A DNA stretch of 64,000 bases from Plasmodiophora brassicae (lineage: Eukaryota; Endomyxa; Phytomyxea; Plasmodiophorida; Plasmodiophoridae), in contig JASFAU010000009.1 in assembly GCA_039704465.1 (NCBI GenBank), forward strand, positions 806,001 to 870,000, in the 5' to 3' direction. Positions within the stretch are counted from its first letter, which is position 1; each line of letters opens with the position of its first letter. A program made the translations under genes and the position numbers. The notes below the pieces were generated by a model, which was given only the letters and a program-made list of their open reading frames with translations, was not told the DNA's origin and did no database searches. Of the stretch, positions 1-64,000 are shown in pieces.

Positions 1-364
1 ACTCAAGAAGCAGCGTGACCTCGCTAGGGCAAACGTGCTCAACGCCCTTCAGACACATGACGATGTCGTCGTTACTGAACAGGTGACCGTGCCCGAAGGC
101 GGCGACCCTCCTGTCCGACCGAAACGTCGGAAAGACATTCGTCGCGACCAGCGACGGCCATCAGTCCGAATGGAGGAGTGTCGACCATCGGGACGATCCA
201 GTGCACGTTCTGGGCGTGCCAGCGATCGCTCGAGTCGAAATAGTGCCCGGGACAGTTGTAGTCGGTCAACGTACAGAGACGCCGCGCAGGACGACAACGA
301 AGGCAGGGCGCTGCTGTCGTGGATTGATAATCTGGACCTAGCGGATGTGGACCTAGATTTCTAA
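1..364 (+). CDS. C-terminal part of an unknown gene entering from the left edge
   Basis: The frame is open from the window edge to the stop at 362-364, so this is the 3' end of a larger gene; no start is claimed. The visible ~120 residues are charged and low in complexity: a basic stretch (RPKRRKDIRRDQRR), an Arg/Ser-rich segment, and an acidic hydrophobic end (SWIDNLDLADVDLDF) that looks like a short helical interaction motif. I recognise no catalytic domain or family. An RS-like tail would fit an RNA-binding or cytoskeletal protein, but that is a guess. It converges on the HTRA2-like gene, whose stop is 43 bp downstream. Confidence 0.5.
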   Translation, partial: LKKQRDLARANVLNALQTHDDVVVTEQVTVPEGGDPPVRPKRRKDIRRDQRRPSVRMEECRPSGRSSARSGRASDRSSRNSARDSCSRSTYRDAAQDDNEGRALLSWIDNLDLADVDLDF

Positions 365-406
365 ATACTTTCACGCGCGGTTCGTTCTGGTTCATTGGAC
401 ACAGCA

Positions 407-1810
407 TCATTCCCGAGGTACAGGCGTGACGGACAATCGTAGCCGTTGGCCTCGATTTCGCAGCACATCGAACGTGACCGCGCGCTGGGACTCGAACCCA
501 AGATGTTGCAGGAGCAGCCTCACACTGTTGATGCTGGGGTCGCCATCAACGGCAACAATTACATCGCCAGCGAGCAACCCTGCACCTGCACCAATGTGAG
601 ATGGTGTGCACATCTGGGGCCGGACGAGCGTTCCCTACGATCGGCGGGCGAATACGGCGCGACATTTGTCACGAGAACGCCCGCCTTGACATCGGGGAAA
701 TCGCCGATGGAGCGCTCCCTGGCAATGATCGCCGGCGTCAACGTCACCATTGCGAATCCAAGGTATGGACGAAGGACGCGCCCGTTCTTCTCCAGCTGAT
801 CAATAATCGCCCGCACTGGAGCACGCGTGAGAATGCAATCATCTCGGGTATATGCAGCGCCTGTCACCGGTATTGGTCGGGATTGCAAACCCGATGCCAG
901 CAGCGAACGGCGCCTTCATCGTCGTAATGCCAACCAAGCGCCCGTTGAGGTCGACTAACGCGCCGCCCGAATTTCCCGAGTTGATGGGAGCGTCTAGCGC
1001 GACGCTCAGACAGAACGACATGCGTCTGCGGCCAGCGAACCAACCCGTTTGTATGTAGTCGGTCCGGTGGCTCTTGGACAGGCCCAGTTCTGCGCTCTGG
1101 CGCTGGACAGCACTGATGATCCCATGCGTCACCGTTGTGTGCAGCAGCAATGGCGACCCCTGTGGGAACGTGTCAACAGGCTACCTGTATGGCAGGACAT
1201 ATCGACACGGGCAGGATCATACGATGGTCAGCACGATCTGACCAGGGCGAACCGCATCCGAATTGGCAAATTGCACAGCCGGGAACGTCTTTCCACAGGG
1301 ACGGTCAGTCCAGGGGCCCACCCGTCATGTGCGATCCGAGCGTGACGCGCGTGCGGTTACCTGCCCCTCGGTCTCGTTGACGATCTGCAACAGCGCCAGA
1401 TCGGTCATCTGGTCGAACCCCACCAGGCGCCCTGTGAACTGCCGGCCGTCCTCGGCCGTGATCACCGGCGGCGTCGAACAGTTCGCCACGACGTGCGCAT
1501 TGGTCACCACCCGCCCCGACTCGCCCACAATCACGCCGCTGCCAACGGCGACCCTGTTCGGACGAGGCCGGTCGTCAGGCGCACGCGACGACGGGTACCG
1601 ACCCAGCGACGTAGGTACGTACTCGCGCAGGAAGCGCCGACACTCGCACTGGATGTTGACGACGGCGGGCGACGCGATCTCGTACGCCCGCGTCATGTAG
1701 TCGGGCCCGGGCGCCGCCCCTTCGTCATCGCATCGCGCCGGCCGCGGCCGCAACAGGTACCACGCGGCCGGTGCGGCCGCTGCCACGCGACGCACCAACG
1801 ACCGCCTCAT
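407..1810 (-). CDS. HTRA2/DegP-like serine protease with PDZ domain
   Basis: Six exons (1810-1361, 1288-1223, 1159-1045, 993-868, 815-639, 585-407) join in frame into about 370 residues; the five introns are 51-72 nt. The trypsin-like domain has the full triad: His in TNAHVV, Asp in DLALLQI, Ser in [12 protein letters not shown]-terminal PDZ domain follows ([17 protein letters not shown]), the usual HtrA/HTRA2 order. The N-terminus ([19 protein letters not shown]) is basic and then hydrophobic, which fits mitochondrial intermembrane-space targeting. These enzymes degrade misfolded proteins. The ATG at 1810 was chosen because upstream codons in the same frame look like 5' UTR. Exon joins rebuild conserved blocks such as [13 protein letters not shown] and SPADRAGLLAGD. 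It is divergent from the membrane-protein gene starting at 1936. HTRA2 versus another HtrA paralogue cannot be settled here. Confidence 0.88.
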
Positions 1811-1935
1811 GGGCGTTGCGCGCCGCCGACAATGCAATCCCGTAACCGACGTACGTCGCGCGCGTGGACGATTTGATCTGGGCAGGCGGGCAGGCGAGCC
1901 CCGGGTACGAGCGTACCCGATGGTCGAATCCATCG

Positions 1936-3231
1936 ATGTCATGGCTGACGACCTGGGCCAACCTGCAGGTCGCCGTCCTGCTGGCGGCGCTGGCGGCGTT
2001 CACGACGATGCGGTACACGCACGCGCCCCGGTCGGCGTTCCCGGTGGTGCTGTCCGGCGTCAACCTGGCGACGGCGGTGGCCACCCTGCTGCTGACCGTC
2101 GCCGAGGCCGTCGAACCGACCGTGTGCGCCTTCTTCATGCACGAAGCGCTGTTCGCTGTGGGTCGCGACGCGTTCGCCACAGCTGGCCAGCCGTACGTTG
2201 CTGATGACTGGGGCCCGCCAGCTCAGCGACTATAACCTGTACCACGCGCGGATGGCCATCTTCTATCAAAGCAGCGCGCGCGCCTCCAGATGGCTCAAGG
2301 CGGCCCTGTACGCCCAGAACGTCCTCTTCGTCGTACGCCCGGCTGATGCGGACGCTGGAACACGACCTGACGCTCTCTGCCTGCAGACCCTCTCCATCAT
2401 CAACCTCGTGTCGGGCGACACACCGAAACGATTCGGGTTCTCGTGCATTTCAGGGTCCAGGTCAGGGCTGCCTGTGAGCAACGACCGTGGCCGGTCGCAC
2501 CTGATGGACGACGCAAACGTAGTGGATACTCTCTCGCGATCGGCGTCCCCGTGTTCGTGAACTTTGCCGGCATGTTCGTCATCGGCGTCTACACGGTGCG
2601 CAGGTTCGCCAGGGACACGAACGCGCAGGCGACCCGCAACCTGGCCGTGCTGACGCTCATGCTGATGTCGTTCGCCATGACCGCTCTGACCGGGATCGCC
2701 ATCATCGTGTTTGCTGCCCTGCGCGTCAGCCACGTCCTGACGCTGATCCTGCAACTGGCGACGAAGACCGTGGCGATCGGCCTCGCTGGGACCGTCTGGG
2801 TACGCATCCGCCGCCATCGCGACGCGACGAAGCTCCCGAAGGCCGGCAGCGGTCGACCACCACCGGTTCGGATCACAAAGGCGTCCAACGCGCTGGACGC
2901 GGTTGGCGTCACAGCCGGGCAACGGGTCGCAACCGTCAGTGCCGACAAGGGCAACCAACGCGTCGACAACTCGGGCACCCTACGCAAGGGCAGCGGCCGA
3001 ACGCTGGGCACCGCCAATAGAGAACCATTCAGGGTCGCTGGAGGCGTTGGTGGTGGCCCAAGGCGGTCGTCCGATCTGGACCCGTGCGTCACCAGGGAAG
3101 CGGTGGCAGGGGCCACGGTTGCACCCAGCCGACGCGTCAAGAGCGCCTGGACACGCAGAGGGCAGACGACGTCCGCAATGGCGGGATCCAGGCGCGACGA
3201 CAATGACATATATGACCTAGACGTGCCATAG
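1936..3231 (+). CDS. Multi-pass membrane protein, family not recognised
   Basis: From the ATG at 1936 the reading gives several strongly hydrophobic segments: WANLQVAVLLAALAAFTT, VVLSGVNLATAVATLLLTV, GVPVFVNFAGMFVIGVYTV, LAVLTLMLMSFAMTALTGIA and a last one near LILQLATKTVAIGLAGTVW, followed by a basic Ser/Thr-rich cytoplasmic-type tail to the stop at 3229-3231. Three introns are needed. Likely ones are 34 nt (starting GTACGTTGC near 2194), 54 nt (starting GTACGCCCGG near 2337) and about 62 nt ending at 2522; the third donor is uncertain. Six or seven helices are plausible, so a receptor or transporter-like protein is possible, but no family signature is visible. It converges on the SWIM-RING gene. 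Confidence 0.6.
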
Positions 3232-3356
3232 CAATCGCGCGCCCTCTTCGTGCCGACGAGTACGTCTGGCACACCGATGCCGCGCCGCCTGGCTCGTTGG
3301 CTGGAACGCCACGTTCAGCATGTGCTGCCCGTTGCGTTCCACGGCAGGGCTCCTGG

Positions 3357-4302
3357 TCATTCGCGAAGGTACTCTTCCAGGTTCATGGGCTTGCGCTTGA
3401 ACGGGGCGGAACCGATGCTGGCGTGCCAGGGCTGCCGGCAGTAGACGCAGGTGACGGGCTCGTGGCCTTTGAGTTTGACGTCTCGCCATTTGCCGAAACA
3501 GTCCACGTGCATGCTGCGTCGGCAGGCGGTGCACCAGACGAGCTGGCCGGGCGGGTCGCTCGACATGTCCTCGTAGCAGATCGGGCAATCCTCGCCTCTG
3601 TCGAGGGGGCGCGGGCCCCCCTCGGCAACGCGTTGGCGTTGGGGTCCCAGCGACGGTTCGTCGTCGAGCGAGAACCCGGTCTGTTCCAGGTACCCCTCTC
3701 GGACCGCATCGGGTGCCAGGACCTTCTTGATATCGTCCCGGTTACGTTGGGCCAGCATGCCGTCGATGTCACGGTGGTCGGCCGATCGTGGCAATTTCAA
3801 GACGCGATGCAGGACGAACAGGATGTGCTTGCATGGGACTCTCCTCACACGATTGTCGCGGCACGTGCACGTCGGCGCTTTCGCCCTGGAGAACGTGGGA
3901 TAGTAAACATTGCCGGTCGTGCCGAGGACGATGTACACCTGCAGAGAACCGTCGTCCATGAGCGGCGATCCCAACGTGACAGGATGCAGGTTGCGAGGCA
4001 CCCACAAGGGTATCCGTTTCAGCGAGGTCATCTGGCGAGTCCCGGCGGCCGATCAGGTATAAGCGCTCGCTGAGCGCCCTGTGCAGACGTGCCGGATCGA
4101 CCGAGGCACGCACGCGCTGACGAGGCGGCGTCGCATCCTCCGACGCGACGCGCGGCGCCCGCTCGCGTCTTGACCTCGTAACAGGGCTTGCCAGCCTCGC
4201 GGCGGGGCTTGCCGACCGAGCAGACCGACTTGTTGACCTCGTGACAGGCCTTGGCGACGTCGTTGCAGGGCCGGACCTTGATGCCAGACGGGTCACAGGC
4301 AT
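3357..4302 (-). CDS. SWIM zinc-finger plus RING-type E3 ubiquitin ligase-like protein
   Basis: Two exons: 4302 down to 4006, then 3938-3357, with a 67-nt intron (3939-4005; donor GTGGGT, acceptor CTGCAG). The N-terminus is basic and Ser/Arg-rich (disordered). The SWIM domain reads GTTGNVYYPTFSRAKAPTCTC, then PCKHILFVLHRVLKL, giving the C-x-C ... C-x-H ligands. After an acidic linker comes a RING domain (CPICYEDM ... CTACRRSMHVDCFGKW ... CVYCRQPW). SWIM followed by RING is the layout of ZSWIM2-like and MEKK1-type E3 ligases. The protein should transfer ubiquitin in the cytosol or nucleus; the substrate is unknown. The start is uncertain: an in-frame ATG at 4341 would add 13 residues. Confidence 0.8.
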
Positions 4303-4876
4303 CGTCCCCCCGACTTCAGTGAACTGGGCGCACCCTTTCACTCGGTTCGGTGCCTATTTCTGGGCAGGGGCGACAGTCGGTCGGAGGACGGCCCGAGATA
4401 GACACACCACACGGAATGTTCCTGACCGCCGCCCCCGAGGCGTTACCTATTAGGGGGTATGAACGCGTGCCTGTCAGGCGACTCAACACTACGACATCCC
4501 CAGGTAATCCTTGAATGCCGCCCGGCGCGAATTATAGTCCCCGGCGCCTAGGTACATATTCAGCATTAGTTTATGAATGCAATACCAAACATTGAGACAG
4601 CAATGGATAGGTGTTGCAGAACCACTCCAAACGCGCCAGCACCGCGCCTTGCAGGGTATTCAGTGCCGTGGTGGTCAGACTAGCCTGAGGGCAGAAGGCC
4701 AAGCAGCACCGGCCGGGATTCGCGGGCTGCGGCCAGGCCGCGGGCGCGCGGAGTCCGGCCTGCTCTCCTGACTTCGCGTGCTGCGTGAAGGCTGCGGACC
4801 AGTTTCGAATTTGCAGGACAGACCAAGTACGAACCGTTTGTCGTTATTGTGCCCCGACGTCAGGTTCTGTTCCAGA
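4303..4876. other. Intergenic, about 570 bp, nothing recognised
   Basis: It lies between the 5' end of the SWIM-RING gene (minus) and the start of the RING-H2 gene (plus), so it should carry both promoters. Short ORFs are present, but none has protein-like composition or a supported splice. No TATA box is confidently seen. Confidence 0.4.
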
Positions 4877-5721
4877 ATGTCGCCGTACCGGCACGTTGAT
4901 CCCGCGCCACTACGCAACGTTGCAGTCTTCATTGCTTGTCTCATTGTACTTGGCGACGCGTTCCTGCTTCGACCTAACAATGTAAATGTTTGGTATCGTG
5001 TGGAGAGCGCGCAGGCCGCCATCCACTCCGCTTATATTCGACGCGAAATCAGCAACGGCCTGGATCACGCAGCCATGGACACAATCGGCATGCGGCAGGT
5101 GCTGCTCGTCGTTGACTTTATGCACAATACCGACCAGGTAAGCATCCTCTGTGGACGCTTCTTCTCAAATAGATGAACTAACGTCGTGCACACCCGTCAT
5201 GTATAGTCCATCGAAAATGCCCTCGCATGGATCCACAATAAGCTCCAGGCTGACGCCGGACGGCCTGTAAACTTCAGATTGCTTCTTTCAGCAGCTTGCA
5301 CGCTCGAGATGCACCAGTTCCTGCTCGCTGCCGATGCAGTGCTGAAGAATATACCGCTCGATTCCCTTCGGTCCGCCATTGCTATCGATATCCTGGATGC
5401 CATGACATATCTGGAAGTCTTCCCGAGCGAAAAAGACAACCCGTAACGGAATAATCATCGGTTCGTCATATTCGCGCCATCTCAATCACCTTCAGATGTC
5501 CCAACGGGTGCCCCGTCATTTACCCTGGTGATACAGAATATCGAACAATGCGTTGCTGTGGTCACCGTTTCCACCGTCAATGTGTCGATCCCTGGATATC
5601 GCTGCACAAAGTCTGCCCACGATGCATGCTCGGGATGGCGATGTTTCGTGTAAGAAGTGTGAGCGGCGACTTTGACATTCCGCAGTCATACGTCGATGGC
5701 GTTGTTTCCTACTGGCGCTGA
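4877..5721 (+). CDS. Small RING-H2 finger protein with N-terminal hydrophobic segment
   Basis: Three exons (4877-5137, 5207-5442, 5496-5721) with introns of 69 and 53 nt join in frame to about 240 residues. Residues around 13-30 (NVAVFIACLIVLGDAFLL) form a signal anchor or signal peptide. The middle (~30-160) is helical and unfamiliar. The C-terminus is a RING-H2: CPNGCPVIYPGD, then CCGHRFHRQCVDPWIS and CPRCM. The second half is a textbook RING-H2. The first ligand pair is spaced C-x3-C rather than the usual C-x2-C and is created by the second splice, so that join matters. Probable role: a membrane-associated E3 ubiquitin ligase. The substrate is unknown. Confidence 0.72.
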
Positions 5722-6010
5722 ATAGGTATGGCGACGAAAGGCGATACTGCGTCGCTCTCTCTCGCTCGCTCGCTCTTTCTGTAAAACACCACGATGTTAT
5801 GCATCGTTGCCGTGCATACAAGGGCATCCATATCCTGCATAAGCTCTACGCAGAACACGGTCGTCTAGCGTAACTAACTATAGAGTGATCCGACCAATGG
5901 TTAGCCTCATTGCCAGTAGCCGCCCTGTTCCAGAATCGCTCGAGGAGAGCGACCCACATACAGAATGGACTCCTTGTGACCGTTAACAGCAGACGGATTC
6001 GAGATTGTTA

Positions 6011-6820
6011 TTACGCAAAGAGTTGTAGATTACCGGCTCTATTTACGACTTCTACCTTCACACGATGAAGCCGATCGTTGATGTCAACCCCAACCCATGC
6101 CTTGTTTGCCAGCCAATAGCAGGAGCACATCAAGCGCGGGTTGGGGCGGAATCCGGCCTCACGTGAAGTCGACGCTAGCTGGGAATGATCAGGTCCACGG
6201 CGAAGCGATTTATGATTGTCATCTTCATCGCTGTTCACGTCTGGGCCGATGAGTTGCGATGAGTCGTACACCGTAAAGTGCAGATTGTCGCGTCGCAGGG
6301 TCATCAGCAACCGAATTTGGTGCACCTACCTGTTGCGACGAACTTGACGTTTAGGCCTGGGTGCGGTACAAGCCGGGTTTGTGCAGGCCGGGGTCTGACG
6401 GTGAACGATAACGACTATACAATACCGCACCGGGATAAACCGCAATGTGCTGCTGAGCATGGGGGTACAGGGCGTCCAAGCAGTAAACGTCAAGGTTGGC
6501 TGGACCCCCCGTGAACGCTGTAGTTGGGGCCCAGGCATTCTGTCCAACTTGGGATGCCACCGAAACGGGCCGAGCCAGTACGGGAATCCTCGCCGGCCTG
6601 GGACCCACCGCCTTGCGTTTAGACCGCTGCTGCTGTCGTTGCGTGTGAGACCGCCGAGGTGTACCGTCGGGTGATGACGACGGGTGGTGTTTCGCGAGCC
6701 CACAACCATCCGCGTTGTCGCCCCGATGCAAGGCCTGGCCACCAGGGACGGGCACGCGCATCGCGCACACCACACACAAGCACCCACGTGGAAACAACAA
6801 GGACGCGCCCGCACCTACGT
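6011..6820 (-). CDS. Possible split gene of unknown function
   Basis: Two minus-strand segments look weakly protein-like: about 6670-6420 (containing NLDVYCLDALYPHAQQHIAV) and 6325-6011, ending in CYWLANKAWVGVDIND and a stop at 6011-6013. A GTAGGT donor lies near 6330 between them. No join could be proved, no domain is recognised, and the start is unknown. The 5.7-7.1 kb stretch may instead be non-coding; nothing better supported was seen on the plus strand. Confidence 0.25.
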
Positions 6821-7127
6821 CACCGACGATGAACGATCAACGAAAGAGCAAAAGCCCTATGGCAGGCGAGCATAGCAACGTCATCGTCGCCATGCGGGAC
6901 ACTCTTGGATGCCGGGCATTGCCCCGCGGTCGGCGACCTGGGCGGCGCATTCAGATCGCGGTGGGTACCACAGGCACACCCGGTCGGGACGATGCGATTG
7001 CCGATCAGTGAGGCGGCGTTGCTGGCGGTGCGGAACACGGGCGTCTACCAGGTCTGCGCACGTACCTAGTTGACGACAAGGGGAACCTTGTACCCAGCCA
7101 ATCGTGGTTCCAACAGTCAGACTCATT
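6821..7127. other. Intergenic, about 300 bp, nothing firm
   Basis: A short minus-strand frame (about 7038-6820) reads RTASNAASLIGNRIVPTG and looks mildly protein-like, but no start, splice or family can be assigned. It could be an unrecognised 3' exon of the His-rich gene at 7128-7433. Confidence 0.25.
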
Positions 7128-7433
7128 TTAGTGATGCCCCACATGTGGCGGCAGGTCGTCGGCGACGTGCAGCCAGTGATGGTCCCCGTCAGCAACGTCG
7201 TCGCGGTGCTCCTGCCCGAATTCCCCATCGTGGTCGATCGCCGAATGCCCGGCGCCGTGGTGCCGAACGTCCTGCCTGTGATCCGCGTCGCCGAAAATGT
7301 GATGGACGCCGCTCTCGTTCGTGTTGTCGACGTGACCGTCGCCGTGCTCCACAGTGATCGACGTCTCGCCGGCGAACGCGGTCGTGGCGACAAGCACGAC
7401 GATAATGCCGATAAAGAGGGCACCCGGGCGCAT
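7128..7433 (-). CDS. Small secreted His/Asp-rich protein
   Basis: A single ORF of 101 residues. Residues 1-20 (MRPGALFIGIIVVLVATTAF) are a clear signal peptide ending near AFAG. The mature part is rich in His, Asp and Glu (GVHHIFGDADHRQDVRHHGAG and DDLPPHVGHH), suggesting binding of divalent metals outside the cell or in the wall. It belongs by composition with the other four secreted His-rich genes here but lacks the shared ATVT motif. It is divergent from the larger His-rich gene at 7788. A further 3' exon is possible. Confidence 0.55.
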   Translation of the reverse strand: MRPGALFIGIIVVLVATTAFAGETSITVEHGDGHVDNTNESGVHHIFGDADHRQDVRHHGAGHSAIDHDGEFGQEHRDDVADGDHHWLHVADDLPPHVGHH

Positions 7434-7787
7434 GGTACTTCGTTCTGCGATAAGTTAAGTGTGTTTCAGAGCACTGGGGCACGCCTCCGCGACAATGCAC
7501 CTGTCGATGGCCCAGTTGCGTCACGAGGCGAAGATTCGATCCGGGTCGGTGCGCGTGACTCACGACCGGGACGGCGACGGTGACGTCACACTGGGCAAGA
7601 TGACGTCCAGTGCAACGTTCGCCATCTCCAGTCTGATTCATGTCCGCTTAGCCTTCATTCTTATATTTCGTCACCAGCGAACGAAGCGCAGCGTTTGCGG
7701 CCACCCGCATCTATTCGCCCCCCAGCAACAGCAACACTCGTCCCTGTGCGCCTATCTGCAGGGAGGGATCAGAGCACCACGATCACG
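7434..7787. promoter_or_regulatory. Bidirectional promoter region between two His-rich secreted protein genes
   Basis: About 350 bp separate the starts of two head-to-head genes for His-rich secreted proteins, so shared control is plausible. No particular binding site is identified. Confidence 0.35.
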
Positions 7788-8921
7788 ATGACAACAATGC
7801 GGAGTCTGCTGCTCGTCTCGATGCTGGCCATGGCGATGGCCGCCGCCCAGCGACACGACCGGTGGGATCAGGCCCACGGCGCCCGGGCCATCAGCGCCGT
7901 CCACAACGACAACCACGTCAACGCCAACGACAGGAACAAGGGCGAGAACATCCTGCAGCACAAGGGCAACGACAAGTCGAACGTGCAGACGACGGCGACG
8001 CTGACGGCGACGGTGACGGCCACTGACGACCACTCGGACCTGTACTCGAAGCACATGGACAACTCGCACGAGCTGGCCCACGACAACGAGCATCTGCGTC
8101 TGGTCGAACGCGAGGGCGCCCACCAGAACATGGAGCACGACCTCGACGATGCGCACCACGAGCACGACCACGACCACGACCACGAGGCCCTGGACGGCGT
8201 GGCGCACGACGAGCATGACCACGGGCACGGGCACGATGACCATCACCACGGCCACCACGGCCACCACGACCACCACGATTCCGACCACGTCAACGACCAC
8301 AACCCGATCTCGACGCACGCCAACCTGGGCCACGCGAACGGCGGCGAGCTCAACAACTTCGAGTTCGGCGAGGGCGTCCATCCGCACGACTGGCAGCACC
8401 TGCACCCGCACGAGGGCGAGGAGCACCACGCGGACCCGGTCGCCCACAACGGGCACGAGAACGCCGACTTCGGCATGCGACAGCAGGACCACCCGACGTT
8501 CTTCGAGGAGCACGACCACGACGAGTTCCTGGGTGACGTGCACGGGCACCACGACCACCACGACGAGCACGTCCACGAGCCCGTCTATGTGCACGACCAC
8601 GACCACATGCGCGGCCACGACGACCACGAGCACGAGTTCGACCCGATGCTCATGCACGGTCACGAGCACGAGCACGAGCACCATGATGGGCACCACGGCC
8701 ACGACGACCACTTTGGCCACGATGGACACTTTGGTGATCATGATGGTCACTTTGGTCACGACGATGGCCACTTTGGGCACGATGGCCACTTCGGGCACGA
8801 CGGGCACGAGGGCCACTTTGGGCACGATGGCCACGACGGGCACTTTGACCACGACGGACACGACGGGCACTTTGGCCACGACGGGCACGATGGGCACTTC
8901 GACCATGAGTGGGACTGGTAG
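7788..8921 (+). CDS. Large secreted His/Asp/Gly-rich protein with tandem HGHFGHD-type repeats
   Basis: One intronless ORF of 377 residues from the ATG at 7788. It starts with a signal peptide (TMRSLLLVSMLAMAMAAAQ). A short conserved segment, TATLTATVTATDDHSDLYSK at about residues 68-87, is shared with the genes at 48071-48739 and 21389-22168. From about residue 120 the protein is dominated by His with Asp, Gly and Glu, and the last ~75 residues are imperfect repeats of HDGHFG and HDGHEGHFG. No enzyme domain is seen. The composition suggests high-capacity binding of zinc, nickel, copper or similar ions outside the cell. The long antisense frames across this gene are mirror artefacts of its biased codons. 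Confidence 0.85.
   Translation: MTTMRSLLLVSMLAMAMAAAQRHDRWDQAHGARAISAVHNDNHVNANDRNKGENILQHKGNDKSNVQTTATLTATVTATDDHSDLYSKHMDNSHELAHDNEHLRLVEREGAHQNMEHDLDDAHHEHDHDHDHEALDGVAHDEHDHGHGHDDHHHGHHGHHDHHDSDHVNDHNPISTHANLGHANGGELNNFEFGEGVHPHDWQHLHPHEGEEHHADPVAHNGHENADFGMRQQDHPTFFEEHDHDEFLGDVHGHHDHHDEHVHEPVYVHDHDHMRGHDDHEHEFDPMLMHGHEHEHEHHDGHHGHDDHFGHDGHFGDHDGHFGHDDGHFGHDGHFGHDGHEGHFGHDGHDGHFDHDGHDGHFGHDGHDGHFDHEWDW
8700..8915 (+). repeat. Tandem coding repeat, HDGHFG units
   Basis: Roughly 18-bp and 27-bp units encoding GHFGHD, GHDGHF and close variants run to the end of the His-rich ORF. Units differ at synonymous sites, so the array is not freshly expanded. Confidence 0.75.
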
Positions 8922-9021
8922 GCGACAAACCAAACATCGTGACATGACGCGAGCACACTTTCTATGATAAAGTCCATCAACAGCCTTCCGCTCACAATGT
9001 CCATCGCGTGCAGACTGGGCT

Positions 9022-9915
9022 TTACAACGATCGCGCCTTGAGAGATTCGGACGTCGACTGCTTGATCCGCAGGCGAACGTAATTGATGGGGAACGCCGCT
9101 ATCGCCAACCCGCACATGATCGCGGGCGCGTGATGCCTGGGAACGTTGGCCCAAATGGAGTGCAGGCAGGTCGCGAACGTCGTGCCAATCGTGCACCCCG
9201 CCACGACGTCGGAGCAGTAATGCACGCCGAACCACACTCGGGCCAGGCCGAGCACGAGCGCCAGGAGGGCGGCGACTCGCCAGTCGTAGACAGGCCAGTA
9301 GGAATGGAACCACATGACAGCGACAGCGGCCCCGGCGGCGTCACCCGATGGAAACGACGAGTGCGTGTCGTCGACAGCGTGCAGAGCGAACACATGACGA
9401 CGCTTCGATGCCACAGGGAACCCGTGATGCATGGTGGAGAACGGGCGCCCGCGCCTGACGATCTGCTTCAACGGGAACACGGCCAGAGCCGATGTCAGCA
9501 GCCAGGCCAGCATGTACCCGACCTGGGCATGCAACGCGTCCGACGTCAGCATCGCGACGGAGCACGTGCCCGTGTACGCCAGCGCGATCAGCGCCCACGA
9601 CACATCGTACGGGACCGTGCCAGGGATCCATTCGCGGTACAGGCAATACGATACGCCGATCCAGGCGATGAGCACCGGGGCTACGCCTACCCACGGGAAC
9701 GCAGGCGGGACGGGCTGTGTCAGAGCAACGCCAATGATCGGGATCAATGGCAGGAACAGCGGGCACCCGAAGACGTACGACATGGGGAACCAGATTCGTG
9801 TCAGCCAGACCCAGTCGAGCCGGTACAGCGTCGATGTCAAGGCGCGGTCGACACCCGTCGCCATCATCATCATCGGCCGCCGGGTGGGCCGACCGATTTC
9901 TACAAATAGCCGCAT
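9022..9915 (-). CDS. PAP2-family membrane phosphatase
   Basis: A single exon of up to 298 residues with five or six hydrophobic segments. All three PAP2 signature blocks are present in order: KQIVRRGRP (K-x6-RP), SFPSGDAAG (PSG-H/D type) and ARVWFGVHYCSDV (SR-x5-H-x3-D type, here with Ala-Arg in place of Ser-Arg). The family dephosphorylates lipid phosphates such as phosphatidic acid or sphingoid-base phosphates at membranes. The second block reads PSGD rather than PSGH; the Asp stands where the family usually has a His needed for catalysis, so activity should be checked. The start is uncertain: ATGs lie at 9915 and in the MMMMATG run, and an upstream exon (see 10060-10534) is possible. Confidence 0.82.
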   Translation of the reverse strand: MRLFVEIGRPTRRPMMMMATGVDRALTSTLYRLDWVWLTRIWFPMSYVFGCPLFLPLIPIIGVALTQPVPPAFPWVGVAPVLIAWIGVSYCLYREWIPGTVPYDVSWALIALAYTGTCSVAMLTSDALHAQVGYMLAWLLTSALAVFPLKQIVRRGRPFSTMHHGFPVASKRRHVFALHAVDDTHSSFPSGDAAGAAVAVMWFHSYWPVYDWRVAALLALVLGLARVWFGVHYCSDVVAGCTIGTTFATCLHSIWANVPRHHAPAIMCGLAIAAFPINYVRLRIKQSTSESLKARSL

Positions 9916-10059
9916 CGGAGGGTGGCGGCGCTGTCTTGGCGCCCCACCGGGAATGTATTCGCCGCCACTCTCCTGCCTCGCCTGTTCTGCCCTGCCCTGT
10001 TCTTATCGCCTAGGGGCTCAGGACGGACCTTCTGGAGATGTATTCATATGAATACGTGG

Positions 10060-10534
10060 CTTACGCGTCATAGAAACCTCGGCGATACTTACGGGCAGGG
10101 TGTTGGGCAGACCAGGCGAAACAAGAGAATGACAGGGACAGCGCCATGACCGCGCGCGGCGCTCTGAGGCGGCGCCGCTGTGCGCATTCCATCGGCTACT
10201 GGTCATGGCCGGGCGACGCTGCACACATCGGCATGTCGTCGCAGGGCAGCAGAGGTGCTCCCCGCTCTGTGGCGGAATCCGCCTCGATCGACACGTTGCC
10301 GGGGTTGGCAATGCACCAGCAGGACGTTGCCCGGCATCATTGTCATCGACGTCTGCCGTTGAGCTTGCCGGCGGCGACGGCCACGGTTGGCTGGGTCGGC
10401 TTGGGCATGCGGCTGCATCCTCCGTCGACGTTACTGATGGCGGCGTCCCTGGTCTTTGCAGCGTCTTCGTCGTTGCCGCTCTCGGCGCTTCTCTCGACCG
10501 GGTTCGAGACTCCATCCACCGGACCGGCAATCAC
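10060..10534 (-). CDS. Possible 5' exons of the PAP2 gene or a small unknown gene
   Basis: On the minus strand a hydrophilic segment from 10534 (GVSNPVERSAESGNDEDAAK) is followed near 10145 by MALSLSFSCFAWSAQHPA, a signal-peptide-like stretch that ends at a perfect GTAAGT donor. The next acceptors lie just upstream of the PAP2 ORF. No complete frame could be assembled, so this is only a candidate. Confidence 0.25.
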
Positions 10535-10986
10535 AGCGTTCTTCCGGACACGACGCCCAGGAACTCGGCCGGTGCGGGATCATTAATTACACGTTCAACT
10601 GCTTCCACCGCGGCTCGAGCGTGGTAGTTTTCCTCATCCTTGTGTCGAGGGCGTCCATCCAGCGTACCTGGCGCTCGGTCAGTCAGAACGTCGGGTCGAT
10701 TGCGGGTCCGGCATCCGTCGAGACGATCCTCTTCACGGGCGTGTGGCGCCGTCAGCTGAGCATAGTCGTTCAGCTCGAATACCACGCAATCGATACCGAC
10801 CCCAGTGTCGGCTCTGCTGAATGCAGCGCCCGAATGCGCCAGTCGATGATGGGCCTGAGCAATATATTGCACCGTACCGTGCCTGGCCGAGAGGTTGCGG
10901 TCGCTGGACCCAATGCATTGGGCGTTCGTGCACGGGATGTGATTCGTGATCCAGGATGCCACCGTATGCGCGTCGTCGCCCGAGAT

Positions 10987-11124
10987 GCAAGGTCGAACAT
11001 GAATCGCTTCTTGCCGCTTGCCCACATAGTAGTAATTCTTGGCAAGATCCGCGTAGTTCTCCATCTTCCACCCGGAGTGTTCCTCGTTCAGGGCTTTCTC
11101 CATGCACCCGACGAACTCGTTGAT
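10987..11124 (-). pseudogene. Frameshifted inverted copy of the FVECMEKALNEEH element
   Basis: About 138 bp on the minus strand are about 93% identical (by eye, about 9 substitutions and one indel) to 11324-11460 on the plus strand. The copy encodes FVGCMEKALNEEHSGWKMEN and then loses frame because of one extra A near the YYYVG codons. The family is not recognised. Confidence 0.6.
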
Positions 11125-11301
11125 CAAGCCGTGGCCTCAACTTTCGTTACCGTTTTAATCCACACCACTAAACCGAGTGGCGTGATCGGGCACGTAACCT
11201 GCAAGGGGTTGCGCTCAACGGGGTTGGTGGAGGAGGTTGCACCTAGGAGGGAGCGGGCGAAGCGCAGCGAGCCCCGAACGACTAGTCCCATATGCTAAAA
11301 T

Positions 11302-11518
11302 GCCAGTGTTTAGGCGGAAGAGCATTAACAAGTTCGTCGAGTGCATGGAGAAAGCCCTGAACGAGGAACACTCCTTGTGGAAGTTGGAGAACTACACGGA
11401 TCTTGCCAAGAATTGCTACTACGTGGGCAGCGGCAAGAAGCGATTCATGTTCGACCTTGCGTGGGCGGAGGTTCGCAGTCTCCCGAAGTTCGCGGTGAAC
11501 CAGTCACGCCTGACGTGA
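11302..11518 (+). CDS. Short ORF carrying the intact FVECMEKALNEEH element; gene or remnant
   Basis: From an ATG at about 11302 the frame gives about 72 residues: FVECMEKALNEEHSLWKLEN, then YYVGSGKKRFMFDLAWAE and a stop at 11518. The composition is protein-like (mixed charged and aromatic), but no family is recognised. An inverted, frameshifted copy lies about 200 bp upstream, so this may be a fragment of a duplicated or mobile gene rather than a functional one. Confidence 0.4.
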
Positions 11519-11820
11519 ATGGCATTCAACCATCGGGAACGAATGCTCTCCCAGGATCGTATCTGCACAAAGTCCTAAAGTGTCCTTAATCAGTTCGTGG
11601 AAATGCTCGGCAACACGACGATAAAACGTGTCGCCGTCCTGGTCCGCCCCACCAGAGGCATCCGTCGTAGTCGTCCGGTAGGCCCTGGCGATTAGAACGT
11701 CTTCAGCGGTCGTGAAGTTCTTGGCCCCTGTCTGCTTGCCTCGACGACAAGGGTTGTCGCCTCCGACGGGGTCCCGCTCATTTCGACTGCGTCGGGTACC
11801 GCGTGGTCCAGTTTAATGAC

Positions 11821-11846
11821 TTTACCTAAACGGTTAGGTTTAGGTA
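11821..11846. repeat. Short inverted repeat (TACCTAAAC / GTTTAGGTA)
   Basis: Nine-base arms TACCTAAAC and GTTTAGGTA flank a loop of about six bases. Just downstream AACGGGTGG occurs twice, about 20 bp apart. The function is unknown. Confidence 0.5.
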
Positions 11847-12590
11847 CAACGGGTGGGAAACGAATTCAACGGGTGGATATGCTCTTAGGAGACGCGGACA
11901 TGAGTGCCGATTAGAGGATGTTCATTGAGAGATCGGCCACCGTCAGCTGGAAACAGGCGTACCGCTGGAAAGGGCAGTGATAAATTGAGAGGCAGCTAGG
12001 CTGTCTGCGCTGGCACACGTGCCACCGCTCCTCTCGTATCGCGAAGAGCGTAGCGCAGCTTGGCCAGATTGGCTGATTTCGCTAAGTCAAACTGAAAGTT
12101 GGTGGGAGTGCGCAGAACGCCTGGCAGGCTCGTTTGGCACTGCCGGTGGATCATTCATGGATGGTAAATACCGCCGACTCGTTCTCCAGCAGACCTGCGC
12201 CCTGATGATCAACCATGGCTAGACCGTGCGCACAGTGGTCTACTTTGTGCATGATTGCTGTTAGCATTGCTCGGTTGCTTCCGCGTTTCCTGTCAGGGTC
12301 AGAACTTGATGCGGTACATTGTGCGGCGACGACACATAACGTCTGAGACGCCTTGATGCATCTGATCTCTGCGAGCCAACCTGGCCTGTCGTCAAGAATT
12401 TCTGCTTCCTGCCTATGGCGCGGACAGTCACATCTCTTGCGTCAGGCCTTGCCTTCATATCCGACAAACCGTTGTGGCACGCCACTGATACGGTATGTTT
12501 TCCAGTCGTTTCTGCATGTGGTATTGTTCAAGGCTCTCGGACTAGGAACTCGTCCTGGTATCGATGAGTCTGGGCCGTTGCTAGAGAGCA

Positions 12591-12615
12591 CAATTCTGCA
12601 CTAAGTGCAGAATTG
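12591..12615. repeat. Perfect 12-bp-arm palindrome
   Basis: CAATTCTGCACT and AGTGCAGAATTG are exact reverse complements separated by one A. It is long for a chance palindrome and could be a hairpin or a site for a dimeric DNA-binding protein. No gene start is close. Confidence 0.7.
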
Positions 12616-12849
12616 CCACGAAGCGTCCTCTATCAACAGGCGACGCGGCGGCGACCGAACTTCTTCTGGACGTGAAGCCGGATGATTTGCCGACGAAGTC
12701 GGTGTAGACGTCCCCCGGTTGTCTGGAAGAGATCGAGACGGAAGTCGCGGACGAACGACTCTGAACTTTAGCTACAAGTACAGGCCTGTTGTCACGCCGG
12801 CCGCAACGACGCTTCTGATTTCAATTACGCTATTACGACGTGAACGTGT

Positions 12850-13749
12850 TTATCCTGCTACGCCAAGGACCGTTCGGTTGCGATCGGTCACCATGGACTG
12901 CGACGTGATTTCGCTGTCGCAGACGGGGCACTTGAAGTCGGGCGCCATACGGGACGCGCGCAGGCAGTAATAGCAGAACAGGTGGTTGCACGACGACATG
13001 ACGGGGACGGTGATCGGATGCGCGCCGCACACGCCACAGGAGCCGTCGTCGCCGGACTTCACCGTCGTGCTCTTGCCGAACGCCTTCCGCATCAGCGAGC
13101 GCAGCGCGCTGGTGTTGAGCAGCGGGACGATGAACAGGAGGAACTCGCTGGCGCCTGTCCAGACCAGTTCCTGGTTCATGAAGTCGAACGTCAGCTGGCG
13201 CTGGACGCGTGGCCGTCGGTACCGCAACTGGGCGCCGACGATCCGATCCGTCACCGACCGGTAGACGCTTCCGTACAGGAACGCGATGCGGTTGACGATG
13301 ATGGCGACCCGCAGGAGAATGTGGACGCGGTCGGCGATGCGTGCCGGTGCATGATGCTGCGCTCTGGCGAAGACCCAGGGGAAGATGACCGTCAGCAGGC
13401 CGTGACAGACCCGGGCGGTTCGCGACATGGGCGCGTATTCCAGGTTCTGCAGTTGGTTCCCAGGCGACGGGACACCCGCGCCGATCGTGAACGCGAACAC
13501 AATCCCGCGAACGATCGCATCGATCTCGGGCGTGAACCGCTGGACGACCGACGGGGCAATCGGCGACAGGGTCGTCGTCAGCTGCCCGTGGATATACCGA
13601 TCGAGTTCGGCGTCCAGCTCGACGGCATCGACCTGGTTGACCCGGTTCACGACCGATGTCGCGCTGCGCTTCGGCCGGGCGTCATCAGCCCGTGCCTCGA
13701 GCCATGACGCCGCCGCCGCCGACGCCGCCTGCACGTCCTTGTCGCCCAT
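12850..13749 (-). CDS. PEX2: Peroxisomal RING E3 ubiquitin ligase PEX2
   Basis: A single exon of about 299 residues. The N-terminal block NRVNQVDAVELDAELDRYI is the family hallmark. Hydrophobic segments in the middle (TVIFPWVFARAQ, HILLRVAIIVNRIAFLYGS, ASEFLLFIVPLLN) are the membrane part of the peroxin. The C-terminal RING reads CGVCGAHPITVPVMSSCNHL, then FCYYCLRA and CPVC. PEX2 works with PEX10 and PEX12 in the peroxisome membrane to ubiquitinate and recycle the import receptor PEX5. The start MGDKDVQ at 13749 was chosen; upstream in-frame codons look like leader sequence. Confidence 0.88.
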   Translation of the reverse strand: MGDKDVQAASAAAASWLEARADDARPKRSATSVVNRVNQVDAVELDAELDRYIHGQLTTTLSPIAPSVVQRFTPEIDAIVRGIVFAFTIGAGVPSPGNQLQNLEYAPMSRTARVCHGLLTVIFPWVFARAQHHAPARIADRVHILLRVAIIVNRIAFLYGSVYRSVTDRIVGAQLRYRRPRVQRQLTFDFMNQELVWTGASEFLLFIVPLLNTSALRSLMRKAFGKSTTVKSGDDGSCGVCGAHPITVPVMSSCNHLFCYYCLRASRMAPDFKCPVCDSEITSQSMVTDRNRTVLGVAG

Positions 13750-13963
13750 CGGTGCCATCGGCACCCACCACCACGGACAAAATATTCCCAGTGGGCAGCT
13801 GCTACCTGGCGGGGGGGACAGGAACACGACCACCTCGTCAACCGTTCGCCTGGTCCATGTCGCAGTGATGGCCAAGTGAGCAATCTGCGCTGGGACAGGG
13901 CGGGTGGCTGGAGGAATCCGAGGCCGTCACACAGCGCTGCCCTGGTCCCCCGTGGGGGTACGA

Positions 13964-16760
13964 ATGCTGTCGTCGTCGACCCAAAGGGCCTTGGACTGTG
14001 CGTCCTGTCGTCATCCGGGCGCCGTGGTCGAGTGCGCCCAGTGCGAGGCGTCCCTCTGCCTGCAGTGTGCACAGGATCGGCATCGACGAGGGACGCTGGC
14101 CGTGCACACGTTCAAGCTCGTGCCAAGCGATGCCGATGCTGCCAGCAGCCCGCTCCTTATGCGCGTCGGTGCCCCCTGTTCCTACTGCGATAACAGGTAC
14201 AGACTACAGCGACCGAATGGGATGTCTAGGGCTGAACCGAGGCAGGCCGTCCGTCCTCTTCTGCCCAACTTGCAGCCTGATATTCTGTGGCGCCTGCGCA
14301 ACGTCGTTTCACTCGATAGGTTTCACGACGATGAAGAAGTTATGCCATGGCGTCATGTTTATGATTAGTGTGAAGGCTCTCTGGTGGCCCATGTGGCGTC
14401 CTACAGCGACAAGGTGAACGTTGCCGACCCAGGCAAATTCAACGGCGATTCGTCCGCGTTGATCGATACGGCTCTTCAGCCAACGGATGTCATCACCCTG
14501 AAGGTTCCCGGCGTGCAAGTACGCCGAAACATGTGCTGACGATGACTCTTCAGATCGGCGCGTTCGGCATTGCAGTAACGGTAGAGCGTTTGGAGCATAT
14601 CATGGAGAAACCACTGAGCCATTTCCTGGCGATCAACTGTGAATCGCAAACTCTGCGACTATACTGCAAAGGCGACGAAAGCCAAACGTATGAGTTCTCG
14701 CGACCCTTCGACGATCTACTAAATGCTAGCGTGAATGCCGACCACCCGAGGTACATCTTAACGCGGCTGGTTGCCCTGCGATACTGACGAACAATGATCA
14801 GTTGCATATCGATCCAGTTCAAGTCGTTTAGTATGCAGGCCGACGTCATGATGATTCGGGAGGCAGAAGGCAGGCAGGTCGTCCAGCTCGTCAACCAGAT
14901 CCGCAAGAAGCAATGCGCGTTCAACATCAAACCGATCGACTCGCTGGGCGACAACATCGTCACGTTCAAAGGATTCGCGCACAAGAAGGGCAAGGTCACC
15001 TGGTCGTTAAGGCATGTCGTGGAGCTGCTCAGTAGCATGACACGTGTCATTTGACAATGCGACCCCGCCAGGCATCTGATTGTCAGCGGCCATTTCCTTT
15101 ATGTGTACCGCGACGTGACCGCCGACATGCCGTTAAACTCCATCGACCTACTTGGCAGCCCGGCCTTCAAGACGTCCTCGAAACAGTTGTCGATCGGGAC
15201 GACTGATCGTCAGTTCGTGTTTCGGCTAAAGTCCAAGATGCAAACCGATATCCTCAACGCCGTCCTTCAGCACTGCCACGGCATCATTGAGGTCAGCACG
15301 CCCGTTGCCATGTCTGACCATGGTTAACAGTCCCCGTTACAGAACGCGGATACCACCCACAACCTTGTCAACAAAGTGACTGCCATGCCCGCATCGGATA
15401 ACGCGAGGTAGGCAAAGACCGACACCCTGCCAGCTATTGCTCCTGTTTGACGTTGCCGGACCAGGATGCCGACCGCCAACGTACGCCTGTCGACGGCACG
15501 ATCGTCCGTGTCGCCGTCCCCGCATGCGCCACGGTTTCGCAGGACGACTTCGCAGACAGCGACGAACCTGTTCGCCAGGTCGCCGACTGAGTGCCTTCCC
15601 AGGGAAGCCCAGGCCATCCAGCTCGAGGACGAATTGCAAAAGATTCGACTAGGTACGTGTCGTGGTAGTGACCCCACAACGGCGCTCCTGACACTGCTGT
15701 GCAACAGGATTCAGTTCCGCCGCTGGGCAACGGCATCCGCCTGTGAATCAGGATGGCGTCAAGGCGGATCTTGCCGATTGCCTGGTCGCAGCCAACGCGG
15801 CACTTCCATCGATGGGCGACGGGTTGTCGATGAGGAACAATGGGAACGACGTTCTGCCCCTGTTACTGCTGCTGGCTGAATCCATGGAGCACGGTGCGTC
15901 GTTCACGGGTGAACTCTTTGTACGCGTCGTCCACAATGACGGAACGGCGATGCTGACAACCGTGCTGCCAGATACCGTCGTCGCTGTGGTCGCAGAACGC
16001 AGGGGCCAAGCTGCTGGCGTACGGCGTCAAGAAGGAGAACTTCGCTATTCTCAGAGAAAAACTGGAACTCCTGGAGGCCGACGACGACCCGGCCCTGGCA
16101 GAAGCCAAGGTCGAACAAGGTGAAAGAGCCCACTGTAGACAGGTTTCTGACGCGAACCTTGTTCAGGCACTGGAGGTCCTCGTCGTGGCCCTAGACCAGA
16201 TTCAGACGACAATGTCGCAGCACATCCCGTGTAAGGCGTCCGACCGCTCTGGCATCGCCTGTCCCGAAAGTGAAACGCACATATGTGCAGATATTCATGC
16301 TGTGAAGAAGCCGATCAAACTGACCAGGACGAACATGGAGAAGCTGGGAGCCAAGATCAAGAAATACGGTGTGAACGATCCCCTCATGGCCCTTGTGCTC
16401 GTTCTGATCCCCCAGCCAGGTCACTCCGTGGTGAAGAAGGCCACCAGGGCGACGTCGGCCAGCCAGAAAGTGTAATCGTATGCCCGGGAACAAGAACGTC
16501 GGCTAGGGATTGACTACGAATTCAGGTCGGATCCAACCGACTACAACCAGATGGTACGGGAGATTGTATCGATGGCGATCGCGTTGAACAACCGCGGCGC
16601 GCAAGCGTCCCCGGACGAGCTGGTCGACGGCCTCGGCGAGGTCCTGGCGCGCGCCAACGCCTTCTTCCGCGACGTGCTCTGCTCCGTCATCGTCGAGGAC
16701 CTGCGGATCGAGATGCACCGGCACATCAAACAGGAAACGCGGGCGCTGCTCAACCCATAG
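13964..16760 (+). CDS. B-box zinc finger and PH domain protein
   Basis: About ten exons join in frame. First comes a B-box-like pair: CASCRHPGAVVECAQCEASL, then CLQCAQDRHRR, and, across a 49-nt intron (14196-14244), CSYCDNRPSVLFCPTCSLIF. A helical region follows. A PH domain runs from FKGFAHKKGKVTWS across an intron with donor GTTAAG to HLIVSGHFLYVYRD and RQFVFRLKSKMQTDILNAVL. Then come a Ser/Thr/Arg-rich linker and a C-terminal helical part ending EMHRHIKQETRALLNP. The predicted role is a scaffold that binds phosphoinositides at membranes. No catalytic domain is seen and no orthologue is recognised. Frames and splice sites agree at each join except around 14350, which is less sure, so a split into two genes is not excluded. 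Confidence 0.62.
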
Positions 16761-17038
16761 GGCGCGCATCCGTTACGCGTGTGCTGCAACTGGCCCCTTG
16801 CCTGGACAGACCGAAGGGCGCGCGCAATGGCTGCCCTGCCTATGTAGGACACGAGTGTAGGTAGTCGTCCGGCGCTCCATGCAGCCCGTTGCAGTCAGTC
16901 GGGGGGTGCCGAGCAGGCGGCGGTGGGCGCCACTGCCCCGAACTGCACCGCAGCGGCAAAACCACCTGTTGCCGGCTGCGTTCGTCGTCGGAGACCAAGG
17001 CCCGGCGTGGCGGCGTTTCGCGGGGACGCGGGCCACAC

Positions 17039-18348
17039 ATGAGGGGGACGGCGCGTATCCTCAGTATTCAGTCATCGGTTGTCCATGGGTACGTCGGCAA
17101 TAAGGTCGGTGTCGGCCTGGAGGGTATCGGGGCGCCCGCAGTTGTGTGACGTTGTTGCTGTGGGGGGGACCCTGCCAGGCGGCGATGTTCCCGCTGCAGG
17201 TGCTGGGGTTCGGTAGTGGTCGCAGCAGGGCGGACCCGGCCAGCCAGGCGTCTGATCGCGTGTTGTCTAGATGTCGACCCGATCAACTCGGTGCAGTTAT
17301 CGAACCATACTGGATATGCCAAGTGGACGGGGCAGCGCCTCCAGGGCGAGCATCTGGACGAGCTAGTGCGCGGCCTGGAATCCAATCAGCTGCTCGCCTA
17401 CGACTACCTGATGACTGGTACAGCTATCGGTCCTGGCACTGCACTGTATGCGATTCGATTGACTGGCGGACTCTGGCAGGGTACATTGGCACCGAATCGT
17501 TCCTGCAGTCGGTACTATCCCTGATGCGGAACCTGAAGGCCACAAACCCGGCTCTGCAATTCGTGTGCGACCCGGTTCTGGGCGACCAGGGGAAACTATG
17601 TAAGCGGGATGTGCTTTGAGTCGGAGATCTGGGCCTAAGCTCTCTAGATGTCGCTGAAGGATACGTTGCCGTCTACAGAGATAAGGTTTTCTGGTGTTTG
17701 ACGAATTGGTATTCGACACCAGCCAATGTATTCGTTAGATAATCCCGCATGCAGACGTGTTACTGCCCAATCAGACTGAAGCCGAGTTCCTGACGGGCGT
17801 GAAGATAAGGACCTTGGGGGATGCCGCCCGGGCCTGTCAGGCCCTGCATGATTTGGGCCCGAAGGTCGTCGTCATCACGAGCATTGAACTGGCCAGTGCG
17901 CCCGGGACGATCGAAGTGTCTGCGATACTCGCTTGTCTGGAGAGTGGCGTCGTGGTTGACATGTTTGCGTCAGATTTCTGTCTGTCGTCAATGTTGGACA
18001 GTGGAAATACTCAGTGGCCCGAATACCGCAAACGTATTCAGGCACGGGTGACCTGTTCTCCGCATTGTGCCTAGCACACCTGCGAACGCATCCTGCACCG
18101 GATGCAATATCACTGACGTTCGTATTTGGCACTTTGGTTGTTTACTGCTGACCGACGATTGAATATCTGATATGCACAGGTTGGCAACGGTTCGGCAGGT
18201 CCTGGAAAGGACTCGCGCAGCCGGGCGTAAGGAGATTCTTCTCATCGAGAGTCGAGACGACATCATTGATCCAACGCGATTGGAGCCAGTTGCACCAGTC
18301 CGCTACGATGCGCCGACGTCCGAACAATCGAATGTGTCGATGAGCTAA
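17039..18348 (+). CDS. Pyridoxal kinase
   Basis: Eight exons are inferred with introns of about 40-70 nt. Exon 1 gives ILSIQSSVVHGYVGNK; later blocks read AAMFPLQVLGFDVDPINSVQ, LSNHTGYAKWTGQRLQG, FVCDPVLGDQGK, DVLLPNQTEAEFLTG and YSGTGDLFSALCLAHLRTHP. These match the ribokinase-fold pyridoxal kinases: substrate loop SNHTGYA and the anionic-hole/catalytic block GTGD. The enzyme phosphorylates pyridoxal, pyridoxine and pyridoxamine with ATP in the vitamin B6 salvage pathway in the cytosol. The start at 17039 lies directly before the conserved N-terminal block. The sixth intron boundary (about 17930-17999) is the least certain. Confidence 0.87.
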
Positions 18349-18429
18349 ACGCGCGACTTGCACTGCGCATGATACACAATCTACGTTGTTTAGGATGTTC
18401 GTTTCTCTCATAGAAGCCTCGTGTTGGTC

Positions 18430-19840
18430 TCAGGACGATGCGCTGCTCCCGGTAGGCATCTGGATGCTCGAGGACCGCTTCGGAGACGAACCCGATGATG
18501 ACCCTGATCTCGATCCCGACCTTGATGTTTTAGACCCTGATGACGATGACGTCCTGGACCCTGCTGACGACGTGTTGGATCCCCCCGATACTGATGACGG
18601 CGTTGATGTCTTCGACCCCGATGATTGTACGGATTCGTCCGCAATTGACGTCGCGTTCGCCAGCTTCTCGAACACTCTCACTGTTGGCATGTATGGGGAT
18701 CAGCAGAAATCGTTCCGTTACGGGTCCACAGTCATACCGTAATCGACTTCGAGGAACGGGCGCTGCCAGGCGAGGGCCGTCTTCGTCGTCAGTTTGTCTG
18801 CGTCGGGCCCGAAGAACTCGCCACCGACCGCCAGGTTCATGATCAGGTAGAATTCCTCGTCGAACGGCGCCCCGTTCTTCTTGTAGATGTCCCCGAACCG
18901 CCTGTCAAGGTCGATATCCAGGACCTTGTGCCCATCAAAGAACGTTTGCAGTCGGTTCGGCGTCCAGTCCAACCGGTACAAATGGAACTTGGCCGACAGG
19001 TCCACCGGTTCGTTGTCGTCGTTAACGAGCGACTGGACGCCCGAACTCTCGAACTTGTTGTCAGGTGGGACCCCGCCATAGTGGATCGTCGACGAGAACG
19101 CGGTCGGATCGTTACCCGTCGTCTCGATGAGGTCAATCTCACCGCTCGCTGCCCAGTCGCCATGCACGTCCTGGGCGGGCAGCATCCACAACGTCGGCCA
19201 CAGGTACTCGCCCTTCGGCATTCGTGCACGAATCTCAATCCGTCCGTATCTCCACGACGCCCGCCCCTTTGTCCTAATACGCCCCGACGTGTACTGCTTC
19301 TTGGCAATGCCTGAAAAGGACCCATTGTCAGCATCTTGCATGGTCTGCGAGGAGAACAATGGCCAGACAGTCTTCCGATCGCGTGCACGGGTCGGTAGGG
19401 TCGGGGCGGAACCCATCCGGATGAGCTTTGGCGTGCAGAAACAACCGGCCTTTGTCGACGTAGACGTTCCATGGCTTGGCTGTGTAGCATTGCAACTCCT
19501 GGCGCCTGCAGTCGGATTCGATCTGCCATTTCGTGCTGTCCAACGTGTCGCCGTTGAACTGGTCCTCCCAGATCAGCCTGTAACCGGGTTCGACGGTCCC
19601 GTTGCTGGTTGGCAGAAACTCGGGTGGTGCCGGGGGCAGGTCGCTCGATGAGAGGCCGTTTGACGGGCGAACGTCTCCGCCTCGACTCGACTTGATCTTC
19701 TCCTGCTCTTTGGCGAGCTTCTTAGCCCGTTTCTCTTCCTGGGCTTGTCGAGTCTGGTTCGCCGCCTGCGCCTTGGCGGCAGGTAAGGCCATGTTCTTGA
19801 TCATGTCAGTTAGTTCGTGCGGGTTGAAACCGAGAGCCAT
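18430..19840 (-). CDS. GH16-family beta-glucanase-like protein with Ser-rich tail
   Basis: Three exons. The catalytic core carries the GH16 signature GEIDLIETTG (E-x-D-x-x-E, nucleophile and acid/base Glu), preceded by YTSGRIRTKGRASWRYGRIE and followed by LYRLDWTPNRLQTFFDG. Intron 1 has donor GTCTGG and acceptor TTTTCAG with a TGCTGACAAT branch site. The last intron (donor GTATGAC just before an apparent stop) rebuilds the usual end LEVDYVRVFE and adds about 80 residues rich in Ser and Gly (about 18690-18430). GH16 enzymes cut or transfer beta-1,3-glucans. Oddly, the start at 19840 gives an N-terminus with a charged helix (EEKRAKKLAKEQEKIKSS) and no signal peptide. An unseen upstream exon could supply one. 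Confidence 0.82.
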
Positions 19841-20096
19841 TGTAAAGAGACACCGGCAGAATGAGTGCCCGTCAACAAGAACTAGGAAAGATTGATTGAC
19901 CTGCCCCCGTGAGTCAACTGGCTGGTTGACGTGTGAGTAGGACAGAAACCCGATGTGTGTCGTCATCGGAAGATTTACTGAATCCGTCCTACCGCATTCT
20001 CAAGCTCTCTTGCATTGCATATCGGAAACCAGGATCGGAGTCGTCGTCCACCATCATCGCCGACTCATGAGGCCCTTGTTTCTACGTTTACGTTTG

Positions 20097-21032
20097 TTAG
20101 GCATCGTCGAATACCACGCTGCGCGCGTAAGCACCCACTTTTGACACTGACTCGATATAGTCCTCTTCGGCGAGCTTCAGATGCTTCTGCACACGTTCGG
20201 CGTGTTCCCTCCTCTGTGCTTCGTGACGTTCGATAGCATCCGCCATATTGCCGATACTGTTAGCCAGGTCCTTACTGGACTTTGTCCTACCCAAACGAAT
20301 CGTCAATGCGCTCCCGCAAGAGGCACACGCGAGTGCGTCCGACCATGTTTTCAGCTGAGCAACCATTTCGGGAAGCTCGCCTGCTGCAACATCGCGGGAC
20401 TCGACCTTGAGGATATCGACGCAGCTCTCCGTCTGGTCCAGCTTGGCATGAAGCGACCCATCGTAGATGCAGGAAATCACCAGATCCTCGAGATCGCGAA
20501 CATTGTCAATGTCGAGTTCTTGCATCAGGTCGCCGTAACGTATACGTTTGCATCGACTGGCGTACGATAAAACTGTCAACTGCAACACGTCGCTCCTTAT
20601 GAGGGTGAGGATGGTGGAATCTGAGCCGACGTACTGCCTTCAGCTTCAAAATGTGTGCAGGCGATAGGTCAGGGAGAGGGGTGCTTCGGTTATCTGAGAG
20701 GCGACGTCATGATCACACCGGAACGCCAAGTTCAGCATAGGCTGACCTCTGTAGTCACTGTATGTCCCGTACGCGAATAGTCTCAAAGCGTTATGGACAG
20801 GCAGATATTCGGCCGAGTGTTTCATCTGCGATCCCCGAGATCAGGTGCCGAAACGGCGCGTGATGTGACGACACGACGCCCGGCACACCTCGTCGATCTG
20901 GCGCACGCGCAGCAACCTGTCGAACGTGTACAATCCGGGCTGCTTCAGGCTGTCCATGACGACGTGCGCGAGGCCCTGTCCGCGCACGTCGCCCGTCGAC
21001 GCCATGATGCAGGCGCGCTCCAGCGCCTCCAT
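20097..21032 (-). CDS. COP9 signalosome subunit 7 (PCI domain)
   Basis: Four exons. Exon 1 from 21032 gives MEALERACIMASTGDVRGQG and TFDRLLRVRQIDE; exon 2 LPVHNALRLFAYGTYSDYR; exon 3 STPLPDLSPAHILKLKA; exon 4 LTVLSYASRCKRIRYGDLMQ and ELDIDNVRDLEDLVISCIYD. This is the helical-repeat and winged-helix PCI pattern of CSN7. The C-terminus (HERVQKHLKLAEEDYIESV region) is a charged helix, as in CSN7. The COP9 signalosome removes NEDD8 from cullin ubiquitin ligases. Splices use GTGTGC, GTCAGC and GTACGT donors and keep frame. A paralogous eIF3m-type PCI protein is the main alternative. Confidence 0.8.
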
Positions 21033-21388
21033 CAGTCGTTCACGCACCACACGGCAGCGGCACGGACCGAACTTGTCATAAATATGATGCCAGACGATAG
21101 CCCAGACTGTTGTGTGAACTTCTACCTCTTGCAGTTTTATACCTGCCAGGCCCGATGACTGCTACAATGGCTGCTGGCGATTTATTGATCTTCACAGATC
21201 CCATCCAGTCCCCAGGTGGCATGATTCACCCTGTGGGCGTCATGGGCAGGTGGGGACGTGACACAACTGGACGCACAAGTTGGCTCGTTGGATAACGAGA
21301 TAGTTGGGAGGCATTAGTCTAATCACGACGTTTCGTTTACGGGGATCGCGCGCTGTGGGCGTGATCCAAGCGATTGTTATTGTTATAT
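21033..21388. promoter_or_regulatory. Divergent promoter region, about 355 bp
   Basis: It separates the start of the CSN7-like gene (minus) from the secreted His-rich gene (plus). No coding signal and no specific element are recognised. Confidence 0.35.
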
Positions 21389-22168
21389 ATGAAGGCGACG
21401 TCCATAGTGGCCGTCGCGCTCGTCATAACCCTGACCGTGCTCCCCAGGACCCTCTCGTGGAACAGTGGTATGGTCACAGTGGGGAATGATGTCTGCCGCA
21501 TGCGCTCATTGTGATACCGTCTTAGATTGGCATAGACACGACGACGAAGCTGAGCTTGAGCATCTAGATGACGAAGACAGCGACCACGAGCATGATGAGG
21601 CAAACCACCACCACCACCACCTAGGATTCCCTTCCAACGACTATCATAAACATCAGCACGAGCGACGAGAAGACGAAGACTTCCACCAGGATGCTGGCGA
21701 GCACGAAATGCAAGGCGTGGCCAAAGACAAGGCAAAGGTCATGACCAATGCGGCTATCTCTGCGACCGGTAGTACTGGACACCATATCCGAATTGTGCTG
21801 GCATCTGATTCCTGTGCCTAGTGACCGGGACGGACACCCACTCTAACGAGCACCACGACAGCGAAAACCATGAAACCGAGCATCACTCGCACGACGAGAA
21901 CGACAGAGACGACGAGCATGCGAATGGCGACAGCACGCACCATCACGAGGACGATCTTGACGAGGAAGAAGACGACGATGACGATCATCACCACCATGGA
22001 CATGACCACCACGATGATCACCATGGGCATGACCACCATGAAGAGCATCACGGACATGATCACGACGAACATGACGATGATTCCGACCACCACCACCATG
22101 GGTTTGACCATGGGCATGATCACCATGGACATGATCACCATCGGCCGGGACATCACGGCCACCACTGA
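21389..22168 (+). CDS. Secreted His/Asp-rich protein with conserved ATVT motif
   Basis: Three exons (21389-21467, 21526-21768, 21822-22168) give 222 residues. Residues 1-23 (MKATSIVAVALVITLTVLP and on) are a signal peptide. Exon 2 is acidic and His-rich (DDEDSDHEHDEANHHHHH). The second splice (donor GTAGTACT, acceptor CCTAG) creates AAISATVTGTDTHS, which lines up with the conserved motif in the genes at 7788 and 48071; this supports the exon model independently. Exon 3 is His/Asp-rich to the end (GFDHGHDHHGHDHH). A metal-binding extracellular role is inferred from composition only. By my count the length equals that of the 48071-48739 protein (222). Confidence 0.72.
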
Positions 22169-22215
22169 ATACATAATTATCTATTCTTGTATGGCAGACG
22201 TCTCCCTTTATGGAT

Positions 22216-23842
22216 TCAACGGATGACATTCAACTTCTTGCCGACCTCGATGAACGCGTCGACAGCTTGATCGACTTCTTCCAGGGAATGAGCAGCAGAC
22301 AGCTGGACCCGAATCCTGGCGGCGTCCTTCGGGACCACTGGGTAGCTGAACCCGATCACATAGATGCCGAGTTCGAGAAGGTCGTCTGCCATGCGGGTGG
22401 CCAGTGCGGCGTCACCCAACAGGACAGGCGCGATTGCATGTTCCGGCGACCCGAGAATGTTGAACCCGGCGTCCTGTAATACTGGGTCAGAGCTTCGACG
22501 CCTAATCCGTGGTGAATGACAACCTTCATCCGCGTCCGGAACCTCTTCGTGTTCGTTGCCAGTTTCTCCACCAGTCCAGATGACTCGGTAAGCATATCAA
22601 TGACGGCAATGCCTTCCCGGCAAATAGAGCGTTCAGATACAATAGCAATCGCAACCCAGGTGCACCTGCCGACCTGCACCCACAACCGCTGGGGCCAGAG
22701 CGTTCGAGAAGAGGTACGGGCGTGACTTTTGGCGAAGAATCTCGATTATCTCGCGACGTCCCGTCGAATAGCCACCAGTGGCGCCTAGTTATGAGCAGAT
22801 GAGCCATCGGACGTGGATAGTGAGGAGAACGGGGGCCAACCTCCTAGCGCTTTCCCAAGAGTCGAATTGATGACGTCGACGCGACCCTCAACGCCCTGGT
22901 GCTCTGGCGACCCGCGGCCAGTGGCGCCAAAGAAGCCGGTGGCGTGACAGTCTACGAGGCTGATGAGTAGCAGGTCGGTGTGGACAATCTCCATATATTT
23001 TCACCATCGACGAACACCAACGAGTCGTGTTGATCGGCCAAATCGCAGATTTGTTTCAACGGGGCCACGTCGCCTGCGGAAGAGGAAACAAAGTTGCATT
23101 CATTCGCGACCGGGACAGGATACGACCGATTTACCATCCATAGAAAATGCACCATCCGTGGCAATCAGGCGGAATCGCTGGTCCTTCGCCTCGACGAGCT
23201 TGGCCTCCAGGTCGTCGACATCCAGATGCACGTACCGCAATCGCTTTGCTTTGCACAACCGAATACCATCAATAATGCTTGCATGGTTCAACGCGTCACT
23301 AATGATCGCGTCCTGGTCGGTCAGTATCGCCTGCGAGCCGCGTCAGACAGTGCTGGGACAACGGTTGGGTCCACACCTCGAACAGGCCCGCGTTAGCGTC
23401 AAAGCACGACGGGTACAGGATCGTATCTTCGGTCCCGTGGAACTTCGACAGCTTCGCTTCCAGTTCCTTGTGAATGTCCTGCGTCCCACAGATGAACCGG
23501 ACGGAAGACAGGCCGAACCCGCGTTCATCCAGCGTCTGCTTCGCGCGCTCCACCAGTCGGGGATCATTCGACAACCCGAGGTAGTTATTGGCACAGAAGT
23601 TCAGGACCGGTTTCGATCGCGACGCCACTCTGATCGAATGGCTTTGCGGCGATGTCAGGATCCTCTCGATTTTGTACGTCCCCTGGCGACGCATCTCATC
23701 CATCTGCAGTCGGGGACGTAAACATCCAATCGAGTCACGCTCTGCTCCATCCACCTGCCTGAGACTTCAACCCGTCCCGGAACGACGCGCTATACATCGT
23801 TCGTGCGTGGGCCAGCGATCGCACGCGCCAACGACAATGCAT
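22216..23842 (-). CDS. Glycine C-acetyltransferase (2-amino-3-ketobutyrate CoA ligase)
   Basis: About eight exons. The N-terminus [20 protein letters not shown] is Arg-rich and fits a mitochondrial presequence. Conserved blocks follow the family closely: [128 protein letters not shown] (PLP-binding Lys in STLGKALGG) and [20 protein letters not shown]. It is a PLP fold-type I enzyme that, with threonine dehydrogenase, turns threonine into glycine and acetyl-CoA in mitochondria. Only the exon 1-exon 2 junction (about 23755-23700) is uncertain. It is tail-to-tail with the His-rich gene 47 bp away. Confidence 0.9.
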
Positions 23843-24179
23843 CGTCACCACGGTCATGGTCGTCGTTGTCTCTTCCGTCGAATGCGCGGCGCCTCTTGCC
23901 CAAATTTGGGAGGCAAGCCGTGCCTCCGAACCCGAGGACGCCTTCCTGTGTATATTGTCTGCGACGAGGAAGGTGTTCGGGCGGTGAGGGCCGTTCTGGA
24001 TGCCCAGGTTCTTGTAATTCGTTGTAACTCGTTACCTATCAATCATTCTCAACATAGTTTGACTAGAAACCTATCAATCATTCCCAGACAGAGGGAGTAG
24101 CAGATTTTAGGGCCAGCGTTGGCACTTGGCGCTGCGACGACGTTTCCATCCTGCCCCGTATATTCAATATGTTCAATGA
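23843..24179. other. Intergenic, about 340 bp, nothing recognised
   Basis: It lies upstream of the GCAT gene and downstream of the unknown minus-strand gene ending at 24180. It contains a near-direct repeat, ACCTATCAATCATTC, twice (about 24036 and 24069). No coding support. Confidence 0.4.
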
Positions 24180-25226
24180 TTACAACCAGGTGAGGGAGTC
24201 TCCCGTGTCAAACTCGTCTGAAAATTCCGGGCCATATCCCGCCCAGGCGGCACCATCAAGTTCGATGGGGGAGTCGAAGATATGCCCCACCGGAGACCTG
24301 GTGACCCATTCCTGTCGATCGACGCCGTTAGTACCGATATGCAAGGGTGAACAGGAACGAACCGTGATCTTGTGCCGAAACAGGTTTTGAAATTTCCTCG
24401 TATCTTTGATCCTGAACAAATCTGTCTTGTTGGACTTCAGGAGAACGGGTGTTTCACTCATAACAAGTGAGCCGAAGAACAGGGCGGAAGACGGCGGCAG
24501 ACGTCCATAATGGAAGTCGGACGGTGTCAGCGCGACCACACCGTCGGCCTCTGCCGTGACTTCGTCGTTCAGCATGATTCTAACCAGCAACTTATTCGCT
24601 GTGTCTCGGTCTCTTTCCGACCATCGAACGAAATCTGAACCGATACGTCAGACCGGGCATTGCATAGTTGACAGAATCAGAGATGCAACCGTCAAACACA
24701 AGCACGGGCCGACCGAAGCACCGATGAACAGATTGCTGTGGAACGGGAAACGCACTGCACCATTGAACGTTGGCGACAAGCTCCAAATGTCGAACGTACT
24801 CCAGAACGAGTTGCTGGATTTGCGCTTTGGTCAGCGGCGGCCTCGATGAATCAATAACGATCTCTGCGGGCGTCACACATCACACGTTGCCAGCAGAAGC
24901 GCCCTAGGTGAGCAGTTACCATTTGGTTCAAGATCGACCCGTGTAAGCCCTCGGAGCCCAACTTTACCACCAATGTAGTCACTGACGAACAGGATCAGGC
25001 GCTCCTTCTTATCATATAGCTCGTTGAGAGACGTGCCCCCGACGCCGACGATGATAGACTGGCCGTCGGGCGCCCGATCCGCCGTGTACCAGGTGGCGCC
25101 TTCCCCGTCCCGAACTCGCAGCACCCGCTTCCCGGGATTGTTCATCAGGAACCGACCCTGCAGCGTCGCAGGCAACGCCGCCATCGACGACAGCGCCCGC
25201 CTCGTACCGACCACGGCGCGAAGCAT
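24180..25226 (-). CDS. Unknown protein with mitochondrial-type N-terminus
   Basis: At least four exons on the minus strand. Exon 1 from 25226 begins MLRAVVGTRRALSSMAALP, basic and amphipathic like a mitochondrial presequence, then RVRDGEGATWYTADRAPDG and IIVGVGGTSLNELYDKKERL. A GTAACT/CCGCAG splice leads to LTKAQIQQLVLEYVRHLELV. After an unresolved stretch (about 24770-24640) the frame resumes with FVRWSERDRDTANKLLVRIM and LTPSDFHYGRLPPSSALFFG. The last intron contains a complete TACTAAC branch site and leads to EWVTRSPVGHIFDSPIELDG. No family is recognised. Confidence 0.5.
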
Positions 25227-25345
25227 CCTGGTGACGGTATTTATGACCACGGGGCGACAACTGCACACCGATGTGCAGCTCGGCAACTGTCAACGCCAGA
25301 TGCAGCACCTGAACGCGACAGGGAAGTGCGGGGCAGCGCACCGGG

Positions 25346-26193
25346 ATGGCGGCGTCCGCGCCTGGTGTTCGCGACGCGCTGGCAGTGGAGCCGCCGGCCG
25401 CATTCGGCATCGTCGAGGACGGCATCTACCGGAGCAATGCGTTCAGCGCCGACAATTTCGCGTTCGTCAAGCGCCTGCAGCTGCGATCGATCCTGTACCT
25501 GTCGTCGGAACTGACGCGGTTGAAGGAGTTCGTCGACCAGACGTCGATCCGATTCGTACGACCGGCCCATCGAGTGCATATGTGACGTGTTCACGCGTGG
25601 GGCGTCCAGTGCCACCAGGGGTTGAAATCGTGGCGTCCGGACGTAACCTGGAAGCCCGTCAGCGATGACCTCGTCAAGGATTCCCTGGAGTTCATATTGA
25701 ACGAGGACAACCACCCGGTCATGATCATGTGCTCGTCGGGCGTGCACGAGACGGGCATCCTTGTTGGATGCTTGCGACGTCTTCAGTTCTGGAATATGGC
25801 CTCGAGTTAGTCCATTATTTCCGCGTTTGCCCACGTTGCCCACGCTCATCATCGATGCGCTCAGTTATTGACGAGCACAGGCGTTATGCTGGTGCGAAAT
25901 CGAGGTTCGTAAACGAACAGTTCATTGAGTTCTTTGATGTCGACCTGGTCACATTACCGCCCCGTTTGCCGTCGTGGTTCGTCGATCACATTGGGTACTT
26001 CAAATCGGTCGGCCCGCACGTCTGCTTCATTGCGCTTGACTCTGCGTGCCTCCTGACGGTACTGAGTCAGGTTCGGACCGGAGAACAAGATGACCGTTGT
26101 AGCAGCGGCCAGCGTGCATCGACGTACGGTCAGCTCGTCTCCGCGTCGGTCGTCTACGATCCGAAACTATCTATAATCGCCGACGACGACTAG
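25346..26193 (+). CDS. Siw14/Oca-type tyrosine phosphatase-like protein, probably inactive
   Basis: Three or four exons (25346 to about 25557; 25620-25806; from 25859). The N-terminal blocks FGIVEDGIYRSNAFSADNFA and LQLRSILYLSSEL are typical of the plant and fungal atypical dual-specificity phosphatases. The catalytic loop, however, reads VMIMCSSGVHETGILVGCLR: the Cys is present, but the invariant Arg of HCx5R is Glu and the preceding His is Met. The C-terminal block RRYAGAKSRFVNEQFIEFFD is well conserved. The related yeast Oca proteins include members without a normal loop, which act as scaffolds. A last 51-nt in-frame intron (about 26021-26071) is possible, so the C-terminal residues are uncertain. 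Confidence 0.78.
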
Positions 26194-26807
26194 GTCCCGG
26201 CTTACCGACGGGCATCGTCTTCGACCAGCTGCCTCTATCCTAGTTTGAACCTAAATGGTACTCTTGGCGTTCGGACTTCCCTTCACCTGCTATGGATCAC
26301 CGGTGAGACGGAGGATGCCCACCGAGCATCATCGAATGCCTTTGCGGCAGGAGTAGGTATCGTCCTTTGCGGCGGGCGTTATCGCGTACGAAGATGAAGG
26401 AGCCCGCACCTGACGCGAACCCGTAAAGAACCGTTGTACGCGTCACGGCCATGCCATTGGCGAGCGTGCGTTTTCGACATCGGGCCAGGCAGCCTTCTCG
26501 CTGCTATCAGTCTTCCGGCGTGCCCGGATGCAGGAAGCTCGATCCTAGCAAGAAGATTGCCTTGTCCGAGGACGATGCCATGCACGCATGCAGCCACGTG
26601 GCATCATCCACTGGGGGGGCCGGCCGCATCTTGGCCGGCACATTTTGTAGCCGCCGGGTTGCGGCGCCGAATAATCGCACCTGTAATGGTCGACCACAGC
26701 AGCAGCGGGTGAGCTCGGCGCCCGGCGGCCCCCGTCCTCGCAGTTTCGGAATAGTGCGACAGTCGTGCGATGCTCGGGGCGGGGCGCACATTCGGCGTCG
26801 CCGCGGC
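26194..26807. other. Intergenic, about 610 bp, GC-rich, nothing recognised
   Basis: It is upstream of the CWF19-like gene. An open frame runs through the right half in phase with that gene, but its composition (Arg, Pro, Gly) looks non-coding. No other signal. Confidence 0.35.
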
Positions 26808-28341
26808 ATGTTGAGCGGCATCAGGATCGGGAAGAAGGCGGCGACGGCGTCCGCACCGTCGCCGCCCGACCCGCCGCAGCAGCGCGAGCAATGGATGACG
26901 GGCGCGTTCGACAGGCCTGCGACGGCCGGCAAGCGCGCGGCCGATGCCCCGGAGCCGGAGTCGGCACCGCGCATGAAACGCCCAGTGGATCTGTCGGCGG
27001 CTGGCGTTCGCCCGACGAAGGTCGTGGGCGATGGTGGTGCTAGCTGGCGACGTCGTATGGAGCGACGTGCACGTGAACGGGATTCTGCAGCATCCTCTGA
27101 CATGAGCTCTCATCCACTATCGATTAACCAGGGGGCTGTACCTGCTGCCCCAGTAAGGTCCCGCCGGTCTCCTGAGCGTGATCCCAGACGGCATGACAGG
27201 GCCGCTTCCTCGCAACGTCCATCGGAAACGACTGTGGACGTTGACTTGAACCAGCTTGCTGCGAAAGCCATGCGAGCTAAGATTGCTGGTAACATGGCCG
27301 AGCATGACCGGTTACAGGCAGAGATCGATGCGGCTCGTTCGCGGCCGCGTGTGGAAATTGTTCCTGATTTGGATACGAGAGATCGCCCGACGAATCTGCC
27401 GGCGAGGGATGCAGACGGGATTAAGGCGATGGTTCAGGAGGAGCGCATGCAGTCGTATGCCGATTATCAGATGCAGTCAGCGATGGCGGTCGTTCGCGAT
27501 CGTAGATACGCAGCATCAACGGATGACCAGTTCGATGCTGCTGATGAATCCAGATTCGTGAGCAAGGATGACAAAGCCAAGGGCAGGAAGCCGCTGAATC
27601 AGAGGCAGCCGAACGAGAACTGCTGGTACTGTTTGGGTGGACCGCGTTTCCAACACCATCTCGTCGTACGCGTTGGCAAGTACTGCCACATCGAGGTTCC
27701 TAGCGGTCCGCCTCTTGGCTTGGGTATGACGCTGTGCTGCTGGTAACGACGCGTGTGACTAACGTTATGACGTCGCAGGACATTGCCTCATTGTACCAAA
27801 TGAGCATACGGCGTCGTCGACGTCGATGAACGACTCGGTGTTTGCGGAGCTCCAGGCGATCAAAGACAGGCTTGTTACGATGTTTGCGTCTGAATCACTC
27901 GGGGTCGTGTTCCTAGAAACATCACTTCCGAATAGCAAGCGGCATTGCATGATCGACTGTATCACGCTGGTTCGAGAGCTCTATGACGAGGCCCCCATCT
28001 ACTTCAAGAAAGCCCTGCTTGAATCGGATGAAGAATGGTCGTCGCACAAGAAGGTCATCGTCACCAGCCGATGTCGTGGCATACGTTCCGCGATTCCAGG
28101 TGGGTTCCCGTACTTCCACGTTGAATTTGGTGACGATCGGTCCGGGTTTGCACATGTGATCGAGGATGAATCGAAATTCTCGAAAGACTTCGGGCGCGAG
28201 ATCGTATGCGGCCTTCTGGAAGAGCCCGCCAGTATTGTCCTCAGAGCGAAGAACGAACCTAGGGAGCTACAGTCACGACGCGTCGACCAACTCAAAGAGA
28301 TGCTGCAACCTTACGACTGGACTACGAACCAAACGGATTGA
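26808..28341 (+). CDS. CWF19-like splicing factor (CWF19L2 type)
   Basis: Two exons joined by an intron with donor GTATGACG and a GTGACTAACG branch region before TCGCAG (about 27724-27778). The N-terminal half is basic and disordered. LAAKAMRAKIAGNMAEHDRL and the EERMQSYADYQMQSAMAVVR region resemble the conserved helical part. The CwfJ domains start at NENCWYCLGGPRFQHHLVVR and continue past the splice with GHCLIVPNEHTASSTSMND and GVVFLETSLPNSKRHCMIDC, then a C-terminal domain ending KEMLQPYDWTT. Cwf19 proteins bind the late spliceosome and help lariat debranching and recycling in the nucleus. The start at 26808 is the first ATG with coding-like sequence behind it. Confidence 0.83.
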
Positions 28342-28380
28342 GCCGAACGTTCTCTCAATAGTACATCAATATTGTATTTA

Positions 28381-29490
28381 CAGGCCCCCGCCTAACGCCT
28401 TCCGAATCGTTGCGTGCGTCTTTCTGTTGGTCAGCGCGTCGGTAAGCGCCATGAGTGGATCGTGAACGCGGGACAGAATCTCTAGCAGCGGCCGTGTGTC
28501 GGTTTCGGCAATGGGGATCGCTATCCACAGGGCAGGGCCCCGAGTAACTACCAGGGTCCTCTGTGGCACGTTCAACTGCATTGCACGATACGTTGCCGTC
28601 GCCTTGTTCGAGCCGCCTTCGTCGACCTGCAGCAGGGCAGCGGCTGCATCAATGGATGATGAAATCCTGTCGAAATCGGGCCCTGTACCAACCCAGTTAG
28701 CAGAGAAGCGACACGTCCCGCGAAGCCGTCCTAGCCTGTTAATGGAGGTTCTTTTTCAGACAACTGGAGCACACGGGTGTTTGTTAGGTTGCTGGTAGGG
28801 GAGGTTGCCATCGGCTCTGTTCTTCCTGGATCGGTAGCAGAACAACAGAGCAGCAGCCTATGGGCGAGCCTGGGGCGTCGCCGTCGTGGGCCGCTGTAAC
28901 TTCCTATCGGGATAATGCTGGTCTGCGACAGGTGATCAGGCCTGGTTGTGGCCTGATCGCGTTTCGACGTCGAACTCGTCTGCGAGACAATGATCCAGGC
29001 GGGGCGCAGGCCCTCGCCGAACCCGTCGGCGACATCACAGGCGAGCCGAAGCTCGAGTCGCGATTTCAGTGCACGCCGGGACGGTTTCTCTGGAGCCTGG
29101 TGCATTTGCAGGACTTGTTCGGCAAGCCAGCCCCGGGTGGCTACCGAGACTGTTGTTGGTGTCAGGACAACCGCCATCGTCTTTGTCTGGCTGTCGACGG
29201 CGAACTGTATGGAAGTTTCGGAGGTCTCCAGACTCGACAACGATTGGGATGCGTCACCGCCGTCTTCGACAACGCCGGCTGCAGTCATCTGTAAGGCGTA
29301 CACGACGCCGCCGAGGTACAGCCCATCGAGGCGACGACCGTCTACGAAGAGTAACGACTCAGGGTTCACGCACACGTATATAGCAACGAGGAGCGCCCTG
29401 ACCTGGTGACTGAAGACCGAACTGGTCGACGGCTTCGTGTGCGCTAATCAGCTGGCCGGTCTTCAAGTTCACCACCAGGTAACCATTCAT
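28381..29490 (-). CDS. Unknown protein, possibly with longin-like domains
   Basis: Three or more exons. A candidate start at 29490 gives MNGYLVVNLKTGQLISAHEA. The main exon contains LLFVDGRRLDGLYLGGVVYA and IQFAVDSQTKTMAVVLTPTT followed by a basic linker. The last exon reads RISSSIDAAAALLQVDEGGS, then TLVVTRGPALWIAIPIAETD and stops at 28381. Alternating beta and alpha texture with repeated VVLTP/LWIAIP strands loosely recalls longin or roadblock-type trafficking subunits, but this is only an impression. Splice sites around 28690-28740 are not resolved. Confidence 0.45.
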
Positions 29491-29720
29491 GTTCACGACG
29501 TCGACGAGCGCCCGGCGCACATGCTAATTAGCATTGGGCCGTACCTGACTCGATCCAATGTTCTTCGGTTTCTTTACTGGATCGCATGCGTGACCTAGCA
29601 AATGCCTTGAACAGTTTTCTTCGTGCTTGTTCCTGGGCCATAGGGCGCCGTCTGGGAGGACGCGTTGGACCTAACTTCCAGTCTACGTAGCGTCATTGCA
29701 TCGTTCACTGTGTGACTCGC

Positions 29721-31311
29721 ATGCCAAAGATGACGTCCGCGAGGCGCGTCGCGTTTCTCGTCCTCATCGTTGTGCTGACGAACCTGGCGTCCGCTGACCA
29801 TGACGACTTATCGTCACTTCGCGCCGACGTGGAAGCGTTACGCCAACGCGTGGACATGCTCGAGAAAGCGACCCAGATCGTCGGAAGCAGCGGACCGCTG
29901 CAACGTCTATCGCAGACAACTGTCGACAATGACATTCTTGCGATACGTTCCATCTTCGTGCCTGTTGCAGGGCGACCATACCCGGCACGAATGACGCTGG
30001 TCGTGACATCCGCCCCCGCCCTGCTCCTGCTTAACGACGATGGCACGACCTGCGCTTCCGTCGAACTGGCACCACCACAGCAGTGTACTCCTGTCAGAGC
30101 AGCCATCGATTTCGCTCAGGGCGACGAGCACCTCGTCGTCGTCGCCCTGTGTGCGATCCTGCAGACCATGACGTTATCCGTGTACGCATCCGGTTCGAAC
30201 ATTGTGGCGTCGTTGCTCCACGACGCCGTCGTCGTATCCCCATCGCCAGTTACCAGCGTCGCCGTCCAGAACTTCAGGTACCTGCAGCAGTTCGCGACCG
30301 GCGATGTCGACGGCGTCGTACGCGTCTACACTCGGAACGGCACCGAGCGGATCAGCGTGCCGATCAGCAGTGATCCGATCATCAATGTCGTCATCAATGC
30401 TCGCCCGCGATTCGTCACGTACGCGACGGCGTCAACGGTCGGCTTCGTCAGAGCGTTCGGCGGGGAACCCGGTGCCGAACAATGCACGCTAGATGATACG
30501 GACGATAGGATTACGTCGGTATCGCATGATGCGAGGCACCCGACACTTGTACGGCAATTCGACCTTGTCGTAACATTCGATGCTGACAACCTGCTTGCAG
30601 GTGTACGTCGGAACGTCAATGTCGAAAGTGGTCGTGTTCGACATCGACGGGGACCGGCGGTCGAGGAACTCGTGTCGGCAGCGCTGGGTCGTCCCGCTTG
30701 ACGTGCCCGGTGGTGTCATCGCCAAATCCGTCGGACGATACGTGCTTGCTGTGACACACGACACGCTGATACTGCTGAACGGAACGAACATCGAACGAGT
30801 ACGGCCACCCCTGTCGAGTCGACTGGACGTTGGAGGGCAGATGATGTCAGCCGTTCAGGATGGCACTCACCACGCCATGGTCTCGATCGTTACCGGGACG
30901 AACACCGTGCAAGTTTTCGCTGGCGACATGGCGGATGGACCATCGTCATCGTCGTCGTCGTTTAGCTTCCAGAAGCTGCCCATCGCTGCCATTGTCACGG
31001 TCGGCGTGATTGTGTACCAGCTCGCGAAGAAGAATAGGTCGACGACGGGCGATGCGTCTGGCGAACTCAGCGACGCTGACCGGCGAATGATCGAATCGTT
31101 GATCAGGAAGGGCGGCGATGCCCGTCACGACGACTTCGTACCGAGAGGACTGTCACCCGCGGCCCGTCGCCATCACGGCATTTCAATCTCACCGCCCTTG
31201 CGACATCGTCGACGCGTCGTCCAACGGGAAGACATCCCCGACGACGACGACGACGGAGAGTGCAACGACGTTGACGCTCTTGAAGGTCTCCTCTCCAGCA
31301 AAGACCGCTGA
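29721..31311 (+). CDS. Type I membrane protein with beta-rich luminal domain
   Basis: Two exons joined by a 31-nt intron (GTAACATTCG ... TTGCAG, about 30569-30599), which turns FDLV into FDLVVYVGTSMSKVVVFDID. The N-terminus (MTSARRVAFLVLIVVLTNLAS) is a signal peptide, followed by a short coiled coil (LSSLRADVEALRQRVDMLEK). About 330 residues of beta-strand-like repeats follow (FATGDVDGVVRVYTRNGTER, VYVGTSMSKVVVFDIDG), suggesting a beta-propeller of FG-GAP or WD-like type. Then come a Ser run, one membrane helix (LPIAAIVTVGVIVYQLA) and a cytoplasmic tail with an acidic DIPDDDDDGE end. Probably a surface or secretory-pathway receptor. The family is not identified. Confidence 0.68.
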
Positions 31312-31468
31312 CGGCGAGCTGCACCAAATACAAATGAGTCGTAAGGCTTGTCCCAAAAACGCAGAAGAAAACGCATTCGGTATTCCGCGCGTGAACGGAG
31401 CCGCAGTGGGGGTATTTATTTTGGCGTTTGTGGGACCCGGCCAGGTCGACGATTCCTAATAGCGGGCA

Positions 31469-32284
31469 ATGCGTTCGATTCGGACGCTGGTGCGGCCATT
31501 GCGGTCGAGGTCGCGTCGCCCGCTGAGTAGTTTTCCGAAGTTTGACTACGAGAAACCCGATGATGGTCGATTCCACGTGGGCCTGGCGCTGGTTACAGTG
31601 GGATCCGTGGCCGCGGTCGTGTATTTGAAGCACGTTCTGGATGAGGTCGAGGGCGGCACATACGGCAAGAAGGAGCCGGAAGTCAACAAGAAGGTGGCCG
31701 CTCACGGCAAGGAGACGAAGAAAGACGGGGAATCGGCACCTGAAGCGGAAACGGAGACCGTGAAGGCATCGGCCACGACTGGGAACGAAGGCGATGCCGC
31801 CGTTGCCAAAGGCGCCAAGATTTTCAAGACCAAATGTTCAACATGGTATGTCGCCGCCTCTGCATGATGTCTGCCCTGGAGACTCATGTGGGACATTAGC
31901 CACACCGTCGAGAAGGTAGTGATCGGCTTCTGAATTGCCACGTGCAAGAGTTGCATGTGAACTAGTATGCTGCATACAGGGTGGCGCTCATAAACAGGGC
32001 CCTAATCTTCATGGGCTGCTGGGACGCCCGGCCGGCATGGCGGATGGGTACTCGTACACGAAAGCCAACACGACGAGTGGTATAACGTGGACTGCTGAGA
32101 CCCTCGACCAGTACCTCGTCAATCCCAAGAAAATGATCCCGGGTAAGTTGAAACCTGTCAGCACGAGACGACGACCGCCTGCTAATATGCCTCATGAACA
32201 GGAACCAAGATGGTGTTCGCCGGCTTGAAGTCCGACGCTGACCGTCGCGACATCATCGCTTATCTTGAAAAAGCGACAGCATGA
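31469..32284 (+). CDS. Cytochrome c with N-terminal presequence and membrane-anchor extension
   Basis: Four exons (31469-31845, 31900-31915, 31980-32142, 32202-32284) give about 212 residues. The C-terminal ~100 residues are a normal mitochondrial cytochrome c: heme motif CSTCH at about 123-127, [34 protein letters not shown], and the Met ligand in KMVFAGLK. Exon 2 is only 16 nt and encodes most of CHTVEK, including the second heme Cys (split codon) and the His ligand. Ahead of the domain lies about 105 residues absent from classical cytochrome c: an Arg-rich presequence ([20 protein letters not shown]), a likely membrane helix ([19 protein letters not shown], about 35-54) and a charged Lys/Glu/Ala linker. 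This would tether cytochrome c to the inner membrane. Confidence 0.85.
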
Positions 32285-32355
32285 TTGCACCCGGAAATAT
32301 AGGGCATTTAGCCGATCATTGAAACAGTCCGTTTGCTGGCACTTTATAAGTATTT

Positions 32356-34135
32356 CTATAGCGAAGGTAGAGGTCCTCGACACGACGGACACTCCATCTT
32401 TTGTTCCATCCACGTGATGAGGCAGATGCTGTGAAACAGATGATTGCAGGGCGTCACCATGATTGTCTGCGGTTCTTCCTGCTGGGTTTCGACGTCTTCG
32501 GTAATCTCCATCATGCATATCGCGCAAATGTCTTCGTTCGTCACCGGCACGCTCTGATAATAGTTGTACTTCGCTGGCAGGAACCGACCGGCTATAAAGA
32601 ATCGCGATCCCAGATGGTGCTGACCAAGAAGCAACGCAACCTGAGTCACGACCCACAGGACGAGGAAGAAACAAAACTAAAGGCATTTAGACCCAGGTAC
32701 CCAATGACCACACACGCTGCTGCTTACCGTGTAGTTGGTTGGCGTTTCCATATAGTTCTCAGGGTCGCCATACTGGTACAGAGGGAGAACCAGTCTCGAG
32801 GCCGCCATGACAAGAATGTAATTGGGAAGAAGCCCTCGGCTAACATCATAATCTAGATAAATGATTCAGACAAGCGCGCATGAACGTCTGACAAATGGGA
32901 CGACGTACAGACGTTATGGATGATTTGCGCTACCCAAGGTGAGTGCAGAACGATTGTTGTCAGGAATTCGTGGTCGTGGCCCGTGTAGAAGATTAGGAGC
33001 AGGCCACCGAATATGAATATGTAAAGCCGCGTATTCAGGTTGTTGATCATATTGCGCCTCTCTTCTGCCGTCGCGATATCGAACGCATTGCGATGATTCG
33101 CTTTCCATATCAGGAACAGCAGCCTTACTTGAAATAGGGAAAACAAGAGGAATTCGAACATGGTCAGCACCATGAAAGAGAGCCACAGACCTGGGACGCG
33201 CATTGCCACACCAATATGGTTCACACACTACACACAGTACACAGTCAGATTATGTAGACGGCTGACCTTCAAACAACGTACCAAATACGCGTCGAGCAGG
33301 GATTGGAGCGCGATCGCCCACATGGAGACTTCCCCCAAGCGGCCCGTATGCTGAACTTGACGAACCGTGAACAGCATCTGGATGATCGTTAACCCCGATG
33401 CCATCGTGGCGAAACCCGAGGCACGATCAAGAACAACCGTCGACTGTGTGCGGGCAGTCGCAATTGACACATTGACTAACCACACAGCAATCAGCATACA
33501 TCGGCCATATCCCTCGTTATTGATATACACCCACGGTGGCAATCATCACTGATAAGGATGCCTTGAATGCTGGCCCGATCAATGTCCCGCGAGCCCTGAC
33601 GCCAGACAGTATCGCCGGTGTCTGGGTCGTACTCACGGTTATCGCCAAAGATCAACGGAAGCACTTGAAGCTCCATGGTGAAACGGCAATTGCCAATGGC
33701 AGCGAACGTCCTCACAGGGACAACGCCATCGCCCATATCGATCTCTGGCCAGTACTGCTCTGAACCGTTGCGGCTACCGACGAATTTCTGGAAATCCGGT
33801 CGGCGGTTCCAGTTGGGCACATTGCTGAACAACAGCATGGCGCCAGTGGCGCGCACGTATGCCCCAGCGAATATGAGGTACGCATCGTTGTGCGGGTCAT
33901 CATGCTGACGAAGAACGATCTCGCCTCGCATCAGCTGGTACGCCGGCCGCGGGTCGTCAACATGCTCTTCGATGACCTGCATGAACATCTGCCCGCTCCC
34001 CAGCGGGTCGCTGTTCCACGCGCCCCGGTATATGCCATTAAGGTCACTCGGATACAGAGACGCTGTCGCCCAGCCACCGAGCAGCACGGCAACGCACAGC
34101 AGGATCCCCATCGACGACTCGACGACGATCATCAT
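32356..34135 (-). CDS. Dsc1/Tul1-type transmembrane RING E3 ubiquitin ligase
   Basis: Four or more exons. The N-terminus has a signal peptide (MGILLCVAVLLGGWATA) and a luminal domain with SDLNGIYRGAWNSD and MFMQVIEEHVDDPRP. Then come several membrane helices (ASGFATMASGLTIIQMLF, LSFMVLTMFEFLLFSLFQV, LYIFIFGGLLLIFYTG). The C-terminal RING is IMVTPCNHLFHSICLITWME and KMECPSCRGPLPSL, preceded by ICAICMMEI. This is the layout of fungal Tul1/Dsc1, the catalytic subunit of the Golgi Dsc complex, which ubiquitinates membrane proteins for degradation or for SREBP cleavage. The boundaries of the introns at about 33530-33445, 33260-33200 and 32850-32690 were not all pinned. Confidence 0.82.
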
Positions 34136-34744
34136 CAATGCATTTGCGGGCAGGATATTAGTACGGTCCCCGTCGATCGCAGCACCCGCGACACCAACAC
34201 CGCCCTTAGTATACGCCCGGTATTAGAGCGCCTGGAGCGATGCGACTGCCATATCGGCTGCATCCACTGTCACGATAGAAACGGACTTCCGGGGACAGTG
34301 GGACAGTCCGTATTTTGCGTTCTAGAAGCCCGTAGAATATGTCTCCCCCGCAGTACCGGTACTTACCGTACTAATTGCCTGGTGGCGCATTCCGACAACG
34401 CTAGCGACGCGATATGTTCCCAGAAGTCACTCCCTGTCTGCAGTCATGAATGAAAATACATGCTGCTCTACCCATAAGGAGTACATGATCTCCAGCGACA
34501 ACGATAACATGGGCCCAGCAAACCAACGTCGCGAGCGTAGGTCGGTGTGGCCAACGAGACCGTTCCTTGGCACGGCGTCTTGGGCACGAACAGAACGAAC
34601 AGGAGTAGCCGTCACTGTGGCCTGCGGCGATTCTCTTCCGTTACCGATTCCTATGTTTGAGGCGAAATATTCGGCGCCATTGATGACTATCACGACGAGA
34701 CACGGGACGGGGCCAGAGAAAACTCGTACTAGAAAATCGGGGTT
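34136..34744. other. Intergenic, about 610 bp, nothing firm
   Basis: It lies between the start of the Tul1-like gene and the end of the PIG-M-like gene, both on the minus strand. It contains a 12-bp perfect palindrome (AGTACCGGTACT, 34352-34363). Short ORFs here have no supporting features. Confidence 0.4.
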
Positions 34745-36276
34745 CTATTGTTTCGATGGAGTGAGTTGAGCGACATTGCCGCTGGTGTCGAAACACGGCG
34801 TGTGGCGGTGCAGTTGAATAATGTTCATCAGGATCATGCAGTTGACGGCGAAGAAAGCGAGGCAAGCGAGCCAGACCATGGTGAATACGGGCCGGGCAAC
34901 CATCTCGAGTTGGAATGCCCAGTACAGCCAATGAAGTTCACCGGCGAACCACGCCGCAACGAGAAACAGGCCTCGTTTCCAAGACGCTCTGCTGTATGGG
35001 AGAATTAAAGGGACCAAACTGAACAGATGCAACGTTAGCTTTGCAGCAGGCCTCCGCAAAGGAAACGTACCTCCAGTACCAAATAAAGTACTGAGCTGTT
35101 GACACCTATCCACCCAGCAGTTAGCTAGATTCCGTATGGGATCGGCCAGGCCAAGCACACCTTGTTGAATGCGACGAATAGGACCGTTTGGACGAAGAAG
35201 GCAAATGGAAGGTCTCGTCCCAGGCAATACGCAGCGACCGCAACAGGAAGCATCTGGGGGAGAAATGCCATGAGACCTGAAAACATTGAACTTGGGTACG
35301 CAAACCTAGAGGGATTCAGTTACTTCTATAAACGAACGTACTCCACTCGTCGGAAACCGTACCCGAGGTAGAGAGCGTAAAAGTACGGCGAGAAGTTGTG
35401 CCGGTTATCGCGACGAACAAAGTGATACAGATATGTCTCGTAGACAAACTCCCATCCGTACATCCAGTAGAACAGGCCCAACAGTCCCAGGAAAACCGAA
35501 GCACTGATCACGAACATCCCGAATCGTGCACGATTGAGCACGGAGCGACCCTTGCGGGTGTATCGTTCGTCCAGGAATATTAGCAACGACGCCGCGTACA
35601 CCAGCGGGTAGATCTTGAAATGAACGGCCAGGCCAAACCTACGCTGCGTCGTCATACAGACATGGGTGTGCGTTGCGGCCAGTACGTACATGATGGATCC
35701 GAGTACCAGGTGACGCTTCACGAAGAGATATATCGTGGCGACGACCATGGTGCAGATCAGGACATCAGCGTTACCGCGCGTTGACACAGTGAACGACATT
35801 GGATTCCATAACCAGGTCGCTGCGCTCCACAGTGCAGCTCGAGGCGATACCCCTCGAAACAGCAGGGTTCGCTCGATGAGCGCTCCAAGTACAAGATCCA
35901 TGATCGCGAATAGCACCTTGCCGAATGAAAAGGTCACCAAATGGCATGGCAGCATAATGTACGCCCTGATACAGTGGTTAACCTGACAGCGAATCATGTC
36001 GGTTGATTGATCACCTACAGCAAAGGAGTGTATCGATAGGTGTGCCTCATGAACGGAGACTCGCCGTTCAACACATGGCGGGCGGCATCCGCGTACACGT
36101 AGTAATCCACATCAGTGAACGGCACCTCCACTGCGGACAGTATTAGACCCGTCCAATGCGAACGCAGGATATGTACAGTGGGCGTCCTGCCAGGCACCGA
36201 ATATGAGGATGCCTACGCGAACGAGGACGGCGCCTGCCCATACAGCATGACGCTCCCAGCGGATCACGTCGCCCAT
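34745..36276 (-). CDS. GPI mannosyltransferase 1 (PIG-M/GPI14)
   Basis: Several exons. Exon 1 gives [21 protein letters not shown] splice leads to [20 protein letters not shown] with the DxD motif (DVD), then [14 protein letters not shown]. Later blocks are [60 protein letters not shown] and, near the C-terminus, [11 protein letters not shown] (across a possible splice) and [17 protein letters not shown]. This is the pattern of the ER enzyme that adds the first mannose to GPI anchors, with about ten membrane segments. The start at 36276 ([10 protein letters not shown]) fits the family; an in-frame ATG at 36363 is also possible. Confidence 0.86.
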
Positions 36277-36771
36277 GCCGCGCAAGTCCGACAGCGACTC
36301 AGCGGCACCACCACCCCCGACTTGCGCCAGCACTGTCGCCATTATGCATGATGTGGCGCCCACCCCGTTCAGTTACCACTACCTGCGTATCCATCTGTCT
36401 ACCATCGGCGCCACGCCCATTCCCGATCGGTGTCGACGCTGAACGCGTGCATAAACGTCTCCTCAACTAGCATTTCCTGTTGCGTTTGAAGTCGATGTCG
36501 AGGCGATTGACGGCACAGCCATGTCGTCCGTTGCGACCCGCGAGATGGACCGTGTTGTTTACATGTTCGGTTCCTACTGCAGTGCAGGGCAGTGTGATCA
36601 TTCCGGACCGGCATGTGTCCATTTCACGTACAGTAGTAGTACGCGGGTACATTGTAATTGATCGCGATAATGACGTGGATACATAGCGATCGTGATGAGT
36701 ACCTGGTGTGGATGACTAAACGGTACCTTTGCCCGGAACGGACCTATTGAGGAATTGGGCGACGATAAGGG
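36277..36771. promoter_or_regulatory. Divergent promoter region, about 500 bp
   Basis: It separates the PIG-M-like gene (minus) from the seven-helix protein (plus). Nothing coding is supported here. A long minus-strand frame entering from the right is the antisense of the neighbouring gene. Confidence 0.35.
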
Positions 36772-37656
36772 ATGGACCCCGTTCTCGAGACTTTCCAAGT
36801 TGTGACCGGAGCAATTGCCATTTACAACAGCTGTGAGACGTTCGGGCTGATCTTCAGCACGTTCAAGTCGTACAAGACGTTGTACTTCTGGTCCCTGGTG
36901 GGCGCATCGCTCGGCGACTTCCTGTTCGCCATCGGGTTCCTCGACCTGTTCTTCGGGTGGTATGTCGGCAATAGCACGATTTACAGGCCGCTTGTTGTCC
37001 TCACTATCGGCTGGTACGGCATGGTCACGGGCTTCTCCATCGTCATGTATTCTCGTCTGAGCATCATCGGAGTCGAAAGGGACGTCATCCGTCGCATTCG
37101 CTACTTCATCATCTACAACGTCGTGTTCTCGCACTTCCCGACGACAGTGTTCACGTTCGGCGCCAACGTTATCGGGACCCCTTTCTGGGTGATTGGGTAC
37201 AGCATCATTGAGAAGATCCAGATGACGATGTTCGCGATTCAAGAAGTGATGCTTGGGGCAATGTACCTCCACTACACCCGCAAGATGAGGTACGACAAGA
37301 AGATCACCCCGATCGTGCGGCACACGCTCTACGCGAACATGTTCGTTCTGGTGCTCGACATCGCCATGCTCCTCACCGAGTACATCAACCTGTACTCCTA
37401 CCAGATCATGCTCAAGACCGTCGTCTACTCCGTCAAACTCAAGATGGAGTTCTACATTCTCAACATTCTCACATCGCAGCTCAAGTCGAATACGTCGGCC
37501 CCGAAAGTCAGCATAACGGGGACGATCAGCAAGCAGCCGCGACATGCGGGCGAGGCATCCAAACGCCCCGTCCTGCAGGCTGGTGGTGCCGACAAAGCAG
37601 GCGGAACGTCATCCTCTGAAACTCCTGCCGGGGTCGTTGTCACTCCTCAGGAATGA
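36772..37656 (+). CDS. Seven-helix integral membrane protein of a fungal-type family
   Basis: A single exon of 294 residues. Blocks such as AIAIYNSCETFGLIFSTFKS, KTLYFWSLVGASLGDFLFAI, LVVLTIGWYGMVTGFSIVMY, VFSHFPTTVFTFGANVIGTP and MEFYILNILTSQLKSN mark seven hydrophobic helices. The motif series (FSTFKxYKTLYFWSL, TIGWYxMVTG, HxPTTVxTFGxN, EKIQMT near residue 145) resembles a family I recall from fungi (annotated DUF7703-like); the assignment is from memory. The C-terminal tail is Ser/Thr/Gly-rich and cytoplasmic-type. The function is unknown; a sensor or receptor is possible. Confidence 0.7.
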   Translation: MDPVLETFQVVTGAIAIYNSCETFGLIFSTFKSYKTLYFWSLVGASLGDFLFAIGFLDLFFGWYVGNSTIYRPLVVLTIGWYGMVTGFSIVMYSRLSIIGVERDVIRRIRYFIIYNVVFSHFPTTVFTFGANVIGTPFWVIGYSIIEKIQMTMFAIQEVMLGAMYLHYTRKMRYDKKITPIVRHTLYANMFVLVLDIAMLLTEYINLYSYQIMLKTVVYSVKLKMEFYILNILTSQLKSNTSAPKVSITGTISKQPRHAGEASKRPVLQAGGADKAGGTSSSETPAGVVVTPQE

Positions 37657-37966
37657 CCATCAATCGCCCCCAACGTCCTATTTCATGATCCGACTCATAA
37701 AGAGTTGTCGCGCGTGTTACGGCCGACTGGAAGGGGCCGACTCCCCTGACTTAGGGTGCAGGCAGGCCTGTAGCGCGCGTCACGTGGAGGATCGGAGGAT
37801 GCACGTTTGTGGGTAATCGAGTACATTTGACAGTTACCTGTGCGAGGGGCAGGGATCGCATAAGGTCGTCGACAGGAGGTGGAGGAGGGGAGGGTGCGTG
37901 GAGCCGGTGCAGGGTGAGGCACGCGGACCGCGCTGTATAATTGGCGGCGGTCGCGGGTGCGGCGGC
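37657..37966. other. Intergenic, about 310 bp, nothing recognised
   Basis: It lies between the seven-helix gene and the SGT gene, both on the plus strand. No coding or RNA feature is seen. Confidence 0.4.
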
Positions 37967-39334
37967 ATGACGGGCGAGTTGACCGGCGAGCAGCGCGACC
38001 TGCTGGTCGCCATCATCAGGTTCCTGCAGAGCCTAGGTAGGGCCGAGCGGGCGCTCTGCCGGCAGGCGACGATCGATGACCGGCTGGCGCTGTATGTGTG
38101 CAGAGGCGTCGAAGGCGATCGATACGGATGCGATCGAGGTCGCCGTGCAGTGCATCGGCGAGGCCACAGGCGTCGATGCCAATACGGCCACCAGCGACCA
38201 GCAGGCACTGCCTCCGCTGCTTGATGTGTTCAGAACGGGCCTATCCATTATCCATTCGAGGAATGGCCATCCGGATGGCCTCGACAAGTTCCTGAAAGCT
38301 CTCGCGGACAAGGGTACCAGTGCACCGGGTGATTTATGATTCAGACGAAGTTAACGTGCGCCCAACAGGATACTTTGCTGGCCTTAAAGAAGGCACGCCT
38401 GAGTATACAGACAAGTTGCAGAGGGCGAAACAGAAATTCTTCGATCGCCATGGGCACCCGGCGTCGTCCGACGAGGACATGTCGCAGATCGCTGCTGCCG
38501 AGAAACTGAAGAACAAGGGCAATGCGCTACTTGGCAACAACGACGTGCATGGCGCTATACAGGCGTACACGGAGGCGATTGCGATCGACTCCAGCAATGC
38601 GATCCTGTACGGGAACCGTGCGGCCGCCTACCTGAAACTTGACCAGCTCGACGATGCTGTGAAGGACTGCCAGCGCTCGATAGAGCTCGATCCATTGTAC
38701 ACGAAGGCGCACTACCGGCTTGGTATGATTTATGCCAAACTCAATCGAAAAGCCGATGCTAAACGAAGGTACGTGTGTATCTGCTACGTGCTTTAGCTTG
38801 AATGATCTAAATGGGACCAACAGTTACAACGCTGCGCTGAACACCGTATCGGATCACTCGTCGGCATTGGCAACAGACATTCGCGCCGCTCTGGATGCGC
38901 TGGATGCTCCCCCTGCTCAAAATCCGTTGGACCTCAACGCCTTCCTATCCAATCCTATGTTCCAGCAGATGATGTCGAACCCCGACGTTATGAACAATCT
39001 CATGGGGGCGCTGATGGGCGGCGATAGGCCACAGCCATCAGCTCCTTCGTCAGGGACAAGGTCGCCTCCTCCTAGGTCGGCATCGTCGTCCGGTGGTGGG
39101 GCACCATTCAACCCCATGGCGATGTTGTCCGATCCAGCAGCGCTCAACGAATTCCTGGATTCTCCAACCATCAAAGCAAAGGAGGCCGACCCCGAACTAG
39201 GACCTTTGATTGCCGACCTGCGCACCAACGGAATCGGGTCGATTGCCAAGCACCTGGGCAATCCCGCGATCATGGCGAAACTGTCGACTCTGGCACAGGA
39301 GCTGTCCCGGACACAGGGTGCGTCCTCCACCTGA
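37967..39334 (+). CDS. Small glutamine-rich TPR protein (SGT/SGTA type co-chaperone)
   Basis: Four exons. The N-terminal homodimerisation part (LLVAIIRFLQSLEASKAIDT, then AIEVAVQCIGEATGVD) is created by a splice with donor GTAGGG near 38036. A second splice (GTACCA ... AACAG) leads to YFAGLKEGTPEYTDKLQRAK. Three TPR units follow: AEKLKNKGNALLGNNDVHGA, AIAIDSSNAILYGNRAAAYL and RSIELDPLYTKAHYRLGMIY. The C-terminal part is Asn/Gln/Met/Pro-rich (NPMFQQMMSNPDVMNNLMGA), like the substrate-binding region of Sgt2. The family passes tail-anchored proteins to the GET/TRC pathway and binds Hsp70 and Hsp90. Confidence 0.87.
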
Positions 39335-39534
39335 CCACGCTCCTGTCACCGCTTTTAAACAGATGTGGTACTATGCCTGCTGATGTATTGCCGATAATGA
39401 GGGCTACAGGTTACCTAATACAGTGCCAAAAGTTGTACAATCCAGCCTCAGCCATGCACGTGCAGAGGCCAATCGTAACATGACAACGACGACTGGCGAC
39501 AGGCGGCTACGAGTTCCACTAACATGTGCAGGCG

Positions 39535-42114
39535 TCACCGATGAGCAAGTTCTTGTGCGCCTGCTTGGCGAAGAGTATGCGATAACGACGCCTTGTACAG
39601 ATCCGCTTTGGTGACTAGCACGCCGGCCTGCTTCATTCGTTCCAACGTTTCGACTGCGTGAGAACGCATTCCTCGTCGACAGTATGCACCGACCATTGCC
39701 TTGAACAGAGACGGATCCGCGTCACCAGCCCGACATTGGGCAGCGAACATGTTCTCAGCAGCGTTAATGTCGCCGCAAGCATCGAAAGCAAATAGTAGCG
39801 CAGACCCGAGTACGACGTTCTGTGTGAGCGAACGATCGCATGCATATTCGTATAACGTACGAACAAAAGCCACATTGGCGCGCCGACCGCAGGCGACAAC
39901 GAGGACAGACAGGGCAATGCTGGGCACCGGGACGCCTCGGCCCACGAGTGTGTTAAAAACTGTGAAGGCTTCGTCAATGCGGTTCGCCCTAGCGAATCCG
40001 CACAGAATACTGAACGTTTCATCTCGTTCGAGGGGGAGCCCGGACAACGCGTACTGCTGGAACAGTTCCGCAGCCTCGCTGAACCTTGCATGGCGCACGA
40101 ACGCGGCCATCATCGCATGGAACGTAGCGACATCGGTGTTGCGACGCGACTGGAAGATGTGCATTGCTGTGTTGACATCACCACATAAATCATAGGCAGC
40201 AATGAACGCGCACAGGACGATCTCATTCGTCAGTAACCCGTGCTCCTGGGCGTAGCGACGGAGCGAACGCAGAGACAAGACATAAGACAGTCTACCACAC
40301 GACGCGACAAGAGAGGCGAAGACAGGCGTATCGACGACGAAACGTTGCGACACCATTGCGATAAACACGGACAAGGCTTCAGCAACCCGGTCACCTTTGA
40401 CGAGAACCGACAGAATCGTCGTGTAGGTCTCCATGTTCACCGGCAATCTGGAGTCTTTGACATGCTGAACCACAGCCAGTGCTTTCTCTAGCATGCCATG
40501 GTGGCTGTAGGCGGCAATTATAGCATTGAACGTCTCAACGCCTGGCCGAGTAACTGATGTGCAGCGAGCAGTGAAAACGCGTTCAGCCCCCTCCAGGTGC
40601 CGACAACGGTCGTAGGCAGAAATGAAGGCACTCGCAACAGCATCATGTTTCAGAAGCATTTTCACATGTTGCTCGAGGGATTGAACGTCAGCAAGCTCGA
40701 CGCAACGCCCATATGCGGCTGCGAATGCACTGACAACAATGACGTTTTTCAGGAGCGAAAAGCGGCTTGCATGCTGGTACAACTTGCGAAGCGCTTGTGA
40801 ATCGGAAGATCGACCGCATGCACCTACAAGCATCGCAAATGCCGGATAGCTCACTGGAGCAGTTCCATGATCGGACAAGGCATCAAAGACTTCCAGGGCC
40901 TGATGTACGAGGCCAGCTTTAACAAGGATGGAAAGAACGTTGTGCAGTAATTTCATGTCGAAACGAAGTCCGACATGCTTGAATCGTTCGTACACGGCAA
41001 GCGCACGCTGAACCATGCCGCGCCGGTTATACGCGGCCATCATGGCGTTGAGAGTGTGCACGTTTGGACGGGCGGAACTGGCATCGAAGACCTTCTCCGC
41101 GGCATCCAGATCGTGACATAAATCATACGCTGAGATGAATGCGCTTGCTACGATCTCGGACTGCAACAGGTTCTCGACAGCTGCATACGAATGGAGAGTT
41201 CGTACAGTTGCGACGTCGGCGGCACGACCGCAAGCTGCAATGAGGGATGCCAGAACTGGTGAATCGACCGCAACGTTCCCGTCGACCATGTTCTGAAACA
41301 CAACCATTGCTTGTCTGGTGTCACCGTGTTTGGCAAGTGCGGACAGGATATGAGTGTACATCTGGACAGGAATAGGCAGACGAAGCGATGCCATGACAGA
41401 CATCACGTTGTACGCTTGCTCAAGGCGTTTCTGCAGGATCAACGTTTTCATGAGGTTGCCAAACGCCGGACCATCTGGCAACAACGCGCCGCGCTTGGAC
41501 TGTATCAACTGAAGCAACCGTTCCGCAACGTCTGCCGCGAATGGCAATCTGGCTTCAGCGCAGCATACTGCGAAGACGGACAAAAGACCAACGGTGATAT
41601 GGTCAGGCGCTATCTGAACGGCATCCAGGATCACTGGCAGCGCCCTTTCGGGCTGCTTCGCAAACCTGCACAGGCGGGCTATGGCGAAGAGCGTTGCATG
41701 CGAACGAGGCGCGCATTTAAAGTACAGTGACAGAGCTTCGTCCACAAGAGGAGGGATCCCCCTCTGACAAGCGTCCAGAAAGCCGCAGAACAGGGGGCCA
41801 TCCACTGGTACATCATGCGAGACAGCAGCGGCTAGCACATCCGGTGCCTTGGACTGCATTTGTCGTTTGCAGAACGACATCACCAGATGGAAAAACTTGA
41901 CACCAAGCTCAGCCCTGGACTCCACCACCATCTGAAACACGTGCCACGCCCGGCCAGGATCATCTTCCTGCCTCAGCGCCATGCTCGCCAGCGCCACCGA
42001 CGGACACGAAACGAATCGTTGAAACGCGTCCGACGCCGCCTGTACGCGCCGTCCAGCAACCAGCGCCACCCGACGCACGCCCCGACATCTTCCAAATGGC
42101 ACCCGAACCAACAT
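39535..42114 (-). CDS. Large pentatricopeptide repeat (PPR) protein, probably mitochondrial
   Basis: One uninterrupted ORF of 859 residues. The N-terminus (MLVRVPFGRCRGVRRVALVA) is basic and amphipathic, as in mitochondrial presequences. The rest is a tandem series of roughly twenty 35-residue helical hairpins such as HTLNAMMAAYNRRGMVQRAL and MYTHILSALAKHGDTRQAMV. PPR arrays bind single-stranded organellar RNA and guide processing, stability or translation. It has no obvious C-terminal catalytic extension. It is intronless in a region where most genes are split. It is head-to-head with MTG1 (217 bp), another mitochondrial gene-expression protein. Confidence 0.88.
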   Translation of the reverse strand: MLVRVPFGRCRGVRRVALVAGRRVQAASDAFQRFVSCPSVALASMALRQEDDPGRAWHVFQMVVESRAELGVKFFHLVMSFCKRQMQSKAPDVLAAAVSHDVPVDGPLFCGFLDACQRGIPPLVDEALSLYFKCAPRSHATLFAIARLCRFAKQPERALPVILDAVQIAPDHITVGLLSVFAVCCAEARLPFAADVAERLLQLIQSKRGALLPDGPAFGNLMKTLILQKRLEQAYNVMSVMASLRLPIPVQMYTHILSALAKHGDTRQAMVVFQNMVDGNVAVDSPVLASLIAACGRAADVATVRTLHSYAAVENLLQSEIVASAFISAYDLCHDLDAAEKVFDASSARPNVHTLNAMMAAYNRRGMVQRALAVYERFKHVGLRFDMKLLHNVLSILVKAGLVHQALEVFDALSDHGTAPVSYPAFAMLVGACGRSSDSQALRKLYQHASRFSLLKNVIVVSAFAAAYGRCVELADVQSLEQHVKMLLKHDAVASAFISAYDRCRHLEGAERVFTARCTSVTRPGVETFNAIIAAYSHHGMLEKALAVVQHVKDSRLPVNMETYTTILSVLVKGDRVAEALSVFIAMVSQRFVVDTPVFASLVASCGRLSYVLSLRSLRRYAQEHGLLTNEIVLCAFIAAYDLCGDVNTAMHIFQSRRNTDVATFHAMMAAFVRHARFSEAAELFQQYALSGLPLERDETFSILCGFARANRIDEAFTVFNTLVGRGVPVPSIALSVLVVACGRRANVAFVRTLYEYACDRSLTQNVVLGSALLFAFDACGDINAAENMFAAQCRAGDADPSLFKAMVGAYCRRGMRSHAVETLERMKQAGVLVTKADLYKASLSHTLRQAGAQELAHR

Positions 42115-42331
42115 CTACTCTGTACGTCCCCCAAACAAAACACCGTGACCGGTGCAGCTCAGCGTCGAATGCACCTCACCCGGAATCATCGCTGAGCTGT
42201 ATTGACACGCTGCCCAAATGTCACGATAAAATAATAGTCCCAACGTTTCCGACAGAGCGTAGCTTCGGCGTTGCGTTGTTCAGGTGGCGTGGTCCGGACG
42301 TCATTTTGGCGACTGCGACGCTGCTGCAGCG

Positions 42332-43234
42332 ATGTCGCGGGGCCTGTCCTGGTTCCCGGGGCACATGGCGGCGGCCATGCGGGAGATGGCGTCGTCGCGC
42401 GTGAAGCAGGCGCACATCGTGGTAGAGGTTCGCGATGCGCGAGTCCCGTTCTCGTCGGCGTGCAATGCGGCGGCGATGTCCGTTGTCCCGGCCCGGAAAC
42501 GGTCGTTGATCCTGATGAACAAGACGGACCTGTCGGGGCTATCGCCGCAGACCCAAGACGGCATCGCCAGACGCATACGTGAGGAGCAGCCGGATGCAAA
42601 TGTCCTCTTCATATCTGCGAAATCGCAGCACCGTACGGAACGGGACGTGCTCAGCGTGATTCGTCAGCAAGCGGCGGGCCTATCGAGGTTTTCCAGCACA
42701 ACGCGTGTCGTTCTGATCGTTGGCGTCCCGAATGTGGGCAAGTCGACCATCCTCAACTGTATCCGGCGGTCGTCGGCCTGCAAGGTCGCGGCTCAGCCCG
42801 GTTGCACCCGAATCATCTCGGAGCACAAACTCCCGGGGCTGCTGCTGCTTGACAGCCCTGGGATTCTGCCGCCCAACATACCCGACGAGGTGACGGCCGC
42901 ACGTCTGGCGCTGACGCACGCGATCCCTGACCATTCCGTGGACAAGCATGACCTCGTTACGTACCTGCTACAATGCCTGAACACGCTGCCCGCTGCACTG
43001 GGCGGGTTGTCCTCGAACGTATCGAACACCGAGACGCTGCTGGAGGAGGTCGCAAGGCGGAGGAGATTCCACCTGGGCAACGACGGCGAATGGGATGTGG
43101 ATCGCGCAGCATCGTTCCTCGTAGCCGAGTACCGTGCCGGCAACCTCGGTCGTCTCTGCCTCGATCCCTTGGACGAGTTCGGGGTCCTACCCGCTGAGCG
43201 ATGCCGCCACCCGCCTCGATCATCGCATTGCTGA
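42332..43234 (+). CDS. MTG1: Mitochondrial ribosome-associated GTPase 1 (YlqF/RbgA family)
   Basis: A single exon of 300 residues. The G motifs are circularly permuted, the mark of this family: G4 (MNKTDL) comes first, G5-like (FISAKS) next, then G1 (GVPNVGKST), the G2 region (QPGCTR) and G3 (DSPG). The N-terminal block LSWFPGHMAAAMREM is also diagnostic. These GTPases act late in assembly of the large ribosomal subunit; the eukaryotic Mtg1 works on the mitochondrial inner face. No separate presequence is obvious at the chosen start; an in-frame upstream start-like codon would add about 16 residues. Confidence 0.9.
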   Translation: MSRGLSWFPGHMAAAMREMASSRVKQAHIVVEVRDARVPFSSACNAAAMSVVPARKRSLILMNKTDLSGLSPQTQDGIARRIREEQPDANVLFISAKSQHRTERDVLSVIRQQAAGLSRFSSTTRVVLIVGVPNVGKSTILNCIRRSSACKVAAQPGCTRIISEHKLPGLLLLDSPGILPPNIPDEVTAARLALTHAIPDHSVDKHDLVTYLLQCLNTLPAALGGLSSNVSNTETLLEEVARRRRFHLGNDGEWDVDRAASFLVAEYRAGNLGRLCLDPLDEFGVLPAERCRHPPRSSHC

Positions 43235-43439
43235 ACGTAACAAACCGTAACGTTATTATGGACAGATTTGTTATGGGCGTCGGCGCCGCAATCCCTTGGT
43301 CGGCACAGAGTCGCAGCCACAGACTGTGTGGAGTCTGACGACAATCTACTGGGGTACTCCACATTCGTAATTGGGACTTGGGCAACGCGTGGGCCAACCT
43401 CGTGGCGGCTCGGGCCATAAACTTTGTCCTTGCGCTGCG

Positions 43440-44337
43440 ATGACGTGGTCGGTTGCTGTCGCGTTGTTCTCGCTCGCGTTGGCCGTTTCGGCGGTTGATG
43501 GTGCTCGAGGAAGGCGCCCCGGCAGCGTAAGCCAAGTCCAGACGACCGTCAATGGCCTATCGACGTTCAACTGGTGCGGCAAGCGCAACATGGTCGCGTT
43601 GACATTCGATGGCGGATTCTCCTTGGAAACGGTCGACCTGCTTGTTGATCTCAAGCGCCTGGGCATCAAAGCGACGTTCTTCCTCTCAGGCCCCGCTGAC
43701 GAAGGGGACTGCGACGTCTTGTCCATGATCATCAGAGACGGCCACGACATTGAGCATCGTAAGGACAATTTGAAATTGCAGGACGCGGCGTATTTACACA
43801 GTGTATAGATTCCTGGTCGCATCCCTACCTGACGAAAGTGTCGCTCGACCAGTTTGACGAGGAGATCACGAAGATGGAGGACCATGTCTACAACGTATGC
43901 GGCGTCAGGAACCGCAAGATGACCTTGTTCCGCCCACCGTTCGGCGACTTTAACCGTGAGCTCACCCTTCGTGTCAACCGGCAGGGCTACACCGCTGCTA
44001 GGTCGTTCATCGCTTGCTCTCGCTCTTGCACCTGGTTGCTGACTAGTTCACGTTCAGCTGGACGTTCGACACGGAAGACTACAATGGCGGTAATGCCGAA
44101 AGCGTGTTCAAGGCTGCTGTAGAGAAATTCAAGCGCCTGCCTCGTGGAAGCTCTGCCGTCATCCTCCACCACGACTTCACGTACAGCGAGCAGGGCATCA
44201 AGGGCATTGTCGACATGTACAAGTCGTTCTTCCGCGGGTACCAGTTCGTCACCGCCCGCGAGTGCTACGAGGCCTGCTTGGCAGATGGCGACTGCCAGGC
44301 CCCAATCGACAACTGGCCCGGGGTCTTCGACTATTGA
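43440..44337 (+). CDS. NodB-type polysaccharide (chitin) deacetylase
   Basis: Three exons. A signal peptide (TWSVAVALFSLALAVSA) leads to motif 1, MVALTFDGGFS. A splice (GTAAGG ... GTATAG) joins DIEHHSWSHPYLTKVSLDQF, the metal-binding HSxSH motif 2. Motif 3 is TLFRPPFGDFN. A second splice joins SWTFDTEDYNGGN, and motif 5 is SSAVILHHDF. The family removes N-acetyl groups from chitin or related glycans at the wall using a divalent metal. Motif 1 normally reads TFDDG; here the second, metal-binding Asp is Gly, so activity may be reduced or altered. The C-terminus has paired Cys residues (ECYEACLADGDCQ). Confidence 0.84.
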
Positions 44338-44468
44338 ACGTCATGGTTACGGAATACACGAACGCGTTGAATGGTGTTATGTTATCAGAAGGTGACTACC
44401 ATAAACGGCCCAGCCTCCGATGTCATCGGCCGATCTCATGACCGGGATCTCTCTCCTAAAACGCAGCC

Positions 44469-45072
44469 ATGAGAGAAGACTGGAGCGTTGCACCGGGTGC
44501 CGAATTGCTGGACCGGCCCGACATCTCTGTCATCGAGCACGACATGGATTCGGACGATCTGGAGATAGCGCTAGCTATCGTGGAGTCCGACTGCGAGTGC
44601 CCAGAGGTGCTGACCGAGCGCCTGGCCGATGCCGGACTGGGTTGCGGGTGGACCGCCATCACTGCAGATGACCCGAACCTGCTGGTCGACATTGCCGACT
44701 ATGACGTCGGCACATTTGCCCGGCTCCGGATCAATCGCAGAACGTTCGTCATTTGGAGGTTCACGCCAACCGCCACGGCCGATCAACTGAAGGCGGCCAA
44801 GTGGGCAGCTAAGCAAGAAGAGGCCGGCGAGGCGTCACTGTCGCGTTCCTACCGGTACTGGTCGAGCGAGGAGATGGAGAACCTTCGTCTCGGACACGAT
44901 AGGTTTGGCAATAACTGGGCCAGGATACTGAGCGAATACAAATTCGATCACAGATCGGCTGTCCACCTTCGTCAGGTGCGCATGTGCATCATGCTTCTAT
45001 TGCCACTGATTGTCGTTGTGTCTGCAGAAATGGAGGAACATGTCGAAGCACGCGAATGCCTCCGAACCATGA
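44469..45072 (+). CDS. Telobox-type Myb/SANT domain protein
   Basis: Two exons: 44469-44975 and 45028-45072 (intron 52 nt, GTGCGC ... TGCAG), 183 residues. The N-terminal two thirds are acidic and unfamiliar (DSDDLEIALAIVESDCECPE). The C-terminus is a single Myb repeat, RYWSSEEMENLRLGHDRFGN and NWARILSEYKF; the splice completes the third helix as SAVHLRQKWRNMSKHA. This corresponds to the VDLKDKWRN telobox of telomere-repeat-binding proteins, with HLRQKWRN in place of DLKDKWRN. Possible roles are telomere binding or transcription control in the nucleus. Without the splice the Myb helix would be broken, which supports the exon model. Confidence 0.75.
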
Positions 45073-45139
45073 GCAACCGCTCAATACAGGAGTTGCTTGC
45101 CGGGCAAGGACAGTGTGGGGTTTAGATATGATACTTCGC

Positions 45140-46080
45140 CTATGCTCCGTCGACGGCAGCGCTGGCCTCAGCAGGTTCGTTCTCGTATTCGATCTCGACA
45201 TACGACGAGCGTTTCTTGCGGCGAACGTATTTCGGGACAGGCTCCTCGGGAAGCTCGTCGCTGATGTCGCTGCCGGACATCAGATCCTCATCGTAGTCCT
45301 CCATGTCGTCGTCATCCATGATATCGTCATCATACGCCTCGACGAACTCGCTTTCCTGTTCGAGCTCGTCTTCGTCATCGGTGACGGCGACCTCCTGGAG
45401 AGCCTCTTTGTACTGCTGCATGGGGAAGTTGTAGATATCGCCATACGTGCCTTGCTTCAACCGTTCCAATAGCTCATTCTTGATGCAATCCGTGATACGC
45501 GCTGCCTTTAGAGCCTTCTCCTCGCGTCGGGACTCTCTTCGATCCAGTTTCTTTGAAATGCCAACCAATTTCGGTCTGGTAGAGATGGCATCAGGAAGAC
45601 TGTTACGATCCCACAACGCGGGTATTACCTAACGGTCAGCTGGAGTCGCCGCATACGAATAAGGTATTGATGAATCTTCGTCATGCGTTGCTTGCAGCGG
45701 TGGATCATGTGCGAGGGCCAGTGGATGAGTTCTTCATCGATGCGCTTTAACGCCTGCGTGTAATTCTTCGGAAGCAGGATCTTCTCCCATAGGTTCTTTG
45801 GCGAATGAGCTCTCTCAATGGTCTTCACCCACAGGTACAGCTCACCTGAGGTTACAGCATTTTAGAGCGTATGCAAAAGACAATTCTGACAACAGCACTA
45901 GGATTCACCATCTTGCTCCTTGACCGTTGCGTATCGACTATTGGCCAAAGGGCATGATACGCGATTACACAGTCCGGTGACGTTGTCTGGATTCCGGCAG
46001 AAGTCATGCGTCCGCGTTTTGGTCTTGTACGAGCAGAAGCTGTTGGCCACACAGGACCATATCATGTCATCGTGCTGCAT
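45140..46080 (-). CDS. MAK16: MAK16 ribosome biogenesis factor
   Basis: Three exons. Exon 1 (from 46080) begins [20 protein letters not shown] and includes [20 protein letters not shown], the conserved Cys cluster that may hold an iron-sulphur site. A GTGAATCC/CCTCAG splice leads to [20 protein letters not shown] and [20 protein letters not shown]. The last exon gives [20 protein letters not shown] and [20 protein letters not shown] followed by an acidic tail with a basic KYVRRKKR block. MAK16 acts in the nucleolus with RPF1 in 60S subunit assembly. All conserved blocks are present. Confidence 0.92.
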
Positions 46081-46342
46081 GGTGGTTCGCTACCACGATT
46101 CACGGGGAACACCTGAACCACGTCGCAATCCGCCACGGACTCCGTGAGCACCGCCACGGAGTAAACTCAACCATGTCAGCTAACGTTCGCAAATAACCTG
46201 AACGCGACTGGCTCTGCTGCCGCTTCGTCCTTCTTCCCGATGGTACGATATGAGACAGGGCACATTCGGATATTCATGGGTAGAACTGGAAATCAGTGAA
46301 TTGGTTGGATTTATGAGAACATGCGGGGTGCTGCTCCCGGAT

Positions 46343-47098
46343 CTATTCCTCCATCGGTGCTTCAGCGCGCTCGACAGGCTTGCCGGCATCCTTGCCGAGG
46401 CCGGCGTGGATGTCGAGCAGGTGTTGCGTGTCGACCTTAGGGACATGCAGAGCCTTGACCTTGCGAATGAAGACGTTCTGCAGCGGGTAGATGCCCTGGC
46501 ACGCCTTCTCGATCTCCTTGCCGATCGTCTCGGGGATCAGCTTGCCGACGAGGCCCATGGCATCGACTGTGCTGACCTCGCGGTTCAAGATCTCGACGAT
46601 CTTCTTGCGGATGGCACGGATCTGAGACGACTGCGCGTACGACGTCTTGCGGATCTGGTTCATGCGCTTACGCGTGAACGCGATGCAGAAGACGCGCAGG
46701 ACAAACCCATCGGTGGTCTTGACATCGGCGTGCGCCTCAATCAGCGTTTGCCACTTGCGGCACAACGAGCGAAGCTTGTCGGTCGTCAGGTCCATACCGT
46801 AGAAGTTCGTCAGGCAGTTCCGTCCCTGAACATCCTCGACCCGAAGCTTGAACTTGCGGAACGCTTCGTCCTCGCCGTCCTTCTTCAGGTCGCCCAGGGA
46901 CACCTCGAAGACACGGCCGCGCAGCGAGTCGCCGGCCAGTCTGTTACCGGACGTCCTGGTGACGACCGTCTTGCCGACCTGGCGGACCTCGAAGACGGAT
47001 GGCGCCTTCACGTCATACCATTCCTTCTTGGCGAAGGGGTCCTGGACCTTCTTACCGCCTTTCTTCTTGCCACCGCGCTTTCCCTTGCCGGCAGCCAT
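46343..47098 (-). CDS. 40S ribosomal protein eS1 (RPS1/S3A)
   Basis: A single exon of 251 residues with the full family sequence: a Lys/Gly-rich start ([17 protein letters not shown]), [60 protein letters not shown] and [20 protein letters not shown]. It is a component of the small ribosomal subunit near the mRNA exit channel. The long plus-strand frame over this gene (46250-47350) is an antisense artefact. An intron-free ribosomal protein gene is somewhat unusual for this intron-rich window. Confidence 0.95.
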
Positions 47099-47322
47099 GT
47101 TCGAAGCGGTGCAGAAAACGATGCTGAGCGATGCCGTCGCACTCCAGGACTCCGTGGCGCATTCCGCAACTATACGATGCTGCCCCTAATATCGGGACCT
47201 CGCGTCCTCATGTCCAGATTCCGCCTGTACAATCAGGGGACACTAAGTCGAAGTACGCGTGCCATCGACCATGACGTCAACAGACTCTATTGTTGTTTCG
47301 CTGTCGATTTAGCAGAGGCGAA

Positions 47323-48011
47323 ATGCGGTCTCGCGACCTCGTTGTCCTGACTGTCGCCGTTCTTCTGGCATGCTCGTACGCCAAGAAGCATCACGATGAC
47401 GACGACGACCATCACCATCATCACGTTGTGGGGACCGTACGCGTGTGCACAACTTTCCCTGAGTTTTGAGCATTCAGTTTGACGACGGTGATGACGATGG
47501 ACATTGGGAACGCAACAAGTTCTCCATGAACCACGACCACAACAGGCACGGCCACCGTCATGGCCACCATGATGACGTACGTCCGTTACTGTACTTTTAT
47601 ACGTATGTTCCTATCATTATTGCTAACTTTAGAGTACTCTGTAGGATCACGAGTTTGGACCGGACGATTGGGAAGACTGGGACACTGCCGATGACGTGGG
47701 TGTCTCTCTCTGGACTGCCATAAAGATACATCTGACGGCGCATGGCTCAGGCGCTGCATTCCCGTCACCTGAAACATTTACATGACAGACAGCACAAGGT
47801 ACGCGCTTGTCAGAAATATTATTGGAGGTGTAAACGGTGACTTCCCGCTGTCCAGGAGGGTCATAATGATGATGACGACCACCACCATCACTGGATGATG
47901 GACGATGATGATGACGATCATGGCCACCGCCATCATGGTCATCACGGTCATGACCACGACCACGAAGAGCATGACGCACCTCATGGGCACGGCCACGGGC
48001 ATAGACATTAA
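47323..48011 (+). CDS. Secreted His/Asp-rich protein, five exons
   Basis: Exons 47323-47436, 47478-47576, 47645-47695, 47751-47798 and 47856-48011 join in phase 0 to 155 residues. The signal peptide MRSRDLVVLTVAVLLACSYA precedes KKHHDDDDDHHHHHH. Exon 3 is acidic (DHEFGPDDWEDWDTADD). The 48-nt exon 4 encodes ALHSRHLKHLHDRQHK, and the last exon is His/Asp-rich ending APHGHGHGHRH. Every intron is 41-68 nt with GT/AG ends. It lacks the ATVT motif of its relatives. It is tail-to-tail with the His-rich gene at 48071. Metal binding is inferred from composition. Confidence 0.66.
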
Positions 48012-48070
48012 TGAACTGAAACGCGACCGGGGAACATGTGATATGCAGAGTTTAGTGACGCTTGGTTAGA

Positions 48071-48739
48071 TTAATGGAGGAGATGCCGAGGGCGACGATG
48101 ATGGCGATGATGATGTCGGCCATCATGGGAAGGAAGGTCGTCGTCGTCGTCGTCGTCGTCTTCATCCTCACCGTCTTCATCCTCATCGTCTTCATCCTGG
48201 CGGTGGTGATGGCGATGATGATCACGCCTATCAATATCATCGTCGTCCCAATCACCATCCAAATCGTCGTCGTCGTCGTTTTCCTCATCATCGTCAAGAC
48301 GGTGGTGGTCCACGTCATGGTGCTCACCTTGAACATGGCCATGCCCTTCGTCAACAGGAGCGACCAGATGATGGCGCACATCGTGGTCGTGGCCAACGTG
48401 CACCTTCTCGCGTTCCCGTATCCGGTCTTCTTCAGCGACGTACATATAGTCATCCGATGACTCTGCCATCTTCGAATGCACGTCGGAATGGTCGTCGTTC
48501 GCTGTGACCGTGGCCGTTAGCGAAGCCGACGTTTTCACGTTACTGAGATCCTTTCCGTTTTCCATGTAAGCGTGTTCGCCCCGGTTCTTGATATTGGCGG
48601 CCGCAAGCCCTTCGTTAGCATCGTATTCGCTTTTCCCAACGGTGTCATCCACCAGGACACGCTCGGAATCGTCAGCGACAGACAACGCGACGATTGCCAG
48701 AATCAGGAGGACCTTGCACATAACCCACGAACGAAACAT
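48071..48739 (-). CDS. Secreted His/Asp-rich protein with conserved ATVT motif
   Basis: A single exon, 222 residues from the ATG at 48739 (a second ATG at 48721 also fits). The signal peptide CKVLLILAIVALSVADD is clear. The segment NVKTSASLTATVTANDDHSD, with flanking residues before and after, aligns with the 7788 protein (NVQTTATLTATVTATDDHSD). The rest is Asp/His/Glu-rich with an Arg/His-rich C-terminus (GRHHHRHHRRPRHLLH). Proposed as an extracellular metal or polyanion-binding protein; no enzyme domain. Confidence 0.8.
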   Translation of the reverse strand: MFRSWVMCKVLLILAIVALSVADDSERVLVDDTVGKSEYDANEGLAAANIKNRGEHAYMENGKDLSNVKTSASLTATVTANDDHSDVHSKMAESSDDYMYVAEEDRIREREKVHVGHDHDVRHHLVAPVDEGHGHVQGEHHDVDHHRLDDDEENDDDDDLDGDWDDDDIDRRDHHRHHHRQDEDDEDEDGEDEDDDDDDDDLPSHDGRHHHRHHRRPRHLLH

Positions 48740-48896
48740 ACAATACGTTCGTGGGGGTTCGTTGGCAATATCTGCTATGACTGTCGACAGCGTTGACGTC
48801 ACCGCCGACGCCACAGTGTGGAGTCACGGCTGTGCACGACGGAACGACAGTGGTGGACACTCTGTTAAGTTTATGCGGGTCTGGGATTCGAGTGGA

Positions 48897-49525
48897 TCAC
48901 ACGTTTTGATAGCGGTGCAGGTCCTCGAGAAGAGACTCGATGACGGCATCGGGGTCGAATTCCGGCGGAATCCTGCCCTCTCCGCTGGGATCCAGACGCG
49001 CCTGAATCCGCTTCCCGAGCGTGTTCAGGCTGGGGATCAGAGTGCGCGCCTCCTCTACCGTCTGGATGTTCAAGTTGTTAATTGCAGCGATCTCGAACTG
49101 GTCCAGATCGGCATATCGGTTCAAAACAGGGTTGCCCTGGAGACATGACGACGTTGATCAGACAAAGGGATGAATTAGGCCTCCGCGATCCCGACCTGAG
49201 CGTCCACGTCCTTGACTAGTTCGCGTGCTGACGTAATGGCCTCTTTCGTTTTGTAATTCGAGAACTTCTGCACGTAGTTCAGGGTTTGCTGTCGCAACAG
49301 TGAGACGCCTCGCAGCGCATTTCAGACAGCGCGTCTGACCTGAATCATTGGCGAAATCTCGGCGCTGTCATCGGCGTCGGCGGCTTCCCGTTTCTGATTG
49401 ATGTGATGGTTGAGGATGATGGCGACCTCCGAGTTCCACAGGCAGCGCACGCGTTTCCGGTCGAAATCCGGACCTAGTTCCAGCGTCGCCGCATCCTCGG
49501 GCGGGCGCGATTCACGAAACGCCAT
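48897..49525 (-). CDS. RNA polymerase II subunit RPB4
   Basis: Three exons. Exon 1 from 49525 has LWNSEVAIILNHHINQKREA. A splice (GTCAGACG ... GCGACAG) gives QTLNYVQKFSNYKTKEAITS. The last intron (GTCGGG ... CTCCAG) leads to GNPVLNRYADLDQFEIAAIN and VEEARTLIPSLNTLGKRIQA. This is the RPB4 pattern (TLNYxxKFxxxK ... FExAxxxNL ... EEAxxLIPSL). RPB4 pairs with RPB7 on the stalk of polymerase II. The C-terminus after LIPSL is about 20 residues longer than usual. RPC9/CRCP, the Pol III paralogue, is less likely because it lacks the EEAxxLIPSL ending. Confidence 0.83.
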
Positions 49526-49770
49526 GATCACGCCTGCACCCGTCACGGCGAATCCGAACTGCGGCCGCGTCGCCGCAGTCGCCAGTAGGAGCTGCACCCT
49601 GCAGTAGGCTGCAGTGCATACTGCACCGCTACATGTCCGCCAGTGAGGCAACGCTGTTTGTATTGTAGTCAACGGCTTAGAGCGCTGGGCGTGCTGTCAG
49701 CACCTGCGTGGAGACGTGGCATTAGCAGGGACGGGAGTCGTAACCAGGGGAATGATAATGCAATGCCCGC

Positions 49771-51132
49771 TTATCGAATGCAGAGGAATTCGCTGCGCGT
49801 GTAGATCTCTTCGGTGGCTTCGCCGATGTAGGAGAGCATGTCGCTAGTGAGGGTGGAGCGTCCGTTCTTCTTGAACGCCAGACGGGACGCGTACCGAACG
49901 ATGACGGATGCGAACACGGCTGCCTCGGCGAGGCAGATGTCCTCGCTTCGGGATGCCCACACGGCCGCCGTTGCACATATCCCAGAGAGTACGTCACCTG
50001 AAGCGTTCAGTAAGGTAACGACTTTCGTGTTGCCTACATCCGACCTTGCCCTCCGACGCGTCGAGGCGATCCAATGAACTTGCAAACCCATGCTCGCTTC
50101 CCATCTGATATGACATCTTGATAACCTGCGAAAGCGCTGTTCAGCTGGAGAAATGCTCAACGACGAGAAGAAGCGAACCTTTACGAAGAACAACGGCACC
50201 GTTGAAAGCGGAAGCTAAAGTTGCAGTATCCTGGACCCAGAGGTTGCAGTCAATTGCAACTTCCACGATGTCGCCACACGATGCGTCCGGGAATATGGCC
50301 GCATCAGAGGACATTGGTCGAGGCGGCGTATCCTGTGTGGCTGCCCACAAGCGCTGAAATTCGACTGCATTCGGCGTCAGAATGACGTTGCTGTTCCGTT
50401 GCAGCATCGACGGATCCTGCGACAGCATCCACAAGCCGTCCCCTGACCACGGTTCAGAACAGTGCCGACGGTTCGCTTACGCGAGTTCACCGTCAATCAC
50501 GAGAGGGACGTGCGCCTCAGCGATTATGGAGCGAACCGTCTCAAAAACATCTTTGTCGCGCCCGAGACCTAAACGCACCTCTGCACACAGGACGGTAACA
50601 TACGGAACCACAACCGTACCTGGGCCAATGACAAGGGCATCAATTCTGGACAGATTGTTACGCAGACGCGTCATGGCGTCACTGGAATCCGGGTGACCAC
50701 TGCCAACGAGATCGGGTTCGACAATGATATCCGGGCTAAGCCAATGCAGTCAAACAGATGTGCAACTCCCAGGAGGAGAGTGTGATGTGTCCTCACCTGT
50801 AGCATTTGATGGGTACGGCCGCGTCAGGGGCACAGAACACTGTCGCCAGATCTCCACCGACCCGCATTGAACTGATCGCCGAGAACTGTGCACGTCCTAG
50901 CTAAGTGGCACTATACCGGACGCTGAGGATGCCACTGACGAATGGCGCTCCTGTATACTGGCGCGATCCGCCAACTACGCCGACCTTGCCTGACGATACC
51001 ATCAGCGCCATCGGGACACGATCCAGGTCGGCGGGTCGCACCCGATGACCCTTTGTAGTTCTTCGCAGATAACGGCGGCACCAATTTCCAGAATCGCACC
51101 AGCAAGGGGTCGCTGACCACCGGACGCCCCAT
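49771..51132 (-). CDS. ATP-dependent NAD(P)H-hydrate dehydratase (NAXD)
   Basis: About eight exons. Blocks in order: LVPPLSAKNYKG, KVGVVGGSRQYTGAPFVSGI, GGDLATVFCAPDAAVPIK, IDALVIGPG, LGRDKDVFETV, VPLVIDG, VILTPNAVEFQRLW, GAVVLRKGS, NASGDVLSGICATAAVW and KKNGRSTLTSDMLSYIGEA. This is the ribokinase-fold dehydratase that repairs hydrated NADH and NADPH with ATP; the VVGG, TPNxxEF and GDVLSG elements form the active site. The start MGRPVVSD at 51132 was chosen; an earlier start at 51222 is possible and could hold a targeting peptide. Confidence 0.87.
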
Positions 51133-51386
51133 CCGGCGACGTCCCAACGACGTGAAGTCCTTTGCGCAGACCTTCGGAATCGGCGCGGTGTATTCAAGTA
51201 CGGAATCGCCGATAGAATGCAAATGAGTGCCCGGTACAATGGGGCAACGACAGCGCCGACTTGACTCGGCGAGTCGCCTCGAACAGGACTATGTCGGCGA
51301 GAAGCTGGGCACCGCTCAACATCCCGGTTCGTCTGTGGACCCGACTTGCTGATTGGATGTATTTTATGGGTACTTTACGGAGCGCA

Positions 51387-54300
51387 TCAGTCAATGGCGA
51401 GCGCTTGCTCTGCGTTCCTGACCAGCTTTCTGAGCTCGTCGACGCGGCTCTCGGGTACGTTGTGCTGACTGCAAAGACGCTGGACGACGCCCAGGACGTC
51501 GTCGCCGGCCACCCTGTAGGTGAGCATGCGGTGGGCTGCGTTCATCAACCAGTCCACGACGAAGTCTTCGCGTTTATCGGGCCGTGCCGGAGCGCTCGAC
51601 ATGGCCTGCTGCATGAAACTCTCCCAGAACGATTGCCGGTTCCATATCGGATGATCCCGGATGGCCGACTCGATGAAGACCCTGTCACCGTTGTCGTCCT
51701 CGCAGAAGAACTTGGTGGCCGCATCGAGAACGCCTGTCCGGGCAAGCAGTGAGCATCATCGACCGGCCCCGCCCAGCAAGCGGCTTAGCGTACCGGTCGC
51801 ATTGACGTAGTCGTCGACATGGTGGCAGCATTGCAGCATGGTCTGCAGGGTTGCCGCCAACGATTCGAACGACGAATCGGATAGACACAGGTCCGGCCCC
51901 TTGGCCTGCGGTTGCCGAAGGATCGACGCCAGGCACTGTCGGGCATCGTCGTTCTGGAGCAGGTAAGCCATCTGCAGCGGACAACGGGCCGGCGCGCGGA
52001 CGTTAAACATCGTCAGGCGCTTTCACGGGACGTGCGCTGCCTACCGACTGAACATCCTTCTCGTTGAGGCCCTCGTTCGCGAAAATCCTCGACATGTAGT
52101 ACTGGATCTGGTCGCTCTGGCTAATCATGGCGTTCTGTAGTGGCCTGTACAGAGCGACGGTTAGACAGATTGCTGCCGTCGACCCTGGGAGCCGCGCGCG
52201 CATGCCTTCGCTTGGTCGCCCGCCTGGGTGCACTGGGCTGGAACCCCGACCGCGATAGCCGGACACGCTCGCCAGCGTTCAAATACTCCTGGCGAAGCGG
52301 TTTGGCGAACGCGTGCTTGGCTTGGGCCATGCGGCCGCCCGGGACCGGCTTCGGCGGTGTCAGCTGGTAGTGTTCCACCGACCTGGACTCGATTTCGTGG
52401 ATCTTGAGCAGAACTTCGGGGTTCCCGGTCGCTAGGAAATCATTGTACAGCGACGGTTCAGACTCCTGGGATCGGCGTTAATGATAACGAAGAGGTGTAC
52501 GTTGGACGACCGTCCAGGTACCTGCTCCAGGAATCCGTCGAAGGCGCGCGATTCTATGACCTTGGCGAGGAAATTGTACGCGCCCTCATCGAGGTTCTTC
52601 GACTTCAGGAACCCGCTTCCATTGAAGAACGGGACGTCGTTGATGAAGAACAGGAACCGGCGGAACCCAGAGCACAGGTCGGCGTAGAACGTCAGGAACG
52701 CGGTCGTCACTTCCCGGTCGAACTTGGACGATGCCGACACGCTATACGGGTCATCAGCACCGACGGACACGTTGTCCCGCTCGCTGGACATTCGTTCCAT
52801 TACTTCGCCGAGGCGCGTCCACAGGGCTCCGCCTAAACACCGAGCAGTGAGCGCCGAAGAACATTGCACACTGAGAGCGTTTCGGCCGTGCCTGCGATCT
52901 GTGGAAGGCGCGGCAGGGGTGACGAGCACCGAATGACATCGTGGTCGAGGTCGACCAGGACGATGTCGTTCAGCTCTGTGAACTGCGCCAGGTACTTGGT
53001 GTGGACGCCCTGAATGTACGGCTGAGGGCATTGGTACGCGTCCAGCATCAGCTCGGCAAGAACGGGCACGTAGACGGACGACCACTGGAACGGGTAGAAC
53101 ACCCTGTGTGACGATTAGAGCAATCCACCACCAGGCCAGCCGACGAAAGCGCTCGCGTACTGCAGCATAGTCTGGCAGACGATCGTCAGGGCCGATAGCG
53201 AGTTCGAATGCAGCAGGATGCGCTGCTCGAATATCATGGCGGACAGGATCCCCAGGATCGAATCGACGCCCAGGATGTCGAACAGTAATCGCAACGGGAG
53301 GCGAGACGTCAACGGATCCCGTAACGGGGACACGCTCAACCGAACGGGATCGCCCGGGTCGCTGATCATCACCGAGATCCCCATTTTCTCTGTACACGCC
53401 CCACGGTCACGTCGCACGCCCCACCCCATACCTGCCACATGACGGACCTGGAATGGGCAACGGCAACTCCAACGTGATTTGGGCAATGAACCGCTCCACG
53501 GGCGTGGAGCAGGAAGGCGTCGACGCGACCGAGTACAGTTGCGAAAGCATCTTTCGGAAGGTGCTGAGATGCGGGTACTGTGACACCAGGCAGATCGCCT
53601 TGGGCGTGTACCTGTCGCCGGATGAGGAATGCGGCTCCAAAGCGTTCGACCCCGTCCGTATTACAATTCCTTGCCACTGAGACTCGGTGGCATATCCAGG
53701 AGCTCAGACATGGGCTGGTCGAACTGCAGGAACGTCAGGAAACACTTGCGGCCGTCCTGGAACGTGACGACTGCGAAATGGGATTTGGGCTGGCGACGCA
53801 CCCAGGACAGCAGGATGCCGGTCGGGAACGCCAACGATGTCCACACGTCCGACACCGGGCAGTCCTTGTAATCCTCACGAGGATACCTGGCCGCATGCGT
53901 CCATCACCCGGGAGCCGCGAGACGCGATTCGCGGCTTGTACCTGTCGACGATGCCGGCGAAGACCTGCGCGCGTCGCAGGACCGATTCGATCTGCTCCTC
54001 GCTGAGCAACGAGAAGTTGACCTTCTCGAACTCTTTTGGCGGGTGGACGCCGAACACGATAAAGTAGTCGACGAGGCGACCGCTCACGCCGGCATCGTTG
54101 GCCTGCGAATCCGCGTCTGTCGTCGACGTCGCCGTCGTCAACGCCGTCGTTTGCGCTCCCGACCCGGGCTTCGCTGACGGATCCTTCTCGAGCGCTAGTT
54201 TTCGCAACGCGATGATCCTCTGGATCGCTTCCCGCCACCGCATCCGAACCTGAACCATTATGAGGCGACGCGGCAGGCGACTGGACGCAGCACGTGGACC

Positions 54301-54833
54301 TGCGCCCGCAGCAGCGACTTGTTCAGCTGGTCGGGCGACTCGCCCAGATCCCCCAGCGACGCCGTGCCCGTCGGCGACGATTTCGCCATGACAGGGGAGC
54401 CATTCGCGGGCGACATCGCTGGCGACGCTGGATCGGCTTTCGTGTCCAACATCGGCAATGTGTCCATCAGGATGACACTGCCACGTCGGCCGAATATGGA
54501 CCCTTTGCTGCTAACCGCCCTATGCCTGGGGGACGACCCCATATCGTCGCCTTTAACGTCGGACGCGACCGACCGCAGCGCGATGTCCTCCATGACCGAC
54601 TTCTGCCGCGGTCGATGCGTCATCCCGTCCGGAATGGGGATCGTCGACGCATCCCTGGCCATCGTCGGCTGCATCGACAGGAGCTTCGTGCGCACCGTCG
54701 CATCGTGCCAGCGCATGAGCGCGACCAGCAGGGCCCGGATCCGAGCGGTCCGCAAGATGCCGGCCGCCTTGCAGATGGTGACGATCCTCTTAGCGTCGAC
54801 AACGTCACCACTGCTGCCACCACCCAGCATCAT
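51387..54833 (-). CDS. DENN domain protein (Rab GEF-like)
   Basis: A long multi-exon gene. The 5' exon (54833-54296) encodes a charged, Ser-rich region. A splice with donor GTCCAC and acceptor GGTTCAG reads LLRAQVRMRWREAIQRIIAL through an apparent stop. The upstream DENN part is GRLVDYFIVFGVHPPKEFEK. The core DENN part is VDSILGILSAMIFEQRILLH, LTIVCQTMLQYASAFVGW, FYPFQWSSVYVPVLAELMLD and NDIVLVDLDHDVI. The downstream part is LTFYADLCSGFRRFLFFIND. DENN proteins activate Rab GTPases at membranes. If the first splice is wrong, 54258-54833 is a separate 191-residue ORF and the DENN gene starts at 54258. Intron borders between 51.8 and 53.9 kb were not all resolved. Confidence 0.75.
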
Positions 54834-55065
54834 TCCGCCAGGCGAGTGAGCGCCTTAGGCAAGCCCCAACCCGTCGAGATACTACCCGGTTCGGGATATT
54901 CCGTTAGATATTATCGAAGCGGGTGCACGCGACCTGCACGAAGGATCCCCGCTGGACGTCACAGGCCCGAAGCAAACTGGCGCAAGCACAGATGGATCGC
55001 CCGGCTTACAGAAACGCCACCGGACAACGCGAGCTGGTTTTAGGAACACTTCAGCGTCGACCGTT

Positions 55066-57781
55066 TCACGGGAACGCGTCTTTCTTGGCGGCAATGGCCA
55101 TAATGGCGTCAAGTTTGGCGATTTCAACGTCCTTCTTGATCTCCTTGATGGTCTTGGCGGACATTCGTCGCAGGTTGGGCGACAGCTTCAACGACATGAC
55201 GCCGCCGCGGTCGTCGCCGCACAGGAGGATCGGGTCGATCGAGTTGAACACGACGTGCGTCAGTTTGCCTTTCTTGATGACGCGCTGCTGCCCGACGGCT
55301 TCGTACTTGTTGACGTTCAGGTCGAACAGGAACACCTTGCCATCGGCTGTGACGGCGGCGAACGCCGTCGACGAATAGGGCGCCCAGGCGATATCACCGA
55401 CCGCCGATCCGAGGTCGAACGACAGCAGGGGTTCTCGGGTCGTGCTCTCCCATAATCGAACCGTCCAGTCCGCCGAACACGACAGGAACACGCCGCGATG
55501 GAACGGGTTCCACTTGACCGCATACCTAGGACCCATTCAGTCTGCCGTGCCGATAGCACGAGTGACGACACACCTACACGGCCATGTGATGCCCAGCGAA
55601 ATTCGTCAGGTACTGAGAGTTGTACGCTTTCGAGCACGTGTGGATCGATCCTACCGAAGGTCGTCAACGGAACGTAAAATAAATACGAAACGAGACGGTA
55701 CCTTCGTCGGTGCCGACAACGAACAAATGCTCGGAGAACGGGTTGAAATCGAAACACGTGCCACCTGCCAGGCCCACCATCGTGCGCTCGTCGTCGATCT
55801 CGGTCTGATCATTCGTCACCTTCCTGGACACCAGCTTCAGCTCCATGATCTATTTGGCACGGTCAGTTAAAATCGAAGACGGATTGGTCAAAAGGTCCAG
55901 GCAGACCTCTTCGTTGACCAGCTCGTTCTTGCTCATGATCCAGTCAGTGACGCGACCGTCGGCGGACACAGAGAAGAAGTTGATCTCCTTGCCGATATCG
56001 TCGGCGCTGCTCTGCCAGTGAACCTCCCAGACCGGGTCAGTGTGCTTGACCTTCGGGTCCAGACTCTATCCCAACTCGATCAGACCAGAGCCACGAGCCC
56101 ACATCAGCCATGTGCAGACCTGGTAAATGGGCATGTTGTTCTTCAGGCGTACGTCATAGACGCATACACTGCCGTCGTAGAGGCCGACAGCAAGTAGGGC
56201 CGGGTGCTGCGGGTGGAACGCCAGGCACATGATGCCGGATGTGGTCGTGAACGAGAACTCTGGGTGCGATGTGTTCTTCAGCGAATAGCAGCATATGAGG
56301 CCACCGCCCGACTGCTGCATGAAGTCGTAGGAGCCGAAGGCGACGGCGAACATATCTGGGTAGTGAGGGTTCCATTTGATCGAGGTCACCGTGCGACGCT
56401 TGGCCTTCGGTGATGCGAACCGCCACAGCGGCAGGAAGAAGCCGGCGCCGTCTTCGCGCGACTTGTCATTATCGTCCTCGAAATACTTGAAGTCGTGGAA
56501 GATGTCCTCCTCGGCGTTCAAGTTAACGATCCGCTCCATGACCTTCATCGCTCGCTTCATCGCATCGCTGGACATAATCTGTGCGCCAAAGCGTCACGTA
56601 TGGTCATCTTAAAAGGCGTCTAACGGACCTTATGCGCTTTCTCGTCACGATCGTCAGCGTCGGCTATGATCATGTCACTAGCCGGATCTTCGCCATCTTC
56701 CTCGCTGTGCTGCTTTCGGGTGCTGGCTTGCTGCTGTGAAGTCGTCAGTAGTAGCAGCATTTGCTGCAAATACAATGGACAACCTGATCCTTCTGGGCTT
56801 TGAGCTCCTTGCCTTCGCGGAAGATGGCCAGGTATGCATCAAACAGGATGAACTGGGAGCAGAGACCCGAGAAGTTCACGGTGGGAGGTGGCTCGGTAGC
56901 GACCATCCGATCTCTACATACAGTATTACGGGTGCCAAGGCAAACTCAGGAGCGAATGCTGCTGCGGACCGTGCAGGATTGTTAAAGGTCTGAGAAGCGC
57001 GTTCAGAGAAGTTGAACTGGTTCTTCAATGCCTTGGCCTTCTGGGTGTTGGGACTGTCAGGAGGCTGAACTGGGGCCTCGACCGGCGCCTGTAGGAATTT
57101 TAATCCAGATGTGCGGCGGCAAAGACGGCGGTTGGCTTCTTACGTCGACTATCGCAGCGGGTTCTGCGGGCGCAGAGCCACCCGGAGCGGGTCTTTCCTG
57201 AAATGTCAAACGTAAATTGGACGGATCCCTGTTAAACTCAAATCATCGGTTACAGGTTCGGATGCGGCCGGGGCGGCCGGCGACGCTTCGGCAGGCTTTG
57301 GCGCATCAGGTGCAGGCTCACTGGTCTGGGTAGGGATGATTGTTTCCTGCATCGAGAAATGGACAGCGATCTGGTCCGATGGTGGCATCGGAACGAACTG
57401 CCCCAGTGCGAAATCAAAGAGGACCTAGGAAAAGGGGCGTCAGGCTGAGAAGACGGCCCGGTTGGTGGCAACGTCAGCGACCTGATTCATTGGCGCCTGC
57501 GGGTTATTTGCGTTCAGAGCCTTCGTGAACTCTTCGCTGAGTTGCTCCTCGGTAAGGCCCTTGATCTGGTCATCGGGAACCATGTGCACCTCAATGGGTT
57601 CGAGGTCCTCGACCTCGGAAAGGGCATCCTCCTCAGCGGGCGCATCATCCTCCTTCTTCTGCACACGAAACCACGTCAGAAGAGGGATGCCTAGCGCAAT
57701 GCCTTCCGCGAAAAACGTGGGCCTGCTTACTTTCTCGGCCTTCTCCTTCTTCTTCTTCGCCGCTGCCTGGACGTTGACCAT
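55066..57781 (-). CDS. Axonemal outer-arm dynein intermediate chain 1 (DNAI1/IC1)
   Basis: Many exons. The N-terminal half has [20 protein letters not shown] (a DNAI1 landmark) and [18 protein letters not shown]. Then come [20 protein letters not shown] and a WD40 propeller: [80 protein letters not shown] and [20 protein letters not shown]. It forms part of the outer dynein arm that powers flagellar beating, so this organism makes motile zoospores or gametes. The start at 57781 ([17 protein letters not shown]) has the expected Lys-rich N-terminus. Exon borders in 56.6-57.4 kb are approximate. Confidence 0.88.
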
Positions 57782-58031
57782 CGTGCCCGGCTGACCACCA
57801 GCGACCGATGAGGGTGTACGTGGCCGCGCCGGTGTCGCAGAGTGTGCTTGGCTGACTGGCTGCCCACGCTGCTCATCTCAGCCCCAATACAGTACCGCAG
57901 CCCACCTTTATGCTTGCGTGCACAACTTCCAGGAAGCCAACTATGTAGGGAGCAAAGCAAGCTACGTCACGCTGTGGTAGGCACTCACGTTCGACAACAC
58001 CGCCTGTGCGGGCTAAATTGCGTACCGGTTC

Positions 58032-58104
58032 GCTCGGTTGGTGCAGTGGTTAGCACGTCTGCTTTACACGCAGAAGGTCGGAGGTTCAAATCCTCCATCG
58101 AGTA
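58032..58104 (+). tRNA. tRNA-Val, anticodon UAC
   Basis: It folds fully: acceptor GCTCGGT with ATCGAGT (two G-U pairs), D-stem GTGC/GCAC, anticodon stem TCTGC/GCAGA with loop TTTACAC (anticodon TAC), a 5-nt variable loop, T-stem GGAGG/CCTCC with TTCAAAT, and discriminator A. Length 73 nt with no intron. The internal A-box and B-box (GGTTCAAATCC) are intact. Confidence 0.95.
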
Positions 58105-58117
58105 CGGAACGTTTCTG

Positions 58118-58121
58118 TTTT
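58118..58121 (+). terminator. Pol III terminator of the tRNA gene
   Basis: A TTTT run lies 14 bp after the tRNA, the usual minimum signal for RNA polymerase III. Confidence 0.5.
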
Positions 58122-58859
58122 GCTTGCGAAACGAACCGACGAACGGGTTCACGACGCTGCCGCTGATGATCGCCCAGCCTCGAGTCGGTCGATGTGTTCC
58201 GCTAGACATCGACAACCCCTGCAACACCTGTGCCGGTTCGAAAATGTGTATTGCCAGGGTGCTGGGATGCCATCGCGCGCCTTGAGACGCTATGGCCGCC
58301 AGGACGGGAGCGATGCGGGGAAGCATGATGGCACATCGAAGATGCACGAAGGACGATCTGGTGATCTGAGCCCATTGGAAACGAACCCAACGACTGACTG
58401 CGTTTCGAGATTCTCCCCGACGCGTCCACCGTTGCAATCGTCTCGACCGCCTGCGGAACGAGGGCAATGCCAGGTCCGGCCCAATGGCGTCACGTCTATC
58501 GGGATGGCGCGGTCCAGACATTCAGCGAATGCCATCGTCAATCCAGGCGTGATGATGGCGACTCGAACGGTGCGAACGGGAGGTACCGCTGTTCCTCTCT
58601 GTGCCCACCCCGGTGAACGGACCCGGGTCATTCATTCCCGTCATCTTGGGTCGGCAACGGCATTCCCGCCTGTCGGCGGCTGTCTGCACGGACGAATGGC
58701 TTCGTCGAGTCACCAGTGGAGCGCTCCGATCGGTTTCGAGTTGTCCCCATTCCGCAGGCGACTCTGCAAACGGCGGGATCAGCGAGGACGCTAAATATAC
58801 CACACCTCGCTCGAATTGGGAACGCTATTGGTCCCAAGCGGTCGATTGCTGCTTGGGCC
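58122..58859. other. Intergenic, about 740 bp, nothing firm
   Basis: Frames on both strands are open for long stretches, but this reflects high GC. A minus-strand piece (AIITPGLTMAFAECLDRAIP, about 58560-58500) looks mildly protein-like. One minus frame runs through the antisense of the tRNA, an artefact. No gene model could be supported. Confidence 0.35.
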
Positions 58860-60089
58860 ATGCCTAATGCGGTCGCTCAGGTCGGTGTCTGGCTGCTTCT
58901 GGTCGCTGCGACCACAGCAACCACAACAGGCGACAACGATGGCGTCGTGGCTCGGCAGTCGTCGCCACAAGTTGCCCCGGGGCGTACAGCAGAGCGGTTC
59001 CTCAAGTCTGCTGGGAGCCAGATCGTTGGCGCCGTCATTGCCGGTGCCGAGCGGATCGGCGGCAAGGTCACCAGAGCAGCATACGCGACCGCGCAAGAGC
59101 ACGTCAAGCCTGACACTGTCGCCAAAGCGGCGCTCGCCTCTGCCGTCCCCGTTGTCGGGCCCGCTGCGGCTGCCGGCGTCGTCGTGTCTGATATCAGCGG
59201 GCGGCCCCTGTCCGACATGATCCCGTCCATGGATACCATTAGCAATTTCCCCAACGATAAGACTGGCACCACCTTGAAGATCGTCACGCCGGTCGCCTCT
59301 GCCGTGTACGGAGCTGCTAAGAAAGTCGTGCCGACTTTCACAAAGGAGGTTCTCAAGGAAACCGATGCGCTGGACAAAGTGGCGCTGGCGTCAGGTGCTG
59401 TGATCGCGACAACGGCTGCTTCCTTCATCCCCCTTGCTGGTTGTCTTGTCCCTGGCCTGCTCGTTCTGAACCCAGTTTGCGCGGCGGGCGCTGCTGGCAT
59501 CATCGCGTACAACGGCATCACGAAGAACCGGAAACGAGCGGTGCACTACGCGGCCGTCTGCCACAACGTTATCGACGGGCCCGCCGACGACAGCTGCGCC
59601 AGCGTTGCTGAACCGGTTGGCATTACCGTGTCTCCCGTCGAGCACATCGTCGACAACGATGCCGGCAAGGGGGAGGATACCGACGCTGATGTCAACTCCA
59701 ACCCTCAGGTACCTGTCCCTGTCGTTGAAGAATCCTGCAGCAACAGCGAGGACACCACCGTAGAAGCAACTAAGCGTTATCGAGCGCGTCGCAACCTGTC
59801 TGTTGCCGGTACCGTTCTGGCCACGGCGGGCCTTTCTTCCATTCATTGGTTCAGGGCAGGAGGTCGGAGGACCATCGAGGGCCCCGTTCCAGCAACGTTG
59901 GCGGCTCCTGTGCTGAAGCTGTCGGCAGCAACCGTATCGGCAGCAGCGGTCGTAACAGCATGCTACATGCGGTTGCACCGGTCCCGTCGCCACCGATCCC
60001 CATCTCATCACCAATCCAACGCTGCCGAATCGTCATTCTCGGGTGCCCTCATTACGATAGCCATTATCGCGTTCGCCAATGCCTATTGA
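58860..60089 (+). CDS. Secreted or membrane protein of an unrecognised paralogous family (member A)
   Basis: A single exon of about 409 residues from the ATG at 58860. A signal peptide (VAQVGVWLLLVAATTATTT) precedes alternating hydrophobic, Ala/Val/Gly-rich segments (AKAALASAVPVVGPAAAAG, GLLVLNPVCAAGAAGIIAYN) and short basic linkers. The block ETDALDKVALASGAVIATTA is shared with the convergent gene at 60148-61173. The C-terminus has further hydrophobic helices (TVSAAAVVTACYMRL, FSGALITIAIIAFANA) around a His/Arg/Ser patch. The Ala/Gly-rich helices recall membrane-inserting or pore-like proteins, but no known family is recognised. Confidence 0.72.
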   Translation: MPNAVAQVGVWLLLVAATTATTTGDNDGVVARQSSPQVAPGRTAERFLKSAGSQIVGAVIAGAERIGGKVTRAAYATAQEHVKPDTVAKAALASAVPVVGPAAAAGVVVSDISGRPLSDMIPSMDTISNFPNDKTGTTLKIVTPVASAVYGAAKKVVPTFTKEVLKETDALDKVALASGAVIATTAASFIPLAGCLVPGLLVLNPVCAAGAAGIIAYNGITKNRKRAVHYAAVCHNVIDGPADDSCASVAEPVGITVSPVEHIVDNDAGKGEDTDADVNSNPQVPVPVVEESCSNSEDTTVEATKRYRARRNLSVAGTVLATAGLSSIHWFRAGGRRTIEGPVPATLAAPVLKLSAATVSAAAVVTACYMRLHRSRRHRSPSHHQSNAAESSFSGALITIAIIAFANAY

Positions 60090-60147
60090 CTATGTGCAAT
60101 GAATGCATCAACTGTGAATCAGTTTATCACTCAGCGTAACTTGCGGC

Positions 60148-60540
60148 TCAGATAGACCATGCTGCAAACAGGGCGAGTAGAGCGGTCGGGACAGCGAGGG
60201 CTGCTTGCTCTGTGGCTGCGTTGGCCGTCCTCGACTTAATGGCACGCTTGATGGTCCTCGTGGCTCTCATGAGAACGACCGTGGCCCCCAGGGCAGCCGC
60301 CGTTGATCCCATAACCTTTACCGACAGCTTCTGATACTTTTCCACACGCTGGGTTCTGATACGTTTGTTGCGCCTCGCCTTCATCGCCGAACGCAACGCC
60401 CAGAGCACGCCACCACCTGTTGTCGTTCCGGCCACGATCACCCCTACGTTCGCCGGCGTCCATTGTCGTTGTGGCACCGCTCCACGGTCAGTGGGTTGCT
60501 GCTGTGTTTGTGGCGTTTGGGATGGCACCGAGCGCGCCGT

Positions 60541-60581
<41 letters not shown>

Positions 60582-61173
60582 TGTCTTGTTTCCCACCAAG
60601 AATCCGACTGCAAAGAGATGCGACTTCCTCAGTACGTTCCGATTTCTTGGATACCCCATTCCAGGCGATGCAACCGGCGGCAACGGCAAGGCCGAGTGGG
60701 CCAACGACAACGGCGGCAGGGATTGCTGCGCCCAAGACAGGCACAGCGGACAGGGCGGCAGTGCCGATAACGGCACCGCTGGCCAGTGCCGCCTTGTCCA
60801 GGGCGTCTGTGTTCTTGACAACCGCTCCAGCGAACTTCGGAATCGCCTTCACGCCCTCTGCGTTCGCTTTGGTTGTAGTCGACATCGCCTCTGAGAATCT
60901 ACTGCTCATCCGTTCAACTCCTGCGACCATCGCTCCGGTGACCTTCGTCACCCCTTGCTTGAATTCCTGCATTGTCCCCTTCTCGCTGACAACCTGGACC
61001 TGCCGATTGTCGTCGGCTCCAGCGACCAGCCCAACCGCACAGAGCAGCATCACAGCGGCCGCGAAGACACCCATGACTGCTAGGAGAAGTGGTTGTCGCA
61101 GAGTGAAGCCCGGGATGAAGAGTGTTGTTGTCCCTGCTGCCTGTATAGCAGTTGCTATTCCCGGATTTGGCAC
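60148..61173 (-). CDS. Secreted or membrane protein of an unrecognised paralogous family (member B), with poly-Gln
   Basis: A single exon, up to 341 residues. The start at 61173 is followed by an internal ATG at 61074 directly before a signal-peptide-like run (FAAAVMLLCAVGLVAGADD). VTGAMVAGVERMSSRF and NTDALDKAALASGAVIGTAA match member A (IVGAVIAGAERIGGK, ETDALDKVALASGAVIATTA). A run of 13 Gln at about 60544-60582 separates the hydrophobic half from a basic region and two late hydrophobic segments. It is tail-to-tail with member A, 58 bp apart. Confidence 0.72.
60541..60582 (-). repeat. CAG-type trinucleotide repeat encoding poly-Gln
   Basis: A (CTG/CAG) run on the minus strand encodes about 13 Gln in member B. 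The codons are nearly all CAG, so length variation between strains is likely. Confidence 0.8.
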
Positions 61174-61372
61174 TCGGGGGTTCTAAACTGGGTGTCAACT
61201 GTCAAGGTACATCCTACCTACAGTAGTTGCTGCCAGCCCTGCGTAAGCAGAATATCATTCCACACGTTCATATACTGGTCCCGCTTTGTTATTGGATGCC
61301 GATGAGTGACGTTGTACTGGTTATTTTACGGTGGATTGTATACGATATTCGGGGAGAGTGTCAGGAAGTCTG

Positions 61373-61797
61373 TTAGAGCGAGAATGGCCACCAGGATCGA
61401 GGCTTCTGCGTCCGCTGGACCAGGAGCGCCGCTCGACGAGACACGACGTCGAAGTATACTCGAATACGAGCGATCAGAAGTTCACGTATGACACGATCCT
61501 CAATGATGGCGAACGCGATAACGACAGCGGCAAGGATCAGGCAGACCTGCGAATTCTGTCATACAGGGCAGACAGCAGAAACGCGAGCACATGACAAACC
61601 TTGATGATCGAAGCGACCGTGACGTATGACGTGCGATGCTTTGACGGGCGCACCAGGAATCGTCGCAGGCCGATCAGTAGGACGAGAGCGCTAACGACGG
61701 CAAGCAGAGGAACTTCACCGGCCGGTTGCTCCGTGGCCTTCCAGTACTTGCCCGCGTGTTGCAGGAGCATGCGCATCAACTGTTCCTCGACCAACAT
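61373..61797 (-). CDS. Small two-helix membrane protein, unknown
   Basis: Two exons (61797-61600 and 61546-61373) with a 53-nt intron give about 123 residues. Hydrophobic segments are GEVPLLAVVSALVLLIGLRR and, after the splice, VCLILAAVVIAFAIIEDR, each followed by basic residues. The C-terminus is basic and aromatic (QRTQKPRSWWPFSL). Splicing doubles the ORF and keeps the membrane pattern, which supports the model. Family unknown. Confidence 0.58.
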
Positions 61798-62129
61798 AGT
61801 GAGTAATTACGACCCCTGATCGCCCAGACGTACTACTAGCCAGATAGTTCGGCAGTCTAGGCCTACTGTATGGATATTTGCAGGTACTGTACATACAAAC
61901 CCAGAGTGCGCTTCCAGTCCCAGGACCCACTTTCACATGGCATCAGGCATCGCCGATTGGAATTGGTAACCGGTTCGTGTCGTCAAGGAGTTCGTTCGTC
62001 ATGGTAGGAAGGGTACCGTAGCTGGCGTATTGCAGTGACGAGGACGGACACCAGCCGTGCAGCAAACCCCGTGGCGGTGTGCAGCGCCCACTGGGGCGTA
62101 GGTAGGTAGTCTCGCACCTGCACCGGGGC
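61798..62129. promoter_or_regulatory. Divergent promoter region, about 330 bp
   Basis: It lies between the small membrane protein (minus) and the helical-repeat gene (plus). No coding signal is supported. Confidence 0.35.
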
Positions 62130-64000
62130 ATGAAGATGTTCCTGTCCAGGAGGGTGCCCGGGGCGTACCATGAGATCGGCGTTCGGTTACAGCTGTCGCG
62201 TCCAGCCCCGCTACCGAGCCTGTCGGCGGTATTCAATCGGATCCCCGTGCCGCCCACCGGCAGGGAACTGCCGAACCCGGTTCTGCGCTTGCCCGAGCTC
62301 GCTGCACAGTACCTGAGCATTCAGACCGGGCGGGTTCCCGAATGGGACAAGGACAGTGCCATGGAAGCCTTGCGGGTACAGCTGCAGACGCTACTCGAGG
62401 ATTCCCTGAAAGAAAAGGACAATCAGAGACGCCACGTGCAGATCACGGTACGTGCATTGCCGCCTGTTCGTTGACGCAGCGCCTGACATTACCGTCAGGT
62501 GCTTGTCAAGTTCTATGCATCAAGGTTCACACAAGACGCGTTCCCGTTCGTGATCATGCAAAGGCATCTGCGGAAGGCCGGTCGACACTCGGAGGCCTTG
62601 CAAGTTCAGCAGGACATCACGTCGCGCGGGTTGTGCCGACGAGGGAAATTGCATCAGTCGATTAGCGAAGTCGAGGACATGGAAGTCACACCGCAGGAGT
62701 CGCTGATGACATACAAGAGATTCATGCGTCGTGAACCGGACCTGCTGCATGCTATCGTTCGGAAAGCCGGCCAGGCTGACGATTCCTCGACGATCGTTGA
62801 CGCGTTCTGCATCGACCCGGACAGCTTCAATAATGACCAGTTCGTTGAGGTTGTACATCGTGTCGCTGCCCAATTGCCGACTACCCACTCTGGCGTGCTG
62901 CTTGAGGTATTAACTGCCAATCACGTCTGAAATTGGCGAGTTTACATTGGTGCTCTATAGGGGGTTCGAAAGATATTCCCTGAGGTCTGGAAGCGGGCGA
63001 AGACGTTGCAGTCGATGCCTTCTGCCATGATCGCGGATTTGGCCGCCATCACATCGAGCATAGGCGACATTGGATCGTTGCTGCACCTGACGTCGAATTT
63101 CGTTCACCCGTTTCATTACTCGCAGCCTCCCCTTGCTGGCGCGCTTGCTGACGCGTTTCTACACGTAAACATGCTGAAGGAGTTCCTCACGTTGCGCGAG
63201 CGGTGTGGGCCAGCGTTGTCACTTCCTGTCCCAAAGGTTCTAAAGGCAATCGTCCTAATCGCGGAATCAGGCGCTTCGGTTGACGACCTTGAGCGAGAAA
63301 TGGTACCGTCTCTTGATGCTCGAATGTGCCATTTGGGTAACCCTTTGTATCGCAGGCGAGCGTCCGCATGTCGGCACCTGTCGCATGCTCTGCAATACTG
63401 GCGTTTGCGCATGCACGCTCGGGGACGACTGACACCGAACAATTCCAGATCGCGATGCAGTGTGTTCGAACCAATGTATCACACCTGCCCAGGCACCGAG
63501 CCTCTGCCGTCCTGTTTGCGAAGACGTTAACGATGCTTCCCGACTGTGCCGATGAGCTTAACAGGCTCGTGACGCGTCAGGGCTTCCAATGGAACCTCAG
63601 GCTACGTCGAACCATCCGTTCGATTATGACCTGGACGGCCGTAGCACAGGGTGACCTAGTGAAAGCCGATGAGCTGATGAAACAGGCCATTGAGGAACAG
63701 GAAACATCACCAAACGGTACGCCCTCATTCGTCCACTCTGGTTTCAAGGCTAATGCAAATACGTATCTGTCGTAGCGATCCGCGCCTCCTTCATAAGGAT
63801 GAGCACCGTGTCAGCTGTCATGTCGGCGCTCGCTTTGAAAGGAGATGGCGAGGCGATCAGCGGCCTGCTAGCCAAGTCGCGCGAACTAAGCCTGCAACCG
63901 ACCGCCTCTGCCCAACTGGCTCGGCTCGTCAGCGCAGCCGTGTCCGGCGACACCGCCCTGTTCGACGACGTCCACCACCAGCTCACCGGCCAGCTAAACC
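62130..64000 (+). CDS. Helical-repeat (PPR/TPR-like) protein, probably mitochondrial; runs off the right edge
   Basis: Five exons are visible; the 3' end lies beyond 64000. The start MKMFLSRRVPGAYHEIGVRL is basic. Splices: GTACGTGC ... CCGTCAG (about 62449-62500), GTCTGAAA ... CGAAAG (about 62925-62973), GTACCG ... TCGCAG (53 nt, about 63302-63354) and GTACGCCC ... TCGTAG (about 63718-63776); all keep frame. The protein is nearly all helical with paired-helix texture (LVKFYASRFTQDAFPFVIMQ, LLHAIVRKAGQADDSSTIVD, LLAKSRELSLQPTASAQLAR), like divergent fungal PPR proteins that act on mitochondrial mRNAs. No single motif is strong enough to name it. Confidence 0.62.

What the first reader, a model, noticed from the sequence alone, without database searches (positions are those of the whole stretch)
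7128..48739. Dispersed family of secreted His/Asp-rich proteins with a shared ATVT motif
Five genes (7128-7433, 7788-8921, 21389-22168, 47323-48011, 48071-48739) encode a signal peptide followed by extreme His/Asp/Glu enrichment. Three also share a non-His core: TATLTATVTATDDHS, SASLTATVTANDDHS and NAAISATVTGTDTHS. In the third gene the core appears only after intron removal. A conserved core inside biased sequence argues for common descent, not just convergent composition. The family could be an extracellular metal-buffering or wall-associated system. I recognise no described family.
Basis: partly seen in the sequence, partly recalled or inferred. Interest (0 to 1): 0.78.

Follow-up and report, generated by a model that had tools for sequence, protein, structure and literature searches.

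The report
Clubroot parasite's histidine-rich secreted protein family
The clubroot parasite of cabbage and a relative carry an undescribed family of secreted proteins packed with histidine and aspartate, many built round one of two short conserved sequence tags, which probably bind metal ions outside the parasite's cells.

Summary
All five genes exist at the stated places and three share a core (module A, 'DKSxVQTxATLTATVTATDDHSD') beyond chance (36 of 36 pairs of nine members exceed all 1000 shuffles). The organism is not a fungus: it is Plasmodiophora brassicae (clubroot; Rhizaria, Phytomyxea). Gene 1 carries module B, 'GDTxxxVxHGDGH[VI]D', right after the leader. It occurs at 10 genome places against 0 for the reversed pattern, and in Spongospora subterranea and unnamed database proteins. 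Module A has nine members found in the genome and a Spongospora relative. 14 of these 19 genes lie in two clusters, C9:800-855 kb (reaching into the window) and C16:42-135 kb. Gene 4 has neither module. Fourfold sites between module-A paralogues are saturated while the protein is kept. Pfam, NCBIfam and PDB sequence searches give no real match; AlphaFold2 gives no confident fold. Best reading: disordered, secreted, metal-binding proteins, known so far only from plasmodiophorids, in which A or B anchors or assembles. Metal binding, location and P. brassicae expression are inferred. Fungal zincophores and sponge glassin are analogues only.

The parts
7128..7433 (-). Gene 1: secreted His/Asp-rich protein, 101 aa, module-B class (P0003)
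   Evidence: open frame; recovered as P0003 by the module-B profile, of which it is a row, E 4e-30
7317..7370 (-). Module B of gene 1, GETSITVEHGDGHVDNTN, right after the leader
   Evidence: coordinates checked; V-x-H-G-D-G-H in all 17 aligned proteins, which were found by this profile; 10 genome places vs 0 for the reversed pattern
7434..7787 (.). 354-bp gap between the divergent genes 1 and 2, possibly a shared promoter region
   Evidence: gene order only; shared control is inferred, and A-B pairing is no more than chance inside the clusters
7788..8921 (+). Gene 2: secreted His/Asp-rich protein, 377 aa, module-A class, with a degenerate GHDGHFGHD repeat tail
   Evidence: open frame; tandem repeats 8697-8899
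7965..8051 (+). Module A of gene 2, GNDKSNVQTTATLTATVTATDDHSDLYSK
   Evidence: coordinates, alignment, shuffles, genome search
21389..22168 (+). Gene 3: secreted His/Asp-rich protein, 222 aa after removal of introns 21468-21525 and 21769-21821, module-A class
   Evidence: splice model; best-scoring relative is C16:72 kb, whose module is uninterrupted
21720..21847 (+). Module A of gene 3, split by the intron 21769-21821
   Evidence: E 8e-8 and 2e-5 for two exons of this gene
47323..48011 (+). Gene 4: secreted His/Asp-rich protein with neither module, 141 aa in a four-intron model
   Evidence: no Pfam match; association by composition and neighbourhood only
48071..48739 (-). Gene 5: secreted His/Asp-rich protein, 222 aa, module-A class
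   Evidence: open frame
48470..48556 (-). Module A of gene 5, GKDLSNVKTSASLTATVTANDDHSDVHSK
   Evidence: coordinates, alignment, shuffles, genome search

Best explanation
These genes belong to a multigene family, found here only in plasmodiophorids and unnamed database proteins, of secreted, mostly disordered proteins. Most members carry one of two short conserved modules (A or B) attached to His/Asp/Glu-rich stretches. Most likely mechanism: the His/Asp arrays bind many divalent metal ions (Zn, Ni, Cu, perhaps Mn or Ca) outside the parasite. The conserved module fixes the protein in place or in an assembly. Module A reads as an amphipathic strand with a ladder of Thr/Ser on one face. Module B reads as a tight turn, HGDGH, that puts two His and an Asp side by side near the mature N-terminus. 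Together they would form a metal-buffering or metal-scavenging layer at the parasite surface, in the interface with the host cell, or in a spore wall. Shown by computation: the genes, the two modules, common descent, constraint on the protein, conservation in Spongospora, clustering. Inferred: secretion (leader sequences only), metal binding (composition), the roles of A and B (residue pattern), location and purpose.
For: Module A: nine genome members, all 36 pairs above 1000 shuffles. In seven of the nine copies (gene 3 and C14 left out because introns interrupt or adjoin them) codon positions 1/2/3 are 60/71/45% identical, and fourfold third positions match about as composition predicts, 0.366 vs 0.347: old copies of a constrained protein. 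In the C9:802.7 kb protein (P0019) against Spongospora P0021, residues 145-199 are 76% identical and the rest 36%; residues 161-180 are 95%. Module B: 10 genome places vs 0 control; V-x-H-G-D-G-H invariant in 17 of 17 aligned proteins, all found with this profile; Spongospora P0005 at E 6e-17. Composition 13-31% His, 16-27% Asp. The genome-wide pattern H[DEG]H[DEG]H[DEG]H gives 19 hits vs 7 reversed, at 9 loci: 8 encode His-rich proteins with a leader, the ninth a cation-efflux transporter. Plasmodiophorids lack genes for His and Thr synthesis (PMC4471660, passage), so rich use of His suggests selection for its chemistry. 14 ZIP loci in the genome, 11 with a match over the cut-off, two within 25 kb of a member.
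Against: No metal-binding or localisation data were found, and no expression data for these genes in P. brassicae. Of the 8 His-repeat loci with a leader only 4 carry A or B, so composition and modules are separable; P0019 has module A with little His enrichment. The ZIP neighbourhood is a post hoc test with p about 0.03; no ZIP match lies near the C9 cluster, and the C16 ZIP gene is 14 kb from the nearest module gene with at least two other genes between. A-B gene pairs are no commoner in the clusters than label shuffling gives (0.55). Both AlphaFold2 models are of low confidence. The module-A model puts a helix at residues 159-172, within the core and mostly below pLDDT 50, which speaks, weakly, against a strand; the gene 1 model shows no strand at module B. 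The structural reading of both modules therefore rests on residue pattern alone.
Confidence: 0.45

Rival explanations
1. Structural wall or coat proteins: A and B assemble the proteins into the resting-spore wall or another extracellular matrix, and His/Asp arrays cross-link through metal ions. Metal is glue, not cargo.
For: Low-complexity, no cysteine framework (at most one Cys in any of the five), low AlphaFold2 confidence; repeat tail in gene 2; many divergent copies with constant short modules; Thr-ladder pattern of module A.
Against: No wall proteome or stage data seen; no carbohydrate-binding domain found.
Confidence: 0.27
2. Host-directed secreted effectors that act in the plant cell, for example by withholding metal from host enzymes or by binding host proteins.
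For: Leader sequences, lineage-restricted so far, clustered copies; obligate intracellular biotroph with 553 predicted secreted proteins (PMC4471660, passage).
Against: The P0019 core is 76% kept between a Brassica and a potato parasite, against the fast divergence I would expect of effectors (recalled). The passages shown of two effector papers (PMC12503489, PMC6177251) name no such family.
Confidence: 0.15
3. Silica or other mineral deposition, as with sponge glassin, whose His-rich and Asp-rich parts promote silica deposition.
For: Closest composition met in print (PMC10772126, passages); other Rhizaria make silica (recalled).
Against: No match to the silicon transporter model PF03842 in the genome (its prokaryote control genomes hardly test that model); no report of mineral known to me.
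Confidence: 0.03
4. Histidine/nitrogen store for a parasite that cannot make histidine, laid down in spores; or low-complexity drift of GACCAC repeats without function.
For: Missing His synthesis genes (passage); repetitive DNA in gene 2.
Against: Drift does not explain modules kept while synonymous sites are saturated; a store needs no conserved N-terminal HGDGH.
Confidence: 0.1

Closest known systems
Fungal zincophore Pra1/Aspf2 (with receptor Zrt101)
   Same: Secreted, His-rich, takes zinc outside the cell; flexible His-rich end (PMC12663325, abstract and passages).
   Different: Pra1 has a folded core with an HRXXH site, disulphides and a syntenic receptor gene, and is called unique to fungi there. 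Here: no such fold found, a Rhizarian, no ZIP gene next door. HRxxH strings do occur once each in the His runs of genes 3, 4 and 5, as chance allows in such sequence.
Glassin and perisilin of glass sponges
   Same: Signal peptide, His-rich and Asp-rich unstructured region (PMC10772126, passages); glassin also has an HT, by recall His/Thr-rich, domain.
   Different: No sequence comparison was run; no silicon transporter match here; modules A and B were not met in the passages.
Animal and parasite His-rich proteins such as histidine-rich glycoprotein, Nereis jaw protein Nvjp-1, malarial HRP2 (recalled)
   Same: Extracellular or exported, His-dominated, metal-binding.
   Different: No A or B module known to me; no comparison run beyond the PDB profile searches, which gave nothing.
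P. brassicae PBTT_06342, PBTT_05948, PBTT_08747, PBTT_08748 and P0019 (database name 'Tetratricopeptide repeat protein 38')
   Same: These are members of this family in the same species.
   Different: Four are named only 'Uncharacterized protein'; the TPR name of the fifth has no Pfam support.

Membership tests
Fungal zincophore (Pra1/Aspf2) | HRXXH zinc site in a folded core | tested here: not met
   HRxxH strings occur once each in genes 3, 4 and 5 but not in genes 1 and 2; no Pfam family, no PDB sequence match for either profile, no confident fold
Fungal zincophore (Pra1/Aspf2) | Neighbouring ZIP receptor gene | tested here: inconclusive
   ZIP matches at C16:102.5 kb (14 kb from the nearest module gene, about 6.5 kb from a His-rich gene without module) and C14:986 kb (20 kb); none near the C9 cluster
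Fungal zincophore (Pra1/Aspf2) | Zinc binding and re-uptake | not testable with these tools
   needs purified protein
Glassin-like silica proteins | Signal peptide plus His/Asp-rich domain | tested here: met
   (composition; leader by simple rule or reading)
Glassin-like silica proteins | Silica-forming organism with silicon uptake | tested here: inconclusive
   no PF03842 match, a weak test; silica itself not tested
Module-A family defined here | GxDKSxVQTxATLTATVTATD core with shuffle support | tested here: met
   genes 2, 3, 5; genes 1 and 4 have no such core; candidate C16:412 kb rejected, C16:85 kb inconclusive
Module-B family defined here | VxxHGDGH[VI]D after the leader | tested here: met
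   gene 1; in the window only gene 1 matched
Collagen / collagen-like adhesin | Gly-X-Y triple-helix repeat above cut-off | tested here: not met
   gene 2: 24.4 bits vs cut-off 27.2; NCBIfam 19.2 vs 400 and 18.2 vs 325

The most novel reading that the evidence does not exclude
Plasmodiophorids run a proteinaceous extracellular metal-capture system of their own, outside fungi: two secreted classes (module A and module B) that hold metal in His/Asp arrays and feed the parasite's ZIP importers, so that an intracellular parasite can draw Zn or another metal from the plant cell.
Probability: 0.17. Interest if true: 0.78.

Novelty: new variant of a known kind. Interest (0 to 1): 0.52.

Why it matters
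Clubroot and powdery scab are caused by obligate biotrophs that cannot be grown alone and whose surface and metal biology are poorly known. A secreted family with two clear sequence tags, kept in both parasites, gives markers, antigens and test proteins. If it captures metal, it would be a protein metallophore outside fungi, where the fungal one is called unique (PMC12663325, passage), and would make metal supply a testable lever on clubroot. The reported lack of histidine synthesis makes the heavy use of histidine more telling.

Tried and rejected
Single-protein search with gene 5 residues 1-115: 84 candidates, none at E <= 1; only profiles reached relatives (in one search only the 7994 candidates sharing most words were scored, so four hits is a lower bound).

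The ATVTA DNA pattern: 124 hits against 467 for the reversed control, useless. A wider pattern: 48 hits vs 38 control. Seven of the 48 are family members, C16:52 kb being new; I read 14 others without finding one and left 27 unread, so nine members is a lower bound.

Possible module A at C16:412 kb rejected (z 0.3-1.9 with all others) and at C16:85 kb left open (z 4.7 with gene 2, 3.5 with C16:72 kb, 3.0 with gene 3, at most 2.7 with the rest). Full-length shuffle scores (300 shuffles) for gene 4, z 6.5 with gene 5 and 4.3 with gene 3, I put down to runs of H and D and did not take as homology; gene 2 vs gene 3 full length reaches only z 2.6 (3 of 300 shuffles as good) because His-rich sequence swamps the core; gene 1 vs gene 2 gives z 1.2.

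A-B pairing as a sign of joint work: no better than label shuffling. Silica: no PF03842 match. No relative in prokaryote genomes for B (343 pattern matches, none confirmed) or in viral contigs for A (267, none). The conserved C-terminal tail of P0021 matched only its P. brassicae counterpart in this genome. AlphaFold2 models were too weak for a fold search, so none was run. Papers: 'Plasmodiophora brassicae' + 'histidine-rich' gave three papers, none on this by title and abstract start; locus-tag stems, two UniProt accessions and HGDGH gave none; other searches. Supplements were not readable here, so a table may list these genes.
Full report
What was checked. The five genes are present at the given coordinates. 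Genes 1, 2 and 5 are single open frames; genes 3 and 4 need short introns. The gene 3 core is indeed joined only by splicing out 21769-21821. Splice sites are GT-AG; the paper on this genome gives an average intron of 60 bp (PMC4471660, passage). No transcript was available to me, so the splice models of genes 3 and 4 remain predictions.

Organism. A profile of module B found database proteins that match loci of this genome under the name Plasmodiophora brassicae (PBTT_06342, PBTT_05948, PBTT_08747), and a module-A profile found PBTT_08748. The species is a plasmodiophorid in Rhizaria, not a fungus. The genome held is 25.3 Mb in 21 contigs, and the window is C9:806001-870000.

Module A. Searches with single family cores and DNA patterns gave nine members: window genes 2, 3 and 5; C9:802.7 kb, 3.3 kb before the window; C16:52, 53, 72 and 88 kb; and C14:965 kb. 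In all 36 pairs no shuffle of 1000 reached the observed score; z ran from 4.9 to 24.2. The module lies towards the start (genes 2 and 5), the middle (C9:802.7 kb) or the end (C16:72 kb, C14:965 kb) of proteins that differ widely elsewhere, so it is a unit of its own. It alternates Thr/Ser with Ala, Leu, Ile, Val or Met. Over seven of the nine copies (gene 3 and C14 left out because introns interrupt or adjoin the module) codon positions 1, 2 and 3 agree in 60, 71 and 45%, and fourfold sites agree in 56 of 153 comparisons (0.366), with 0.347 expected from composition. The copies are therefore old, and the protein has been kept.

Module B. Gene 1 lacks module A. A His-rich locus on C11 showed the same start of the mature protein, AG[DE]TxITVxHGDGHVDNTN. 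The pattern VxxHGDGH[VI]D occurs at 10 places in the genome and 0 times reversed. All 10 were read: C5, C9 (two, one of them gene 1), C11, C16 (four), C17, C18; nine show a leader in the same frame, and C16:42.8 kb seems to have its start in an upstream exon that I did not look for. No protein read here carries both A and B.

Relatives. The module-B search gave 17 proteins at E <= 1: five named P. brassicae, the window's own gene 1, one Spongospora subterranea, and ten unnamed from the sources jgi and lgn, by their short contigs mostly metagenomes. Of these ten, P0009 and P0011 match loci of this genome, which leaves eight others, among them one very short (P0013, 61 aa) and one weak (P0016, E 0.02); the named P0017 is also weak (E 0.98). 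V-x-H-G-D-G-H is invariant in all 17, which were selected by this profile. The module-A search gave four: two P. brassicae, one unnamed, one Spongospora. P0019, P0020 and P0021 are counterparts; their core is far better kept than the rest (76 vs 36% for P. brassicae against Spongospora). The Spongospora data of 2015 were a transcriptome (PMC4471660, passages), so these two relatives are probably transcribed; that the two database entries come from it is my inference.

Genome layout. Of 19 A and B members, 6 lie in C9:800-855 kb and 8 in C16:42-135 kb; 35 pairs lie within 60 kb, against at most 8 in 20,000 random placements on 21 equal contigs. Further His-rich genes with a leader but no module lie beside them (window gene 4; C16:95 and 96 kb) and on C4 and C16:412 kb. 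A-B neighbours within 3 kb number three, which label shuffling reaches in 55% of cases, so they say nothing about joint function. A genome-wide His-repeat pattern gave 19 hits against 7 reversed, at nine loci: four are A or B genes, four are His-rich genes without a module, one is a cation-efflux transporter (Pfam PF01545).

Known families. Pfam scans of the five window proteins and of the relatives gave nothing credible; the only matches were collagen for gene 2 below its cut-off and four single-member matches at E 0.02-0.09. NCBIfam gave two collagen-like matches for gene 2 far below cut-off. PDB sequence searches with both profiles gave none at E <= 1. AlphaFold2 gave mean pLDDT 55.7 and 57.2 and pTM 0.18 and 0.22: no confident fold, in keeping with disorder, though shallow alignments (6 and 17 sequences) also lower confidence.

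How it may work. Long His/Asp/Glu stretches bind divalent metals in many studied proteins (established knowledge, recalled). With no fold and no enzyme motif found, the likeliest use is a polyvalent metal-binding layer. The conserved short modules need a job that composition cannot do. For B, two His and one Asp in a five-residue turn near the mature N-terminus suggest a defined metal site. For A, the Thr/Ser ladder suggests strand pairing or a binding surface. Whether the metal is cargo (capture), glue (wall) or bait (denial to the host) cannot be told here; I put these at 0.45, 0.27 and 0.15. The genome holds 14 ZIP loci as I grouped the 21 matches, 11 with a match over the cut-off; two lie within 25 kb of a member (post hoc, p about 0.03). 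Between the His-rich gene at C16:96 kb and the ZIP gene at 102.5 kb lie at least a tRNA-His guanylyltransferase and one unidentified gene.

Novelty. In the paper searches made no description of this family was met. Seen as abstract or passages only: PMC4471660, PMC12503489, PMC4815078, PMC6177251, PMC10772126, PMC7415369, PMC12663325. It resembles known His-rich metal-binding secreted proteins in composition but showed no sequence kinship to any family searched, hence 'new variant of a known kind'.

Noticed in passing
L095 (C16:97401-103600), 582-1668: A tRNA-His guanylyltransferase (Thg1) gene sits next to the C16 cluster of His-rich protein genes, in a species reported to lack histidine synthesis; probably coincidence.
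   Followed up: partly
L085 and L086 (C16:54.4-70.4 kb): A segment of about 4.2 kb is repeated at 93.6% identity between the family genes of the C16 cluster, with further partial and inverted copies; looks like a mobile element, not analysed.
   Followed up: partly
genome G000, 14 loci: 14 ZIP metal-transporter loci (11 with a match over the cut-off) in an intracellular parasite; best match C16:494.5 kb. No comparison with other species was made.
   Followed up: partly
L013 / P0019 (C9:802.7 kb): Database name 'Tetratricopeptide repeat protein 38' for a module-A protein without any Pfam TPR match; probably a naming error.
   Followed up: yes
L083 (C16:880 kb): Cation-efflux (CDF) transporter with a His-rich loop, the one of nine His-repeat loci that is not a His-rich protein with a leader.
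   Followed up: partly
window 8697-8899: Degenerate tandem repeats (periods 18 to 45 bp) encode the GHDGHFGHD tail of gene 2 and may allow length changes between strains.
   Followed up: no
L063 (C9:202980-203183): Weak match (E 0.11) to a module-A query with two stops inside; could be chance or a decayed copy. Not analysed.
   Followed up: no
P0017 / P0015 (PBTT_01001, PBRA_001786): Another module-B protein of P. brassicae that did not appear among the 10 pattern hits in this assembly, so 10 is a lower bound for the species.
   Followed up: no
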